From a virus: a stretch of DNA of 61,089 nucleotides. Location of the stretch: IMG/VR virus record IMGVR_UViG_3300025108_000045, positions 1-61,089 of that record; one strand, 5' to 3'. This document shows positions 1 through 61,089 of the stretch, one piece after another (positions within the stretch are counted from its first letter, which is position 1; the number at the start of each line of letters is the position of its first letter). The translations under genes and the position numbers were made by a program. Below the pieces are notes generated by a model. That model had not been told where the DNA came from. It made no database searches and saw nothing but the letters and a program-made list of their open reading frames with translations.

Positions 1-322
1 CCCGCTGGACCTGCTGGACCCGCTGGCCCTGTTGCTCCTGCTGGCCCTGTTGCTCCTGCTGGACCTGTTGCTCCTGCTGGACCTGTCGCTCCTGCCGCGC
101 CATCGCTTCCGTCTGCTCCGTCTGCACCTGCCGCTCCTGCTGGCCCTGCTGGTCCTGCCGCGCCGGTAGCACCATCAGCACCATCAGCGCCATCAGCGCC
201 ATCAGCGCCTGCCGCGCCAGTAGCACCCGCTGGTCCTGCCGGTCCTGTCGCACCTGCCGGTCCTGCTGGACCTGCCGCGCCAGTAGCACCCGCTGGTCCT
301 GCCGGTCCTGTCGCACCTCCGG
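1..322 (-). repeat. Collagen-like Gly-X-Y triplet repeat within the fibre gene
   Basis: Read on the minus strand, the stretch encodes consecutive GXY triplets ([19 protein letters not shown] and similar). At DNA level it is made of nearly identical 9- and 18-base units, so copy number can change by slippage. The repeat continues past the left edge of the window. Confidence 0.9.
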
Positions 323-1583
323 GGTAGTTGCATCGAACCCACACGCTTCCTTCGTAAATCAGTGTAGCGCGTTCTGTTGTAGCGACGGTTGCGTTCAATC
401 CTGCGGGTGATGTTTGATTATCAAAGACAATAGAACCCGTACCGTGGTTGCATATTTCAATGATGTGACCTTCGGGAAACTTGTAGTTCGCACTCCCGTC
501 TCTTTCGGGGTTGAGTGTAATAGTCACACCGCTATTCGGTGAGAGCATGAAGAATGAATCACCGTCAGCCGTCACTACCCATGTACCGTTTGTTGTTAGC
601 GCGGTGCTGGTTGCATCGACACCCATGCCTTGTAAGCGCACAGCGTAGTGTCCCGTCTGTTCGTTGTTGCGACCTGCGAAGTAAAATGAGTCAGCCGCGT
701 GTCCTCCACCACGGTCTAAACCGCGCGATGGTCCTTGACCGTATCCAGCGTCGCTTGAGGATGGTGGCGATTGAGCGAACGCACCATAGCGAGGATGGCT
801 CACCCAATGCACATTCACAGTGTCAGTGACAGCAAGTTCTCCGTTTTCGTTGTGGACTGCGTTAAGATGCGCAATGGTGTTGATACCTTCTGCACCACCG
901 TCAACAATTTCACCGCTTGTGATTGTTCCAACAGAAAGAGGGACGCGGTAATCTGCCGAGCCTTCGATGAAGATGCGCTTGTCGTTGATTTCTGTGATGT
1001 TGAGATTGTTGCTACCGCCGCCGCTGGCTACATATTCCACACGGATGTGAGCAAGCACGACAGTCTTCATGTTATCTTGAGTAGCACCTGTGTTGTAATC
1101 AATGAGATACTGGTTAGACGCGGATGGATAAAGACCCGTGGTTGAATCGACTGGACTACCACCTTCGTAGTACACTTTGTTGTTGCCTCCGCTCGGTGCA
1201 ATATACACTGTGTAAACCGCTTCCTCATTGGCAGAGAGTGACAGCGCACCGCTACCGTGTGAACCGTTGTTGAGGTCAAGTGTGACGGTATTACCCACAC
1301 CCGAACCAAACTCATAGAGCGCACCATCAAGGACGACGAAGCCTCCGCTTACGGTGAGTGTGCTTGACGATGCACGCACTATGGAACCGGGCTGGTTACC
1401 GCTATTTGTTTCGTTGCGCGTGGAGCCGTAGGCTCCGTCTTGGTATCGCAGAATCCCGTTGCCCTGTGCGCCTTGAATCAAATTGGTCAAAGTCGTGGGT
1501 GACAATGAGTCACCATCTCTCAAGCCGTCTTCACCGAGCGTGTTCTGCGCGGCTGTGTGTCCTGCTATGTTATCTGTCGCCAT
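1..1583 (-). CDS. Tail fibre with collagen-like repeats (3' end outside window)
   Basis: The gene starts at an ATG at 1581-1583 behind a strong ribosome site (GGAGGT, six bases upstream). It overlaps the stop of the preceding gene as TAATG. It reads open to the window edge, so at least 527 residues are present and the C terminus is missing. The N-terminal third is a beta-rich, Gly/Ser/Asn-rich adsorption-type region beginning [16 protein letters not shown]. The last hundred residues visible are uninterrupted Gly-X-Y triplets ([12 protein letters not shown]). Such collagen-like stalks are common in tail fibres, where they form trimeric rods that present a receptor-binding tip. It is the last gene of the tail module after tape measure and hub, as expected for a fibre. 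The tip, which would say most about the receptor, is not in the window. Confidence 0.85.
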
Positions 1584-1930
1584 TATGATACCTCCAATAT
1601 GAATGAGAAGCGCACTTCGTTCTGCGCATTTTTAGTGAATGAGTTAATGTCTGCGCGGTACACAGGAATGAACTCGCCTGTGGTAGCGTCTTTGTATTGA
1701 ATGTAAACTTCTTGAATCGGCTTGCTGAACACATACGAAGAGTTGAATGAGCCTTCAACGAGCAGGCTGGTGTCGTCAATGATTTGCACGCGCGGCACTA
1801 CTCTTGCAAGTGTTCGCGCACCACCATCGTCGGAGGTTGCGACCGTTCCGTCGCTTCCAATGTGCAACTCGTTGACAAGCGTAGCGAGGTGTTCAACCAA
1901 GCGTCTCTTTACGGCGTTGAGCATTGGCAT
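1583..1930 (-). CDS. Small tail-tip/fibre-associated protein (115 aa)
   Basis: The start at 1930 has GGAGGAA six bases upstream and overlaps the previous stop as TAATG. The product begins [19 protein letters not shown], with an amphipathic N-terminal helix. It is followed by a beta-rich body containing [21 protein letters not shown] recognise no catalytic motif. It lies between the tagged 197-aa protein and the collagen-like fibre, and its stop overlaps the fibre start. A role as fibre connector or fibre-base protein is inferred only from position. Confidence 0.7.
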
Positions 1931-2523
1931 TATTGTTCCTCCAATAAATTACCATCTTCGTCAAAGAACTGACTCATGTATTTCCTATGGTCTAAATCGG
2001 GGTTCTCGCCATGAAAGTTCAAAACAGGTACTTCTGTATCACCATGTCCCATTTGCCTCAATGCTTCCATGCGATGTCCTCCTTCCTGATGCCCTATCGC
2101 GGGCATTCCCAAAACTTGCCCGTCTTTGATACCGTCTATGATGCTTTGAATATGCGCGGTTCCTAAATCCGGCCAACGATATTCTTTGCCGTCAATCGTT
2201 CTTGGGTTTGTGTCATACCCGTTTTCTGCTAAACGGTCAAAGTATTGATTGGGTGTCATATTTTTCACACGCGCTACATTACGACTTTTATCCCAATCTC
2301 TTTCTCCTGTTTCGGGGTTAGTGCCATACGCTTCTGTGCCTAAAGAGTGACCTATCATTCCTTTTGGGTGATTGTTATACGCGTCTATTACTTGTTGGTC
2401 TGCGCCGTATTCGGGAAAGCCGAATGCGTGTTCATTATGCTGATAAGCCATTTGAACACCGGGAACATTTGTATCAACAACAGGCATTTTAAGAAACAAC
2501 CAAGCCCTCTGCATCGGGTTCAT
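1930..2523 (-). CDS. MNP-tag protein with a possible ParB-like fold (197 aa)
   Basis: The ATG at 2523 is preferred over the in-frame TTG just before it, because GGAGGA lies seven bases upstream and the ATG overlaps the previous stop as TGATG. The N terminus reads MNPMQRAWLFLKMP, the tag shared with three other proteins here. Near the C terminus, IGHQEGGHRMEALRQMG followed by a short strand (TEVPVL) resembles the GxHRxxAxxxxG signature of ParB/sulfiredoxin-like domains. That fold occurs in partition proteins, nucleases and small kinases. The resemblance is a short motif only. The position among tail-tip genes suggests a virion or assembly role rather than DNA partitioning. Confidence 0.75.
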   Translation of the reverse strand: MNPMQRAWLFLKMPVVDTNVPGVQMAYQHNEHAFGFPEYGADQQVIDAYNNHPKGMIGHSLGTEAYGTNPETGERDWDKSRNVARVKNMTPNQYFDRLAENGYDTNPRTIDGKEYRWPDLGTAHIQSIIDGIKDGQVLGMPAIGHQEGGHRMEALRQMGHGDTEVPVLNFHGENPDLDHRKYMSQFFDEDGNLLEEQ

Positions 2524-4193
2524 CAAATCTTCCTCCTAATCTTTTTGCCCTTGACCGTTCTCATCTCATGCGCGCGAGGTCGGAGCATACGAATCTCCCC
2601 GATAGGTGAGGGTATTGCGGCCCCGCTTACCAAAGTTGCGCCTGTGAAGGTGGTGGCTGTTCTCCCACTGTACGAGACAAATGACTGATTGTCGAGGATG
2701 AGGTGGCCGCTATCAGCAAAACCGTCTGTGCTGGTGACAGTGATTGTTCCGCCACTGTGCGTGCCGTTGATGCGCGGTGTAATTCCAAAGCCAAGTGCAG
2801 ACCTTCCACCCCCGTATCCAACGCTACGGTGCGCCAATAAGACACCTCCGTGAATGTCGGGGGAAGTATTGATGCCGCTTGTTCTTGTTCGCGCCAGTGT
2901 TGTGATAACAGGTCTTACGCTTAGCGCCCCTTTGACCCTCAGTTGCGAACCGCCGACACCGCTCTTGTTGATTTTGACAATTTGAAAAGTTCTGTCAACT
3001 TCATCATCTTCTGCCTCAACATCGCCGCTGTCGCCGAATCCTGTCAATACAGATTCAAGCCCCGCTTCATAAGAAATCATTTGAAAGTCCGATTCTCCTG
3101 TCGAAGAATGGTTCACCTCAATCAAGGCTTGCCGCACACTACCGACCGGAGAGTCGTATTCAACAATGTCACCGGGTTCTAAATCCCAAGAGAGTGTGTG
3201 TCTTTTTGATACGAGGCCACCCTGCGCTTTTCTGTTCAAACGGAGTGCTTGGTTTGCTGACTTGCGCGCCGCAGTTTCATTGTTAGCGGTTGGGTCAAAG
3301 GTTGTCATTTGTTTAATTGAGCCGTGCTTCTTTTGCAACTCAGCATCATCGACTTGCACGCTAATTACATCATTGACTGCAATACCCTTGCCTCTTACAA
3401 TCACTCTGTTTGCAACATCAACTACGGGGTCGATGCTCGTCTCGCCTACACCGCGCTGAATTCCCAAGGTTCTGTCTTTGACTTGGAATACTTTAGGAGC
3501 ATAAAGGAAGTTCCCAAACCTATCGTAGTAAATAACGAAATGGTCATGTCGAGCGACAGAACGGATGGCGCTTGGAAGAACAAGTGAATTGAAGTTCTTA
3601 GCCACAAAGAGTGCGCTTGTCCCTTTCGTTGCAACACTGTTCAACCCGTGTAACGCTTTAGTGAATAATTTCTCAACCAAATCTGTACTGCGCAGTCCTA
3701 CGCTAACTGCTTGACCAGCATGCACATGGCGCGTTCTCCCCATTTGCAATTCTGCCAAACTGCGCCCCTTCATATTGTTGAGAGCAATTCGCGCTCCCTT
3801 GTCGGAGACGCTGATGTTATCAGTTCTCAACCGTAATGATGTGTCCGTGGAATCGTACAGTAGCATCGGTCGCTTGGATGTAGGAGAAAGGCGCTCGCCG
3901 TCAAAGAAAGGGGCGTCTTCGTGAGTGGTGTGTGCTAAACGCACGCCTGCGGATTCTTCGCTGAAACGGTATCGGCGAGGGTGACTGCTTTGGAAGTCCG
4001 CTTGGTTAGGTTTGTCCACTTGAGAAGTCAAGCCATTGTTCTGCGCGGGCTTGTAAATGACATGGTGAACTGCATTGTCAACAAATGTAGGTTCCTCCGC
4101 CACTGAACCTACATGTTCGTGAATAGCATCCGACCGTCCATTGCTTGGAGCGGCGTAAGATGTGTTGCTCGGAGAAGGCACTGTGTAGGTCAT
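2523..4193 (-). CDS. Tail hub / baseplate protein (gp27/Tal-like, 556 aa)
   Basis: Starts at 4193 with GGAGGCG five bases upstream and overlaps the giant gene's stop as ATGA. The central part (about residues 210-370) follows the pattern of tail-hub proteins of the gp27/late-control-D type. A strand set containing YYDRFGNFLYAP is followed by a stretch with DVISVQVDDAELQKKHG. Then comes a helix rich in Ala and Asn (ARKSANQALRLNRKAQGG) and a strand around LEPGDIVEYDSPVG. The C-terminal 100 residues are Gly/Thr-rich (GGTITVTSTDGFADSG) and look like a fibre-attachment domain. Position downstream of tape measure and Dit-like genes agrees with a hub closing the tail tube. The family call is pattern-based and should be tested by structure prediction. 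Confidence 0.65.
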   Translation of the reverse strand: MTYTVPSPSNTSYAAPSNGRSDAIHEHVGSVAEEPTFVDNAVHHVIYKPAQNNGLTSQVDKPNQADFQSSHPRRYRFSEESAGVRLAHTTHEDAPFFDGERLSPTSKRPMLLYDSTDTSLRLRTDNISVSDKGARIALNNMKGRSLAELQMGRTRHVHAGQAVSVGLRSTDLVEKLFTKALHGLNSVATKGTSALFVAKNFNSLVLPSAIRSVARHDHFVIYYDRFGNFLYAPKVFQVKDRTLGIQRGVGETSIDPVVDVANRVIVRGKGIAVNDVISVQVDDAELQKKHGSIKQMTTFDPTANNETAARKSANQALRLNRKAQGGLVSKRHTLSWDLEPGDIVEYDSPVGSVRQALIEVNHSSTGESDFQMISYEAGLESVLTGFGDSGDVEAEDDEVDRTFQIVKINKSGVGGSQLRVKGALSVRPVITTLARTRTSGINTSPDIHGGVLLAHRSVGYGGGRSALGFGITPRINGTHSGGTITVTSTDGFADSGHLILDNQSFVSYSGRTATTFTGATLVSGAAIPSPIGEIRMLRPRAHEMRTVKGKKIRRKI

Positions 4194-7100
4194 AGCGTCG
4201 CCTCCTTGTCGGTTCTGTCACTTTCGTTAGCATGGTCGCCTGTATTCAAATCATCACCCGCATACAACTGTTGAGTGTAGCGCGGCTGAACATTGTAATC
4301 AAGTCGAATGAAAGAATCTTGTTCATCTTGCACAGACTGCCTTCGGCTTGCGTCGCCTCGGAAGTGTTGCAAAGTATTACTTGATACAATCATTCGCGCA
4401 ACAGACTGTGTTGCTGTCGATTTGAAGTCACTTGCGCCGCTACCTGCAATCTTAGGCCCTGTACTTACAGGTGCGCTGGTTGATGCTGATAGATTGAATA
4501 AATACACAGGCGCGTATGGAGGGTTGTTTGGAGCAGGGTTGCTACCACGCATGTAGGTCGAAGCCGCATCAGCGGCGCGTGCGTTAGGGGCATCATAAAG
4601 GAACACACCGTAACGACCTGCGGCAGTTGCCGACAATACATGCGTTCTCTTATCACGGAACAATTCAATGTGTTTGTTATCAAGCACGCGTACAGGACGA
4701 ACGAGGAACTTGATAGTCTCATCTTTAGCGTTTGTTTTGTAAGATTTTGAATCATGGTTGCTGGTTTGATATGGGTTGGTGCTCGCACCGCTCGCTGAAC
4801 CCCAAAGATAATCGTCAATTGGTTCTCCTTCGGAACTCAATTCTAAGATGAATGTTCCGCCCATAACTGGAACTCCGTGCGTTGTCCCAAATCTCAAAAC
4901 CTGCTTGGTTGAAGCAAAGTCAAGTGTATGTAAATTGAGATTATCAAGCGCGCGGTTGGCTGTACTAACGCCGCCTGTTAGAATAAAGCGCTGACCAACC
5001 TGTCTGTCTGTGTGTAAACTGTGCGCTTCTGTGCTTGCAATTGCATAAGCCGGACCCATCTCACCATCATTCTCACCAACTGTCATCGTATCCAAACCAA
5101 TACGCGGTTTTGATTTTGCAATTGGTTCTTGCATGAAAGTGAAGTTTGAATGCTCAACATTGTTTCCTATGTTGGCTTCTCGCTTCAACAAACCATCCGA
5201 ACCCGCCAATTCCAAGCGAGCGCTGATTCCTCTCGGCATTTCATGAGATTCTAAATCCACATTTGAAGGACGAATCAAGCCGTTTGTGAACGGTGGTTCG
5301 CTGGTATGGTGCGAAAGAACCAACCCAAACGGTTGCATATCTTCGGATACATCTTGAAGAATGTCTTCATTGAAGTATGTCGGGTAACGAACACCGCGCC
5401 CGTCACCGCGGTCACCAACTCTCTTGGCTGTGGCAGGGTCAAAGAATCGCTCCGAGGCTACTGATGCGCGTAATGCTGTATCGCTGAACATAGTCTCAGC
5501 GGACTTGGTTCGGTCAGTAGCGCGGTATGCATCTTCCGGGTCCCATGACGGGCGAATACCAAACCCGCGCACAGGGAACCTGCGAACATCTTCGCCTGTG
5601 GTATTACCCCACCAGTCAATCATGTAGTGTGCTTGAGCAAGCGCGAGATTAACTCGTTGGTCAACAACATCTGTTCCTGCTTTCAAACCCGCAGGTGTGT
5701 CGGAGTGGAAGCGGCGGATGGCAGTGGATGGGTTGCGAATGTTTCGTACCGCACATCCGAATCCTTTGGTCATGCGCCGTCCATCACTGTACTGAACCTG
5801 TTGACCTTTGAGGTTTGTTCCAACAAGCGCGGATGCGTTAGTTTGTCGTTCGATGACGCCAACATAAGACGGTTTGACATTTGTTGTTGGTGTCGTCGTA
5901 TTGGAAGCGCTTTGAGTCGTTGTTGTCATTGTTGCACCGTCGTTGCTAACGAACGGCCCTTCTGCTTGGTAGTGATAATTAGTGTAGGGGTCGCGCAGTG
6001 CTTGATTTGCTTTGATAGCCCAACGAGGACGATTGTATGGTTGCCTTACTGATACGCGGTAGCCCCATCCAGCGTTGCGGTTAGTCGATGCTGAGTTGAT
6101 TGAGTCGGTCATGGTTTCAACATTAGCGTCAGTCACGACGAGTCCTTTAGCGTCAGTCACTTGCTTGATGTTCGGGTCGTCCCATTTGTTACGCCATCCA
6201 ACCATTGCTGTACCGTAAAGACTCAACGAACTCATTTGCGCACCAAACCTATGACCGCCCGACCAAAATGCTCCAAGTTGATACTTGCGCGATTTACCGT
6301 CTGTACCTGCTTGATGTGGATAATTAGCATCGGGGTACGCGTCTGTTAAATCGTCGCCGGGGCCTTCCCATGTTTTCATTCGGAACTTGAAAGGACCATC
6401 ACTCATGGCGTATGTGAACTCATGGTAGTGAACCGTTTCAAAATGCTCCGGTGCATGGTTGTAGGCTTTCTTGTCAACAGCCGCGTCTTCTTTGTTAGTA
6501 CGGCTGTCGGAGAACCATGTCATTGGGCGACCAAGATTGTAGTGCCACATACAAAGATACGCGTCGGGGAGATGCATTGAGTTGGTATCGCGCGTCCCCG
6601 ACAACAGTTGCGGCAGGTTGCGTGTAGCAATACTCTTGGTTGAATCGTTGTAATACGCGCTGGCATTGAAGTTATTGTAGGGTGAAGTTAAGCGAACGGT
6701 CGCGCCTTGAACAGCCGCGGCCCAAAAGCCACTTGTCACAGGAGCCACTCCGTTGAAAACAACTGGACCTGTTGCCCCTGTTTGACTGATGTAGCCGCGG
6801 TCAGTGTAAGTCGCTGTTTGTTCAACGCCGTCTGCGTCAACGATAAGCAAGTGGTGGTTGTAATAGTCGCTACCGACTAACGGGAAGAGCGTGTTGTTCT
6901 GCACATACAACTTACCTGTACCGCTAATTGAATGTTCGATTGTCGCAACAGGTGTGAGTGAAGTGAGGTATTCAGTGTAAACATCAAGGTAGTGCGACGG
7001 GTAGCCGAGCATCGTGGTCTGTGTCCCCACTGCTCCGAGGGTTGAGCGACAGAAGTGATAGTAGTCGTCGGGTTGATACTGCTCTATTCGCTTCCATTTG

Positions 7101-10100
7101 TTTGTCGCAAATATCGTTGAAGAGTCAAGCGCGGCGCTCCACCATGGCACAGTCACTGTATTTCCGGGTGTGGCACGGTGGAACATGTTGGGATGGTATG
7201 GTAGGCTACGGCGGGTGAACGCTCCCGATGATGTAGCATTGACACCGAATGGGTTTGCAAGACCAAGAATAGGAGTGTTCGCGAACTGTTCGCGAGTGGA
7301 AGCATCATGGTCAAGAATCAGTTCATTGACAAATATCTCACATCCGCGCGTATCAGCCATAGTAGCCTCGGAAAGAATGAGGTCAAACTGCACACCATTC
7401 CATTGAAGCGCAACAACCGTAGCCACCAGTTGGTCAGTCAATGAGCGCTTGGTTGAGTTTGCTCCACTTGGGTCTTCGGGTGCATCGGTGTTAGCATACT
7501 CAGTGTTCTCATTGTTCCCCATAAACTGCTTGCTGAACAGGTTAGGTTGAATGACAATTTGATACGCGCCTACCTCAGCAGGGTCGGGGAAGTTCCATGA
7601 TGTATTGTAATTGCTTCCGCTTTCGAGTTGTATTCGATGTCCACCCGCTTTGTTGCAAACAGCGCTGTCGTCAGCCATTCCATAACCATCGAAGCGCAAC
7701 TTAGTTTCTGTCAACAATGTGAAGCCGTCACCATGAATATCGCTTGGTGGCTGAGGTGATGTTGGACCCGAAAACCAAAGCAGAGGATTGTGAACAGCCT
7801 TGCTTGAATCAGCATCAGTTGCTCCAAAACAAGCGCGAGCGTTTGCATTTAATTTTTGATACAGTGGGTGAGCAAGATGACCGGGGAGCATAGCCATAGT
7901 GGGGGCAACATAATGATGACCCATGCGGGGTAGCGGCATTGGAGTGAGTTTGTTAGCCGCGCGAACAAGAGTTGCAGGGCTTACTCCTGCCGGAAGATTA
8001 GCCCAATCAGTGTGGGGCTTGTCGGGACTGTTCCCACTTACTTCTGCATGGTCACGCAGTCTGCGAGCGGCAAACTGTCGCGTCGAGCCAGCAGGGATAT
8101 AGAAAGATGGTTTGATGCCATCGTCCTCCTTGGCCGTAAAGTCGGGCGCGAAGACAACCTGTTGGAATTGTTTACCACTTACTTCTTTGAACGAAGCGAT
8201 TGTGCCGTTGACTGAAAGGAAGTAGCGTCCGTCGGGTGTAGGGTCTTGCTTCCAAATGTCAGCGGTGATGGTTTCTTTTGCGGTAATTGTATCTGTTCCA
8301 ACCACATCAACCGTGAGACGGTTGAGTGTCATAGCGTTGTTGATGATGCTCAACGGTTCGCGTTCAGTGTAGGTGTACCCCATCTTGGTGATGTGGAAAT
8401 ACAACGCGCGGTCGTGAGGTTCGTAGGCTGTTTCGAGGATGTTCTGTGATTGAAGACTGTTGTTACTGTCGGGGAAGTTGTTAGGGTTTTGATTGATGTG
8501 TTCGTACCCTTCTTGCTCCCAACGAGGCGCGGTGTTAGGTCGAGCAGACTCCGACTCAAATGAACTCAATACTTCTGCGGTGGGTTGACTTGGGTGTTGC
8601 AACCCTCCGCTACCAAGTGTTTCGTTTTGATAAGCCTGCAACCTATCGAAACCAGCGCGTACAAGGATATTCCCCGGTATCTCATCGTGGTTTGGTAAGC
8701 GTATTTTCATGTTTGGCGATACACCGGAGCCTGCCAAAGCAGGAGCAAGACCTTCATTTTCGCGGTCATGCACCAGTTCATAGTCGCGTATCACTACACC
8801 AAGAGGTGAGCCGCCCTCAAGCGTATGCTCTTGGCCTGTATCATCGACAACGACAGTGCTGACAAACTGCATCTCTTCGTTGGGTATGCTAAGAGCGTTA
8901 CGCACTTCGTAAGGGTATTGTTCAGCGAGTGAAGGGTGAGCCAGTTCTTGTGCTTGGATAATAGGAAACATGCCAGCGTTAGTTGTTTCAAACGAGAAGC
9001 GAACATTGCCGTAAATTGTTTCACCGAACTTAACATAAGAGTCACCAACCTTGTGGACAGCCCATGGTATGCTACCAAGACCGCGTGCATTTTGAGCAGG
9101 TAGCGTAAGGTTGCCGCCACTCATTCGCTTCCATACGACATGCTCAACAAAGAAGTTGCGAGCCGCGCTACGGTCTTTCCAGTGTGAGTAAATATCATCG
9201 CGATGAGTTTCGTAAACCTCGTACCCTTTCATCTCAACCTTGGCTGTTTCCGAATCGAAAAGAGGGTCGTTGGGGTAATACTTATTGTTTGGGTTCTCTT
9301 CTTTGTCAAAGAACAAGTCGCCTGTTGGGAACAAACAAGTCTCGGCCTGTGTGAGTTCGGAAGATGTTGCAGGACTGCTTGTCCAAAGAGGGGATGCGTC
9401 AGTCGGGCGTGTAATTGTTGTATCATACATGGCTTCGATATGAGGCCCTGCATTCGACTCTGCGCTGAATCGGTCGTTGTTGAATCGGTCATTGTGGTAG
9501 GACGCAACCGTGCCTCCTTGAGTTCCACCCCATTTGAGTTGAAGCATGTCGCCACAGGCTTTCTGTCCGTTGCGCGAAGCCTTAGCGATAATTGGTAAGT
9601 CACCCTCATAGGAGACTACGATGAAATGGCGCTGATGCAATCCAGTCGAGTCGTGAAGATTGTTTTTTGGAACCCAAATATACTGAGCGTTCTCTTCCTC
9701 ACCTGCACCAGTTGCTGGTCGCAAAATCCATTCCATGGATGCAGGTTGATGACATGCCATGCCGGAGCCGTATGGGTTGAATCCAAGCATAGGATGCCAT
9801 GCTCCTAACCCTGCCGCTACCTTATCACTGATGTTGAGACTGTTGAAGTATGAATAGCGCTCGCCATGCCAACCGACTGCGCCAACTGCGCGCGTGCGGT
9901 CAATAGCGTCAGTCACGCCACTGAAATGAACTTGTGTGGATGCGTAATGGTCGAAAGGTCCGTTAGACATTTGACCGGAACTTGTTGCCCCTGTTGCGCG
10001 AGTTCCGTCAACTGCGTTTTGGAATCCATTATCCCATCGCAAATTACCTGCCTTTGACCAAACGAAAACTTTGTGACCTGCTCCTTCAACACTGGACACA

Positions 10101-13100
10101 TCACCTGTTCCGCTAAGCGCAGGCTCTTCCAATCGGTTTTGTCCGTTTCGGAAGTTCGCACCAAGAACAAATGTTCCTTGAGCAACATCGTAGTGCGAGT
10201 AGTAGCCGTAGTAAGACTTTGTACCATTGCTGACGCGTATCCAACCGTTCTCCGGTAGCGTCATCGGGAGCGCCGTTGATACTGAAACAAGACCGCCGCT
10301 GGCGGCGTCAGTGTAAGTTCCGAGGTTACCAACATCAATCCATCCGTATTTGTCTTGGCGTTGCGCGTCTTGGAACGATGGTAAGAAAGAGCCGCCGAGT
10401 GCTTTGAGATTAGCGCGACCGGGGAATGTGTTAATTGCGGCGGCGACGACTGCTCCTAACTCTTCACTGTTTTGACAGCGCGTAGCATCAATCAAGAATA
10501 CATCTTCGGGTACTGGCGCGCTTAAATTATCATCGTAATCAATCAATACTTGCGAGCCAACTCGGAACATCGTTGCATTCAGTCCAAGTCTGTCGATGTA
10601 TTGCACTGTGGAATTTACAGAATTGACCAGTGTCGCAGTGATAGGATGCGGAGCATTCTTCCGCACGCTGTTGTCAAACCAAGAACCGCCTGCCGTGTAT
10701 CCACCATCAAGGTGGAAAGCAAGTTTGTTTATGCTAAAGTTACTGATAGCAGAAGCAAATCTTGCAGTCGCTCGATAGTGAGAGAATGGATGAGCGTATT
10801 CGTTTGCAGCGCTTTGACCAGTGGCGTTCGGTCCAAAGAAGTGACTGCTAACATAGCGCGCTTGTGTTGACAAAGTTTGGTTGAATGCACTGTTTGGTGA
10901 ACCATAAGATGGTTCCCAATGACGGAATGTTTCGTAAGGGAATACATTGTTCGCGCCGTAAGCATCTGTCGGCGGTAAAAACTGATTTGAAGCGCCGTTA
11001 AGCGTACCATTGCTCAACTCATTTGGTAGGAAATAACCAGCCTCGTTGCCTTGGTCGAATGTTGTTCCTGTGGCTCCGTCAAGTGAGCAGTATTTTTTCC
11101 ATGCGGCTATCCATTTTGCCGAAGGTTCGACCGACTGTGTTATACTTCCTATCTCCCCGCTCCAATGTTTAGGTACTGATTGGCCGGGGCCGAACACCAT
11201 GTAAGCCACACTGTTTTCGGAATCATCATAGCGTGCATAAGGGTGAGCAAATCGAAGCACGACGGGTACAGGTTGAGCGACTTTGACACTATCGTAGGTT
11301 GTGCCGGGGATAGGGTGAGTGTCTCTGTTCCCGTCAATGTCGGGATTGAGTATAGCATCAGCGTTGGCAAATGGAGGCGAAGCCTCACCCCTGTGTTGAT
11401 TAACAAGCGCCGAAGCAGGGAACATTGCAAACATAGCCGCAGTGTCAAGGAGCGCAAAGGCTCCCATCTTCTCACCAATGTCTTGCAATCCAGCGCTACC
11501 CGTAGGACCCTTCGCATACGGGTGTTTGTTGTGACTGCTGTAATCAACACGCGACCCGTCGTTGATGTCCATGACTACGCCGCTAAAGCCACCGCCGAAG
11601 TAAAGAGGCACATTATGGTCAACGCTGTCATGCGCTCCACGGAAATACAATAGCGGGTTGCCTTTACGATTCGCGCTAAGACGCATCCCTTGAATGTCGT
11701 TGACGAACTTGAAGCGTTGCATCAGTTGACCTGTGCTACCTAACAAAGTTCGGAAATCACCCTTGCCTTCGTTATTATGCCAGCCAATCATTTGATTAGC
11801 CGCTACTATGGCTTCCCCGCCACCTCTCTCTATGGGGCTAAACGCCGCGCAATAGATGTAGGAGTCTTCTGTCAAGTCCATACGCTTGAACGGTGACCAA
11901 GACCCATCAATCGCGCCGCCAAACTCATTGTGAACATCGCGATTAAGATTGTTACCACTGGCATCCACATGTTGCAACTGCCATGCGTATTGGCGACCAA
12001 GTACAGCAAAGTTGTGAGGGTCGCGTAACTCAAGTTGATAGGTGTCTTTTTCACCCGAAGGTAGGCTTCCCGACTGAGTGTCAAGTTGGAAAGTATGAGA
12101 CTCAAGAGCCGGTGTAATGTGGTCACCATCAAAGCGTGTAAATTTGTCACCTTGCAAGTGCTTCTTCCATTCAGCGGTAGGCACTGCATTGTTGGTTTGG
12201 TCAACAAGGATGGGTGTGGCTGTGTTAGCGTTGTAGCCTCGGTAGCGTGTTGATATTGTCAATAGCGTGCTTGGTAAATACCCACAGTCTAACATTTGTG
12301 AATTGAGTTGACTTGCTCCCAACCCGCCAAAAGTACCACCAGTACCGTGCGTTGCGCTGACTACGCTTGTTTCTTTACTACTTGCGTTGATGCCCCAATC
12401 TTTGGAGAGGGAAACGCTGAATAGAGAGCGAAGAGGTATGATTTGTTTGTTGCGATTAAAGGTTGTAATTTTAATTGCGGTGCGCGCGCTATCGCCCATA
12501 ACCTCGCCGTAAGTACGACCATCGGGTGCGCGCAAATGTGAACAGTCAAAGAACTGATTGTCCTCGTTCGGGTCAACTGTGAAAGCATAAGCGGTCGCCG
12601 CGGCAATCAATTCATCAGTAACAATAGTTGTTTGATTGAGATGTGGGCTGATAATGACAGGCGCGTTGTTATCGTCGTAGGCTGTTGGTCCTCGGTTTAC
12701 TTGAGCGCTGAAATACTGAGCGTGTATGTCATCCGCATCAACCCCGGCAAGACCTGCAAAACTGTGAGGGCCAGCCCGACCGTTATGGGTTCGCGAAGAA
12801 TAAGAAAAGACTACACCAACTTCACCATACGCTGAGGTTGAAGAAGGGATAGCCAACCAAATTAAGCCGCTGTCGGGAAAACCCATCCAACCGAGAACAT
12901 CGTCAACATCGGGAGAATGATGCCATATTCCGCTATTGTAGTACCCGTAACCGCTCGCGGCGTTAATTTCAAGAGTATTGTTGCTCATTAAATTTTTCAT
13001 TGTTACAGCGTAACCAGCGTTAGGCGTGTGAACACCGCGCCATTTGTTACCTCTCCACTCTTTCTCGCTTCCTGCTGAGTAAAAGAAAGGTGTGCCATCG

Positions 13101-16100
13101 GAACCTTTACCCCACATGTGAGAGCCAATAGTGAATCCACCCGACGCAACATCGCGGTCATCAAAGTTGATGAGCGTTTCTTCATCAATAGTGCTTGGCA
13201 TCATTGAGTTTTTGTTAGAGAATGATTCACCCGCGCGTCTGTAAATGTATCGAAGTATGTGTGACTTGCCGCGATGGTCAACCATTTTCATACCATAGAG
13301 AGGTTGTGTGCCTGTCACATCTTTTCCTGTTTCAGCAGAAGGTGCGTAAGTGTTGTAAAACTTGTAGTATGTGTCTGCGGGTGCAAGATTTTGACCATAG
13401 ATGGTGACAAATCGACCATCCCCCTTTCCGTCTTCACCAAAGCCCCATAGACCAGCATCGGGAGCAAAACCGGGAACGCCTGCGGCTACGATACCACCGA
13501 AGTTAATGCGTGCTTTAGCGCGTGTGCCTATCTGCAAACCTTCTCGTATTGTGAATTTTTGACCACCGTTTTCAAATGACTCCATAGCGCCACTGTTTGA
13601 CGAACGACCAGTAGTAGCCCCCGTGTTTGGAGTTTCAAATCCTTCTGCGGTGTTGAAATTAGCGTCGTATCCGAGGTGCAAATTTGTGATGAAATCATCA
13701 CCAGCCTCGTCCAATGCGACATATTCGCGAAGAGTGGTGATTGGGGCGAACGGTTTGCCGTTCTTATCAATCGGCATAGGCGCAGGGTGCATGTTTTCAC
13801 CTGCTATTTCGGGAGGTGAACAGAAGAAGTTGCGGAAACGACCACCGTGACCGATAAGGAATTGTGGTTTGTATTCAGCCTGTGACTTACTGTTGTCCAA
13901 CCAAGCGCAAAAGTTGCGCCCTGTTGCTCCGGGGACAGTGCTGTGTATCACTATGCTGTACCCTTCATTGCCGTTAGCATCTTCAACAACACGACCAATA
14001 TGCGCGCGAAGATAACCCATGTGAGAACCGCGGTCAAAAGAAGTGAAAGCACTGCTCATCCAAAACGGAGCAGGGTCGTGTGTCGAACCTGTCACTGCAA
14101 AATCAGCGTGCTGATGAATTGCAGTAGCGTCGGTTGGCTCTTGAGTTTCAGTTCCGGCTACTGACACTGCTCGCCTGTTAATATCGAATCGCTCACCTTC
14201 ACCAGCGTATTGGTCGGAGGGTCGTCGCTGACTGCTTCTGCCATTTAACGCACCGCCTTGATTGATGAGACGAACAACTTCGCGTGCCGCGGCCTCTATG
14301 TCTGTGACACCTTCTCGCAATCCAACCTCACCCATGTCAATGCTCAAACGGCGAACGAAGTCCATTTCGGTCCAGTGGGGAAGTTCCTTCAAGCGCGCAT
14401 CGCTCACAATGTTAGCAATGCTTCTCTTGCCCTTCAAACAAAGGAATGCTGAAATGACGCGCGTGCCTTCCGGTGAATCGAAGAAAGTCGCGCTAAACTC
14501 ATAATGACCTGCGGTGTCATCGACAATTGCTTCGGATGTATCGTGGTCTATCGTTTCAGCATGTCGCTGTTGAGCGCTGGTAATGCTTACTGTTGACTCG
14601 GAGACGCGCCCTTGACCAAACTGAGCAGATTCGCTACCGAAGGATATGGTGTGGTCTGTGCCGCGTGTCTTTCTTACAAAGTGAGTGGACGCTACACCGG
14701 ATGTTGCCATGTAAGCGTTGTCCATCAGCCACCACATTTTGTGAACATAGGCTCCTTCGACATATTGAGATTTGCCTTCATCTTTAATGAGATTGTAAGC
14801 GACGCTGTTGATTGTTTGAGCGTCTGTGCTTGATGTTGTTGCCTTATCCTTTCGTTGTGTCTTGAACCCTGCCGCCACATCAAGACCTTCAATGGCTGGT
14901 GTAGCGGCGCTTGTTTGAACTTGCATGTGTAAATCGTGGAATGCGATGAACTCACGGTCATGTTCAACATCATAAAGAAGAACGCGCGCATTTGTTTCAG
15001 TTGTTAGGTAAGGGTCGAGGTATGCTACAACAGGAGCAGAAGTGCTGTGTCCAAGTTCGGACCAATTGAGTTCGATGGTTTTGTTCACATGTTGAACAAA
15101 GTTACGAGCAGTCTCAATGCAAGTGTCGCCAATAAGGAAGTTTTCAAGAGGAAGAGTATCGCGCGCTTCAACTCCCAATGCACCTTTGCCGCCATTGAAT
15201 CCGCTCCACACTTCGTACTCATTTAACACTCCGCGCGATTTACAAAACATTCCTTCAATCGCGTGAGGATTTGTATAATGCATGTTCATCCACACACTGT
15301 CACCGTAACGCAATCCACCCGCACAGTATGGATTGTTCCAAGTAGCGTTCGCGATTGCATCCTCTTGCTTGAGAGGTAAAGTCGTTCCATTGATTGCATA
15401 AACACCGATGACAGTGATAACATCATCAGCCGCAAGATTAGGCGCACCGCTGTCGAGGACAGGGTGTGCAACGGTTGTCAACTCATTGACAGCGCTGGTT
15501 GAGTTGTAAATGATTTGATATTTACGCCCTGTGGCTTCGTTGATTCCCGCGAATGCGTAATTCGTCGGCAAATGCCCCTTGGGTAAATCTCCCTCAAAAT
15601 AGAAGGTTTGTCCTATTTTCAGTGCAATCAACTTCAACTTCGCGCCTTTTGATTTTATGCGACCAAGATGCGGGTTAGCGAGCGGACCGGCTTTGAACTC
15701 GACTGCGCTAACATACTGACGCAAACCATAGTCAAGATTGCCGCCTTGGGTCATTACGCTCCCGCGGTCGTAGTAAAATGGTCGTCGGTATTCTTGGGCG
15801 GAAGAAGCGTAGTTATCGTCACCAGTCATTGGGAAATTGTTTCCGTCAGCAACGGCTCCAACAGTGATTTGGGAACCGACTTCTAAACTTGAGAAGAAAT
15901 CTTCACTTGCGTGACCTTCTGTGTGGCTGAGAGTGAGAGTACCTGTGCCACTCCCTTCGTAGTAGGCCCACTCACCGTTGCCCAAAACAACTCTGCGAGT
16001 TCGACCAACGCTTGCCCCGCGAACTAATCCAGCGGCATTGAAATTCGATTCGGGTATGTGAGTAAAGCCGCTCATGATTTGCAATGCGGTTGAACTTCCT

Positions 16101-19100
16101 CGCCTTTCGTATCTGCGAACAGTAGCGCGAATAGGCAACTTGTTGGTGATGCGATACTGATACTGACCGAAAGCCTCGTAATCATTGGCAGGGTATGACC
16201 CTGCTCGACGGCCAACAGGTGAAGGGTTCCATGTATGCGCAGTCATAGTCGCATCAAGATGCAATTTCATGCTGTTATCGGGACCGGGGAATATGCCTGC
16301 ATCTCTGTCTTCAAAAAATTGTTGAGGGAATAATGGAATTTCAACAAGCGCGCGAGTGCTTGCGTATTGTGTTCCAAGTTGATAGTCATGTTGAACAGAG
16401 CCGATGGATTGAAAGAGACGGTCGTTGACTGTTGTTCCATCAGCGCAAATAGATGATGAGTTGAAGAGAGGGTCGAGAGATATGATGCTCCCAATCCCCA
16501 CTCCGCTCTTAGTGACCCAATCACTAAAACTCGATGCACCTCTTCCGTTAGGCAGTGTGCCACCGTCAGTCAACTGAAAGGTAATTCCTGTTCGGCTTGT
16601 GTATTCAGCGCTTGCCCCGTTCTCTAAATAAATGCGACCAGCGGCAGGGAAGCCGTATGTCCCCCACGCTTGCATATTCGCTGATAAATTATTGAGAGGG
16701 TTTACATCAATTTGAAAACTTCCTGTGTGAATGCCATTGACTTGTGTGCTCATATCATGACGAGTGTTCCAACCAATACGAGATAGTGTGGCAGGGTCCC
16801 ATGAGGGTTTTGTATTGACTGCGCCTTGACCTGCTCCACCAAGGGTTACTGAAACAACAGGCGCGCCGGGTTGTATTTCTTTGACAATGTGTGAGTTAGG
16901 ACTACCATCGCCGCTGTAAGACACTGTTTGGTCCGACACATCATCCATCAAGCCTTTTGCTTGCATGATGAGACTGCGACCGCCGGATGTATCTTTTACT
17001 TGCATTGAAGATAAACGACAGACTGATTGTATGAACTCAACTATGATGCGAGTAGGGTCGTTTGAATCAAGAGCGCTTGGAGTAACTCTTGACAATTGCA
17101 TAGTGCGCTCGCGCTTGCTTGGTTGAACAATGAGTATGTTGTTGCTACCAATTTTGTCATTGTCGATAATGTCAAACATTTCAAACGCGCCACCCTTCTG
17201 TGACGCGAATTGTTTAGCCTCTTGATAGCGAGCAGGGGCTTTACCAACAGGAGGGTCGCTTGCTCCGCGCTTCCTTGGTTGCAAATGCAACTTGTGGTAC
17301 GCAGAAGGGTGTCGCGTTGCCCCGACCCCTTGAGGTGGTTTGGAGGGTTCGTCTCCTGTGTTGCGCGGAGAATAATTTGAAGGGATGAGTGATTCATCCA
17401 AGTCCTCTTCAAATTCTATTCCACCTGTGTTATCTCCAACTAAGTAATGAGGTAAGAGCGCTATGTTACCATCCCCCACATCTTTGGGGTTGAGGAAGAT
17501 AACGCCGCCTGCGGAATGAATTGTTGCACCAGCGCTTACTGCATCCGCAATGTGAGCGGCTACGCGTTTACCATTCAGCAAACATCCTGCGTCGGGTACT
17601 GTTTTTGTAACAAGCAAAGAAGGGTTACTAAGCCCCATCTTTCCGCCTGTAAGGTCGATTGCATCATAGTGAATTTCAACATACCCTGCTGTCAATCCCG
17701 ACACCTCAAGGATTGCTATTCGCGCTTCTGTTTCGGGCGTGAGGTGATTTTTGTATGAAACATCGTCGGTTGAAGAAACATCAATGCCTCCACCTTTGAG
17801 TAGGAAGGGGCGAACATCATCCACTGAGATAGCGATGACACCATCGCGATGAGCGTCAATTGCCGCCAAGCCATTCCTTACTATTCCATTTGTATTAGCA
17901 CTGATAATAATTTGAGAAATGCGAGAATTGATAGCAGTGTGGCTAATTTCAATCTTGCTGTTGATTGGTAGTTGTTCTTTCAAACCAAGATAACTACCCG
18001 CGAAGGTAACTATCACATCGTCTGCTATACCATCAATGGTTCGCGTCACATCTTGAGTGTGTGTCGGAGGTAGCATTCTCAAGTAAGAGTGTCCTTCTCG
18101 CTGAGTGAACTTGTGTCGTCCCGTGTGTCCTGCTTTGAAACGCTCATCCAGCGACCATGAGGCTGGTGAGAAATTGTTTCCTGTGGCAATGTTGCGCGAA
18201 AACATAAAGCCGTGAAAACCATTACCGCTTTCGTCAATGACCATCGCGCCTGTTCGGTCAATGGCTTGACTACCTGTGCCTATGGTTTGGTATGGTTTGC
18301 CCGATATGCCGTCGATGAGCAGGTCGGAACGGACAAGCACCATGGTTGAGTCGTTTGCAAAGTTGTTAGAAGAATCAAATGCAGTTCGCGGATGAAGAAC
18401 ACCGCGAGAGCCAGTGTCGGGTGACAAGCCAAAATCGAGATGAATGCTGTCAATTGTTACAGTACCGTTGATATTGATTTGCTTAAGACGAACTCTCTCC
18501 GGCGGAGATGCGTTAGGAATGCCTGTGAGGGTGTCTGTACCTGTCGGGTTGATGATGAGGTTGAAAGGAGTGTGAGCGACGCTGATGACCTGCGCTCCGC
18601 TACTGTGAGCGGCGTTTGCTACTCGATAGTTACCAAGACTCTCAAGCGTGTAGTTTGCCAATAACGCATCGGACTTGCCGCTCACTGTTTCGTAAAGCGT
18701 TTGACAGGCTGTTGCTCCTATGGTGATGGTAGTGTCGCCTGCTGACACGGCTGATGTGATAGCGAACTCATCATCATCCACTTCAACAGGCTCTTCAAAG
18801 CGCCATAGACCGATAGTGTTCGTTGAACGAAGACATGGTTGTGCGCGCGTAGCAATTTCACTAACACCACGCTTCCAATGCACTGATTCAATGTAACCTC
18901 GGTATTCACCACCTTCACCGCCAATGAACAAATCTTGGTCGTTAAAGTTGCATGTGTGTTTCTTGTTGGTTCGCTCGGAAGCCATCAATTCACCATTGAC
19001 ATAGAGTTTGATTTGACGACCGTTGAATTCGCCCATGATGTGATAAAGTTCGCGCTGACCGATGTTGTACCCTACATTGTTTGAAACAAATGAACCTGCC

Positions 19101-19471
19101 GCGTTTGGGTAGTTGTTAGCCGTCTGTGCAATCAGCGAAACACCATTGCTGAATGTAACTGAGAATGATGCTTTGGCTGGCGCATCGACTGAACCCATGC
19201 GCAGTTCAAATAAACTCTCTTTGCTCGCGATGACACCGCCACAGTCGGGCGACACCCATGCTTCAACTGTGAACTGCTCGAATGATTGGTTTTTCACTTG
19301 ACCTAACCGATGGCTATCACCCTCTTGCAGTACAGGTGCAGAAGAGCGCGCTTCATTGCCTTCGAGGATACGCTTATGCCCTGTTTGTGTAAAATCACCT
19401 TGAGGACAAACGACGCTATCGCTCACACCGTTGAAGAAGAGCGCGTGACTTGTTTGTCCAATAACAGCCAT
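4190..19471 (-). CDS. Giant 5093-aa virion surface protein with N-terminal LamG-like domain
   Basis: This single open frame of 15.3 kb takes a quarter of the window. The longest frame begins at a GTG at 19534. I prefer the ATG at 19471 (MAVIGQTSHALFFNGVSDSV), one base after the upstream stop. Residues about 5-220 look like a concanavalin A/LamG-type jelly roll: FTVEAWVSP, then FNGRQIKLYVNGELMAS, then IGLWRFEE. The remainder is a long chain of beta-rich, Asn/Gly/Thr/His-rich segments with few charged helices, no transmembrane segment and no catalytic motif that I can name. LamG domains usually bind glycans. Between the Dit-like and hub genes it should be exposed at the tail tip or along the tail, so a host-recognition role is inferred. 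No frameshift or internal stop is present, which argues for a functional gene. Confidence 0.85.
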   Translation of the reverse strand: MAVIGQTSHALFFNGVSDSVVCPQGDFTQTGHKRILEGNEARSSAPVLQEGDSHRLGQVKNQSFEQFTVEAWVSPDCGGVIASKESLFELRMGSVDAPAKASFSVTFSNGVSLIAQTANNYPNAAGSFVSNNVGYNIGQRELYHIMGEFNGRQIKLYVNGELMASERTNKKHTCNFNDQDLFIGGEGGEYRGYIESVHWKRGVSEIATRAQPCLRSTNTIGLWRFEEPVEVDDDEFAITSAVSAGDTTITIGATACQTLYETVSGKSDALLANYTLESLGNYRVANAAHSSGAQVISVAHTPFNLIINPTGTDTLTGIPNASPPERVRLKQININGTVTIDSIHLDFGLSPDTGSRGVLHPRTAFDSSNNFANDSTMVLVRSDLLIDGISGKPYQTIGTGSQAIDRTGAMVIDESGNGFHGFMFSRNIATGNNFSPASWSLDERFKAGHTGRHKFTQREGHSYLRMLPPTHTQDVTRTIDGIADDVIVTFAGSYLGLKEQLPINSKIEISHTAINSRISQIIISANTNGIVRNGLAAIDAHRDGVIAISVDDVRPFLLKGGGIDVSSTDDVSYKNHLTPETEARIAILEVSGLTAGYVEIHYDAIDLTGGKMGLSNPSLLVTKTVPDAGCLLNGKRVAAHIADAVSAGATIHSAGGVIFLNPKDVGDGNIALLPHYLVGDNTGGIEFEEDLDESLIPSNYSPRNTGDEPSKPPQGVGATRHPSAYHKLHLQPRKRGASDPPVGKAPARYQEAKQFASQKGGAFEMFDIIDNDKIGSNNILIVQPSKRERTMQLSRVTPSALDSNDPTRIIVEFIQSVCRLSSMQVKDTSGGRSLIMQAKGLMDDVSDQTVSYSGDGSPNSHIVKEIQPGAPVVSVTLGGAGQGAVNTKPSWDPATLSRIGWNTRHDMSTQVNGIHTGSFQIDVNPLNNLSANMQAWGTYGFPAAGRIYLENGASAEYTSRTGITFQLTDGGTLPNGRGASSFSDWVTKSGVGIGSIISLDPLFNSSSICADGTTVNDRLFQSIGSVQHDYQLGTQYASTRALVEIPLFPQQFFEDRDAGIFPGPDNSMKLHLDATMTAHTWNPSPVGRRAGSYPANDYEAFGQYQYRITNKLPIRATVRRYERRGSSTALQIMSGFTHIPESNFNAAGLVRGASVGRTRRVVLGNGEWAYYEGSGTGTLTLSHTEGHASEDFFSSLEVGSQITVGAVADGNNFPMTGDDNYASSAQEYRRPFYYDRGSVMTQGGNLDYGLRQYVSAVEFKAGPLANPHLGRIKSKGAKLKLIALKIGQTFYFEGDLPKGHLPTNYAFAGINEATGRKYQIIYNSTSAVNELTTVAHPVLDSGAPNLAADDVITVIGVYAINGTTLPLKQEDAIANATWNNPYCAGGLRYGDSVWMNMHYTNPHAIEGMFCKSRGVLNEYEVWSGFNGGKGALGVEARDTLPLENFLIGDTCIETARNFVQHVNKTIELNWSELGHSTSAPVVAYLDPYLTTETNARVLLYDVEHDREFIAFHDLHMQVQTSAATPAIEGLDVAAGFKTQRKDKATTSSTDAQTINSVAYNLIKDEGKSQYVEGAYVHKMWWLMDNAYMATSGVASTHFVRKTRGTDHTISFGSESAQFGQGRVSESTVSITSAQQRHAETIDHDTSEAIVDDTAGHYEFSATFFDSPEGTRVISAFLCLKGKRSIANIVSDARLKELPHWTEMDFVRRLSIDMGEVGLREGVTDIEAAAREVVRLINQGGALNGRSSQRRPSDQYAGEGERFDINRRAVSVAGTETQEPTDATAIHQHADFAVTGSTHDPAPFWMSSAFTSFDRGSHMGYLRAHIGRVVEDANGNEGYSIVIHSTVPGATGRNFCAWLDNSKSQAEYKPQFLIGHGGRFRNFFCSPPEIAGENMHPAPMPIDKNGKPFAPITTLREYVALDEAGDDFITNLHLGYDANFNTAEGFETPNTGATTGRSSNSGAMESFENGGQKFTIREGLQIGTRAKARINFGGIVAAGVPGFAPDAGLWGFGEDGKGDGRFVTIYGQNLAPADTYYKFYNTYAPSAETGKDVTGTQPLYGMKMVDHRGKSHILRYIYRRAGESFSNKNSMMPSTIDEETLINFDDRDVASGGFTIGSHMWGKGSDGTPFFYSAGSEKEWRGNKWRGVHTPNAGYAVTMKNLMSNNTLEINAASGYGYYNSGIWHHSPDVDDVLGWMGFPDSGLIWLAIPSSTSAYGEVGVVFSYSSRTHNGRAGPHSFAGLAGVDADDIHAQYFSAQVNRGPTAYDDNNAPVIISPHLNQTTIVTDELIAAATAYAFTVDPNEDNQFFDCSHLRAPDGRTYGEVMGDSARTAIKITTFNRNKQIIPLRSLFSVSLSKDWGINASSKETSVVSATHGTGGTFGGLGASQLNSQMLDCGYLPSTLLTISTRYRGYNANTATPILVDQTNNAVPTAEWKKHLQGDKFTRFDGDHITPALESHTFQLDTQSGSLPSGEKDTYQLELRDPHNFAVLGRQYAWQLQHVDASGNNLNRDVHNEFGGAIDGSWSPFKRMDLTEDSYIYCAAFSPIERGGGEAIVAANQMIGWHNNEGKGDFRTLLGSTGQLMQRFKFVNDIQGMRLSANRKGNPLLYFRGAHDSVDHNVPLYFGGGFSGVVMDINDGSRVDYSSHNKHPYAKGPTGSAGLQDIGEKMGAFALLDTAAMFAMFPASALVNQHRGEASPPFANADAILNPDIDGNRDTHPIPGTTYDSVKVAQPVPVVLRFAHPYARYDDSENSVAYMVFGPGQSVPKHWSGEIGSITQSVEPSAKWIAAWKKYCSLDGATGTTFDQGNEAGYFLPNELSNGTLNGASNQFLPPTDAYGANNVFPYETFRHWEPSYGSPNSAFNQTLSTQARYVSSHFFGPNATGQSAANEYAHPFSHYRATARFASAISNFSINKLAFHLDGGYTAGGSWFDNSVRKNAPHPITATLVNSVNSTVQYIDRLGLNATMFRVGSQVLIDYDDNLSAPVPEDVFLIDATRCQNSEELGAVVAAAINTFPGRANLKALGGSFLPSFQDAQRQDKYGWIDVGNLGTYTDAASGGLVSVSTALPMTLPENGWIRVSNGTKSYYGYYSHYDVAQGTFVLGANFRNGQNRLEEPALSGTGDVSSVEGAGHKVFVWSKAGNLRWDNGFQNAVDGTRATGATSSGQMSNGPFDHYASTQVHFSGVTDAIDRTRAVGAVGWHGERYSYFNSLNISDKVAAGLGAWHPMLGFNPYGSGMACHQPASMEWILRPATGAGEEENAQYIWVPKNNLHDSTGLHQRHFIVVSYEGDLPIIAKASRNGQKACGDMLQLKWGGTQGGTVASYHNDRFNNDRFSAESNAGPHIEAMYDTTITRPTDASPLWTSSPATSSELTQAETCLFPTGDLFFDKEENPNNKYYPNDPLFDSETAKVEMKGYEVYETHRDDIYSHWKDRSAARNFFVEHVVWKRMSGGNLTLPAQNARGLGSIPWAVHKVGDSYVKFGETIYGNVRFSFETTNAGMFPIIQAQELAHPSLAEQYPYEVRNALSIPNEEMQFVSTVVVDDTGQEHTLEGGSPLGVVIRDYELVHDRENEGLAPALAGSGVSPNMKIRLPNHDEIPGNILVRAGFDRLQAYQNETLGSGGLQHPSQPTAEVLSSFESESARPNTAPRWEQEGYEHINQNPNNFPDSNNSLQSQNILETAYEPHDRALYFHITKMGYTYTEREPLSIINNAMTLNRLTVDVVGTDTITAKETITADIWKQDPTPDGRYFLSVNGTIASFKEVSGKQFQQVVFAPDFTAKEDDGIKPSFYIPAGSTRQFAARRLRDHAEVSGNSPDKPHTDWANLPAGVSPATLVRAANKLTPMPLPRMGHHYVAPTMAMLPGHLAHPLYQKLNANARACFGATDADSSKAVHNPLLWFSGPTSPQPPSDIHGDGFTLLTETKLRFDGYGMADDSAVCNKAGGHRIQLESGSNYNTSWNFPDPAEVGAYQIVIQPNLFSKQFMGNNENTEYANTDAPEDPSGANSTKRSLTDQLVATVVALQWNGVQFDLILSEATMADTRGCEIFVNELILDHDASTREQFANTPILGLANPFGVNATSSGAFTRRSLPYHPNMFHRATPGNTVTVPWWSAALDSSTIFATNKWKRIEQYQPDDYYHFCRSTLGAVGTQTTMLGYPSHYLDVYTEYLTSLTPVATIEHSISGTGKLYVQNNTLFPLVGSDYYNHHLLIVDADGVEQTATYTDRGYISQTGATGPVVFNGVAPVTSGFWAAAVQGATVRLTSPYNNFNASAYYNDSTKSIATRNLPQLLSGTRDTNSMHLPDAYLCMWHYNLGRPMTWFSDSRTNKEDAAVDKKAYNHAPEHFETVHYHEFTYAMSDGPFKFRMKTWEGPGDDLTDAYPDANYPHQAGTDGKSRKYQLGAFWSGGHRFGAQMSSLSLYGTAMVGWRNKWDDPNIKQVTDAKGLVVTDANVETMTDSINSASTNRNAGWGYRVSVRQPYNRPRWAIKANQALRDPYTNYHYQAEGPFVSNDGATMTTTTQSASNTTTPTTNVKPSYVGVIERQTNASALVGTNLKGQQVQYSDGRRMTKGFGCAVRNIRNPSTAIRRFHSDTPAGLKAGTDVVDQRVNLALAQAHYMIDWWGNTTGEDVRRFPVRGFGIRPSWDPEDAYRATDRTKSAETMFSDTALRASVASERFFDPATAKRVGDRGDGRGVRYPTYFNEDILQDVSEDMQPFGLVLSHHTSEPPFTNGLIRPSNVDLESHEMPRGISARLELAGSDGLLKREANIGNNVEHSNFTFMQEPIAKSKPRIGLDTMTVGENDGEMGPAYAIASTEAHSLHTDRQVGQRFILTGGVSTANRALDNLNLHTLDFASTKQVLRFGTTHGVPVMGGTFILELSSEGEPIDDYLWGSASGASTNPYQTSNHDSKSYKTNAKDETIKFLVRPVRVLDNKHIELFRDKRTHVLSATAAGRYGVFLYDAPNARAADAASTYMRGSNPAPNNPPYAPVYLFNLSASTSAPVSTGPKIAGSGASDFKSTATQSVARMIVSSNTLQHFRGDASRRQSVQDEQDSFIRLDYNVQPRYTQQLYAGDDLNTGDHANESDRTDKEATL

Positions 19472-19472
19472 G

Positions 19473-20645
19473 TCAAGTCCCCACAATGAAATCAATTGGT
19501 TGGAAGGTAATGTCGCCTTCGTAAATGTTCTCACCAGCGTTATAATTCATCGACATGGAAACGACTGTGCCGGATATGCCAGTCCTGTCATCAGTAGGGT
19601 CAAAAAGAGTTGATACGCTGAGATTGTTTGCTTCCGAATCTTCTTCATCAGCCCTGCTCAATCCGTTGACGATTCTAAAATTACGCTCCACATAATCACC
19701 GTCGCTTGAAGATGAAGTGATGATTGAGTTGTAAGGCAGTTGCATACCGATGATGTAGTCATTACTCTGCCCCGCGACTAAACTGAAATCTTTGTCAACA
19801 ACAAGCGCTCCTGCTTTCAGCAGACTACCGGAAGTTCCGGCAAGATTTGCATTGCCTACATACGCAATGAGGTCCTGTAATTTATCGCCCGCGCTCTTGC
19901 ATGACATGTCTTTGCCACCTCCGAATGTTTCAAAGAAAGGGGTGTTCCCTGCGAAAGTTGTGCTAAACGAAGGTGTTTCATTGTTACTCGCGAACCCTTT
20001 TTCTTTTGCTGTGAATGTAATTTTACAGTTGGTTGCCAAGTTTTTACCCACACCTAAAGTAATAGTGAAAGCATCGGTGAAGTTCGTACCACCATCTGTC
20101 GTTAATTGGTCAGTCGTTGAGGGAGTGAGAGTGTTATCTTCAAGTGCAGTCTTGATAGCCCCCGCTAACGACGCACCTGTGGTGATACCTTGTATGCCGA
20201 CAGTGATTGTTTGAGGATTGTTTGACCTTGTGTTAGAAGAAGAGCCGCTATCGAATACAACGCGAACAGGCTTACGGGTAGTGTTTTGCCCTGTGTAAGC
20301 CGTTTCAATTTCAAAATACAAACCGTCCAAATCAGCGTTAGTGACACCCCCCGTATCACCGCTCATCATAATCGGATGCGAACCACCGCTATTATCTTTC
20401 AGCGCGCTGAAATCAATGGAAGCCACTGCCGCAGTTTTTTGAAATGTGGAAGCGGCGCAGTTATCATCGGACAGAACGATAGTAAGTCGATAATCAGCGC
20501 TCACCATGTTCATGTCAGCCGCGTAGCGCGTACCTATCACTGGAACACTGAGAACTGGAACACTGCGCGTGATGTTCATACTGTAATTAGTCACATCAAG
20601 CACGATGACCTCACCGTCGTTACGAATCAAACGAACCTTCGTCAT
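19473..20645 (-). CDS. Distal tail (Dit-like) protein, 390 aa
   Basis: Starts at 20645 behind GGAGGT and overlaps the tape-measure stop as ATGA. It begins MTKVRLIRNDGEVIVLDV, a beta strand with basic residues typical of baseplate-proximal tail proteins. It continues as an all-beta protein with a Ser/Thr/Gly-rich insertion at about residues 120-250. It is the first gene after the tape measure, the usual place of the Dit protein that caps the tube and anchors baseplate proteins in siphoviruses. No sequence signature alone proves this, so the function rests on synteny and length. Confidence 0.6.
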   Translation of the reverse strand: MTKVRLIRNDGEVIVLDVTNYSMNITRSVPVLSVPVIGTRYAADMNMVSADYRLTIVLSDDNCAASTFQKTAAVASIDFSALKDNSGGSHPIMMSGDTGGVTNADLDGLYFEIETAYTGQNTTRKPVRVVFDSGSSSNTRSNNPQTITVGIQGITTGASLAGAIKTALEDNTLTPSTTDQLTTDGGTNFTDAFTITLGVGKNLATNCKITFTAKEKGFASNNETPSFSTTFAGNTPFFETFGGGKDMSCKSAGDKLQDLIAYVGNANLAGTSGSLLKAGALVVDKDFSLVAGQSNDYIIGMQLPYNSIITSSSSDGDYVERNFRIVNGLSRADEEDSEANNLSVSTLFDPTDDRTGISGTVVSMSMNYNAGENIYEGDITFQPIDFIVGT

Positions 20646-22354
20646 ACAGCAGACCTCCTGTTTCCATAGGAACGACCGCCACGACCCATCTCAGCGCGAA
20701 TAAGGTCGCCAATTTCGCGAGCCAATTGCTTCTTGTCGGTCCTATCAGTCACACCTCCGACATTGATGTTGATAGTTGTACCACTGCCGCCTCCCAAACC
20801 AATACCGTCGGGGTTGTTGCGCTTGCTGAGAGGCACGACTGCTTCGGGTCCATCCTCGCCAATCATCGCGAGCGTCGGACTGTTGACGATACCACCCTTC
20901 GCGAGTTGAGGGATTTGCGGTAGCGAGAAATTCTTACCCCCGATAAGTGGGACATTATCGGGTATCTTAAAATCAAAACCTTTCGCGAAATCATTGTAAA
21001 TATCAACCACAGCGTTGAATGCATCTTTGAAACCGCTGACCAATCCGTCTTTGATGGTGGTTGGTATGCTCAAGAACCACTCCTTGAGCGCATCTCCACC
21101 GTCAAATAAAGCGGTCCAAAACCCTGTGACCACATTAACCAAAGCCGTCCAAAGACCATTGACAATGCCGAGAACAACTCCTACAATGAGGGCTAAAGCA
21201 GTCCCTATTCCTCCGGCAAGCAAAGCCAAGCCAGCAAGCGCGCCATAGAATATCAAGCCAGCCAATCCAAATAACCAATCCTTCGCTGTGGTAAGCAGTG
21301 CCATTATTTCATCCCAATAGCGAATTACAGACGCGACGACGAAAATGATAGCCGCGATGATAGCCGCAGGGACAGCCGCAACCCCGACGAGGAAAAGTCC
21401 CAAACCAATAAGAATGGCACTACCGATACCAAGCAGTATGGCTTTGAATCCATTAGCCGAACCTGTCAAGTAGGCAATCATACCACCAGCGCCAACCATG
21501 ATGAGAGCGAAGCCCCCTAAGACAGCCATGAGTGTGCGACCCACCACGGCCTGTAAAAGAAGTGAAGCAGTGCTACCCCAACCAAAGAAGCCCACCATCA
21601 AAGCGAAGAACCCTGTGAAGACACCAGCCGCTACGAGTGTAGCCGCCGCTACACTGTCAGTCTCGTTCTTCACTAATTGATACACACCAACGGCGGCAAA
21701 TACAGCCCCTATGGTCAAAGCCAAAGGAGCATTGAAGATAGCGAAAGCAACCGCTGTTGCAAGAACGGAAACCGCGAGAATATCAAACAAGGCCGTTAAA
21801 CCATCATCACCTTCGCCTGCGATAACGAGCACCAACCCTTGCATCGCATCATGCAATGGACCCATGTTTTCAGTGAGGGTCAGTACAACACTGTTCGACC
21901 CGTCGAATGCAATTGATAATGCGGCTAACGCGAAGCCTACAATGAGGAATATGCTTACCAGTGAAAATATGCGCGTCACTAAACGAGTGAATCTGTTATT
22001 CGCGGTATTGAGAATCGCATTGTTTGCTTTCGCGACACCGCCAAAGAACAACATACCAACCGTCAACTTCTGTAAAGCAGTCAAATCTTTGTAGCGGTGT
22101 TCTCTTTCTTCTTGGCTCATCGCCGCGGAGTTTGCAACAAACTTGGTGACATTACCCACCGCTTTAGCCATCCCCGCAAGGCTACGAACCATTCCTGTGA
22201 TTGGGTTTTTCGCGAACGCGGTTTTGATTTTGAGTTGTTGCTTTTCAAGCACACCCATTTTCTTCGACACATTGAGGTTGATGATACCAAGTTGCTCTAA
22301 TTGTTGAACAAGTTTTTCAATCTCATCAGCAACACCATCAATCTCATTCGCCAT
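20642..22354 (-). CDS. Tail tape measure protein (570 aa)
   Basis: The N-terminal 100 residues form a helical coiled-coil (DEIEKLVQQLEQLG onward). Residues about 125-410 contain many hydrophobic segments separated by short loops, as in tape-measure proteins whose central part inserts into the host membrane. The C terminus has the characteristic sequence AKGGIVNSPTLAMIGEDG followed by PEAVVPLS, a hallmark of tape-measure C termini, then a Gly-rich basic end. The protein fills the tail tube, sets its length and is ejected with the DNA. At 570 residues it predicts a fairly short tail (roughly 1.5 angstroms per residue by the general rule). GGTGA precedes the ATG at 22354, four bases after the chaperone stop. 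Confidence 0.92.
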   Translation of the reverse strand: MANEIDGVADEIEKLVQQLEQLGIINLNVSKKMGVLEKQQLKIKTAFAKNPITGMVRSLAGMAKAVGNVTKFVANSAAMSQEEREHRYKDLTALQKLTVGMLFFGGVAKANNAILNTANNRFTRLVTRIFSLVSIFLIVGFALAALSIAFDGSNSVVLTLTENMGPLHDAMQGLVLVIAGEGDDGLTALFDILAVSVLATAVAFAIFNAPLALTIGAVFAAVGVYQLVKNETDSVAAATLVAAGVFTGFFALMVGFFGWGSTASLLLQAVVGRTLMAVLGGFALIMVGAGGMIAYLTGSANGFKAILLGIGSAILIGLGLFLVGVAAVPAAIIAAIIFVVASVIRYWDEIMALLTTAKDWLFGLAGLIFYGALAGLALLAGGIGTALALIVGVVLGIVNGLWTALVNVVTGFWTALFDGGDALKEWFLSIPTTIKDGLVSGFKDAFNAVVDIYNDFAKGFDFKIPDNVPLIGGKNFSLPQIPQLAKGGIVNSPTLAMIGEDGPEAVVPLSKRNNPDGIGLGGGSGTTININVGGVTDRTDKKQLAREIGDLIRAEMGRGGRSYGNRRSAV

Positions 22355-22358
22355 TTTT

Positions 22359-22628
22359 TCACCATCCTTCGCTAAACGGCATCGGGCCGTGAGTTGAGCC
22401 TACGCGCGTCTTGTTCTTTGCACCATCGGTCGCCTTCTTCATCTCTTCGGCTTTCAAGCGTTCAGCGGCTACTCCCCACGCGAAAGATTTCTCGAAAGCG
22501 CTAATCGGCATATTCCACACATCAACCATACTCAACCCATAATGTTTCGCGACGAAGTACGCCGCTGAGTCAAAAGCCATGTCAGCGTCGGGGGTCGGTT
22601 TGCTCATGAAGTCGTAAACTTCACTCAC
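22359..22628 (-). CDS. Second tail assembly chaperone (89 aa)
   Basis: A GTG at 22628 overlaps the stop of the preceding frame as GTGA. An ATG at 22607 is an alternative start. The product is a small acidic-to-neutral helical protein (AYFVAKHYGLSMVDVWNMP, then AFEKSFAWGVAAERLKAEE). Many tailed viruses place two overlapping frames directly upstream of the tape measure. These encode tail assembly chaperones (lambda G and GT), often joined by a programmed frameshift. Here the two frames overlap by four bases, so coupled re-initiation is at least as likely as a frameshift. I could not identify a convincing slippery heptamer. Confidence 0.7.
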   Translation of the reverse strand: MSEVYDFMSKPTPDADMAFDSAAYFVAKHYGLSMVDVWNMPISAFEKSFAWGVAAERLKAEEMKKATDGAKNKTRVGSTHGPMPFSEGW

Positions 22629-22987
22629 TCGTTCGCCCCACCCGCTAAAGGGTTCGCCATCAAGTCTTGAGGTTGAGGTAGCAGTGAAGTTATTTGTTGC
22701 GCAACAAAGGGTTTGAGCGCAGTCATTTGAGGAATGGTCAATCGTGGTTCAGTCTTCTCGATGCCGTTAATCAACATGTATTTCCAATAATTCGCGAGGT
22801 CAATATCCACACTACCATTGGTGGTGATGGTGACGAAAGTTTTGATTGCTTCTTGAAGTTGCATGAAGGATAACTCCTTCACCCATACTCTCATAACAAC
22901 ATCTTCGTCGTCTTCGCTCACTCTTATTTCATGCTCCACCGCTTGGTTACTCACCAAGAGGCTCATCGGGTCTGCTATTTTCGGCAT
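22625..22987 (-). CDS. First tail assembly chaperone (120 aa)
   Basis: The product begins MPKIADPMSLLVSNQAVEHE and has the size and helix-rich pattern of gpG-type tail chaperones (ELSFMQLQEAIKTFVTIT, LANYWKYMLINGIEKTEP). It sits directly upstream of a second small frame and the tape measure, as expected. A GTG at 22996 is an alternative start. The first 41 bases overlap the end of the SAP-domain gene in another frame, an unusually long overlap for this window. The role is to coat the tape measure before tail-tube polymerisation. The assignment is by position and composition. Confidence 0.72.
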   Translation of the reverse strand: MPKIADPMSLLVSNQAVEHEIRVSEDDEDVVMRVWVKELSFMQLQEAIKTFVTITTNGSVDIDLANYWKYMLINGIEKTEPRLTIPQMTALKPFVAQQITSLLPQPQDLMANPLAGGANE

Positions 22988-23351
22988 CGTTCTCACTTAC
23001 TCCATCATCGCCTGCCGCGGCTTCTTCCGAAGGAACGGCTTCATCCACTTCAACTGCCTCATCCGAGGGGGCGTCCGCTTCAATTAGGCGAGCAATGAGT
23101 TCCGCCTTTGTACCAGTGACAGGAAGAGTGCGCGCTCGTAGGAGCGCTTTCAATTCTTCCACAGTCATAGATTCGTATGTTGGTTCCGCAACTTCAACAG
23201 GCTGTTCTTCTGTTTGTTGCTCTTCGGGGAATGGGTTGCCGTCAGTGAGCGCGGCATCGGGGTTGAATACTTCTTCAACAACTTGGGGTTCTTCAACAAC
23301 ACCGCGAAGGCGTAGTGGTCGTTCGTCGCCTGTGTGCATACTCTTCATCAT
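22947..23351 (-). CDS. SAP-domain protein (134 aa)
   Basis: Starts at the ATG at 23351, overlapping the stop of the 46-aa gene as TGATG. GGGGTG lies just upstream. About residues 65-100 match a SAP motif: ESMTVEELKALLRARTLP followed by GTKAELIARLIEAD. This is a 35-residue helix-extended-helix unit that binds nucleic acid in many proteins and occurs in phage structural operons. The rest is acidic and low in complexity (runs of Glu, Ala and Asp), so the protein is probably flexible. It lies between the tail-tube gene and the chaperones. Its role in the particle or assembly is unknown. Confidence 0.75.
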   Translation of the reverse strand: MMKSMHTGDERPLRLRGVVEEPQVVEEVFNPDAALTDGNPFPEEQQTEEQPVEVAEPTYESMTVEELKALLRARTLPVTGTKAELIARLIEADAPSDEAVEVDEAVPSEEAAAGDDGVSENDAENSRPDEPLGE

Positions 23352-23491
23352 CAGCACCCCATCTTTTCGCAGGTTGAGCCTTTTGATTTGCACTTAGGAC
23401 AGGTCTTGCAACCACGGCAACCTTTGCAGTCATCGCCTTTGCACATACTTTCTTTCAGTAGCGTTCCCCAACTTTCTCTCATCGGATTCAT
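23351..23491 (-). CDS. 46-aa MNP-tag cysteine-rich protein
   Basis: This short gene fills an otherwise empty gap. It has a good ribosome site (GAGGTGA, six bases before the ATG at 23491), a TGATG overlap with the SAP gene, and an 10-base gap after the tail-tube stop. The product starts MNPMRESWGTLLKES, carrying the same N-terminal tag as three other proteins. It then has eight cysteines in a Lys/Gly-rich tail (CKGDDCKGCRGCKTCPKC and two more). The cysteine spacing suggests a small metal-binding knuckle rather than a full zinc ribbon. That tag and ribosome site together make it very unlikely to be a chance frame. Function is unknown. Confidence 0.82.
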   Translation of the reverse strand: MNPMRESWGTLLKESMCKGDDCKGCRGCKTCPKCKSKGSTCEKMGC

Positions 23492-23501
23492 CTTGTTCAC
23501 C

Positions 23502-25424
23502 TCACATGTGCAGGAAAGCATCGCGCGAGATTACGCGCACATGCTTTGGCATAATTTTCAATTCACTCTTGATAACGCCCTTATCTTCGGGGATAGGAAG
23601 CGGAGCCGACTCAATGATGTAGTCGTCAATAACGATAGTAATTTCTTCGCGGTTAGCACCAGCACCAGCCTTGGTCAGCGTGAGTGTGATTGGCTCAGTG
23701 AACGAGTGAGTCCTGTTTGTTCGGAACTCATGCCAAATGAGAGGGTCGCTTGCGATGATGGTCATGCTGAGACTGTATTCCATCTTCTTCTCAATCATGA
23801 GGTTAGCGTTGCGCGAACCACCGAATGGGATTTGTTCAAGGGAATCACCAGCGGTGTTGCGGGTTTCCGCTTGACCGTTCCCTCGAATGGTGTAAATTGC
23901 TTCTGTGTTGTTGTTGCCTTCAAGAGAGAAGTTAGTGACTTGCGCGATGTTGGTTCCGAATGAACTGATTTGACCATTGTAAAAGAAGTATGGCTTCTCA
24001 GTGTTTGGAGCGATACCAGCCTTCTTGCGGTTGACTGTGGAGTTAGCAGTGTTCTCAAACATACGGTGCGCGGTGTATCTGTCACCTTTGCTGGTATCTT
24101 CAAGACGACCTGTATCGGTGTAGCAGTAAAGCGCGTCGAAGTTGATTGATAATTTTACTTCTGCATCAGCATCAGCCGCGAGCGAGAAGTCCTTGACTTT
24201 GCATCCTTTCCATACGCGCGTAAGTTGCTTGCTGTCGTTAGCGGAGCCGGGCGCGGCTTCGTTAGCAAGAGCGTCAGTTGCGTTGCCGTTGAACGAGCCA
24301 ACATTGTGTGTTCGGATGCTGGATTCAATAGCGAATGAAGGAATCGTAGCGCCGGAGAATAGAAGTCGTGATTGGCGGTTGGTGATTGTTCCGAAAGATG
24401 CGGCAGTGGTGACAAAATCCGGTGAGCCTGTTGTTGTCGGGTCAGTGTAAGATACGCGCTTTAGTGAGTATCCCGTGTGACTGAAATGCAACGGCTCTTC
24501 AAGATGCAAGCGTAGTGTCGTTGTATCAATGTAAAGCACTTGACGAATTTCGTTCCTTTCGGCGTGTTGCAAATCGGTAGCCGTGGACCCATCACCCCAT
24601 TTAGCCCCTGTTGGCTGAACAAGGTCGGATGGGAAATTGGTGGCTGTACCGTCCTTGATAATGATGTATTCACCAGCCGAGAGGTTTGAGAGTGTGCCTG
24701 TGTATTCAACATAAGTGTCACCAGCGGCTATGTCCTCGAATGATGTTGCAGTGGGGTCACCGGAGATAACTGCCGTAGGTTCGTCAATAATTTCGCGACC
24801 AAGTGCGTAATACAACCAGCGCGCGCTGTTCATCATTGTCTCAAGAGAGCCACCCGTGTTCTCGAATCGTTGTGGTTCTTGGATGACCACATCACGACCG
24901 ACGCCTACTACATGAGCGCGTCGCACTTCCACTTTGGTTTCCGGTAGCGCAACGGTTGCGGCAAGACCAACGAATTGGTCCGTAAGGACAGACTCGTCGG
25001 ACGAATCGGCATTTGCATTGTAGGTGCTTCCTACATCAATAGTCGGTGTGCCTACGGTATCAATGATGAGTTCGTCACCGGATAATGATGTAGTGCTTGT
25101 GGATTTCATAGGAGGCGAAACGGTGAGTGAATCGCCACTGTTTGCGACAATTGTGTAAACATGGCCTTTGGTAGCATTGTCGTCAGCGGTGAAAGCACCA
25201 CTACCGATAACGCGAAGTTGCGAACCGACAAGCATACCCGCAGGGTATCGCAGAAGTGAACCGCTTGAGAAGAAACCTTCCGTCGCGCCTGTGAAGAGGA
25301 TGCCAGTGCCAGCGGCATTCGTCGCGAAACGAAGACCACCGAAGCCATCAAACGCCAGTGCGAGTCCACATTCTTTACCGAATGTCACTTCGGATAGGTC
25401 GCCTTTATACACTGTTGATGCCAT
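23502..25424 (-). CDS. Major tail tube protein (640 aa)
   Basis: It begins MASTVYKGDLSEVTFGKECG and is an all-beta protein. The segment VALPETKVEVRRAHVVGVGR leads into DVVIQEPQRFENTGGSLE. This is the sort of arrangement seen in tail-tube proteins of archaeal siphoviruses, where a tube core carries inserted surface domains. At 640 residues it is much longer than a minimal tube protein (150-250), so large surface insertions are likely. It sits between tail-completion genes and chaperone/tape-measure genes, the standard tube position. No sheath gene lies nearby. A CGGAG-type site lies upstream of the ATG at 25424, with a 20-base gap from the previous stop. Confidence 0.75.
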   Translation of the reverse strand: MASTVYKGDLSEVTFGKECGLALAFDGFGGLRFATNAAGTGILFTGATEGFFSSGSLLRYPAGMLVGSQLRVIGSGAFTADDNATKGHVYTIVANSGDSLTVSPPMKSTSTTSLSGDELIIDTVGTPTIDVGSTYNANADSSDESVLTDQFVGLAATVALPETKVEVRRAHVVGVGRDVVIQEPQRFENTGGSLETMMNSARWLYYALGREIIDEPTAVISGDPTATSFEDIAAGDTYVEYTGTLSNLSAGEYIIIKDGTATNFPSDLVQPTGAKWGDGSTATDLQHAERNEIRQVLYIDTTTLRLHLEEPLHFSHTGYSLKRVSYTDPTTTGSPDFVTTAASFGTITNRQSRLLFSGATIPSFAIESSIRTHNVGSFNGNATDALANEAAPGSANDSKQLTRVWKGCKVKDFSLAADADAEVKLSINFDALYCYTDTGRLEDTSKGDRYTAHRMFENTANSTVNRKKAGIAPNTEKPYFFYNGQISSFGTNIAQVTNFSLEGNNNTEAIYTIRGNGQAETRNTAGDSLEQIPFGGSRNANLMIEKKMEYSLSMTIIASDPLIWHEFRTNRTHSFTEPITLTLTKAGAGANREEITIVIDDYIIESAPLPIPEDKGVIKSELKIMPKHVRVISRDAFLHM

Positions 25425-25444
25425 ATTATCTGCTCCGCCTTGGT

Positions 25445-25885
25445 TTACGCGATGAGTTCGCTAAAGATAACGATTTCGACTTGGAAGGTCATCCTGTGTA
25501 GCCTCTTCGTCCGGTCCGAAAGGTCAGTCCGTAATTTATAGAGTAATCGGTCAAAATTAGCCCCATCGCCCTTTCTTTTGCTATGGATGATGCGCCGAAC
25601 TTCATCTTCGATTTTCATGAGGTGCGGTCGTCCATTCATGGTGCGCGCATCGACTGTTACATTGATTCGCGTGTGAACGAAATCATAGAACACTTCGGGC
25701 TGTTCTTCCGCGTGCATGGTTTCGTAAAGAAGGATTGCGTCTTTGTTGGTAAGGTCGAGACGCTTCCCGCGTCCCGCTTCGACTGTGGTAATGTCTTCAA
25801 CGATAGGTGTTCGCTGATTCGTGTTACCACGATTCCACCCTGTGGTGAGAATGTCTTTCATAAGTTCGATTGATTCAAGCGCCAT
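25445..25885 (-). CDS. Tail completion/terminator-like protein (146 aa)
   Basis: The ATG at 25885 overlaps the end of the previous gene by 11 bases. The product is a compact alpha/beta protein (MALESIELMKDILTTGWN; later ILLYETMHAEEQPEVFYDF). Its strand-helix pattern is compatible with tail terminator or tail-to-head joining proteins of the lambda U/HK97 gp10 class. Length and place, between the connector and the tail tube, agree with that role. I cannot name a diagnostic motif. Confidence 0.6.
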   Translation of the reverse strand: MALESIELMKDILTTGWNRGNTNQRTPIVEDITTVEAGRGKRLDLTNKDAILLYETMHAEEQPEVFYDFVHTRINVTVDARTMNGRPHLMKIEDEVRRIIHSKRKGDGANFDRLLYKLRTDLSDRTKRLHRMTFQVEIVIFSELIA

Positions 25886-26159
25886 TCAACCAACTCCCGA
25901 TATGTGACTGAGCGCGTGCTTGCTTCTTCGCTTTGCTGATGATGGCTTGGTAGTCGGGGTCGTTTTCTTTCATAACTTCACCGTTCTCCTTGATGATTTC
26001 CCCTTTGCTGTTGACAGCCGCGCCATAGTCAAGAGCGCACGCATCAAGGAAGATGCGCCCCTTGTCAGTAAAGATGGTATTCTCGCGCGCTTGAGCGATG
26101 GTTTCACTCAAGGCTTTAGCGAGTCCCTTCTTGATGGCTTCTTGCATACTATCACTCAT
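25875..26159 (-). CDS. Small head-tail junction protein (94 aa), function unknown
   Basis: The ATG at 26159 (MSDSMQEAIKKGLAKALSET) overlaps the upstream stop by eight bases. A longer reading from a GTG at 26201 would overlap it by 50 bases and is less likely. The product is mostly helical, with an N-terminal amphipathic helix and a Lys-rich C terminus (AKKQARAQSHIGSWLNG). Its position after the connector suggests a neck or tail-completion accessory. No family is recognised. Confidence 0.6.
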   Translation of the reverse strand: MSDSMQEAIKKGLAKALSETIAQARENTIFTDKGRIFLDACALDYGAAVNSKGEIIKENGEVMKENDPDYQAIISKAKKQARAQSHIGSWLNGA

Positions 26160-26484
26160 CTTCGGGTCGCGGTGTTCGTTGAATTGATTGTTTTGGCTCA
26201 CTGTGGTAATCGGGGTTGTCCTTCATTTGTTCGCTTGTGTGTTTTTTAGCATCCCTTCTTACCTGTTGTAGCATTTGTTGTTGGTTTGCCTGTTCAAACG
26301 CTTCTGCTATGCGAGAAACGCCATGCTCGCGGTCGCCATCACCTTCAAATCCATGTCCGTAAGGGTCCATTTCTTGTGAAAAGTTGTGATAATTCATCAC
26401 CGAGGGATGAACAGCATTTCCTTCGCTATCAAGCATTCTTGGGTTGCCTTTCAAAAATATCCATGCTTCTTTCATTGGGTTCAT
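26152..26484 (-). CDS. MNP-tag protein (110 aa), function unknown
   Basis: The product begins MNPMKEAWIFLKGNP, the clearest copy of the shared N-terminal tag. The remainder is polar and probably disordered, rich in Gln, Glu, His and Asp (EAFEQANQQQMLQQVRRDAK). It starts at 26484, four bases after the connector stop, with only a weak GGTG site, so it is probably read by coupled translation. The combination of a conserved short N-terminal helix and an unstructured tail suggests that the tag docks onto a common virion or assembly partner. Confidence 0.75.
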   Translation of the reverse strand: MNPMKEAWIFLKGNPRMLDSEGNAVHPSVMNYHNFSQEMDPYGHGFEGDGDREHGVSRIAEAFEQANQQQMLQQVRRDAKKHTSEQMKDNPDYHSEPKQSIQRTPRPEDE

Positions 26485-26488
26485 AGTA

Positions 26489-28069
26489 TCACAACACCGT
26501 CATTATCTCTGTGTAGCGCGGTAGCGTCTCCGCAACCTGCGCTTTGAATAATTGATACTTGCTACCCAAGTCCACATTCTGTGTTCCTTCGGGCAGTAGC
26601 ACGCTTCTGTCATCGGACAGAATCAAATCCATCGCAACCAACTTAGTACAAATATCTTCAATCGCCTTCTCGACATATCTCTCGCCGTACACATAGGATG
26701 CTTTGACGGCATTCCATGAGAAGTAAGGGTATGAGTTGTTGAAGTAAATGACGCCCAACTCGTAGTCAGCCCACCAATCGCGAAGACGAGCCTCGTCACC
26801 TGTGCTTGTTCCAACATAGTCAATCTTGAATTGCTTCTGTTTGAGGATAGCGCCAGCCGTTGCCGCCGCGGTAATGTCTCCAACAAGGTCGGTGACGCCG
26901 TTGAGCGTATTACCTGTGATGCTGGTGTAATACCCGTATGCCGCACCGATGTTGATAATGCCGAACGGTACGAGGGTTGTAATGTCGTTGAGAGTGATGG
27001 TTGTCGCTGTGGATGCGCTGACAGTTGTCTCAAGGTCAGTCGCGCCAGTGAAAGTGACGCCGGGTGATGTGCAAGCGTAAGTCGCGTTTTGTCCTGCTGA
27101 GCCGCGTCGCATAGAGGTGATTTTCAATTGAGCCGCTCCGTAGTCCGAGTTAGCGGAAGCCATGAACTCATGATGAACGCTGGCTGAAACAGTACCGTCA
27201 CTTTCTGTTATGTCTTCAAAGAGGAAAGAGGGAGTGAATGGTGTAGCGGCTTTTCCTTTGCGCGCATTCATGTTGATGAGGTCAGCCAACTGTTGTGCAG
27301 TGCTTACATTATCGAATTGCGCGCGGAACTTGGAACTTCCGTCACCTGCTTGTAATGTCGCGACACCGCCGCCGCCGGGACATAGGAATACTTTGTCAGT
27401 ATCAGCGGTGATTTGAGTGTAGTCGTGAATCTTGAGTCGAATTTCAGCCGCCGCTATTTCACGATAATCGTTGCCTTGCCATATTTCAAGACGAAGAATC
27501 TGTTGCGCGTTACGGAACATGAGAGGAACAGAACCCACATAATCAGTGTAGTAGCGACGACGATATGGTTTGTAGGTATCGAAATTGATGTACTCGGCAG
27601 TTTGCAACATGGGTCGCCATGCGTTGTTTGTAAGGTTGTCAATCTTATCTTGAGTTCGCAGAATGAGCGTCTCGACCTGTGCCTTGGTGATGCCCTTTCT
27701 CTTGCCGTTAGTGAAAGATTGGAGGTTTTGCACTTCTGCATTGTCAGCCGTAGTGTAATCGCCGGTCAAAGCGTCTGTAAAAGATAAGCGCACATTGCCG
27801 GAAGCGCGAGCAATGCTTGTGATAGTTCGCTCTTCACCCATCTCGGAATCACTGGCAATCTCAATTTTGTCACCTACTTCAAATCCAACCAATCGGTAGT
27901 CTGCGGGGGTTATGTCAACATGCGTCGAGCCGTCTTCTGCGGCCAAGTAAACAGGGTCGGGGAATGGTATTTGTAAAATGTCTGCAACTTTCTGTGCTGA
28001 TGTGTAGTAAAGTCTGTCGGGGAATAGAGGTCGTCCTTCGCGCTCACCTGTTTCAAACACAGTAGGCAT
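26489..28069 (-). CDS. Head-tail connector/adaptor protein (526 aa)
   Basis: The first about 40 residues include LYYTSAQKVADILQIPFPDP, and the C terminus has YVYGERYVEKAIEDICTKLV followed by AMDLILSDDRSVLLPEG. Both helical segments fit head-tail adaptor proteins of HK97-like viruses (gp6 type), which bind under the portal. Between them lies a long beta-rich insertion (about residues 50-430) with Gly/Thr-rich strands, making the protein several times the usual adaptor length. It is placed between capsid and tail genes, as expected. The start at 28069 overlaps the previous stop as TGATG. Confidence 0.65.
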   Translation of the reverse strand: MPTVFETGEREGRPLFPDRLYYTSAQKVADILQIPFPDPVYLAAEDGSTHVDITPADYRLVGFEVGDKIEIASDSEMGEERTITSIARASGNVRLSFTDALTGDYTTADNAEVQNLQSFTNGKRKGITKAQVETLILRTQDKIDNLTNNAWRPMLQTAEYINFDTYKPYRRRYYTDYVGSVPLMFRNAQQILRLEIWQGNDYREIAAAEIRLKIHDYTQITADTDKVFLCPGGGGVATLQAGDGSSKFRAQFDNVSTAQQLADLINMNARKGKAATPFTPSFLFEDITESDGTVSASVHHEFMASANSDYGAAQLKITSMRRGSAGQNATYACTSPGVTFTGATDLETTVSASTATTITLNDITTLVPFGIINIGAAYGYYTSITGNTLNGVTDLVGDITAAATAGAILKQKQFKIDYVGTSTGDEARLRDWWADYELGVIYFNNSYPYFSWNAVKASYVYGERYVEKAIEDICTKLVAMDLILSDDRSVLLPEGTQNVDLGSKYQLFKAQVAETLPRYTEIMTVL

Positions 28070-28440
28070 CAGTCATCCCTCTCTCGCAAAGCCTCAAGTC
28101 GTCGTATAATTTTCTTAGGTATGCCCTTTTTTGGGTAGTGTCCATGCTTTTCATAAAACGCTTGAATCGCTTCTCTCGCAGGACCAACCTGTCGCCCCTC
28201 TTTCAACATGGCGCGTATGCGCTGTGCTTCATCCACTTTTGCTTGTTTCATGTCTATTTGATGCTGATACGATTGAGTCTGTGGCGTTTGTTGTGGAGCG
28301 GTGTTTTGGGCTTGTTGAGACACTTGTTGCTGTTGCCGTTGCATTTCGCGCATCTGTTGCGCCGCTTCGGGGAAACCTGCGGCCTCCATCTCTTCGGGCG
28401 TCATCTTGAGTAAGAGCCAAGCCTTTTCAAAAGGGTTCAT
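28069..28440 (-). CDS. MNP-tag protein with Gln-rich linker (123 aa)
   Basis: The true start is the ATG at 28440, which overlaps the previous stop as TGATG. An in-frame TTG lies just before it. The product begins MNPFEKAWLLLKMTPEE, the variant of the shared tag with Phe at position 4. It is followed by a Gln-rich linker (MQRQQQQVSQQAQNT) and a basic helical C terminus (AFYEKHGHYPKKGIPKKIIR). The C-terminal part could bind nucleic acid or a negatively charged partner. Function is unknown. Confidence 0.75.
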   Translation of the reverse strand: MNPFEKAWLLLKMTPEEMEAAGFPEAAQQMREMQRQQQQVSQQAQNTAPQQTPQTQSYQHQIDMKQAKVDEAQRIRAMLKEGRQVGPAREAIQAFYEKHGHYPKKGIPKKIIRRLEALRERDD

Positions 28441-28706
28441 CAAATCACCTCTTCGGTCTTGCCAAGGTTGTAGTCCATTGGTTTCTTACAAGCGCCGCAT
28501 CGTTCAAGGTAGCAGAAGTGTAGCATGCCACAGAAGCGGCAACGCGTACCTGCGCCAATGTTGACAATATCGCGAATGTTGCGTGTCTTCATGTTTTGGC
28601 GTTTCATAACACCCTTCAATTTGTCACGCGCATCGGTCTTCACCATGGACTCTTCGGCCTTACGCCAGCCTTGTTTTTCGAGGCGTTTCAGTTCATTCAA
28701 GTCCAT
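28440..28706 (-). CDS. Zinc-ribbon protein (88 aa)
   Basis: The ATG at 28706 (MDLNELKRLEKQGWRKAEES) is chosen because AAGGTGA lies five bases upstream. A TTG at 28721 would reach into the previous gene. The N-terminal half is a basic helix. The C-terminal half has two CxxC pairs (CRFCGMLHFCYLERCGACKK), a treble-clef or zinc-ribbon arrangement. Small zinc-ribbon proteins are frequent in archaeal virus structural operons, where they may bind nucleic acid or stabilise interfaces. The direct role here is unknown. Confidence 0.8.
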   Translation of the reverse strand: MDLNELKRLEKQGWRKAEESMVKTDARDKLKGVMKRQNMKTRNIRDIVNIGAGTRCRFCGMLHFCYLERCGACKKPMDYNLGKTEEVI

Positions 28707-28717
28707 GTCGCTCACCT

Positions 28718-28891
28718 TCAAGCGGTGACTACTACGACATAGAGGTTTCCTTGCATAAGGTACGAAGTCACACCTTCAATGGTTTTACCACTGGTGTAAT
28801 CATCGAGTACCTTTTGCACTCCGCCTGTCACTGTTGCGCCTGTTTCGCACGACTGTTCGGGAGTGAACTCAAACACTTTCGTATCCGACAA
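28718..28891 (-). CDS. 57-aa protein with TTG start
   Basis: The frame begins with TTG at 28891, six bases after a strong GAGGTGA site. It ends 11 bases before the zinc-ribbon start. It reads as a small beta-rich protein (KVFEFTPEQSCETGATVTGG, then VTSYLMQGNLYVVVVTA). Packing and ribosome site support a real gene, while the non-ATG start lowers certainty slightly. It lies in the small-protein block after the capsid gene, so a minor capsid or neck protein is possible. Confidence 0.65.
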   Translation of the reverse strand: MSDTKVFEFTPEQSCETGATVTGGVQKVLDDYTSGKTIEGVTSYLMQGNLYVVVVTA

Positions 28892-28902
28892 GGTGAATCA
28901 CC

Positions 28903-29157
28903 TCATCGCTTACCGACTGCGAACAATTTGCCACCCAATGCTGTGCCGGGGTCGCCGTGAGTCACGGTGGTTCCAGTAATTACAATCGTTTCTTGAGGCA
29001 CGCCTGCGCCACCCCCGTTAGGGTTGACCATAGCCATGAGGATTTCACTCATGTAGTCGCTAAGGTCTGTGCTTGTGTCGCCGTCCTCGACAGTGCCTGT
29101 AATCACAATTAGATTGCCCATTGCTTGTGGTCGTGTATCTGCTGTAAATGCCATCAT
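28903..29157 (-). CDS. Small beta-rich protein after capsid gene (84 aa), possible decoration protein
   Basis: Starts at 29157 or 29154, overlapping the previous stop. GGAG lies seven bases before the first ATG. The sequence has an internal near-repeat: LIVITGTVEDGDTSTDL and, further on, TIVITGTTVTHGDPGTAL. This suggests two similar beta hairpins. Size, beta character and the position two genes after the capsid gene are compatible with a capsid decoration or head-fibre protein. No family motif is recognised. Confidence 0.7.
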   Translation of the reverse strand: MMAFTADTRPQAMGNLIVITGTVEDGDTSTDLSDYMSEILMAMVNPNGGGAGVPQETIVITGTTVTHGDPGTALGGKLFAVGKR

Positions 29158-29519
29158 TCATCATCTCCTGTTGTTGTTTGTGCTTCTTCCGCCTCGTTAT
29201 TAGTATCTTCGGCAGGAGCAAGCGATTCGCTTGCCTTCGCGAGTAGCGTCTTCTTTGTGCTTGTAGCGCGATAAGAAATTGCTTTCTCGTCAAGCCAAGC
29301 CATAATGTCGCCCTTTGACCAAGTGTTATCCGGTGAGCCACCCTTGAGAGCCGCCTCTTCGTAACCTTCGACTACAAAGTCCTTGCCGACGAAGATTTTA
29401 TCCTTGTTGGACTCAATCCATTCTGCTGAGACTTCTCGCGCTTCCCCCCAAGTCCACCAACCAAGACGACCCATGTTCGCACCTGTGCGAAGTCGCCCTT
29501 TGTAGGTAATTGTAGGCAA
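29154..29519 (-). CDS. HeH/SAP-like domain protein (121 aa)
   Basis: The open frame extends back into the capsid gene. The likely start is a TTG at 29519, six bases after GAGGTG and ten bases after the capsid stop. The N-terminal part is beta-rich (ITYKGRLRTGANMGRLGWW). Residues about 70-105 (NTWSKGDIMAWLDEKAIS, then TSTKKTLLAKASES) look like a helix-extended-helix HeH/LEM unit, related to SAP domains. The tail is acidic. HeH units occur in other phage head-completion or connector proteins. A neck or capsid-vertex role is inferred from context. Confidence 0.65.
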   Translation of the reverse strand: MPTITYKGRLRTGANMGRLGWWTWGEAREVSAEWIESNKDKIFVGKDFVVEGYEEAALKGGSPDNTWSKGDIMAWLDEKAISYRATSTKKTLLAKASESLAPAEDTNNEAEEAQTTTGDDE

Positions 29520-29529
29520 AAGAAACACC

Positions 29530-30687
29530 TCACTGCAAGTCACGGATGGAACCGCTCGCGCCAAAGAAAGAGCACCACATTTCGCCCATCGTTCGGTAAA
29601 GTCCTTCTTGACCGAGACGGTTGATTGCGAATGGGTCGCCTGTTTCGATACCGCTTTCAAAGTATTGAGTCGGGATTGCTGTTTGGAACCACATGTAATC
29701 AGTGTCAAGGTAGTACATTCTTGAGAGAGTACCAGCGCCATCAGTAGGCATATCCTTGGTTGGAATCATTGGAACACCGTTGTAAGTAGCAACAATAAAT
29801 CCTGCTTCCATACCCGGAACACCCTTCACACCGTTGTATGTAGGAGTAACGCGCTTGCTGTCCATAAATCGCTGTTGCGATTGGAGCAATTGTTGAACGC
29901 GCATCAAAGTGTCGTAGCCAGTAAGCATGACCTTTGGATTTCCACCACGGGTCCAAAGTTGTTGGAACAATCCGTCAAGTTGGTTGAGGGATAGATTGCG
30001 GTTGGTTGCGGCGGTTGAATTATCGCCTCCAACATCAACCTCAGCGGAATGCCAAGCCTCGCTACCGTCGCGAGTGATGGAGTAAATGTCGTGGTCGCTC
30101 ATAGCGCTCACCGAAGTCTGCGTGACACTCTGCACAGCAGGGTCGGATGTAAGACGGTCGAGAGATTCGAGGTTGTTACCAGCAGGAGTGTCAACATCAA
30201 CAAGAAGCATCTTGTTAATCATTTCAGCGTGATGCTTACCCATCTCTTCCTTGAGGACTTGACGAGCATCGCCAAGACCATCGTCCTTGTCGGACAAGAA
30301 CATTGCAACTTCCGATAGGTCGAAGGTGTGAGCAATCGTCTTTGGCTTGGTCGAAATGTTCTCGAATGTTGGCTTCTTGGTGTCCGGTAGTGTTCCGTTC
30401 TCGGCGATACCACCAGTCACGCCACTTTCAGCGCGAGCGGTAAGAATACGCCATCCACTGCGCTCCCATGGCTTCTTAGGAAGAATCGAGAAGGCGTTGA
30501 ACTCTTGGTTCAATTGTGACCAAACCTTTCGTCCGTAAATTGCTTGGTAAGTTCCTGCGGTGGTGGACAACAAAGGCGCGTCTGCCTTGAGAATGTCACC
30601 TGCTCCGTAGGTGTAGCCGGTTTGAGAAGCGCCACCGTAGTAGTATCGCTCCATGTCTTGAACTGTTCGTACATAATTTCTTGCCAT
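29530..30687 (-). CDS. Major capsid protein, HK97-like (385 aa)
   Basis: The ATG at 30687 (MARNYVRTVQDMERYYYGG) is chosen over the longer frame because GGAGGCG lies upstream and it overlaps the protease stop as TGATG. Size, position directly after protease and scaffold, and the alpha/beta layout fit an HK97-fold capsid protein. An N-terminal helical arm is followed by an extended loop region (AIYGRKVWSQLNQEFNAFSI onward) and a P-domain helix (DARQVLKEEMGKHHAEMINK). The A-domain lies around GNPKVMLTGYDTLMRVQQLL. The product would self-assemble with the scaffold into the procapsid. No separate scaffold gene is needed, because a scaffold-like domain is fused to the protease upstream. Confidence 0.85.
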   Translation of the reverse strand: MARNYVRTVQDMERYYYGGASQTGYTYGAGDILKADAPLLSTTAGTYQAIYGRKVWSQLNQEFNAFSILPKKPWERSGWRILTARAESGVTGGIAENGTLPDTKKPTFENISTKPKTIAHTFDLSEVAMFLSDKDDGLGDARQVLKEEMGKHHAEMINKMLLVDVDTPAGNNLESLDRLTSDPAVQSVTQTSVSAMSDHDIYSITRDGSEAWHSAEVDVGGDNSTAATNRNLSLNQLDGLFQQLWTRGGNPKVMLTGYDTLMRVQQLLQSQQRFMDSKRVTPTYNGVKGVPGMEAGFIVATYNGVPMIPTKDMPTDGAGTLSRMYYLDTDYMWFQTAIPTQYFESGIETGDPFAINRLGQEGLYRTMGEMWCSFFGASGSIRDLQ

Positions 30688-32102
30688 CAGTAATCGCCTC
30701 CTGTCAACGCTTTGCTGGCAAGTCGGTGAACATCGTTCCACGACAAATCGGCCATCTCAGCGGTGTTAGGAATGGTAACGGTTGCGGTGCTTGCTGACTT
30801 TGCAATCATCGAGCCGCCGGTTGAGGAAACATTGTCGATGCGCTCATTGAGAGCAAGGACAGCCTTTTGCAATTCAACCAAAGGTGCGCGGGAATCAAAT
30901 TGAGACTTCGCGATTGCGTCAGCCTCAGCCTTTTGTTCCTTAAGGAATCGGTCTGTAAAGTGACTGTTCAAGTCAGCCTTGAAGTTCTGCTCAGTAGCCG
31001 CGGCCTTGAAGACCTCGTAAGCAGATTCGATTTCGGATTGGGAAACATTGCCGGGAGCAAGGTACTGGCTCTTGATAACAGTCTTGTTGCCGGTTGGTGC
31101 GGAACCAAAGTTCTGCTGTGGTCGCTTGCCGGAGTCGTCTTCGCCAGCGCCCTCAAGAGAACCTTGTCCTCGCATGTCAAAAGACGATTCGCCCGGTCCG
31201 TATCCCTTGTTGAAGTGGTCGCGTGCGGCGCGTGCATCGTAGCCTGCGCTCTTCACGGTGGACTCAAGCCAAACCAAGTAGTCACTCGTAATCATATCAT
31301 TTCCTTTGCTCATTTTTTCATCATCCTCTTTGTCTTTCTCGTCATCATCGGAGTATGCCATGCTTTCTTCCTCTTCGTCGTCTTCGTCGTCTTCGTCGTC
31401 GTCTCCGAACATAGGCGGCTTTGGCTTGTCTTTTTTAGGCTTCATCAAATCTTCGATGCCCTTGTTCTTTTCTTCCTTGTCTTCTTCCTTATCGTCTAAT
31501 TTCTTAGAAAGACGCTCAAGGACGCTTTGCAGTTCTGTCATCGTATTGGTCATATTCTCACCTGTATCCTCCTTAAGAATACGAAATTGCGCTTCGGGGT
31601 TAATACCCTTCTCGCAAATCGTCACTTCGTGGAGTTCCATGCGCCGAATTTCGCGGTAGTCACCGCGGGTTTGGTCGCTCTTGTTGACGCGCTCAAATGC
31701 TTGACCACCGATAGAGAACGAGCGCAGGTTCCCTTTGCGGATTTCGGAAGCCACTTCGCGTGCCTTCTCAATGTCACCACGGAGTTTGATAACAACAAAC
31801 ATGCCCGTGTCATCCACTTCCGACTTCCATAGTCGTCCGTTGGAATCAGTGTAGGAAGGAATGACCGTTCCTACTTGAATGTTAGAGTGTGCGAGTTGCA
31901 CATTGCGGAACCCTTCTGCTTTCATGAAGCCTCCGAAGGCATCTTTTAGGGCGGCGCGAGTGATTAAATCACCCTGCTTGTCAACCATTTCAACAGATGC
32001 ATAGCCTGCAACAACCAAGTCGTCCCCCATACCCTTCAAGATGATGGGTTCGGAAACCGAGGATGGAGCCGCAAGGATAGCCATTGACTTCGCGATTTTC
32101 AT
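30687..32102 (-). CDS. Prohead protease fused to scaffold-like domain (471 aa)
   Basis: Residues about 20-175 match the U35/HK97-type prohead protease. His72 lies in QLAHSNIQVG, the nucleophile Ser130 in RSFSIGGQA, and a conserved Glu probably at 156 or 159 in MELHEVT. These enzymes trim capsid and scaffold proteins during procapsid maturation. Residues about 190-275 are a very acidic and lysine-rich linker (GDDDEDDEDDEEEES). Residues about 275-471 are helical and Ala/Gln-rich, with coiled-coil character, as in delta-domain or scaffold proteins. So protease and scaffold are one polypeptide, probably self-cleaved. The start at 32102 has no clear ribosome site. Confidence 0.85.
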   Translation of the reverse strand: MKIAKSMAILAAPSSVSEPIILKGMGDDLVVAGYASVEMVDKQGDLITRAALKDAFGGFMKAEGFRNVQLAHSNIQVGTVIPSYTDSNGRLWKSEVDDTGMFVVIKLRGDIEKAREVASEIRKGNLRSFSIGGQAFERVNKSDQTRGDYREIRRMELHEVTICEKGINPEAQFRILKEDTGENMTNTMTELQSVLERLSKKLDDKEEDKEEKNKGIEDLMKPKKDKPKPPMFGDDDEDDEDDEEEESMAYSDDDEKDKEDDEKMSKGNDMITSDYLVWLESTVKSAGYDARAARDHFNKGYGPGESSFDMRGQGSLEGAGEDDSGKRPQQNFGSAPTGNKTVIKSQYLAPGNVSQSEIESAYEVFKAAATEQNFKADLNSHFTDRFLKEQKAEADAIAKSQFDSRAPLVELQKAVLALNERIDNVSSTGGSMIAKSASTATVTIPNTAEMADLSWNDVHRLASKALTGGDY

Positions 32103-32123
32103 TCATGGTATATGAATGGAACC

Positions 32124-35100
32124 CTACCTTAGAGCGATGACACCATCATCTTCAAGAACTGCTTCTTCACCCTCACTGCTTAGCAGTCTCTTGGTTTTCT
32201 TTGAAGTAGCAGGCTTCTCGTCACTTTCTTCGCGAGCCGCAGGGTCGAAGTCGGGGAGCGTATTGTCATTGATGTTTTGAGTAGGCCCGCGCGGGTGTTC
32301 ATCGGGTGTTGCATAACCAATACCCAATCCTTGCACACCTGTGCTGGTGATTTTTTCTTTGGACAAATGTTCTAATCCGCGCTCCATCAATTCAAGTCCA
32401 CGCTTGATAATCTCTTCTTCCTCGTCAAGAACCTTTTTTGGTTTCTTCACATGTCCAGCAGGTTTTTCGGGATTCACTTCATCGTATTCGGGTTCACCCT
32501 CTTCTTCCTTGAGTAAAAGAGCGGCTTGATACTCCCAATACACCTGTTGGTCTTCGGCTAAACGAACGAGATATTCGTTACCCCATGTAGTGGTTTGAGG
32601 TTCAACAAACCAAAGACCTTCTTCTTCGCGCGTTTTACAAATAACATCATCGTCAAAAGCAGGGAAGTTGATTATGATTTTACCTTTCTTGAGCGCTACG
32701 CGCTGAGCGACATGTTGCTCACCTGTGAGAATTGTAAGGGTTTCAACGCTGTCGGATGCGAGAGGTTCGTTGTCCGTAATCTTCGCGGCGCGTATGCGAT
32801 AAACAGGGTGTTCTCCTTTCGACGCACTCACTCCTGTGCAACGAACTGTTGCAAAATCCCCCGCCTTCAAACCACGCGGTCCTTTCGCGTTACCTACCAT
32901 CATGTAATGCTCACCTTCGTACTCCTGCGCGCGCTTACCATAATGTTCGGGATGCATGAGGGGTCCTACTCCAACAGTGTAATTCTTGCCGGTGCGTGAA
33001 AGTATGATAACATCAACCATCTTTTCTTTGCTAAGCAACACCCATTTAGGATGACGAGGTTCACCCTTCATGTAAGTCGCGTTCGCATCGCGGAGAAGAA
33101 TGTCAATGTTCTGCTCACCTCGCAGTCCTTCAATAGCGGTCTGCAATCCTTCCTCATCGCTACGCTTGGTGTTGATAGGTTCGGGCATCTTGATGTGTTC
33201 ACTGGATTCGTATTGAGCGCGAAGATGACGGATGCGGTCCTTAGCAGGCATGTTGTGAGTATCTTCATCCGCCGTCTTTAGCAAATCAATGACTGTCATG
33301 ATGCCGTCATGAAGAATCGCGTGGACTACAAAGTCCTTCTCATACACTTTGTCTTTTTCTTGCACAATTGCTTCATCCAGTTCAACTTCACCGTTAGCAC
33401 CGTATGCAGTCATCTTCTTTCCTTTTTTTGTCACGATGACATGTTCTCCTTGAGGATAAAGCGTGATGACCCAATCGCCTGTAAATCCGCGCAAATGTTG
33501 CATGTCTTCTAAACTGAAAATACGATGCATGAATTTGACCGGAGGTGGACGACCTTCGTCTTTGAAAATGAGTGAGTCGTCTATGAGAACATCGGAAGAA
33601 GCCAGTTTGGGGTCCGTGAGGTCATTCGCGCTTGCCGCTTGATTTTGAAAAGTGGTCTGTTGCCCCATGGAATTGTCCATACCGTATGTGTGAGGTTGAA
33701 GGAGTGGATTAACATCAAGCAACGCGTCTCGCGATACTGGCAGTTGCACGCGCTGATTGTTCGGTGAGCAATTGGGTGAAACCTCATTTGATTGAAAAAT
33801 GAAGTTACCTTGACGAAGCGAGTCTTTGTTGATGGTGTGTGGTACATGCACGGAACGACCGTGGCTCTTCATGTATTCTCTGCTCGTCAGTACAGGCACA
33901 AGTTTAGCGTTATCGAAAGAATCCCCGCCAAAATTCAATTGAGTTTTTGGTTTGAGAACGCTCATACCACCCCTCTCCACAGTATCATCACCAAGAGCGT
34001 GAGCCAACAATCGCATCTTATTGTAGCGCGTGGTTAAGTCCTTTTTACTACCTTGCGGGAAAACTTTCTTCTCCATAGGACCCGTGGTCATTCGGACACC
34101 GTGTCCCAAAATGTCTCTGTTGCTACCACCCGCGGTATGCTCAAACATGTGATTCATCACCTCAGTGATGGCGTTGAACTCATCATTCATCGACATTGTG
34201 TCTCCGTTGTATGACACTGAGTTCCCGCCATGTAAGAAATTTTCATCATCATCTTCTTCTCTAAATGCATTGTGTAAACCACCTTGGGCGTGAAGAATCA
34301 TCTTGCGACCCGTACCGGATAGCAACAACCTATGCGCGTCTTTAGGATTCTTGATTAAATCAAGGTGGCTATCAACATACCTACGCCCCTTTCGCCCCTT
34401 ATTCGTCACTGCCGAAGGTGCTTCCTTCGCGACTGGTTTTTCAAGACGGTTGTGAGTGTAATAGCGCGCCATGAAAGCATCCTCGAAAGAGATGTTTTGC
34501 TTCTTCGCGGCTTCGCTGATTTCTTTAATAACATCGTTAAAGACGCTCAGTGATGCTTTGTCTGTCCCGTGCTTAGCGTAAACATGAGATGCTACTTCAT
34601 GCCCTTTGACATGTTCGGGGAAGAAGTCCGAGAGATTGCGATACTCCCCTCGCTTACCATAAGTTGGTCTTTCAACCTTCAATTGGTTGATACGCTTCAA
34701 TGTCTCTTTGTCAATGTATTGACTCATGCTACCGAAACTACCGGCTCCATGCGCCGTGATACCGTGAGTCGGAGGCTTATCTTCTTGTTCGTTTGAATAG
34801 CACAACTTTTCACGCTGTGTTGGTGTAAGATTTATCGCGATGTATTCAGCGATATGCATTCCATAAGCAGTTGCATTCCACGCGTCGTTGTTGTCCTTGT
34901 CACTCATACCTTCTTTACCGAAGATGCCGGGGAAGTGATGCTCATAGGCTGGCTTGACAATGCTGTTAAAAATTTCTTTGGTCACATCATGCGTCTGTCG
35001 CGCTATCTGTGAATGGTCTTGGATTGGCTTCGTCGCGTCTCCTTCGCTGATGTGAGGTTGTAAATCATTGATTTTACCGTAAAGCAAGTCGCGTTTTGCA

Positions 35101-37964
35101 TCATCATTCTCGTATGCAATTTGATGAACGAGTTCACTTTTGTGCGCTAAAGCGAGAGTGGATGTGTCGGGGGCTATCACATATTCTTGACCGTGTTGGT
35201 CAAATCCAAAAGGCGTGACATTTCCTTCTTCGTTTAGATAATCTTTCAATCGCTTGTCCAATTTTGACGCTTTAGAGGTCTTCGGCTTGATTCCCTCGTT
35301 AGCCATGATTTCTCGCTTGACTTGTTTGGTAGTAAGAGCACCATGAACGAGAGATTCGGGTGCGTAAAATTCACCTCTCTTTATCGCGTCAATGTATTTT
35401 TGATATTCTTCAACTGTGTAAAACGAAGAAGTTTGAGTCCCTTGGGTATCGACTGCGCCAGCCAACTCACGATGAATTTGGTGAGCGCTTCGTCCTTGAT
35501 TTGTCGGGTCGCTTCGTCGCGAAGAACGATAAACACCGCTCTTCCATTGGGACAATGATTCATCGTCTCGCAAATCAATTGGTTCGTGGAAGCCAAAAAG
35601 ACCTATGGGGATTTTGAGTGTGTGTTCGGGCTTGGTCTTATCATAATCAAGACGCTTAATTTTATCGCCTCTCAAGTGTTCACTGTCAAATAATTTTTCA
35701 TGCCCCTTATTGTGTGCATTAGCGCGCAACAGTTGAATTTCGGACAATGGGTGATTTGATACTAAATCATGCGATTGATGCAAGCCATCCATCCCTAAAA
35801 TGTGTGTTATGTCGAGGGGGTCGGCCATGTAATGCGATTCCGCTCCGATGAACGGTGCGAGCGTGTCACTTGATGGTACGCGCGGACGAGGCATGTCTTT
35901 AGTGAAGGCTTCCATATCCCTGTCGGGGACCAGCGCGCGACTTGCCGCGGCTGGATTCTTAACATCTTGCATGTCAACAAACACTTCTTTGTTGTTCTTG
36001 AACTCGGATTCCATCTCAAGAACCTCACCTTCAGTGTACCCGTTCTTCTTTGCAATTGATTTTAACCGAGCGAGATTCTGTTCATCAAGGGCTTCATCGC
36101 CAACCATTTTGAATGAGTCGCGCAACTTTTCCTTTTTGCGACCCTTCTTTGGTCCTTCTTGAGTCCCTTCTTTCCTATCGGGGAAGTCTTGGCGGAAGGA
36201 GGGGACGATGAGACGCTCCTGTTCACCCTCTTGACCTCTCAAAGTATCAAACCAAACACCCGGCATTGCCTTATCGCGCAAGTATCCAAAATCATCAAAT
36301 TCTTCGTTTTGATTTCCGTGAGCGCCCATGGATTCTGTCATTATCCCTAACACAGTCTCTTCATCCTTCGCGTCCTTCGGGTCACTCCAATCTTCGGGAT
36401 AATTGCGAGTGTAATGAAGGTCATTCATAGACTCCATCATCAAATCCATCTTACCTTGAATCGCCACGGCTTCACCTGCTTTTTGAGCAAAGTCGTTGAG
36501 AAGTTCTTCACCAGCACTGCCGTTGAAAAATCCATCATCGAGCAGTGTTTTGAAATCGGGTATTTCGTCAGTCATTTCAATATATTCTGTACCAAAAAGT
36601 TCGTCAACGATACGATGAGGGTAAGCACCTTGGCCCGTTATATCCAAACCTTGCTCCGCCGCGTACTCATTAACCAGTTCGGAGAAATCTAAACTTTGTA
36701 GCAAACTATCTTGGAAGCCTTCAATGTCTTTCAAGCGCCGACCTTTCTTGATATTGTCAGCCATTTGGCTTGCGTACTCTTTTGGGGATTGCTCAAGTTT
36801 TCGTCTTAGGTCACTGTCCATCCTGTAACGATTAGGAGCCATGTGAGAACTACCCGTTTTCAATGCTCCACCAGCATAAGAATGGCGCAATGCAGTGTTG
36901 AAGACGCGACCGTGAAGCGCCATGTAAGAGCCGACCTCAGTGTTGCCGTTTGTTATGCGATTCAGTTCTTTTTGGCTTTTAGCCCCTGTCAACTTCCAAT
37001 GAGTAATGTCGCGTATCATATCATTCGGTAGCATGTAAACGCCATCGCGGTATGCGTCAATTCCAATGCGTTCGCGTGAAGGGTACACCCAACGCCCATC
37101 TTCGGTTTTGATAGCCTTGTTTTCTGCTACAACTTTACTCAAAATTTTACCAGCATCGTTCTTAGGTTTCCCGCTCTCATCGAACCCCTGTCTCATGATA
37201 TAATCGCGAGGTAACCCTTCATTCTCCCACTGTTTGGCCCAAACGAAAAACTCTTTCAAATGATTTTTCTGTTGAGGAAATTTGTTTTCATAATCCTTTT
37301 TGAAATCTTGAAAACCTATGTCAAACATCTTCTCAATGTTGAAATTGTTGCCGCTCCAAGCGCCAAGCAGGTTGTCTTTCTTCAAAGTAGGATGCAACTT
37401 CTTCGCGGCCTTTATCATCGCCTTGTTGAAATCGCTTGCTCTTCCGCGCGAAAACATCTTCCTCATCAATTGATGAAGGATTGGTATGCTTTCATAAGAC
37501 ACATCGTTGCCATAATTTGGAAACAAACCCATAGCGTGAATTGGATGGTGTGGTGTGTCAATAATTTCATGGTGTTCGTTATTCGGACGCGTTTCGTGCC
37601 TCCACGCTGTTGCATCGCGGACCATCTCATCTATGGCGTTCAAATTGCCTTCTTCAATCGCCTTCTCCAATTGCTCCTTTGTGAACAAACGAACGGCTGT
37701 ATGTTGAGGATGAGGGGCAGGTTCATGACTTGTGGAGCGCGCTCGAATGGTTTTTGACTCTTCAAAGGCTGTTGGTTTAATCATCGTTGCGAGATACTCG
37801 TTTGCTTCTTTACGAAGTGGAGCATAGGTGATGCCGTGGTTGAATAGGTTCTGTGCGCTAAAGAGAACATCCGCCGCTTCGTTGCGAGCGTCAGCGCCTT
37901 TGACTAAAGCATCATAAAAGTCGTTGATGACTCTCGCGTGATATTGTGAAGCGTTTTCCCGCAC
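32124..37964 (-). CDS. 1946-aa virion/assembly protein with degenerate DNA-ligase-like region
   Basis: A GTG start at 37964 follows GAGGTGA. The first about 1470 residues are hydrophilic and helical, rich in His, Asp, Glu and Lys, with no motif that I recognise. Residues about 1475-1740 follow the order of an ATP-dependent DNA ligase core. FTGDWVITLYPQG then VTKKGKKMTAYG sit where ligases have KxDG...RxG. FVVHAILHDGIMTVIDLL matches the EGE/FDLL strand. ILLRDANATYMKGEPRHP then KWVLLSKEK matches the EGLVAKR/KWLKxKP motifs. LKAGDFATVRC with HPVYRIRAAK matches the OB domain. The adenylated lysine is replaced, so catalysis is unlikely. The C terminus is acidic and low in complexity. Its place between small head genes and the protease suggests an internal head protein. 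The ligase-like reading is an inference. Confidence 0.8.
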   Translation of the reverse strand: MRENASQYHARVINDFYDALVKGADARNEAADVLFSAQNLFNHGITYAPLRKEANEYLATMIKPTAFEESKTIRARSTSHEPAPHPQHTAVRLFTKEQLEKAIEEGNLNAIDEMVRDATAWRHETRPNNEHHEIIDTPHHPIHAMGLFPNYGNDVSYESIPILHQLMRKMFSRGRASDFNKAMIKAAKKLHPTLKKDNLLGAWSGNNFNIEKMFDIGFQDFKKDYENKFPQQKNHLKEFFVWAKQWENEGLPRDYIMRQGFDESGKPKNDAGKILSKVVAENKAIKTEDGRWVYPSRERIGIDAYRDGVYMLPNDMIRDITHWKLTGAKSQKELNRITNGNTEVGSYMALHGRVFNTALRHSYAGGALKTGSSHMAPNRYRMDSDLRRKLEQSPKEYASQMADNIKKGRRLKDIEGFQDSLLQSLDFSELVNEYAAEQGLDITGQGAYPHRIVDELFGTEYIEMTDEIPDFKTLLDDGFFNGSAGEELLNDFAQKAGEAVAIQGKMDLMMESMNDLHYTRNYPEDWSDPKDAKDEETVLGIMTESMGAHGNQNEEFDDFGYLRDKAMPGVWFDTLRGQEGEQERLIVPSFRQDFPDRKEGTQEGPKKGRKKEKLRDSFKMVGDEALDEQNLARLKSIAKKNGYTEGEVLEMESEFKNNKEVFVDMQDVKNPAAASRALVPDRDMEAFTKDMPRPRVPSSDTLAPFIGAESHYMADPLDITHILGMDGLHQSHDLVSNHPLSEIQLLRANAHNKGHEKLFDSEHLRGDKIKRLDYDKTKPEHTLKIPIGLFGFHEPIDLRDDESLSQWKSGVYRSSRRSDPTNQGRSAHQIHRELAGAVDTQGTQTSSFYTVEEYQKYIDAIKRGEFYAPESLVHGALTTKQVKREIMANEGIKPKTSKASKLDKRLKDYLNEEGNVTPFGFDQHGQEYVIAPDTSTLALAHKSELVHQIAYENDDAKRDLLYGKINDLQPHISEGDATKPIQDHSQIARQTHDVTKEIFNSIVKPAYEHHFPGIFGKEGMSDKDNNDAWNATAYGMHIAEYIAINLTPTQREKLCYSNEQEDKPPTHGITAHGAGSFGSMSQYIDKETLKRINQLKVERPTYGKRGEYRNLSDFFPEHVKGHEVASHVYAKHGTDKASLSVFNDVIKEISEAAKKQNISFEDAFMARYYTHNRLEKPVAKEAPSAVTNKGRKGRRYVDSHLDLIKNPKDAHRLLLSGTGRKMILHAQGGLHNAFREEDDDENFLHGGNSVSYNGDTMSMNDEFNAITEVMNHMFEHTAGGSNRDILGHGVRMTTGPMEKKVFPQGSKKDLTTRYNKMRLLAHALGDDTVERGGMSVLKPKTQLNFGGDSFDNAKLVPVLTSREYMKSHGRSVHVPHTINKDSLRQGNFIFQSNEVSPNCSPNNQRVQLPVSRDALLDVNPLLQPHTYGMDNSMGQQTTFQNQAASANDLTDPKLASSDVLIDDSLIFKDEGRPPPVKFMHRIFSLEDMQHLRGFTGDWVITLYPQGEHVIVTKKGKKMTAYGANGEVELDEAIVQEKDKVYEKDFVVHAILHDGIMTVIDLLKTADEDTHNMPAKDRIRHLRAQYESSEHIKMPEPINTKRSDEEGLQTAIEGLRGEQNIDILLRDANATYMKGEPRHPKWVLLSKEKMVDVIILSRTGKNYTVGVGPLMHPEHYGKRAQEYEGEHYMMVGNAKGPRGLKAGDFATVRCTGVSASKGEHPVYRIRAAKITDNEPLASDSVETLTILTGEQHVAQRVALKKGKIIINFPAFDDDVICKTREEEGLWFVEPQTTTWGNEYLVRLAEDQQVYWEYQAALLLKEEEGEPEYDEVNPEKPAGHVKKPKKVLDEEEEIIKRGLELMERGLEHLSKEKITSTGVQGLGIGYATPDEHPRGPTQNINDNTLPDFDPAAREESDEKPATSKKTKRLLSSEGEEAVLEDDGVIALR

Positions 37965-37973
37965 ACGCTCACC

Positions 37974-38321
37974 TCAAAGATAATCGGTGAGGTTGTATGC
38001 TCCTGTTGGGTGTCCTTCGCCGCCAGCCTTGTTTTCATGTGCTTCCAAAGCATTCTCATGAGGGTTCGCGTTTTTGAACTTGACCTCTTCTTTCTTAGGA
38101 GCGGTCTTCTTTTTGTCTTCAACCTTAATCATTCTTTGATTGGTATCGTAATAGCCAGTCTTGACTGGTTCAACGCCAGTTACTTCGCTGAATAAATCAG
38201 CGTGTTCCGAACCAAAATCCTTGGTTTCTTTGTCAACTTTAGCAATCAATTCATTTGCTTTTTGAATTGCTTCATCAACATCGGGCGCAAACTTACCTGC
38301 TTCAACTTTCATTGGCTTCAT
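37974..38321 (-). CDS. Small helical head protein (115 aa), function unknown
   Basis: Starts at 38321 with GGAGG eight bases upstream and overlaps the previous stop as ATGA. The product is hydrophilic and Lys/Glu-rich (EAIQKANELIAKVDKETKDF, then VEDKKKTAPKKEEVKFKN) with a disordered C terminus. It is one of three small proteins between the portal and the 1946-aa protein. No family recognised. Confidence 0.65.
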   Translation of the reverse strand: MKPMKVEAGKFAPDVDEAIQKANELIAKVDKETKDFGSEHADLFSEVTGVEPVKTGYYDTNQRMIKVEDKKKTAPKKEEVKFKNANPHENALEAHENKAGGEGHPTGAYNLTDYL

Positions 38322-38662
38322 TGGTCAATCCTCCTTCCTTCTGCTTCTGCGGCTGTATTAGCCATCGCGTGAATTTGACTCCAATCCATATCATGCCATT
38401 CTTCATTTGATGCTGGCATGTTCATGCCTGCATCGTCAATAGCATTAGCGGCTTTGGAAATAACATCTTCGCGGTCACCACGGAGTGGGTCGCCCCACAC
38501 ATCTTCGTTAGCAGGAGTATTTGCTCGGACAAACCCTGCGCGCTTGAGTAGTCTCATTGGAGAATCCATACTCTTGCGCATGGATACAATCTCAGCATCC
38601 ATAGATTCCATTTTGCTGATGAGCGCTTTCATCAACACCATAGCATCGGTGTCGTCGCTCAT
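38318..38662 (-). CDS. Small helical head protein (114 aa), function unknown
   Basis: The ATG at 38662 is chosen because AGGTG lies five bases upstream. It follows the previous stop by two bases. It begins with a Met-rich helix (MVLMKALISKMESMDAEIVS) that could form a coiled coil. An acidic, polar C terminus (ASNEEWHDMDWSQIHAMANT) follows. No family recognised. It belongs to the head operon by position. Confidence 0.65.
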   Translation of the reverse strand: MSDDTDAMVLMKALISKMESMDAEIVSMRKSMDSPMRLLKRAGFVRANTPANEDVWGDPLRGDREDVISKAANAIDDAGMNMPASNEEWHDMDWSQIHAMANTAAEAEGRRIDQ

Positions 38663-38664
38663 CT

Positions 38665-39003
38665 TCACACCTGTCCTTGCTTCTTGAAGATTCCACCAAC
38701 GCGGTCGGGACCAATGTATCCCATCGGTCGGCTACCCTTAGCGATAACACCCTGTGTGCTATTGAATTGCATCACAGGCGCTCCGCCAGCGTATCGGTCA
38801 TTTACACCAAGAATGCGGTCACCGCCATTCTCGGACTTGTAAATTTGAGTCACATCGTCAGCGAGGAAGTCGCTGGTTGTTTGAATACTGCGTAAGAATT
38901 GTTCGGCTGAAACAAGGTCGTTATTGGCAAGCGCGACTTTGAACTCCGACAGTGCGGATTCGAGTTTTCGTACCATTGGGTCCATCTTTGTAAGGAGGCT
39001 CAT
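38665..39003 (-). CDS. Small head protein (112 aa), function unknown
   Basis: Starts at 39003 with GGAG three bases upstream, 31 bases after the portal stop. The N-terminal half is an amphipathic helix pair (VRKLESALSEFKVALANNDL). The C-terminal half is Gly-rich and probably extended (VIAKGSRPMGYIGPDRVGG). Position directly after the portal suggests a portal-associated or head-morphogenesis role. Nothing in the sequence confirms it. Confidence 0.65.
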   Translation of the reverse strand: MSLLTKMDPMVRKLESALSEFKVALANNDLVSAEQFLRSIQTTSDFLADDVTQIYKSENGGDRILGVNDRYAGGAPVMQFNSTQGVIAKGSRPMGYIGPDRVGGIFKKQGQV

Positions 39004-39034
39004 GGCTCCGACGAAGACGCATCACCACTTTAAC

Positions 39035-40867
39035 CTATTGGAAACCGCTTTCTTTTTCTTTCGCGGTAGGGTCAGTCGCCGATTGAATACTGTCAAGCGC
39101 TTGTTCGATTGGAGTCTTCTTCCCGCCTCTTTGATTTTTCTTGGAGGAAGGAGCACCCGATTGGTGTGTTTCGGAACTGATAGGAGCGGGGCCATTATCG
39201 CGTTGTCCTGTCCCTTCACCAAGTCCGATAGCCTTCTCCATCATCATGATTTGCCCCGGTCCTCCGGGCGGAGGCCCTCCACCGCCCGGCGGAAGCCCAC
39301 CTCCGGGCGGCATCATTGGACCCCCACCCTGTGGAGGTATGCCGCCCCCCGGCGGCATAGGTGGAGGCATTCCACCACCCGGCGGCATTCCGCCCGGCGG
39401 CATTCCGCCCGCGCCAGCCTGTTGTTGTTGTGCGGCTTCTTGCGGGTCGGGTTTCTTGTAAGTGAATCGTATGTCGCGTCCAGCATCTTCTGTGAGTTCG
39501 GGTTGGAAACCAAGCCCTTGCATACGCTGTGCGATGTTGACTTCTTGCTCATCGCGACGGAGGCGTGTGATTTCATCTTCTTCTTCGTTCGGATAAAGTG
39601 TCAAACACCAGTCACTAACACCCATTTGCTCAAGCAAACGAGGGAAGAGTTCGCGGGAGTACAATTTTTGTCCCGATTCAACAGCGCGATTGGTGACGAG
39701 TATTTGCATACCCTCGTTGTTTAATCCGCCGGATTTACCAGTATCCATCATGAATACATTGGATACACCGTAAAATGCGGCAATGCGCATTCGTATTTCA
39801 TCGCGGATTTGAGAATACTGCATCTCATCAAGACTGTCCATGAAGCGAACGAACTCAACCTTACCACGACCCGAAGCGGACTCGACGCCAACCTTTGGAA
39901 TGTAGTGAGGGTCACGCTCCATTTTCTCTTCTGCTCCTTTCCAAAAAGCCGCAGTTGATTGAATGTTATCTGTTGTAATCGCAAGAATACCTCGCGGAAT
40001 ACGCCTCTTTTGATATGCGAGGTAAATGTAATTGTCCATCGCAGTGAGGCTCATTGCTTGACGCCACATACTCGCGACCGGAGAACGACCGTACAATTTA
40101 GACGGATTGAATTTAGATGTATGCAACACCTCTCCTTCAAGGTAATACTGTGTTTTACCACTACCTGCGGTGTTGATGTAGTGAATGTCTTGTAGTGGTA
40201 AAGAGCATATTTCACATTTTTTGTGGTCGCCGTTGTGAGAGTAGGTCTTGTCGCGATGCACAGGGCATAGTAAGTATCGACCCCCGCGCTTACCTGCTTT
40301 ATCGGCAACAATACGCATGAATGTAGGGTCACCGCGAATCAACTCCTTGATTCGGAAAAATTCAATTTTACCACTGTCAGCGTCAATGAAGTATTCCTTG
40401 ATGAGAATTAGGAACGCGTCATCAACAATATCCAAATCCCACTCAACCTCTTTCATGACTTCAATGAAAGACTGGTCCATACTGTTGCGTTGTTTCATCA
40501 ACCATCGCGGGTAAAGAATTTGGTCAGCATCGGGGCTGTCAAATTCTTCATTCCCACAAATGCGACATTCTGTCACCGTGTCATGTTGATATTCCTCTTC
40601 GCAGTTCTTACATTTCTTATGGTATTTCTTCTCCCAATAATAACCGCGGCGGAAAATCTCTTGGCACAGTGTGTTGATGGTTGTTCGGAGAATGATGGAT
40701 TCTTGCACAGTCGCGTAAAGCGCAGGTATTGAGACACCTTGGACAAGAACAGGCTCTTGAATACCCGTCTTCCACAAAGGCATCTGCGGTTCGGGGGTCG
40801 AGCGTCGGTTGAAGGGTTTGGTTATTGAAGACAGGAAACGCCCTACTACACCTTGTTTGTCTGCCAT
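39035..40867 (-). CDS. Portal protein with two zinc knuckles and Pro/Gly-rich tail (610 aa)
   Basis: Length, position after terminase and the central alpha/beta region (RSPVASMWRQAMSLTAMDNY, then DEIRMRIAAFYGVSNVFM) identify the portal. The portal is the dodecameric ring through which DNA enters and leaves the capsid. Two metal-binding knuckles interrupt the core: Cys86/Cys89 with Cys101/Cys104, and Cys201/His204 with Cys218/Cys221. The last about 140 residues are Gln-, Pro- and Gly-rich, with repeated MPPGG/GGMPP units encoded by near-identical DNA, then a basic end. The start overlaps the preceding stop as TAATG. The zinc knuckles may stabilise the clip or wing region in place of longer secondary structure. 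Confidence 0.88.
   Translation of the reverse strand: MADKQGVVGRFLSSITKPFNRRSTPEPQMPLWKTGIQEPVLVQGVSIPALYATVQESIILRTTINTLCQEIFRRGYYWEKKYHKKCKNCEEEYQHDTVTECRICGNEEFDSPDADQILYPRWLMKQRNSMDQSFIEVMKEVEWDLDIVDDAFLILIKEYFIDADSGKIEFFRIKELIRGDPTFMRIVADKAGKRGGRYLLCPVHRDKTYSHNGDHKKCEICSLPLQDIHYINTAGSGKTQYYLEGEVLHTSKFNPSKLYGRSPVASMWRQAMSLTAMDNYIYLAYQKRRIPRGILAITTDNIQSTAAFWKGAEEKMERDPHYIPKVGVESASGRGKVEFVRFMDSLDEMQYSQIRDEIRMRIAAFYGVSNVFMMDTGKSGGLNNEGMQILVTNRAVESGQKLYSRELFPRLLEQMGVSDWCLTLYPNEEEDEITRLRRDEQEVNIAQRMQGLGFQPELTEDAGRDIRFTYKKPDPQEAAQQQQAGAGGMPPGGMPPGGGMPPPMPPGGGIPPQGGGPMMPPGGGLPPGGGGPPPGGPGQIMMMEKAIGLGEGTGQRDNGPAPISSETHQSGAPSSKKNQRGGKKTPIEQALDSIQSATDPTAKEKESGFQ
39255..39420 (-). repeat. Pro/Gly-codon repeat tract in the portal gene
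   Basis: The stretch repeats short units such as GGCGGCATTCCGCC. It encodes MPPGG-type segments in the portal C-terminal tail. The DNA is much richer in G and C than the surrounding genes and is prone to slippage. Confidence 0.8.
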
Positions 40868-42267
40868 TAAATCATCTCCACAAGTCGGTCAGCGTCGTCA
40901 AGGAGACGAAGGGTTTCACCGTCCCGACTAAACATCGCACGAACTCCCACCTCATCAATGTTCCACTCTTTCAAGAGTTCCTCGCGCTTATCGGGAACAT
41001 CCTTCCAATTCAACCACTTTACAATGCGATACAACTCATCGCGGCGAGATTTCATAATGTCGGTTTTACGACCGCGCAAATCAAGCAACTCAATCACTGC
41101 ACCAGCCTGTCCCTTCTTCATCCGCAAGTGTTGGGTGATGCCTTTCATCAATTTACGCAAATCTTTCTCACTGTAAAATTGCAGTCGATGTTGAGTCCGT
41201 CGGCTGTTCTTATGAATTTTCAAATCGGTTTGCAGTACGCCACAACCAAGCGCTTTGTGTAAATTCTCACAATGCATCTTACCTCGCTCACCCGTAGCGA
41301 TAAAGCCAGCGCGGGGTTCCATCCTCTTCGTAATAGTGATGTAGCCGTCAGCATCAAGAAAACCAGCGGCATAAGCCCACACATCTTTGAAAATAACTGT
41401 CTCATCGCGCACGATTCCCCAAGATGCACCAATCTTCTCAATATCATACTCAACGCCGTGCATTTTGAGAATCATGCTCAACCGATTAGGAGAAAGATTT
41501 CTCGCTTTCTCAATGCTTGCGCATAATTCGTTTGAAGAAAGCGGCCCGCGCTCTTCAAGAATCAAGTGTGCTTTGGTTAATACGATTGCATCAGTTTTTT
41601 TGATGTTGTCAACAGAATGTAAAGAACTTCTCCATTCCTTCTTTGCATCTTTTTTGAGTTGCTGAGCCTGTTTCCATATTGCTCTTTGCTCATCATTGAA
41701 ATTTCCATCAATGAGCAACAATTTAGTTATGGCATCGTTTGCCTTCTCCCACTGTACGCACGCGCGCCGAAGAGAATACTCTCGCGAACTACCGTGTTTT
41801 CTCAACGCTTGCAAATCTCGTTCATTTATGCCTAAGTTGCGAACAGTATTCTCATGCTTACCAATCCAATCAATTGATTGTAGCGTAGCCTCGACCTCTT
41901 GTTTCTTTGCAATTCGGATAGCGTCGATAGCGTGGTCGATAGCGTCACGCATATCTTTATTTTGACGGCGAGCCATTCTCAAGTCTTTGACTAAATCACC
42001 AGCCCCACGACCAAACATAGATTGGAACCATCCACCGTCGGGAAGTGACTGCTTTAGTTGTTGGTTAATCATCCCTCGCATCTTTTTCTCTTCCTCAGCC
42101 TCTTCGATTTGATTCGGACGCGCAGGTGTAGGGTTAGCGTTCGCTTCCCCTTCCCCTTGAGAAGTGGGTGCGGGAGCGTCTCCGAAGGAGGGACCGCGTA
42201 TGTTTGTTTTAAGAAGCGGGTGATTGCTCAACATGTCTTGGATGGCGGTCAAATCAATTGCACTCAT
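40867..42267 (-). CDS. LAGLIDADG-domain fusion protein between portal and small-protein cluster (466 aa)
   Basis: Starts at 42267 with GAGGTGA six bases upstream. Residues 1-75 are polar, and residues about 75-230 are helical with coiled-coil character. Residues about 235-290 look like a winged-helix or HTH unit (GPLSSNELCASIEKARNLSP, then RLSMILKMHGVEYDIEKIG). Around residues 298-312, VWAYAAGFLDADGYITITK is a clear LAGLIDADG motif. It is followed by a domain-like stretch of about 90 residues (FIATGERGKMHCENLHKALG; QFYSEKDLRKLMKGI). One motif is visible, so a dimer would be needed for cleavage. The acidic residue of the motif is intact. The fusion to a long helical part and its place in the head operon suggest a domesticated DNA-binding or nuclease function rather than a free-standing homing enzyme. 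Confidence 0.8.
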   Translation of the reverse strand: MSAIDLTAIQDMLSNHPLLKTNIRGPSFGDAPAPTSQGEGEANANPTPARPNQIEEAEEEKKMRGMINQQLKQSLPDGGWFQSMFGRGAGDLVKDLRMARRQNKDMRDAIDHAIDAIRIAKKQEVEATLQSIDWIGKHENTVRNLGINERDLQALRKHGSSREYSLRRACVQWEKANDAITKLLLIDGNFNDEQRAIWKQAQQLKKDAKKEWRSSLHSVDNIKKTDAIVLTKAHLILEERGPLSSNELCASIEKARNLSPNRLSMILKMHGVEYDIEKIGASWGIVRDETVIFKDVWAYAAGFLDADGYITITKRMEPRAGFIATGERGKMHCENLHKALGCGVLQTDLKIHKNSRRTQHRLQFYSEKDLRKLMKGITQHLRMKKGQAGAVIELLDLRGRKTDIMKSRRDELYRIVKWLNWKDVPDKREELLKEWNIDEVGVRAMFSRDGETLRLLDDADRLVEMI

Positions 42268-42391
42268 GACGCATCACCTCACCGCTCCCGTCCATGGCTA
42301 AGGGATTACCGTTTTTAAGCCAACAGTCTTTACAAAATCCAAAAGGATAAATTACGGGGCTGTGATAACACTCCCCGCAATAAGTTGACAT
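42254..42391 (-). CDS. 45-aa zinc-ribbon protein
   Basis: This short gene begins MSTYCGECYHSPVIYPFGFC and continues CKDCWLKNG. It has two CxxC pairs separated by eleven residues, the minimal zinc-ribbon layout. The ATG at 42391 overlaps the previous stop as TAATG and has GGTGG eight bases upstream. Its end overlaps the start of the LAGLIDADG-fusion gene by 14 bases, so the two are probably translationally coupled. Role unknown. Confidence 0.8.
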   Translation of the reverse strand: MSTYCGECYHSPVIYPFGFCKDCWLKNGNPLAMDGSGEVMRHECN

Positions 42392-43068
42392 TAACAGTTC
42401 CACCTTTTCAGCGACGCGCCTTTAGGAGTGAGTTTACCACCCTTGCTTGTTGCACCTTTCATTCCACTCATCCGCGCACAAAAAGACTTACGCCTCTTAG
42501 CCTTCTTTGAGCCGGGTTTGAGTTTGCTTGGTTTGGTTGTTACAGGAGGTTTGAGATTCGCACCGCTCTTACGCTTGGCGGCGGCACGACCTTTGGCGTT
42601 CAATCCACCCTTCTTGCTATGCTTGTTTGGATTGTAGCCGTGGAAAGGTTTGCTCTTTTTCTTGGCTTTGAGAAGAGCGGATGAAATGTCCATTGGTGAA
42701 CAGCAATTGCAGAATGAAACTTCTTTTGCAATTACCCTACTATCCATTGTTGCTAATTCTTCTGCTGTTATTGGTTCGTGCATTATGTATTCGTAGTTCA
42801 TCTTAACCACCGTGGGCTTACCACCCACTCCTTGTTTTTTGCTACGCTTGCGTTTTGTCGCCGCGCGCTTTTGACCCGACGACATAGAGCCGCTGGTCTT
42901 AGGAGTTTTACTTGTTACTTTGACAGAAGGGCGACACTTAGGGTAGCCCTTAGAAGATTTACTGGCTTTGCTTCGACCACACGGAGGATGCTTACCATCC
43001 TTACCTGTGCGCGAAACATCCACCCACTTCTCCTTGAACCAACGGTTCAAGTTCTTTTCAATTGTCAT
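42391..43068 (-). CDS. Highly basic DUF5872/DUF6321-like protein (225 aa)
   Basis: The N terminus (MTIEKNLNRWFKEKWVDVSR, then HPPCGRSKASKSSKGYPKCR) and the C terminus (GGLNAKGRAAAKRKSGANLK, then KSFCARMSGMKG and LKRWNC) resemble two small basic domains. These are common in marine viruses and bacteria, which I associate with DUF5872 and DUF6321. Here they are joined with an insertion containing a CNCC motif. Net charge is strongly positive, so nucleic-acid binding is likely. No biochemical role is established for these families to my knowledge. The start at 43068 overlaps the previous stop as ATGA. Confidence 0.75.
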   Translation of the reverse strand: MTIEKNLNRWFKEKWVDVSRTGKDGKHPPCGRSKASKSSKGYPKCRPSVKVTSKTPKTSGSMSSGQKRAATKRKRSKKQGVGGKPTVVKMNYEYIMHEPITAEELATMDSRVIAKEVSFCNCCSPMDISSALLKAKKKSKPFHGYNPNKHSKKGGLNAKGRAAAKRKSGANLKPPVTTKPSKLKPGSKKAKRRKSFCARMSGMKGATSKGGKLTPKGASLKRWNC

Positions 43069-43229
43069 ACCACTCGCACCATTTTTTTCATGGTAGTCTT
43101 TTGCTTATCCATCAAAGCATAGCAAGGACATTTAGGAGACTTTGCAGAACAATCGTTACCTTCAATCATACAGACGCAGGGGGTCTTTTTCGTGCCACCG
43201 CAACAGCATTTATCTTTTTTGAGTTTCAT
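43065..43229 (-). CDS. 54-aa cysteine-rich protein
   Basis: The frame begins MKLKKDKCCCGGTKKTPCVC and continues with CSAKSPKCPCY, giving eight cysteines in 54 residues and a basic C terminus. Both ends overlap neighbours as ATGA (the start overlaps the 65-aa gene's stop, the stop overlaps the 225-aa gene's start), which strongly supports a real gene. The clustered cysteines suggest binding of one or two metal ions. No family recognised. Confidence 0.78.
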   Translation of the reverse strand: MKLKKDKCCCGGTKKTPCVCMIEGNDCSAKSPKCPCYALMDKQKTTMKKMVRVV

Positions 43230-43423
43230 TTCTTTTTGCCTCCTTTCTTCTTCTTGCCTTTGAATTTACCTTGGCAGTATTGAACGGCCCACCCATTTGC
43301 ATACGCGCTTGGATAAACTTTGAACTTACGCTTCGCCGCGGCTTTACCAGCGGGACACAACTTTTTCTCAAGGTATCCAAACGCGGCATTCCCTGCAAAA
43401 CAAAATTGGCAATCACAAGTCAT
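43226..43423 (-). CDS. Small basic cysteine-containing protein (65 aa)
   Basis: Starts MTCDCQFCFAGNAAFGYLEK at 43423 and ends in a poly-lysine tail (GKFKGKKKKGGKKK). The middle (KVYPSAYANGWAVQYCQGK) resembles a short motif that I have seen in small DUF5872-type virus proteins. GGGGT precedes the start, and the stop overlaps the next gene as ATGA. Metal binding through the N-terminal CxCxxC and nucleic-acid binding through the basic tail are plausible but unproven. Confidence 0.72.
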   Translation of the reverse strand: MTCDCQFCFAGNAAFGYLEKKLCPAGKAAAKRKFKVYPSAYANGWAVQYCQGKFKGKKKKGGKKK

Positions 43424-43452
43424 TCAAAAACCCCATTCATCAAAAGGAAAAA

Positions 43453-44853
43453 TCAATCCAACAGCCCCATCATTATATCATCCAAGTCCACGATTCGTTC
43501 GCGGAACTCTGTGGTAGCCCAATGAGCCAAAGCAAGAGCGATGGCGAAGTCATCGTGTCGTCCGATGCTGTCGAGTCGTCCTTTCTTACTCATACCGAAC
43601 ATCAGCAATTCTTTCTCAAGTTCAGCCATCAGCGAGCGAGAACGGTCGTCACCCCACGGCAGTCGCATCTGTTCGTTCTCGAATCGCAATACCAAACCCA
43701 TGAGAAGCGACTCACGGCGTTGGCGCGTGGAAATGAATGTTTTGATAGGAAGGTCTGTGTCTGCGCGCAACTCAGTTGCGAAGACCCGCTGGAAGTTGTT
43801 CGCCTCTAATTCAATCACATCGGGATTGAACTTCGCGTTAATTCTTTGAATTTCCATAATCTGTGTTCGGAAATCCATGTTCTTACGGCGCACTGCATGA
43901 ACCAATTCAAGCAGTTCGGGGTTGGTTGATGGGCGACGAAGAACTACCATTACAGTAAAGTCAGCGGCCCTATCGGAAGAGATAGCAGGGTCCCAACCGA
44001 CAAAGTATTGGTCGTCGGGGTCACCGACTTCGCGGTCAATAATTTTGAGTGTAGTGTCTTTGGCGAGTTGAAGAACGGTCGAAGGGAACAGACTGCTCAC
44101 ATCGTCCATAGGTTCGCAAAGATATTCTCGCGCAAACGCAATCGCAGGCATGTCAGCCCTGCGCGCATCCAATGCTTCTAAGTCCCATCGTTCGGGCCAA
44201 AGGGCTATTCCTTTTGCGTTGATTGCCGGATATGTTTCAACAAGATACCCGTCGCGACTCTCAAGTTCAGTGTAAAGGTCAGTCGGAGTAAACGGTGTGC
44301 CGACAATCATCAGTTTGGATGTGTGGTGAAGTGTAGGTACAAGAACTTCGTAAAACCAAGAAGCCACTCTCATTAGTTCAGTATCTGTTGTACCCCACAG
44401 AATGTCGTCACAGAGGATGAGGTCGGGGTGGATACCACGGATAGCGCCTCCGACAGACTTCGCGCTGATGTTTGAGCCATTGCTAAAACCGAAGAAAGTC
44501 TTTGACCAACTGTCAGCCTTCTTCATCTTAGCGAGAAAGGGTATGCCATCAATAAGGTCATTGAGTGTGCGCATGTGGTGGATGGACTGATGAAGACTGT
44601 GTGAAATCAAGACAGCCTTCGTCTTAGGGTTGAATGCTGTTTTCCAAAGCATGTAGCCGAGGAACAGTGTTGATTTGCCGTGGTCACGCGCCGCTTTGAC
44701 GCAATAGCGCTTGTGTGATTCAAGATTGTTGAACCATTGATTGTGATGCGTTGAAAGTTGAAACCCAAGAATCTCTTCAAAGAAAAACTTGAAGTCACGC
44801 TTCGCGACTTCAAAGTCGATTTCTTCTATTGCTTCAAGGGATAACGATTCCAC
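43453..44853 (-). CDS. terL: Terminase large subunit (466 aa)
   Basis: This is the DNA-packaging motor ATPase and headful nuclease. Walker A is at residues about 54-62 (AARDHGKST, the terminase variant of the P-loop). Walker B is LILCDD at about 145-150. A coupling motif follows at VGTPFTP. The C-terminal RNase H-like nuclease shows Asp288 in YFVGWDPAISSD, a glutamate near 348-350 in DVIELEANN, and the paired aspartates 434-435 in HDDFAIALALA. Length is typical. It starts with GTG at 44853 after AGGTGA, six bases from the previous stop. The motor docks on the portal encoded downstream. Confidence 0.95.
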   Translation of the reverse strand: MESLSLEAIEEIDFEVAKRDFKFFFEEILGFQLSTHHNQWFNNLESHKRYCVKAARDHGKSTLFLGYMLWKTAFNPKTKAVLISHSLHQSIHHMRTLNDLIDGIPFLAKMKKADSWSKTFFGFSNGSNISAKSVGGAIRGIHPDLILCDDILWGTTDTELMRVASWFYEVLVPTLHHTSKLMIVGTPFTPTDLYTELESRDGYLVETYPAINAKGIALWPERWDLEALDARRADMPAIAFAREYLCEPMDDVSSLFPSTVLQLAKDTTLKIIDREVGDPDDQYFVGWDPAISSDRAADFTVMVVLRRPSTNPELLELVHAVRRKNMDFRTQIMEIQRINAKFNPDVIELEANNFQRVFATELRADTDLPIKTFISTRQRRESLLMGLVLRFENEQMRLPWGDDRSRSLMAELEKELLMFGMSKKGRLDSIGRHDDFAIALALAHWATTEFRERIVDLDDIMMGLLD

Positions 44854-44859
44854 ACACCA

Positions 44860-46551
44860 TCACCTAATCGCTAATTGCTTCATCAAAAGATTCCATCCGC
44901 GCGTATCAATGCTGTCTGCTGATAGTGTCAATGGTGCTGAAATAGCCGGCGCTGGCACATCTTCTTCTTCAAACTCGTCGTTGCCTTGCGTCGCTTCTTC
45001 AACCATCTCTTTCGCTTTAGGATTACCCTGTTTTGCAGACTGTGCTACTTGTTCAGCCTGTGCAGGTGTCAAACCATGGTATTCGGCAACTGCCGCCGCT
45101 ATTTGCTGAGAAAAACCTCGGTTCCCAAAATTCTTAGCATTCGCTTCATAAGATTCGGGCTTGTTCCGCGCACCTTCAAGAAGTCTATTGTAACCCGTCC
45201 TTCGCGAACTGCCCGGTCGGAAAATCTTCTCGGATTGCGTTCTTGCAAATTCTTCAGCAGGGTCAGCGACGGGTTGAGGCGCGCCTGCTTCGGGTGCAGG
45301 CATTTCAGTGGATGGGGTTGGCACATCTTCTTCTTCATACACAGGGGCTGGCACATCTTCTTCTTCATACGGCTTCGGGCTTTGGTCACTGAGCGCTGAT
45401 TCAACAGGCCCTTCTTCCATAGCATCCTTCGCCGCTTCTCCCGCCGCCGCCGACGCAGGGTCAATCGTTCGCGAACTTTCCCTTCGCTTATTGCCCAACT
45501 CTCGGATTTTGTTACGAAGACCACCTAAACCAGCGTTAGGTCCGGCCTCATCAATGTCTGCTTGCAACTTCTTTTTTGCTTCTTCATTCGCATCAAAGTC
45601 AGTTTGATATTGATTCATTTGCTCATCGCGAAGAGATTGGTGTCCGGCTTGCGATGCGCGTTGCTTTTGTCGTTGAAGTTCTCCTGCCCGTCCGGTTTGT
45701 AATTGGTCTAATTGGTTTTGGTCGCCGCGTCGCTTGATGGTTCTTGCCATAACGCCGTCACCAACGCGCTTGCCTGTCGCATCTTTTTCACCTAAGAGAG
45801 CATCCATACCATGGCGAGCAGTATCACCTACGCCTTGCATGAAGTTACCCATTCGTTGCCTAATGCCGGGGAATTTTCGGGCCATGAAATCGCGTGCTTT
45901 ACCAGCACCAGCGGCCATTCCGCGACCTGCCCCTCTCATGGCTTGACCAGTTTTTTCTTTTGCACTACCATACGCTCTGCCCATAGCGGGTGCGGCGGTG
46001 TTCTGTGCGAAGTCCTTTGCTCCAGCATACGCTCGACCCATTGCTGGTCCAGCGGTGTTCTGTGCGAAGTCCTTTGTCGCATTTGCACCAGCGGCAATAC
46101 CCCTACCTGCCATTTGTGCGCCGCCCATGATGGCGCGGCCTGTGTTCGCCGCGGCATGTCCAGCGGCGGCTCCGTAAAGACCAGCCTGCATAGCATTCCT
46201 TGCATTGGGGTCTTGTTGATAATTATCAAGTCCCTGCATGGTTTGTTGAGTTTTGTATTGTCGTCGTGCTTGATGAGGGGATTGTACGGCAGTACCAGCA
46301 TAGGGTTGTGCCGCGCGGAAATCTTGAGTGACCCCGTATGGCACTTGCTTGCGGATAATGTCGGGATGAGAGTTGTCGCGTTCTGCGACAGCCTTGATGA
46401 GAGGTTCCCAAGTATTGTCTTGAGTATCAAACATAACATAGTTCATATCGGAGATGTTGCCGCCTTTCGCGAAAATAAATTCCATAGTTCCAGCATCTCT
46501 GCCGTGCTCAATCATACTGCTATTCCATTCTATTTCCCATGTTTCAACCAT
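44860..46551 (-). CDS. Low-complexity structural protein with repeats (563 aa)
   Basis: The ATG at 46551 (MVETWEIEWNSSMIEHGRDA) overlaps the previous stop by eight bases. Residues about 110-260 are Ala/Gly-rich and contain a tandem duplication (DFAQNTAGPAMGRAYAGAK, repeated as DFAQNTAAPAMGRAYGSAK). Residues about 280-370 are Gln-rich and helical. The motif EEEDVPAP or a close variant occurs three times in the C-terminal third. The last residues (DTRGWNLLMKQLAIR) resemble the shared W-x-L-L-x-K tag, here at the C terminus. An internal scaffold, a packaged protein or a terminase partner are all possible. No family recognised. Confidence 0.7.
   Translation of the reverse strand: MVETWEIEWNSSMIEHGRDAGTMEFIFAKGGNISDMNYVMFDTQDNTWEPLIKAVAERDNSHPDIIRKQVPYGVTQDFRAAQPYAGTAVQSPHQARRQYKTQQTMQGLDNYQQDPNARNAMQAGLYGAAAGHAAANTGRAIMGGAQMAGRGIAAGANATKDFAQNTAGPAMGRAYAGAKDFAQNTAAPAMGRAYGSAKEKTGQAMRGAGRGMAAGAGKARDFMARKFPGIRQRMGNFMQGVGDTARHGMDALLGEKDATGKRVGDGVMARTIKRRGDQNQLDQLQTGRAGELQRQKQRASQAGHQSLRDEQMNQYQTDFDANEEAKKKLQADIDEAGPNAGLGGLRNKIRELGNKRRESSRTIDPASAAAGEAAKDAMEEGPVESALSDQSPKPYEEEDVPAPVYEEEDVPTPSTEMPAPEAGAPQPVADPAEEFARTQSEKIFRPGSSRRTGYNRLLEGARNKPESYEANAKNFGNRGFSQQIAAAVAEYHGLTPAQAEQVAQSAKQGNPKAKEMVEEATQGNDEFEEEDVPAPAISAPLTLSADSIDTRGWNLLMKQLAIR
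45960..46078 (-). repeat. Tandem direct repeat inside the 563-aa protein gene
   Basis: Two copies of a unit of about 58 bases, both containing TTCTGTGCGAAGTCCTTTG, encode the duplicated DFAQNTA-PAMGRAY segment. The near-identity at DNA level indicates a recent duplication. Confidence 0.8.
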
Positions 46552-48292
46552 TGACTGCACCACCGCAAGACTTCTTGATAGCGCGAACCACATCATGCGT
46601 CGTGTTAAAAGATTTCGCTAAAACCTCCCAATCACCAAGCGACATGGCTATCGCGCGAACATCAATACTTGACATGCCAACTTGTTGACTTAGTTTATTC
46701 ATGTCATAGGAATCCATAGGGTCGTATTTTGTCAACAAAGAGCCGCCTGCTTCGTGTAATTGCACGCGCTCCATGATGGTCGCGATAATACCCATCGGGT
46801 CATCATCGGATAGTTGAATATCATTGGGATTAAAACCGGAAAACCCTGTCGCACCACCAAACCCTGCGTAGGGGTCGCCCTCAAGCGGCTTTTGTGTGTT
46901 CCCATCGGGCAGTGTTGTAATCGGGTCTTGAGGTGGAAGCACATCATTTGCGCCTTCTTGCACAGCACCTGCCGAACCACTGCTTAGATGAGAGGGGAAC
47001 GAGTCGTGAAGATGGTCGTAGTTGTTGTTGACTTTACCTCGCATTTCATGCATACCGTCGGCTTCGCCAAGAGCCTCAAAATCAATCTGTCTTGCCTCTT
47101 GAGATGCAATCTCAATGTAGTTCTGCATGACTGATGGTGGAGGGGCTGAGCGAGATGTGTAAGCCGCGGGTTCTATTCCAAGTTCCTCCGCAGTCTTCAA
47201 CATAGCCATAATTTCAATAGCGGCTTTGTTGCGACCTCTGTCCCCTCCGCGAATCTTTGGAGCAAAATGGCCTCGATGTTTAGCAACTTCGTGTTTAATA
47301 TCGGGATTGTCGAAATCAATAGCCCCTCTCAAATTCGCCATAACGGTCTGCAAACCCGTCGGTGAACCATCTTTACCGCGACCAAAAAGCAACTGGTTGA
47401 TTGGCGCGCGAGCCATGGCTCTTGCAGTAGGTTGGTCAAATCCTTGGTCTTGTAAAGAATTCATCACTTCGGTGGACATACCGCCTGCGGTGCTTGGGGA
47501 GAATAAATCGGGGAGTCGTTGAGACAAGATAGCAACGATAGACATTGGCGATATTTGACCATAAGCGGCAGTCTGCGCATGGTCGTCTGCGTAGTGTGAA
47601 GGAAACACTGTATTGTCTTTAGCGGTAGGGTCCTTTTCATTTGAGTTGTAGCGGCGTGTAACACCACCTGTAATTTGCTGAGGTTCAATCACATTCTGCT
47701 TAGCGCCTAACTGACTGTCAATACCTCGACTTTTAATCTCATCAAGGAACTCTTTGTGAGTGTGAAATGCCGCTGACTCAAGATGAACACCAAGCGTCGG
47801 GTGTGCTTTGTTGTTCGCGTGATTGTTGATGAGTCGCCCTTCTTCGTCACGCGTTTGTCGATTCGCTGTCGGAACACGACGAGATTGATGCGCCCCGTAG
47901 TGGTTATTTTCGTATTCGGGGTGTAAAGAACCATCTTCATCAAACGGAATGGGGACAGTGTGAAAGTCATCATTATTGTCGCGCTTGATTTTGTTGAACC
48001 TCATCGCCGCTTTGTTGAAAATATCTTTCGCTTTTCTCAACGCTTTCTCTTCTGTCGTATGTCCCCCTTTGACTAATTCATTAGCGAGGAAATGCGCGGC
48101 TTGTTCTTTAGGAAATCGAGAGCGAACATCGGGTGGAATTTCATCAAACGGTTTACCAGTTATGGAATTGATGTAAAAGTGCGACATTTTGTCGTGCGGT
48201 GAATGCTTTGGAGGGAAGGACATTGGGTGCATAACACCATCCTTATCCATGTAGTAAACACCCTTCCCCTTGAGGATGATTTCACCTCTCAC
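46544..48292 (-). CDS. 582-aa structural/assembly protein, function unknown
   Basis: A GTG at 48292 overlaps the previous stop as GTGA. An ATG at 48250 (MDKDGVMHPMSFPPKHSPHD) with GGGTG upstream is a good alternative start. The product is hydrophilic, rich in His, Asn and Asp, mostly helical in the centre, with a Gly/Pro-rich linker at about 440-500. The C-terminal helical region (YDMNKLSQQVGMSSIDVRAI, then TTHDVVRAIKKS) looks like a small HTH-type bundle. It lies directly upstream of the 563-aa protein and the terminase. No family recognised. Confidence 0.7.
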   Translation of the reverse strand: MRGEIILKGKGVYYMDKDGVMHPMSFPPKHSPHDKMSHFYINSITGKPFDEIPPDVRSRFPKEQAAHFLANELVKGGHTTEEKALRKAKDIFNKAAMRFNKIKRDNNDDFHTVPIPFDEDGSLHPEYENNHYGAHQSRRVPTANRQTRDEEGRLINNHANNKAHPTLGVHLESAAFHTHKEFLDEIKSRGIDSQLGAKQNVIEPQQITGGVTRRYNSNEKDPTAKDNTVFPSHYADDHAQTAAYGQISPMSIVAILSQRLPDLFSPSTAGGMSTEVMNSLQDQGFDQPTARAMARAPINQLLFGRGKDGSPTGLQTVMANLRGAIDFDNPDIKHEVAKHRGHFAPKIRGGDRGRNKAAIEIMAMLKTAEELGIEPAAYTSRSAPPPSVMQNYIEIASQEARQIDFEALGEADGMHEMRGKVNNNYDHLHDSFPSHLSSGSAGAVQEGANDVLPPQDPITTLPDGNTQKPLEGDPYAGFGGATGFSGFNPNDIQLSDDDPMGIIATIMERVQLHEAGGSLLTKYDPMDSYDMNKLSQQVGMSSIDVRAIAMSLGDWEVLAKSFNTTHDVVRAIKKSCGGAVNG

Positions 48293-49548
48293 GCAATACC
48301 ACCTCTGCTGACATACAAGTCATACGGGTGCGCTCCCCAACGAGTAGGGTCGTCGTCGGGGTCTGTTTCCGTAGCACCTGTTGGATTGGATGTGTTCCCG
48401 CCCGAAGCGTTAGGTGTTGCGCCACTGTCCGCGCCTCCTGCCCCGTCCGCTTTGCGCATCAGTTGACGCAATAGAATGTTGAGTTTGTCAATCAAGTGAC
48501 GATATTCAATCTTATCACGCGCGGATATTCCTTTCTGTGCTTTCAAGAAGTCAATTGAGGCAAGAATGGAATCGGATGAACCAACACCACCGCCCGCCAT
48601 AGCAGAAGCACGACCGCCCGCAAGAGAAGTCTCTTCACTCATGTGCGCACCCATAGGTGTTTTCGCGGTGCGCGGTTGACGCATGGCTTTCGTGTGCGGC
48701 TTAGAACGACCACGACCACGCGGACCGCGAGTCACCCTTGATTGAGTTGTCATAGTAGGTGTTGGTGGAGTTATGTCTTGAGTGGGTTGATTTTGGCGAA
48801 TTTGTTGACGCATGGCTTCATTTTCGCGTTGTCTTGGGTCGGGGTAAGATTGCTTTGCGCGAGAACGACCTGTGGATGTTGTCAAAAAACGAGGCGCAGT
48901 TCTTTGCCGGTATGTATAACCGGGACTCATCATGTACCCTGCGCGCGCAGAAGCCATGCTTGTCATAGAACCGGGGTTTCTTACATTCCCTGCTTTGAGT
49001 GGAGCGCCACTGCCCTTTCTTCGCCGCTTACGCTTTTGTGATTCAAGAGTAATGTTCTTCCGCGATTTTCGCTTTTTACCAGTTTTAGCCCGGTCGCGAG
49101 CGCGCACAGTATCAATAGTCGTCGTCTTTTGCGGCTTGTCGCTATCGTAGGACGGCTTCTCGCGCCTTTTACGAATCATCTCAAAAGCATCATCAATGTA
49201 GTCGGTGGAGAGCATGATGTTTGCCCCAAGACCACTTGCTTTGGGATTCGCACCATCAATGGCCTCGTTTTGCCCCACTTGTCCAGCCATTTGTCCAACT
49301 TCGGCCTGTTGCTTCATATCGCTGTCTTCTTCATCATCAATACTCTTTTGCGGTATCTTGATTTTCATGTGTTGAAGACCTTGCATCATTTCAGCACGCT
49401 TTTCTTGCTTTTCGCGTTTTTTCGCTTCGTGGAGAGCGCGCTCTTCGGAATCTTCACGACCGACGCTGGAATCATCTTCCAAATTCTCAGCACTTTGGCG
49501 AGGGTTGAATCGAAGACCTTTGGTGCTACCTTGAAGACCACCAGCCAT
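48289..49548 (-). CDS. 419-aa basic low-complexity protein, function unknown
   Basis: The ATG at 49548 (MAGGLQGSTKGLRFNPRQSA) is preferred because GGAGGTGA lies five bases upstream. Residues about 30-80 form a charged coiled-coil. Residues about 150-190 are strongly basic (RKSRKNITLESQKRKRRRKG). The centre is Arg/Pro/Gln-rich and disordered. A short helical domain at about 340-380 (SARDKIEYRHLIDKLNILLR) precedes an acidic C terminus. The basic stretch suggests contact with DNA, so a terminase-associated or packaged protein is possible. Confidence 0.68.
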   Translation of the reverse strand: MAGGLQGSTKGLRFNPRQSAENLEDDSSVGREDSEERALHEAKKREKQEKRAEMMQGLQHMKIKIPQKSIDDEEDSDMKQQAEVGQMAGQVGQNEAIDGANPKASGLGANIMLSTDYIDDAFEMIRKRREKPSYDSDKPQKTTTIDTVRARDRAKTGKKRKSRKNITLESQKRKRRRKGSGAPLKAGNVRNPGSMTSMASARAGYMMSPGYTYRQRTAPRFLTTSTGRSRAKQSYPDPRQRENEAMRQQIRQNQPTQDITPPTPTMTTQSRVTRGPRGRGRSKPHTKAMRQPRTAKTPMGAHMSEETSLAGGRASAMAGGGVGSSDSILASIDFLKAQKGISARDKIEYRHLIDKLNILLRQLMRKADGAGGADSGATPNASGGNTSNPTGATETDPDDDPTRWGAHPYDLYVSRGGIA

Positions 49549-49549
49549 A

Positions 49550-50215
49550 TCATTCACCTCCCATCAACTTGCCGCGAAGACGCGCCCATACTTCGGGAGA
49601 CTCTTTCGCTAATTCAACTTTGAGGATGTTAATCGTTTGAGCAGTCATGTGCTCATTTGTTGTACCAGCCGCGCGTTCTTGTACGCGCATTATGTCTTTC
49701 ACCGTCTCACGCACCTCTTTGTGTAACGAAACAATGTTGCGCACATATTGAGGGTCGTTACGGTCTGCATCATCAAGGAAGTGACCAAGTTCGCCGTTGA
49801 GTCGCGATAAATTATTACGGATGCTTTGCATTTCTTGTCCCGATTCGACAATGATGAGTTCAGCCGCCCCCTTTTGCACAATGGGTTTGAGGTGATGTTT
49901 GATGTGGTGATAAACGCTCGATTCGGGTATTTGAATGTCCAAAGCAATTTCATCAGCGGTCATCGCGCCATTGAAATAAGCCTCTTCAAGATTTTCTCGT
50001 TTAGAAGAAGTGCAAAATCCACATTCGCTATTACTTGCCATGTGATAATCACCCATGTGATTTCGGAAATGCCGGTCTGCTGTACCTTCGCGCCAATCCA
50101 TGTCTTTATCCAAATCCTTGGCGATAACTAACCCGCCTTTCATCATCTCTTCTAATGAGTCGCGACCTTCGTCTTGGCAGAACTTGCAAGAACTACGAGT
50201 TACACGCTCCGCCAT
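49550..50215 (-). CDS. Candidate terminase small subunit with duplicated CxxC/helix module (221 aa)
   Basis: The open frame runs upstream through non-coding-looking sequence that is antisense to the plus-strand gene. I take the ATG at 50215 (MAERVTRSSCKFCQDEGRDS); an ATG at 50248 is an alternative. The N-terminal half contains two related modules: SSCKFCQDEGRDSLEE with RHFRNHMGDYH, and SECGFCTSSKRENLEE with YHHIKHHLKP. Each combines a CxxC pair and later histidines, so each may bind one zinc ion. The second contains an HTH-like stretch (MTADEIALDIQIPESSVYHH). The C-terminal half is helical. A DNA-binding protein three genes upstream of the large terminase is a natural small-terminase candidate, but no family match is visible. 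Confidence 0.6.
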   Translation of the reverse strand: MAERVTRSSCKFCQDEGRDSLEEMMKGGLVIAKDLDKDMDWREGTADRHFRNHMGDYHMASNSECGFCTSSKRENLEEAYFNGAMTADEIALDIQIPESSVYHHIKHHLKPIVQKGAAELIIVESGQEMQSIRNNLSRLNGELGHFLDDADRNDPQYVRNIVSLHKEVRETVKDIMRVQERAAGTTNEHMTAQTINILKVELAKESPEVWARLRGKLMGGE

Positions 50216-50252
50216 GACAAAGACCAAGTATCGGTCCGCGTTAAGCATTTCT

Positions 50253-50591
50253 ATGAGAAAGCGACTCAACCGTGTGCCTAAAATTGGCGGCGTGCCGATG
50301 ACAAGAGCCACGGCAAAGAGTCTTTCACATGCGGCTAAAGATGTTTTGACAGGACAAAAAGCAACTCTCAAAGAAAGAGAAGAAAGGTTGTGGATTTGCT
50401 CATCATGCCCCGAACGACAACAAAATAGGTGCGGATTATGCGGTTGCTTTTTGAAAGGCAAAAGTATGCTCAAAAACAGCAAATGCCCTATCGGTAAATG
50501 GTCAACCTTGTTGAGAGAGGCGGCGGTAAACGATGCCAGTCGCGCTGAAACAAACGAAGAGCGCGCCAATAATCCAACTCAAGTCACTTGA
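50253..50591 (+). CDS. Plus-strand zinc-ribbon protein (112 aa)
   Basis: This is the only gene I accept on the plus strand. After a basic N terminus (MRKRLNRVPKIGGVPMTRAT) it shows SLSHAAKDVLTGQKATLKER and CSSCPERQQNRCGLCGCFLK, ending CPIGKW. This is the pattern of a small zinc-ribbon family common in phages, with CxxC, CxxCxC and CPxGKW. A longer start at 50214 is possible. The head of the gene is four bases from the alternative start of the divergent minus-strand gene. Its last 90 bases run antisense over the 77-aa membrane-protein gene. No ribosome site is evident, so a leaderless message is possible. Its role is unknown; its orientation suggests separate control. Confidence 0.75.
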   Translation: MRKRLNRVPKIGGVPMTRATAKSLSHAAKDVLTGQKATLKEREERLWICSSCPERQQNRCGLCGCFLKGKSMLKNSKCPIGKWSTLLREAAVNDASRAETNEERANNPTQVT

Positions 50592-50735
50592 ACTCATTTT
50601 TGGGCCGGAAAAGACCAAAATAAGAAAACAACCAAGCGTCAATGCGATAAGTTGCACCATAATCATGTCAACGACGACTGATTTTCGCAAGTTCGTCATG
50701 TCGCTCAATGCGCCATAAATACTCGTCATGTCCAT
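50502..50735 (-). CDS. Small membrane protein with two transmembrane segments (77 aa)
   Basis: Starts MDMTSIYGALSDMTNLRKSV at 50735 with GGGGGAC upstream, one base after the previous stop. It has two hydrophobic segments: about residues 24-43 (MIMVQLIALTLGCFLILVFS) and about 53-70 (LSWIIGALFVCFSATGIVY). A short polar loop lies between them, and the C terminus is basic. The two-segment layout would fit a holin-like or virion membrane protein, but nothing is specific to lysis. The 3' end overlaps the plus-strand zinc-ribbon gene by 90 bases. Confidence 0.7.
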   Translation of the reverse strand: MDMTSIYGALSDMTNLRKSVVVDMIMVQLIALTLGCFLILVFSGPKMSSSDLSWIIGALFVCFSATGIVYRRLSQQG

Positions 50736-50736
50736 C

Positions 50737-51333
50737 TCATCGTCCCCCTGTCAAAGCAGAGCGCAGGAAAGAGCCGCCTGTTGAAGCAACTGTTTGCATC
50801 ATGCCGGGGTCGGCTAATGCAGTGTTCAACATGCCTTGCATAGAACTTTGATTCGCGATTGCAATCATTTGTTGGAATTGCATGTTCATTTGTTGAACAT
50901 TGTTTGATGCGGCATTGAGCATTTGAGTTTGAGCCATCGTCACACTGTCGGGAGTAGGCATACCTTCAATGCCGCTGAAATCAAACGAAAAACCATCGTC
51001 ACTTTCCTTGATTTTTACTTTTGAAAGCATTTGGTGCATCGAAACGGCAACAATGTTACTCGTCAACGCGATGAGCATGTTCATATTAGCACCGTTGTTA
51101 TCCGACAGCCACTTGTCAATCATCGGATTGCTGGTAATCATCATTGAAAGAATATCCATTTCAGTAGGCGGCGGAGGGGGCGCGTATGGGTTTTGATAAC
51201 CTTGTTGCGCGTAATTTGCACCCATTTGGGGCATTTGCCCCGGCACTTGTTGCTGTCCGTTGGCGAGTCCAAGATTAAGCGCACCATTCATTGGTTGCGC
51301 GGGCTGATTGTTGTTGTTGTTCCACCACGCCAT
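50737..51333 (-). CDS. Asn/Gln/Met-rich protein (198 aa), function unknown
   Basis: Starts at 51333 with GAGGTG five bases upstream. The N terminus is disordered (MAWWNNNNNQPAQPMNGALN, then a Pro run). It is followed by helical Met-rich segments (NMNMLIALTSNIVAVSMHQM; NNVQQMNMQFQQMIAIANQS). The helical part could insert into or line a membrane, or form a bundle. It lies between the GTPase block and the small membrane protein. No family recognised. Confidence 0.65.
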   Translation of the reverse strand: MAWWNNNNNQPAQPMNGALNLGLANGQQQVPGQMPQMGANYAQQGYQNPYAPPPPPTEMDILSMMITSNPMIDKWLSDNNGANMNMLIALTSNIVAVSMHQMLSKVKIKESDDGFSFDFSGIEGMPTPDSVTMAQTQMLNAASNNVQQMNMQFQQMIAIANQSSMQGMLNTALADPGMMQTVASTGGSFLRSALTGGR

Positions 51334-51342
51334 GATACCACC

Positions 51343-52227
51343 TCAAGCGCTACCCTCATTTTGTTGTTGCGGTAGCGGCATAGGCATGCTTTGTTGTTGC
51401 ATTTGATGCATTGCGAGAGCATCTTGTAGCATTCGCGTGTTATTCCCTGCTTGGAATTGTCGCATATCAAAGACAATCATCACTAAATCATTCATACCTG
51501 TCGCGGTATTAGTGAAATGCGTCACTGGAATGTTGTCTTGCTTCAACATCGCGAAAAATTGCTCATATTTTGCAAGTATCGGAGGGGTGTTGTCTTTCTT
51601 TTTGATACTGCTGACTGGTACAGCCACTACTGAAACACCCTTCTTTAGTTTCGCCTTGAGCGTCCCTCCACTCGCTTCTTGCTCAGCCTCTTCTTCCTTC
51701 TCCCACTTGCAGAGCAAATGGTACAGGTGAAGGTGTTCGGGGCAGTAAGTTCCTCGTAATTTACGCCCACTTGTGACATTTTCGCGCGCTACAAAGGCTT
51801 CTGCTTCTCCTGTGACCGGATTTTTGAAGTAAATGTCCCATAATGACTGTCCTGTCTCTTCGTCAATGATTTGTTCGTAAATGTTACCCGCCATGCGCAA
51901 AAGATGCTCCACATCGCAACCATCAATGACACATCGCATGGTGTTGGTGTTGTATCGGTACTTTCCACCAAATAACCACCTTCTTGGGGACAAAATAGAC
52001 CTTTTTGTGCCTTTCAACAAGCGATACGCTTGCTTAATGTCCTTTCTTCGCGCCTTTTTGGGGTTAGGATGTTGCGAAGGATAGAAATTTACCTGCGGAA
52101 CTTCAATGTGAGTGCTTGCTTCACTCATCGCGGACTGTGCAGAAGCCTGTTGTTGCATCTGTGCAAGGCTCATTTGGGTCTGTGCGGCAAGGCGTAATAG
52201 GTCATTTTGGGGTGTATTTCCGAGCAT
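51343..52227 (-). CDS. Cys/His-containing protein next to the GTPase (294 aa), function unknown
   Basis: The ATG at 52227 (MLGNTPQNDLLRLAAQTQMS) has GGTGA upstream and follows the GTPase stop by four bases. The N terminus is Gln-rich and helical. Residues about 95-190 contain possible metal ligands (MRCVIDGCDVEHLL, and later GTYCPEHLHLYHLLCKW). After a Lys-rich linker, residues about 200-265 form an alpha/beta unit (ILAKYEQFFAMLKQDNIPVT; MNDLVMIVFDMRQF). The C terminus is Gln/Met/Pro-rich. The tight spacing suggests that it acts with the GTPase, possibly as a regulator or effector. Confidence 0.65.
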   Translation of the reverse strand: MLGNTPQNDLLRLAAQTQMSLAQMQQQASAQSAMSEASTHIEVPQVNFYPSQHPNPKKARRKDIKQAYRLLKGTKRSILSPRRWLFGGKYRYNTNTMRCVIDGCDVEHLLRMAGNIYEQIIDEETGQSLWDIYFKNPVTGEAEAFVARENVTSGRKLRGTYCPEHLHLYHLLCKWEKEEEAEQEASGGTLKAKLKKGVSVVAVPVSSIKKKDNTPPILAKYEQFFAMLKQDNIPVTHFTNTATGMNDLVMIVFDMRQFQAGNNTRMLQDALAMHQMQQQSMPMPLPQQQNEGSA

Positions 52228-52231
52228 TTTG

Positions 52232-52954
52232 TCACCAACTGAGCATTTCAATCATCGTTTTTTCGACATTCCAGCCGATTTTAGTCGCCATCATGCTGAC
52301 GCGACATGGAATACCTGCTTTTTGTAGTCTTCGCATGGCCGGACGATGCACATCGAACACTTTATGCTCGCGTAATCGGTTAGATTGCCATAATATGTTC
52401 GCATTTTCATCCCACCACTCGTCTGCTTTGTTCGCGACCAGCCAAATTTGCTTAGGAGTGTACCTTTTTCCTCTAATTCGAGTCTTCAAAGAGCGGTATT
52501 TCCATCTTTTTTCAATTAAAGCATCAACAAGGAACTCAAAACCACCAATCGCGTCAATAACTTTCGCCCCTTGGCCTCCTAAGACGCGCGTATCGGTCAT
52601 GAATACAACAATTTCCACTTGTCTGTCCACCATATCGTCAATCCATAGGTTCCAAAAGCGTTGTTGTCCTCCAATATCGGAAGAATGAACCACTCTCTTC
52701 TCTCCTTTCCAGCGAAGACGCTTTCGCGTAGCCTGCGGAAGAACATATCCTCCGCCAATGAGCCTTTTTGCATGCATGGTGCGCTCTTCAATGTCATCCA
52801 TCTCGCCCGGAGTGCGCATAAATTGGTCGAGAGTCGTCTTTCCGACTTGCGTTGGACCGTAAACACCTATTCTGCGCGGCTTTAGGTAGTTATACAGTTC
52901 ACGACCGTACACAACCGCGCCCATAAGCGCGCTACCAGCCATTGTTGCAACCAT
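52232..52954 (-). CDS. Membrane-anchored small Ras-like GTPase (240 aa)
   Basis: The ATG at 52954 (MVATMAGSALMGAVVYGREL) follows GGGTGA and overlaps the previous stop as TAATG. The N-terminal 20 residues are hydrophobic. The P-loop (G1) is GPTQVGKTT at about residues 33-41. G3 is DIGGQQRFWNLW at about 93-104, the DxxGQxR form of Arf/Ras-type switch II, and G4 is NKAD at about 175-178. The order, spacing and total size match a single-domain small GTPase rather than a dynamin or translation factor. Such proteins act as switches on membranes or assemblies. A virus-encoded copy is unusual. It is followed by the Cys/His protein and preceded by two membrane proteins. Nucleotide specificity is predicted from NKxD, not shown. 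Confidence 0.85.
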   Translation of the reverse strand: MVATMAGSALMGAVVYGRELYNYLKPRRIGVYGPTQVGKTTLDQFMRTPGEMDDIEERTMHAKRLIGGGYVLPQATRKRLRWKGEKRVVHSSDIGGQQRFWNLWIDDMVDRQVEIVVFMTDTRVLGGQGAKVIDAIGGFEFLVDALIEKRWKYRSLKTRIRGKRYTPKQIWLVANKADEWWDENANILWQSNRLREHKVFDVHRPAMRRLQKAGIPCRVSMMATKIGWNVEKTMIEMLSW

Positions 52955-53190
52955 TATGTCACCCAACCGCGAACTTTATTGTAAACCCACTCAACAGTGT
53001 TCTCCCAAATGCTCACATCAGCATGCAATTCAAAAAAAGACACACTCAAAGCAGTCACAAACCCTGTTATCACGCACAACACCAGCGCCTTTCCCTTTTC
53101 ATAATAAGTGTCAAGCGTGTTTTGAGTGTGCAAAGCGCGAAGTGTTGCCTCGGTAGCATCATCTCCGGGTGTTTTGAACAACCATCCCAT
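52954..53190 (-). CDS. Single-transmembrane protein (78 aa)
   Basis: The ATG at 53190 (MGWLFKTPGDDATEATLRAL) follows AAGGAAGTGA. The upstream in-frame reading would extend into the previous gene. One hydrophobic segment is visible (ALVLCVITGFVTALSVSFFE), with a charged N-terminal helix and a short C-terminal tail. Its stop overlaps the GTPase start, so the two are coupled. It could anchor or localise the GTPase complex. No family recognised. Confidence 0.7.
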   Translation of the reverse strand: MGWLFKTPGDDATEATLRALHTQNTLDTYYEKGKALVLCVITGFVTALSVSFFELHADVSIWENTVEWVYNKVRGWVT

Positions 53191-53194
53191 TGAT

Positions 53195-53707
53195 TCACTT
53201 CCTTTTCTTAGCGTATGTACCATCGGGGTTCCTGCGACCTGTTTGGTTACCCAGTTTCATGGGCTTTTTGGTGTCTGCTTTGTGGGCAGGCACATCACCT
53301 TCTTCCATCAACTTGATGTAATCTTGAACTTCGGGGTCTTCTTCCAATTTTTGCATTTGTTGCGAAAAAACGGCTTCCTGTTTCTTGATTTCCATTTCCA
53401 TTTGACGCTGAGCGAATTTCATTTGTTGCGCTTGCATGGTTCGACTCATGTTTTTCTGCATGTTTGCAATAACTGCGCGCTGGTCCATGCCATCTTGTGC
53501 CAACATTTTGTAAATGAAGTAAGCCATTCCCTGCAAAGTGAACGCACCCATGGTGTAGGTAATCGCGTTCGTATAAGTATCGGGCGATGTAAGCCATAAT
53601 TCAGCATCGAAGACAGCAATCGCGCATCCGACGAGGATGCTTACGAATGATATGAGTCCCAATACGCGTAATTCGTCTGTGTTTGAAGAGTTAGGGCTTG
53701 GTTGCAT
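53195..53707 (-). CDS. Two-transmembrane coiled-coil protein (170 aa)
   Basis: First gene after the AT-rich intergenic region. It starts at 53707 with GGAGGC six bases upstream. Residues about 14-35 (RVLGLISFVSILVGCAIAVF) and about 48-68 (AITYTMGAFTLQGMAYFIYK) are membrane segments. Residues about 75-130 are a Gln/Met/Lys-rich coiled coil (QMKFAQRQMEMEIKKQEAVF). The tail is basic. A membrane protein with a long cytoplasmic coiled coil could be a holin-like, spanin-like or internal-membrane protein. The sequence does not decide. Confidence 0.7.
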   Translation of the reverse strand: MQPSPNSSNTDELRVLGLISFVSILVGCAIAVFDAELWLTSPDTYTNAITYTMGAFTLQGMAYFIYKMLAQDGMDQRAVIANMQKNMSRTMQAQQMKFAQRQMEMEIKKQEAVFSQQMQKLEEDPEVQDYIKLMEEGDVPAHKADTKKPMKLGNQTGRRNPDGTYAKKRK

Positions 53708-53847
53708 GGGGTTGCCTCCTTGTTGAGCGACAACGCGTGCGCTACATAAGCGTATTCATTCACCCTATTCTCAGTATTATACTATTATTGTTACAATAAT
53801 ACAAACTAATTATTCTTATTAGAACGAAATGAGATTATCGAGAATCC
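53708..53847 (-). promoter_or_regulatory. AT-rich intergenic region, candidate promoter of the main structural operon
   Basis: This is the only clear gap of more than 100 bases inside the gene block. It is much richer in A and T than the genes. On the minus strand it contains TATA-like sequences (GTATAATAC at about 53774-53782 and TTTGTATTATTG further upstream). A start site about 25 bases downstream would leave a leader of about 40 bases with the strong ribosome site of the 170-aa gene. It also contains a perfect palindrome. Archaeal TATA placement is known; its use here is inferred. Confidence 0.5.
53783..53801. repeat. 19-nt perfect palindrome (9-bp arms, 1-base centre)
   Basis: The arms are TATTATTGT and ACAATAATA with one central T. 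It lies next to the TATA-like sequence upstream of the 170-aa gene, so a regulator-binding operator is possible. A terminator hairpin for the 2304-aa gene is less likely, because the arms are all A/T-rich. Confidence 0.75.
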
Positions 53848-56800
53848 TCAATCATCTTCCGGCATTTGTCGGAACCGATTTTGCGGCAATTGCGGTGGCT
53901 TGAACGCGAACGGAGGCAATTCACCCGCTTGGCCGGGTTCTGCCGCCTTGTCATCGTATGGCTGACGGATGGTCATCGGAAGCGGTTGTTGAACTGGCCC
54001 CTCACCTGCTTGCGGGTAGCGTTGCGCGAACTGTTGGGCTTGAGAACCGAGTCTTGTTCTTGCATCACTGGTACTGCCTGTCGCACCCTGCTGAGGTGCT
54101 GTCCCACTTGGTTGCGTTTGCATTTGCTCTCCTTGCGGTCCAACCGTCGCCTGTTGACCGATTGGTCGCGAAGAAGGACTCATTGGGACTGTTCCTCGCT
54201 GTGTCGCAGGGCCTTGCAATCTCTCACCAAACTGCTGTTCACCATAAGCAACTGCGTCGTAGGTTTCCAAATCCTCATAGTCGCCAAAAGTAATTGTAGG
54301 GTGGAACATTGTCGCTTTCGCGTTTATCCCTTCTATTTGCTCGATGAGTTCTGCTGAAACTTCGCCGTTTTCTAAGTCTTTTCTCAATTCACTCGCGTTT
54401 CCATAGCCATTCTCACCCATGAGGTCAGTCATAGCCTGCATTCGCATCCAATTCGGGTAGTGGCGGAATAGAGCCATTTCTTCCATTTGCGCGACAATCT
54501 TTTCATCTCTTGCTTTAGATTCATCAGTCACTGAGGATTGAGCGGCAACACTGTCTTGGTAAAGTTGGTCAATTTCTAATGGCAACTTTTGCGCACTACT
54601 CTTGGATACTTTAGAATTTTTCAATACATCGTTTTTGAAATCCAAACCACTGGTTAAACCGCCACCGAAATCTTTCTTCGTGTTTTTCAAATCAATAGAA
54701 CGCTCCATGTCTTCTTCATCATCATAGCCAAACATACGCGCCGCTTCGTTGTAAGCAAATGTTTGCAAATCGCCTCGCATTTGCACTGTCTCAAAGAAGT
54801 TCTCGACACTTAGGCGCGTATCAGCACTGTTGCCATTTGCTTTCATCGCGTCAACAACTTTCTTGTGGAAGTTGGGGTGTGAAATATCATCATAGGATTC
54901 TAAGAACTTCTTCAGCATTGAGAGCCTTGCGAATTCAACATACATTGGCTTCACAATTTGATTGACTGCTCGCTTGTGACCAGCATCAAGCCCCTTACGC
55001 GGTCCACCTCTCGGAGAATCCCCTTCTTCTTTTTCAAGTGACAAGTAATCTTTGATGCTTGAATAAGATATTCCTTCTGCGGATAATTTGTCGAGTAAAG
55101 ACTGGTCCCAACGGATTTCACCGTCTTCCATTTCAAGGTTCTCTTGGTCGCGAACATCATCGGGAGCATTGAACTCATCGTAAAGTTGACTTAGCGCAGG
55201 GTTTGACATTTCACTCAACTTTTGTTTGACAAGAGGTTTCTTCATTTGACCGACAATTTCCTTTGTCTTCTCCGCCTTTTCTTCGTCAAAATTCGATGTG
55301 TGCAGGTAGCGATTAAGTGCATCCATCATTGGTTTTGAATGCTTGAACATGTCTCTCAAATCTTTGAGACTCAAATGAGGCTCCGCCTTGCTATTTGGCG
55401 CGAATATGCCTTCATCGTTTTCAGCGTCAGTCAACCAACGACCGTGATTGTAAACAAGCGACTCATGAGACATCCCCGACTCCGACTGCACCTTATCATC
55501 ATCAAGCGAAAACAGTTTTTTGTTAGCCTTTCCCTTTTCGTTGTATTTCTTTGGGTAATCTTTGACCATCAAATTGTGCAATTTAGCGCACGCTGTTTGC
55601 ACAGTGTGATTGCGTTGACCGTGCGACCCTGCGATGTTAGGGTGGTTTTGAATTACACTCAAGAGATTATTGACCTTCTCTTCGCTTGCTCCGTTATTGA
55701 TAGCCTTAGCCGCCATCCCTTCTGCGCGCTTTAATATCTCATTGTTATGGTGCGCGTCTCGCAAACCTTTCAGTTTTTCTTGCGATTCGGAGATTACACC
55801 CATAGCATCATCTATGGGATTCACTTTCGCGTCGCTTATTTCGGGCGCTTTGCTCCGTTCACTGAATGCGTTAGAATAATAGTATCCACTCTCGTTAAAA
55901 TCCTTCTCAGTCATCTTAATCTTGGCTTTCTTAGCGTAACGCTCTTTGTTCAACGCTTGAATGGTTTTCAATTTAGTGAGAGGTAATGCTAACCCCCTTT
56001 CGACCGCATCGCGATGCATTTTCGCAGTGAAATTATTGCGTCCTGTTTTACCAACACCTTCTTCATCAAGCCGTTGTTGAATCATAGCGTTAAGACCATT
56101 TTCATCGTAATGTTCTCCGTAGTGAGGGCTGTGCTTGTGTCCATGGAAAACTTCACCTGTTTCTTCATCGACATAACCCCCGAAGTATTCGTCCACTTGG
56201 TCGGGGTCAAGATAACCGCTACCGTGACAATGCGCGCACATACCATCCGAACATCTTCCTCCCTCGGCGTCGGGGTGTTCTTGGTCGCATTCGGGGCAAG
56301 CAACTCCGGGGAACTCATGCCCTCGCATGTCCGAATGATGGCTATCAAAATCACCGTGATTCGTGGCGCGCAGATTCTTATGGATGTAATCCTGCATCTT
56401 CGGGCCGTTAGGGTTAGCACCAGCCAAAGCAGGGTTGTGTGCTTGAATGAATGAAATCGCATCATCCATAGTGACCTTTCCACTACCTCCGCAAAGGCCA
56501 CATCCTGTCGCACTGTTCATCACCCAATTTTCTTGCTTCCCTTCCGTATCATAAGCCTCGCGCTGTAACAATTCTCGGACTTGATGTTCTCTCATCTTAC
56601 CACTTGGGGGTATTTCTTCTTGAGGTATTTCCTCTTCTTGTGTACCAAGCACATCGTCTATGAGTTCTTTGTTCCAATCCGCATTATCTTCATTATGGAA
56701 AGCATCGTTCGCGAGTGTCAATTGTTTTTTGGTTAATTTACGACCATGTTGTTTGAGGCTCAACGCTTGTAGCGTTTCAGCGTCAGTCAATCCATACAAA

Positions 56801-59800
56801 AGTCGATTGTTTTGCTGGTGGGTCAATCCTGTTCCAACGCTTTGTCCGATAGCGCCCGTCATGTATTCATCGGGACGATACATGAAACTTCGATGTTCGT
56901 CTCCGTAGCCGTCAGCCAAGAATACATCGGGAATAGGAAGGCCGTCTTTGGATGTGTAAAGTTGCGTCGTTAGCGCACTGAGTTTATTCCTCAAGTGTTG
57001 GTCATCTTTCTTACCAAGAAGCGGCGCTAAGAGGTGACCGATTTTGAGGAACGCGCCGAAGGCTTGTTCTGTACGATGATTGTCGTAATCCACATCTTTC
57101 GCTAAGCGATTAGCAGTCTTATCATGCGAACCCGCCCTGCTTTTGATAGTTTTGAGGAATTCCGGTAAATTCTCAATCTCACCATTGAGCGCCTTTTTCT
57201 CAGCCGCGCTTCTCATTTCAAACGATATTAGTTTGTTGCTATGGTTGGGTTCGGTGATTTGCATTCCACTGTCTTCATGGAAATCATCATCATTGGCTAC
57301 TGGAACATCTTGTGTGAGTGGAACCTCAAGTTTCAGTGCGTAATTTTGGTCATCGTATTTTGGTGGTCTAATATCAACAACAGCATTCTCTTGCCCACCA
57401 ATGTTGATTTTCATGCCGTTTGAAACAACGCCATGTAAGTGGAAATCTTTCGCGCTCACCTCAACATAATCTCGACCAGCCACACCGCGATTAGCAAGCC
57501 GCATCTTCTTTTCTTTAATTTGGTTCATGCTTGCAAGAATATCTTGCTTAGCAAGTTCGCGCATTTCTTTCAAGCGCGCTTTCAATTTCGCATGCCCTTC
57601 GGGGTTTGACTTTTTACTCAAGTCACCGTTCTCCATACGCTGGCCGTATTCTTCTTTGAAACTCTTTTGATAATCTTCCCATTCGTCAATTGATGGTTGA
57701 ATGTGTTGCAAAAAGGAATTGTAGCGTCGCGCTTTGCTTTCGGCCCTTTTCGCGGCGTTTGCTTCTCCGAACATAGAGGCAATGAACTTTCGTCGCTCTT
57801 TTCTGCTCCTATCATTCCCTTTCCTATCCATCTTTGTCAGCGATTTGAGATTGATGCGCTTCCCTTCGGGCGTCGTCAACGCTCCACTCTTTATGTCTTG
57901 AAGAATATCAAAGGCTTCCACAACTCCACTAAATTGCGCGGCGGTCAAGTTTCTAATACGCGACTCTTCTCTTTGCGCGTCGTTTTGGAAAGCAGACGCG
58001 TGAATTAACCCCAATGCCTGTCTTTCATGAGGTGTTCTGCGTGCCGCCCCCCGCTTACCTCGCGGACGGTCGCGCATATCAAGACCAAACTCATGTCCGA
58101 TTGCTTCGGCTCGGTCATGATGCGGTGAAGAAGGATGAACGATGGCTTTCTCGATTTGCTTTTTCAAATACTTTTTCAGTTCGCCTCCGCGACGGTCAAT
58201 GCCCTTTGTGTCTATCACACCATCGTCGGTTTGAAGAGGTGACCCGTCTCGCTGAGTCAACCCATATCTGCGCAACATTTGTCCAATGTACTCATCATCA
58301 TCATCGGCGAAGATGTATTTCGCGATAGTAAGAAGAGAAATCTCATCATCATTACCCATCAGTGGAATGCTACGACTTCTTGAATCATCATCATCCCACC
58401 TGTAATCCAATTCGGGCATGTAAATTCGCGAAAGAGCATAAGGTGAAACACCACGGGGGCGGTATGGGTGGTGTCCTTGTGCCTCTTCCTTGGTTTCATT
58501 AGCGAAGTGCTTAATGTCACACGCTTTGCACGCCTCTTTCTCAATTTTGTTTTCCACACGCTCTTCCGGTGACATTTGATAGTGCTCTCGGAATTGCTGT
58601 TTTTGCTCCTTGACCTCTTGATGCCGAGCAAGACCCTTGGCGCGAGCATCATTCGAGCGCTTCCAAGCATACAGGGTTCTCAAAACGGCCCCCTTGGATA
58701 CATCGCCACCGAATTTACCAAGAAGTTTCATGAAACCGTTTCTGTATCCTTGTACGGAGAATCCGCTCTTCGCGTACTCCATTCCCATTTCGGCAATATC
58801 AATAGGGTCGATTCCTATTTCCGAAACAGTCTTGCGCAAATCAAGCAAGTCGTGGTTTAGTTTGTTCAAGTATCCGGGCTTCAAACCTGTTTCCAATACG
58901 CGTTCGTATCGCGATTTATCTTTATCATTGAATCGCCCCAACTCAGCGTAAGGGTCATCGGAATGAAGTATTGTGTGAAGATGGTCCATGTCATCTGCAT
59001 GAAGCGCAAGTTTCTCCACTTCGCCTCGGTCCATGCCGAGTTTTTCCAAATGGTTATTGAATTGCATCATGTGCCTACCCGAACCTACGAGCAAGTCCAT
59101 GAAAATTCGCGATTTCTCTTCAATTTCACCAGCCGACAAATCACGGTATGGGTGTCCTTCGGGGAAATCGGAGCCATCGGGTATTTCACTGAAATATGTA
59201 GGGTTGTATGCCCTTCCACTCACATCATTCAAAATTTGATTGTAGTGAACTTGATATTCATCATTCGTCATGTCGCCGAAGAGAACCATGTTCTCTAAGT
59301 CCTTGAGGCGATAATCCGATTTGATTTTCTGCTCTCCTTGACGGTCGCTTGAGATAAAACGACGCGCGCGTGCTTGGTCTTGAGGTGTGTCTAATTTAAT
59401 ATCACTGAGTTGAGTACCTACGGTTTTCTCACCGCCTTTCTCAGCAATCTGTGTACCGCTTGCTGTTAAGTCAGCCGTCTCCTGTCTGCTCACTCCTTCG
59501 GCTTCATTGATTGTTCGGAAGATACCAGTTTCACTCAACGCCCTTTGCAGTGCAGGATGCAATCCGGTCATATCTTCAACCTCTATATCACCATCCGCAA
59601 TCTCCAACCTCCTTTTCTTTGATGTTGGGTTGTTAGGGTCTTTTATGAAAGGCTCAGCGTATCTTTCGTCAGCGTTAGGTTGCGTTATGCTTCGACCGAC
59701 ATTCTTCGCGGCTCGATGGAAAGCGTGAGTAACGAAATCGGGTCCTTGTCCAGCAATCGCTTCGCGTCCAAATCTGCCACCACGCCCTGCGCTTCCAATT

Positions 59801-60762
59801 GCGCGCTCTTGTAAGAAAATTCTCATGAAGTTGTTCACATCTTCTTGCACCAGTGGTACTGCATCTTTCTCACTGACTCCTTCTTGTTGCGCTTTATTGG
59901 TTATCAAGTTGCGCCATTTTGCTACATCGGATGAAGCAACCTTTGACTCTTCCAAATCCATGGTTTTGAAATCAACTTGCGGCAAGACTTTTTCATAAAG
60001 TTTACGCGCGGCCTCCATTCTCCCTTCATCAGTGGTGTATCTTCCGTCAGCGGTCAATTCACTCAACGCTTTTCGCCCTTGAGCCGACGCCTCATCCATC
60101 TGTTGTTGAAAGTAATCGGGCATAGTGCCGCCACGCGACGGTACAACACGAACAGCACGCGGGGAGACTTGGATGTCTTCCATGTCTCTCAAAGTCGATG
60201 TGCTAATCGGGTGTTTACTCTTGTTTTTCAAGTGGTTCAGCACGCCCTTCTGTTGCTGTTCGCGCTTTCGTCCACTTGCATCAATGCCTTCGCGCATCCA
60301 TTTGCCTATTTGGTTCGGGACGCGATTCTTTTTCATGAAATCTTCAAGCGAACCATGGTCCTCTTCGTCCATTTGTTTGCGGAACCCTAATTCTTCACCG
60401 AAGTGCTTAATCATACCATCAAGAGCAGTCAGTACGGGCTGTGTGAGCATAGGGAGAGCCATGATGCTCGGTGTGGTGATGTTGCCCTCTTCGTCTTTGA
60501 TGGCCTTGTATCGCGCATCATCGTCCAAATCAAACAACTCAGCGAACATGTGATTATTCGCGTAAATTATGTCACTGTAAAGCGCGTCATAGTCAATCTC
60601 ATCATCCTTCATGGGCGGATTTTTCATGAGGTTCTGTAAGTAGGGCCTCAAAGCAACCTGCCCGTCGAAAATGGCACGCTCTTTTTCGTTCATTTGAGCG
60701 TAGTTTTTATTGGTTTTGCGAGGCGCTTCGTCAGCCTTAACGATGCGGATGAAGCGACCCAT
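53848..60762 (-). CDS. 2304-aa large virion/assembly protein with DnaJ-type zinc motifs
   Basis: I take the ATG at 60762 (MGRFIRIVKADEAPRKTNKN); an ATG at 60819 gives 19 more residues that do not look native. The protein is hydrophilic and helical, rich in Asp, Glu, Lys and His, without a signal peptide or membrane segment. At about residues 1417-1425 and 1510-1518 it has CGLCGGSGK and CAHCHGSGY, the CxxCxGxG motif of DnaJ zinc domains. CPECDQEHPD lies between them. A further CKAC pair lies near residue 745. The C terminus is Gln/Pro-rich. DnaJ zinc modules bind unfolded protein, so a chaperone-like role is possible, but no J domain is visible. Its size and style resemble the 1946-aa protein. 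Confidence 0.8.
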   Translation of the reverse strand: MGRFIRIVKADEAPRKTNKNYAQMNEKERAIFDGQVALRPYLQNLMKNPPMKDDEIDYDALYSDIIYANNHMFAELFDLDDDARYKAIKDEEGNITTPSIMALPMLTQPVLTALDGMIKHFGEELGFRKQMDEEDHGSLEDFMKKNRVPNQIGKWMREGIDASGRKREQQQKGVLNHLKNKSKHPISTSTLRDMEDIQVSPRAVRVVPSRGGTMPDYFQQQMDEASAQGRKALSELTADGRYTTDEGRMEAARKLYEKVLPQVDFKTMDLEESKVASSDVAKWRNLITNKAQQEGVSEKDAVPLVQEDVNNFMRIFLQERAIGSAGRGGRFGREAIAGQGPDFVTHAFHRAAKNVGRSITQPNADERYAEPFIKDPNNPTSKKRRLEIADGDIEVEDMTGLHPALQRALSETGIFRTINEAEGVSRQETADLTASGTQIAEKGGEKTVGTQLSDIKLDTPQDQARARRFISSDRQGEQKIKSDYRLKDLENMVLFGDMTNDEYQVHYNQILNDVSGRAYNPTYFSEIPDGSDFPEGHPYRDLSAGEIEEKSRIFMDLLVGSGRHMMQFNNHLEKLGMDRGEVEKLALHADDMDHLHTILHSDDPYAELGRFNDKDKSRYERVLETGLKPGYLNKLNHDLLDLRKTVSEIGIDPIDIAEMGMEYAKSGFSVQGYRNGFMKLLGKFGGDVSKGAVLRTLYAWKRSNDARAKGLARHQEVKEQKQQFREHYQMSPEERVENKIEKEACKACDIKHFANETKEEAQGHHPYRPRGVSPYALSRIYMPELDYRWDDDDSRSRSIPLMGNDDEISLLTIAKYIFADDDDEYIGQMLRRYGLTQRDGSPLQTDDGVIDTKGIDRRGGELKKYLKKQIEKAIVHPSSPHHDRAEAIGHEFGLDMRDRPRGKRGAARRTPHERQALGLIHASAFQNDAQREESRIRNLTAAQFSGVVEAFDILQDIKSGALTTPEGKRINLKSLTKMDRKGNDRSRKERRKFIASMFGEANAAKRAESKARRYNSFLQHIQPSIDEWEDYQKSFKEEYGQRMENGDLSKKSNPEGHAKLKARLKEMRELAKQDILASMNQIKEKKMRLANRGVAGRDYVEVSAKDFHLHGVVSNGMKINIGGQENAVVDIRPPKYDDQNYALKLEVPLTQDVPVANDDDFHEDSGMQITEPNHSNKLISFEMRSAAEKKALNGEIENLPEFLKTIKSRAGSHDKTANRLAKDVDYDNHRTEQAFGAFLKIGHLLAPLLGKKDDQHLRNKLSALTTQLYTSKDGLPIPDVFLADGYGDEHRSFMYRPDEYMTGAIGQSVGTGLTHQQNNRLLYGLTDAETLQALSLKQHGRKLTKKQLTLANDAFHNEDNADWNKELIDDVLGTQEEEIPQEEIPPSGKMREHQVRELLQREAYDTEGKQENWVMNSATGCGLCGGSGKVTMDDAISFIQAHNPALAGANPNGPKMQDYIHKNLRATNHGDFDSHHSDMRGHEFPGVACPECDQEHPDAEGGRCSDGMCAHCHGSGYLDPDQVDEYFGGYVDEETGEVFHGHKHSPHYGEHYDENGLNAMIQQRLDEEGVGKTGRNNFTAKMHRDAVERGLALPLTKLKTIQALNKERYAKKAKIKMTEKDFNESGYYYSNAFSERSKAPEISDAKVNPIDDAMGVISESQEKLKGLRDAHHNNEILKRAEGMAAKAINNGASEEKVNNLLSVIQNHPNIAGSHGQRNHTVQTACAKLHNLMVKDYPKKYNEKGKANKKLFSLDDDKVQSESGMSHESLVYNHGRWLTDAENDEGIFAPNSKAEPHLSLKDLRDMFKHSKPMMDALNRYLHTSNFDEEKAEKTKEIVGQMKKPLVKQKLSEMSNPALSQLYDEFNAPDDVRDQENLEMEDGEIRWDQSLLDKLSAEGISYSSIKDYLSLEKEEGDSPRGGPRKGLDAGHKRAVNQIVKPMYVEFARLSMLKKFLESYDDISHPNFHKKVVDAMKANGNSADTRLSVENFFETVQMRGDLQTFAYNEAARMFGYDDEEDMERSIDLKNTKKDFGGGLTSGLDFKNDVLKNSKVSKSSAQKLPLEIDQLYQDSVAAQSSVTDESKARDEKIVAQMEEMALFRHYPNWMRMQAMTDLMGENGYGNASELRKDLENGEVSAELIEQIEGINAKATMFHPTITFGDYEDLETYDAVAYGEQQFGERLQGPATQRGTVPMSPSSRPIGQQATVGPQGEQMQTQPSGTAPQQGATGSTSDARTRLGSQAQQFAQRYPQAGEGPVQQPLPMTIRQPYDDKAAEPGQAGELPPFAFKPPQLPQNRFRQMPEDD

Positions 60763-60814
60763 GATGAAGCGCACGACGAGCCTACCCTTGAAGGTAGCGG
60801 TTGGTGGGAATTTT

Positions 60815-60840
60815 AGCATATTTTTTTTAGGAATGCGCGC
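60815..60840 (-). promoter_or_regulatory. Possible TATA/BRE element upstream of the 2304-aa gene
   Basis: Read on the minus strand, CCTAAAAAAAATATGC resembles an archaeal purine-rich BRE followed by a TATA box. It lies about 60 bases before the chosen ATG at 60762, so the leader would be about 35-40 bases. No Shine-Dalgarno sequence is evident before that ATG. The call rests on base pattern only. Confidence 0.35.
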
Positions 60841-60880
60841 AGTTAGTTTTTACACCCCCCACGAAAAAAATGTCTGTATT

Positions 60881-60890
60881 CCGCATGCGG
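60881..60890. repeat. 10-bp palindrome CCGCATGCGG
   Basis: A perfect self-complementary decamer five bases from the 19-nt inverted repeat. Together they form a compact pair of palindromes typical of protein-binding or origin-like sites. Confidence 0.7.
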
Positions 60891-60894
60891 TTAA

Positions 60895-60913
60895 GCAGGG
60901 CAAATTGCCCTGC
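60895..60913. repeat. 19-nt perfect inverted repeat
   Basis: The arms GCAGGGCAA and TTGCCCTGC flank a single central A. The sequence can form a stable stem or bind a dimeric protein. It lies about 130 bases upstream of the 2304-aa gene start. Confidence 0.85.
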
Positions 60914-61089
60914 GCGAGACGCGAGTCCGGCTAACGCGAGGGGGTATTTGCCCGCGAAGCGCGAGGGCCACGCAGTGACGCGCGCAGGTTGCATCAGCGC
61001 TAAGGCATTGCATCGCGATAAGCAACCACGCGATGCTCGCGCGGGTTGTCGTCCCGCGAAGCCCGATTCATCATCGCGCTCCTCCAACC

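Follow-up and report, generated by a model that had tools for sequence, protein, structure and literature searches.

Loss of restriction-site words in the structural half of a tailed virus, probably a magrovirus: evasion of many host restriction systems as the best explanation

Introduction

The purging of restriction sites at a scale similar to that described below is already known for the HF1-group haloviruses (Hafunaviridae: HF1, HF2, Serpecor1, Hardycor2 and HRTV-5/7/8; PMC7230728). According to that account, CTAG and GATC are absent from all seven isolates, AGCT is absent from HRTV-7 and 21 six-base palindromes are absent across the group, a loss which its authors read as restriction evasion. 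For Hardycor1, the description reports the absence of AGCT, CTAG, TGCA and a further 22 six-base palindromes, together with strong avoidance of CAGC, CATC and CCAG (PMC7911831), which sets a precedent for the avoidance of asymmetric words.

Here, we analyse a window of 61,089 nt, the whole of one stretch of viral DNA, in which GATC, AGCT, CTAG and ACGT had been predicted by eye to be completely absent. Like the HF1 group, it most likely belongs to a tailed archaeal virus, albeit of another order and with another host; in Serpecor1, moreover, AGCT and ACGT are near normal. It differs from Hardycor1 in that TGCA is normal and GATC is absent. The Druskaviridae HVTV-1 and HCTV-1 resemble it in their lack of GATC (0 versus 213 and 0 versus 240, in 50 kb each) but have near-normal AGCT and ACGT and far fewer absent specificities. 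The magrovirus accounts PMC12999244 and PMC10768690 make no mention of a restriction-site purge, and the words restriction, methyltransferase, palindrome and tetranucleotide are absent from the main text of PMC10160649. We found no literature on site avoidance in magroviruses in a search that reached few subscription papers.

Gene content and likely host

All of the genes named here lie on the reverse strand of the window. A collagen-like protein cut by the window start (3..1583; Pfam Collagen, 8e-13) may be of tail-fibre type, and is followed by a giant ORF of 5114 aa (4190..19534) and by a putative tape-measure-like protein (20642..22354), proposed on visual inspection of its position and hydrophobic segments and with no Pfam match. 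The giant ORF has homologues in the relatives G001–G005: they measure 5109 aa in G001 and 5657 aa in G002, extend over two pieces in G003 and are cut by the contig end in G004 and G005. The head genes comprise an HK97-fold major capsid protein (29530..30741; SU10_MCP, 1.1e-7; alternative start near 30687), a prohead protease (30687..32102; Peptidase_S78, 1.1e-9), a portal protein (39035..40867; Phage_portal, 7.3e-9, below the gathering score, but with a homologue in all five long relatives) and a terminase large subunit (43453..44853; Terminase_6N and 6C), which served as the query for terminase-bearing relatives and as the basis of the terminase tree. The closest capsid relatives in a phage collection are the Druskaviridae capsid proteins (33–35% identity). 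The virus is a tailed one, and the window spans its structural half; for a genome as large as that of the longest relative, this amounts to about 60%.

This longest relative, G001, is one unbroken contig of 102.9 kb without six of the 4-base palindromes. It encodes a family B polymerase, an RFC-like ATPase and a group II chaperonin, and its replication and structural modules are transcribed in opposite directions. Its gene content is like that of the Magrovirales (Apasviridae and Aoguangviridae), and a replication module of this type has been described for magroviruses, which are viruses of marine Poseidoniales (PMC12999244, PMC10768690). The features of the Magrovirales head (a head-tailed-type capsid, portal, terminase and protease, with Druskaviridae affinity) are all found, and those of the replisome, chaperonin, opposite transcription and size (approximately 90–110 kb) are found on G001, the window covering the structural half only. 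The window is therefore most likely to derive from a tailed virus of the magrovirus kind with Poseidoniales (Marine Group II) archaea as hosts, the host being assigned solely from the literature on this gene set. The marine archaeal context of the original prediction is thus supported through the relatives, by the replication genes of G001 and the Druskaviridae affinity of the capsid. A search of genome contigs gave a sole match, L101, a viral contig binned in a MAG labelled Cytophagaceae and agreeing with L044 in both length and match position; this placement is presumably a binning error, since the relatives of L101 carry archaeal-type replication genes.

Absence of words beyond composition and codon usage

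An exact count confirmed that GATC, AGCT, CTAG and ACGT have 0 copies each over the whole window (1..61089), compared with 226, 205, 76 and 119, respectively, expected from a trinucleotide model and 235 each expected from base composition. Among the other tetranucleotides (256 in all), the lowest count is that of TATA (22 copies). GTAC, CATG, TGCA and TCGA, cited as present, do occur at 1658, 546, 329 and 333, GTAC and TGCA also occurring earlier (at 439 and 123). In 200 synonymous-codon shuffles of the 39 window ORFs (60,213 nt, some overlapping), the mean counts were 210 for GATC, 223 for AGCT, 80 for CTAG and 166 for ACGT, and the minima were 175, 187, 61 and 136. Base composition is thus ruled out as the cause by the trinucleotide expectations, and codon usage by shuffles that never fell below 61 copies of any word. 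The two outcomes named beforehand as fatal to the prediction, more than a few occurrences or the same depletion after codon shuffling, were not observed.

One-mismatch neighbours of the four words exist in the window, their observed sums being 3399 for GATC, 3043 for AGCT, 2175 for CTAG and 2894 for ACGT, against 3040, 2802, 2310 and 2849 expected. Some of them are slightly above expectation (GATT, 296 versus 234; TTAG, 174 versus 136), as could result from a mutational or compositional bias without selection, such as deamination of methylated cytosine. Yet the deamination products of AGCT and ACGT are not enriched (AGTT, 239 versus 280 expected; ATGT, 326 versus 343), relatives of overlapping base composition are near normal for CTAG, ACGT, GTAC or TCGA, and the absence is exact and not reproduced by the codon shuffles; we give such a bias next to no credence.

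The four words stand as predicted, but the list was incomplete. Also at zero throughout the window (1..61089) are CCWGG, CCAGA, TCAGA, GTAGA, CYCGRG, GGYRCC, GKGCMC, CTRYAG and GTMKAC. CCAGA, CCAGG, TCAGA and GTAGA have 0 copies on both strands, and GCAGC, CCTGA and CCCAG have one copy each. Of the 48 palindromic 6-mers in which none of the four words is embedded, 27 also have zero counts, the expectation being below 5 for some of these. The zero counts of asymmetric 5-mers on both strands point to dsDNA, and not mRNA, as the target. In one survey of viral genomes, avoidance was confined almost entirely to orthodox Type II sites (PMC6286503); the purging of asymmetric motifs here runs counter to it.

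Of 545 testable restriction specificities, 59 have no site in the window, some of them being of 5–6 bases and asymmetric. Known specificities were compared with scrambled words of the same letters in 50 kb per set (the first 50 kb for pieces, Serpecor1 and the cyanophage, and the second half for HVTV-1 and HCTV-1). In 50 kb of the window, 43 of the 431 testable specificities are at zero compared with 17 of the 426 scrambled words, and all 17 of the latter contain a purged 4- or 5-base word. When motifs containing GATC, AGCT, CTAG, ACGT, GTAC or TCGA are excluded, 23 known specificities and seven scrambled words remain at zero. The same excess is seen in all five long relatives (12–17% of specificities versus 3.4–6.1% of scrambled words). 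For comparison, 60 of 430 testable specificities are at zero in Serpecor1, and 15 of 431 and 20 of 427 in HVTV-1 and HCTV-1, respectively. The window hence shows two marks of restriction-site avoidance: absence beyond composition and codon usage, and a greater loss of known specificities than of scrambled words. In aligned coding DNA, the window keeps the same amino acids at 140 of the 243 ACGT sites of ten relatives (some sites being counted repeatedly, as near-identical relatives are included) and at 77 of the 127 CTAG sites of seven relatives.

Distribution of the absences among relatives

Relatives were screened for the same gaps, as had been proposed as a check: GATC and AGCT are lost in practically all of them. 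About 2.4 Mb of non-redundant relatives (238 loci, including 20 pieces of five contigs, with overlap between query sets removed) contain one GATC and two AGCT. The three query sets, which overlap (the same contigs being reached through several queries, and L154 and L155 looking identical), gave GATC 1 versus 3577 expected and AGCT 2 versus 2809 for the best 80 terminase-bearing loci, 0 versus 3502 and 0 versus 3064 for 58 polymerase-bearing loci, and 0 versus 4046 and 0 versus 3569 for the best 80 capsid-bearing loci among the matches listed. In cyanophage control loci, GATC is kept (3063 versus 4117) and AGCT is reduced, yet not gone (609 versus 2159). Two of the three exceptions are no more than 12 nt from the end of a contig and resemble errors at contig ends rather than real sites. 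An artefact of library preparation or assembly, such as restriction digestion when samples were taken or cloned, might also empty contigs of such words, but this is hardly conceivable here: the relatives come from many different IMG metagenomes, the cyanophage loci of the same collection keep GATC, the 102.9 kb contig is unbroken without the words, and two of the three exceptions sit at contig ends.

As the GATC and AGCT loss is common to practically all relatives, from many metagenomes, it is not the fingerprint of one host that the four-word loss had been proposed to be; the motifs that switch (see below) might be one. The sole exception seen is G055, a 37 kb fragment that keeps GATC (181 versus 210 expected). 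Conversely, two 160 kb records, G056 and G057, also lack GATC and AGCT, and in them no homologue of the window capsid, terminase, portal or protease or of the G001 polymerase was found (best E-value 1.2), nor any capsid in PHROGs scans of 20 large proteins. One of these unrelated elements has a PolD polymerase; the viral status of both rests on their IMG/VR label. A speculative and rather unlikely reading is that one host group, or the viruses themselves, share a ban on GATC and AGCT and, almost as strictly, on CCWGG. The cause would be a near-universal defence of marine Poseidoniales, in response to which magroviruses and unrelated 160 kb elements have lost these words, or, in the boldest form, a conserved nuclease that the viruses themselves encode without any methylase and against which only their purged genomes protect them.

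The core words could instead be targeted by a host system other than orthodox Type II. Such a system might be modification-dependent (Type IV, Mrr) or use phosphorothioates, and would place its marks and cuts at GATC and AGCT. There are haloarchaeal precedents for GATC, with Mrr in Haloferax and a phosphorothioate system (PMC7230728), and GATC is also at zero in the examined halves of the two Druskaviridae genomes. We nevertheless consider this unlikely: the many 6-base palindromic and degenerate targets fit orthodox Type II specificities, and modification-dependent enzymes give only weak avoidance in the survey (PMC6286503).

Other words come and go between relatives. Among the best 80 terminase-bearing loci, counting states only where the expectation is at least 10, CTAG is off in 40 loci, on in 12 and between in one; the corresponding numbers are 48, 20 and one for ACGT, 41, 21 and none for CCTGA, and 32, 22 and two for GCWGC. 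These four motifs are nearly all-or-none, whereas intermediate states are found for GAGAC (29 of 64 loci), GTAC (15 of 73), YCAGA (16 of 79) and TCGA (11 of 80). When 12 motifs were compared in pairs less than 10% apart in the terminase gene, at loci with an expectation of at least 12, TCGA, GTAGA, GCWGC and others switched between viruses whose terminase genes differ by 4–10%. Changes were also followed on a terminase tree of the window and 57 of the 80 loci, hand-picked mainly for length, leaving out states with an expectation below 8 or at 10–40% of expectation. L029 was considered as a genome in mid-purge and rejected: its CTAG, GTAC and TCGA sites are confined to the final 1.4 kb of the contig. 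Methylation of CGCG and GGTAG has been reported for MGIIA archaea and for Caudovirales (PMC9516812); at terminase-bearing loci (best 80) with enough expectation, CGCG is purged in none of 78 and GGTAG in none of 44, and CGCG is at zero in nine of 51 polymerase-bearing loci.

Methyltransferases and nucleases

Methyltransferase families were sought in sets of 25, 30 and four records. Among the 30 replication-module records, two adenine/N4 methyltransferase families were not found and a C5 family was found in three, one match being partial; most members of the HF1 group, by contrast, have an N6 methylase (PMC7230728). Neither adenine/N4 family was found in the GATC-keeping G055. Protection of ACGT by a C5 methyltransferase fitted one clade, in which G040 and G044 carry the gene and keep ACGT and in which G041, G042, G043 and G045 have 0 ACGT and no C5 methyltransferase found (G041 and G043 being partial records). 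It failed on G057, which has three C5 methyltransferase genes yet 0 ACGT, and several records keep ACGT without a detected C5 methyltransferase. A pattern of encode or purge is not followed consistently across these records.

This scarcity of methyltransferases would also be expected if the viruses used site-specific nucleases to destroy the DNA of hosts or rivals wherever GATC, AGCT and other words occur, the purge protecting them from their own enzymes. The near-universal loss of GATC and AGCT, whatever the lineage, is what a conserved virus gene would produce, and a magrovirus family has been described with restriction-enzyme-like nucleases (PMC12999244). However, the nucleases recognized in G001 are of repair or replication type (PDDEXK_1/Cas4-like, ERCC4 and a 3′–5′ exonuclease), and PADLOC, run on ten G001 proteins, found no Type II enzyme, a weak argument given that such models often miss Type II nucleases; two G001 helicases matched the helicase parts of the PbeA, Type IV, ZorD and DpdE models. 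Dozens of motifs would require dozens of enzymes, and the unrelated 160 kb records lack the same core. Self-immunity is accordingly very unlikely.

Discussion

The best explanation, to which we give a probability of roughly 80%, is that the window corresponds to the structural half of a genome of the magrovirus kind, most likely with a Poseidoniales host, from which the sites of many restriction systems have been removed, the switching of words following host range. The strong selection and the several restriction systems invoked by the original prediction agree with the codon, composition and scrambled-word controls and with the scale reached in the HF1 group. Its restriction to four-base targets does not hold, as dozens of motifs of 4–6 bases, some asymmetric, are concerned. 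We infer the link between the purge and host restriction enzymes; the matching enzymes, and a host change behind each switch, are probable counterparts of the pattern in the viral words.

The lineage would have encountered host populations with a large number of restriction enzymes, chiefly orthodox Type II. All of the recognition sites of these enzymes would have been removed, largely through synonymous changes, and selection would eliminate newly arising sites. GATC, AGCT and, nearly, CCWGG may be targets common to practically all hosts of the group, which would explain why practically all of its members lack them. CTAG, ACGT, GTAC, TCGA, GCWGC, CCTGA, GTAGA and more would disappear and reappear in step with each lineage's host range, sites recovering to near-normal numbers once the pressure ends.

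New here are the group-wide GATC/AGCT core, the switching of words and the lack of the same core in two unrelated 160 kb records. For the HF1 group, we found no description, in the accessible part of its account (PMC7230728), of single words switching between closely related viruses across many contigs. Poseidoniales are abundant and uncultured, and our searches turned up little about how they defend themselves. That GATC and AGCT are missing across the whole group points to a near-universal cutter. Since several switching motifs are outright present or absent, virus contigs could serve as a record of host restriction systems, and the virus group offers a natural series for measuring the rates at which restriction sites are lost and regained.

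Loss of four palindromes and of many restriction sites

By exact count, GATC, AGCT, CTAG and ACGT each have zero copies in the 61,089 nt of the window, as the original prediction had claimed, where a trinucleotide model expects 226, 205, 76 and 119, respectively; every other tetranucleotide is present in at least 22 copies. Synonymous-codon shuffling (200 rounds, 39 window ORFs) does not reproduce these zeros either, giving means of 210, 223, 80 and 166 and minima of 175, 187, 61 and 136 in the same order. Taken together with the one-mismatch neighbours of the four words, whose counts are close to expectation, this shows that the absence is exact and far from chance. The 5-mers CCAGA, CCAGG, TCAGA and GTAGA are also missing from both strands, and GCAGC, CCTGA and CCCAG occur once each. 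Among the six-base palindromes that contain none of the four words, 27 of 48 are at zero; the six-base palindromes with at least five copies are centred on AATT, CATG, CGCG, GCGC or TGCA.

Evasion of host restriction, the cause initially proposed, appears right in kind but was understated in extent, and its host end is one that we infer. The window would be expected to hold eight or more sites for each of 545 restriction specificities; 59 of these have no site at all and 69 fall below 10% of expectation. In 50 kb of the window, scrambled words are at zero in 17 of 426 cases, all 17 of which include a purged four- or five-base word. When 50 kb of each genome is compared, zero-site specificities number 43/431 in the window, 64/422, 70/403, 59/420, 53/410 and 48/398 in five long relatives, 60/430 in the HF1-group halovirus Serpecor1, 15/431 and 20/427 in the haloviruses HVTV-1 and HCTV-1, and 11/354 in cyanophage S-SSM6b.

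Gene content and probable host

Every window ORF longer than 300 aa lies on the minus strand, including the genes for a collagen-like protein, the capsid protein (best matches in the phage collection: Druskaviridae haloviruses, 33–35% identity), a prohead protease, the portal and the terminase. A single 5114-aa ORF (4190–19534) takes up a quarter of the window and has homologues of similar size in the relatives. In the longest relative (G001, 102,931 nt), a replication module lies on the strand opposite to the structural genes and encodes a family B polymerase, an RFC-like ATPase, ERCC4-type and Cas4-like nucleases, helicases and a group II chaperonin. This gene set is consistent with that described for magroviruses (PMC12999244, PMC10768690), and from that literature the host is most likely to be a member of the Poseidoniales. 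One magrovirus-like contig (PAUP01000076.1) lies inside a public genome that bears the name Cytophagaceae bacterium SAT149, probably through a binning error.

A common core across relatives

In the best 80 loci found with the terminase, GATC occurs once (3577 expected) and AGCT twice (2809 expected). Neither occurs in the 58 loci found with the polymerase at 38–100% identity (3502 and 3064 expected) or in the best 80 capsid loci among the matches listed (4046 and 3569 expected). With overlaps removed, 238 loci among the matches listed (about 2.42 Mb) retain one GATC and two AGCT; the single GATC and one of the AGCT sites are found no more than 12 nt from the end of a contig. CCWGG comes close to belonging to this core as well: the best 80 terminase loci hold 4 copies (902 expected) and the polymerase loci hold 107 (1242 expected), some of the divergent lineages having kept part of it. 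Cyanophage loci from the same collection hold 3063 GATC (4117 expected) and 609 AGCT (2159 expected), and 68 loci, mostly of other phages, hold 2124 (3302 expected) and 2849 (3329 expected). The marine cyanophage loci (L104, L328–L407) have a purge of their own: CCGG is at 16 of 606 expected and, of the 21 loci expected to hold 10 or more, 20 have none; TCGA is at zero in 12 of 70.

Switching of other words

Other motifs are off in some relatives and on in others. In the best 80 terminase loci, counted where the expectation is at least 10, the off/on/intermediate states are 40/12/1 for CTAG, 48/20/1 for ACGT, 41/21/0 for CCTGA and 32/22/2 for GCWGC; GTAC (47/11/15), TCGA (31/38/11) and GAGAC (8/27/29) are less clean. 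The nearly all-or-none motifs indicate that a lineage is, for most of the time, close to one of two equilibria. In a 58-row terminase tree (the window and 57 of the best 80 loci, hand-chosen mainly by length), 16 motifs require from three (CTAG, GDGCHC) to nine (RGCGCY) state changes at minimum. Between loci whose terminase genes differ by less than 10%, a comparison of 12 motifs (expectation at least 12) gives 22 pair-and-motif state differences, in RGCGCY, GTAGA, TCGA, CTCAG, GCWGC and RAATTY; two loci 6.2% apart, L059 and L064, have 0 of 58 and 48 of 70 expected TCGA. All CTAG, GTAC and TCGA sites of the 14-kb contig L029 lie in its last 1.4 kb (12668–14098), which suggests a recombination or assembly junction.

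Where ACGT sites of 10 relatives and CTAG sites of 7 are aligned to the window (some relatives are near-identical, so that sites recur in the counts), the same amino acids are kept at 140 of 243 and 77 of 127 sites, respectively. For CATG and TGCA, two words that are not purged, the word itself is conserved at 121 of 269 sites and at 133 of 321. Purging is therefore largely synonymous and word-specific.

CGCG and GGTAG

Methylation of CGCG and GGTAG in MGIIA archaea and in Caudovirales is reported in PMC9516812. Neither word is purged in the terminase loci with enough expectation (78 and 44, respectively), which would follow if virus DNA were methylated at these words as well. CGCG is missing from 9 of 51 polymerase-bearing loci, which on this reading would be unprotected against CGCG restriction. 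These are divergent magrovirus-like loci (L149–L155, L157 and L159; PolB 38–43% identical; 13–40 CGCG expected), unlike the window's clade, where CGCG is normal; L148 (PolB 43% identical) keeps 9 of 23.

The core in unrelated records

Searching with the C5 methyltransferase from another record (G040) brought up two more IMG/VR records, G056 (166 kb, L416–L423) and G057 (160 kb, L424–L431). Only 9 of 156 and 11 of 152 of their ORFs of at least 120 aa (160 kb each) match any magrovirus locus, three in each being methyltransferases. Each encodes a ribonucleotide reductase and three adjacent C5 methyltransferases. Homologues of the window capsid, terminase, portal and protease and of the G001 polymerase were sought in both and none was found, nor was a capsid among 20 of their large proteins. 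GATC, AGCT, CTAG, CGCG and CCWGG are nevertheless all at zero in 160 kb of each, with one GTAC in G056 and none in G057. G056 carries a gene for the large subunit of the archaeal enzyme DNA polymerase D, and the two records possibly represent an undescribed group of archaeal viruses or elements. The record G055 (37 kb, L432–L433), whose family B polymerase is diverged, has none of 137 expected AGCT and none of 56 CCWGG, yet 181 of 210 expected GATC; it gave no match to two adenine/N4 methyltransferase families. If hosts are shared, the finding that unrelated records have also lost this core speaks for a host rather than a virus cause. The picture is not a simple one: in some cases the state of a motif cannot be predicted from the methyltransferases that a record carries.

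Probable selection by the host

Host restriction enzymes would select for the removal of their recognition sites from virus DNA, and the evidence fits this mechanism. By mutation–selection reasoning, any selection well above the mutation rate would hold a word near zero, so that complete absence need not imply that one site is lethal. We found no report of such site avoidance in magroviruses in the literature searched, the coverage of which was limited. The features that appear to be new are how far it extends through a large group of uncultured marine viruses, the GATC/AGCT core that they have in common, and the switching. The purge is an unusually clean and testable case of a known strategy.
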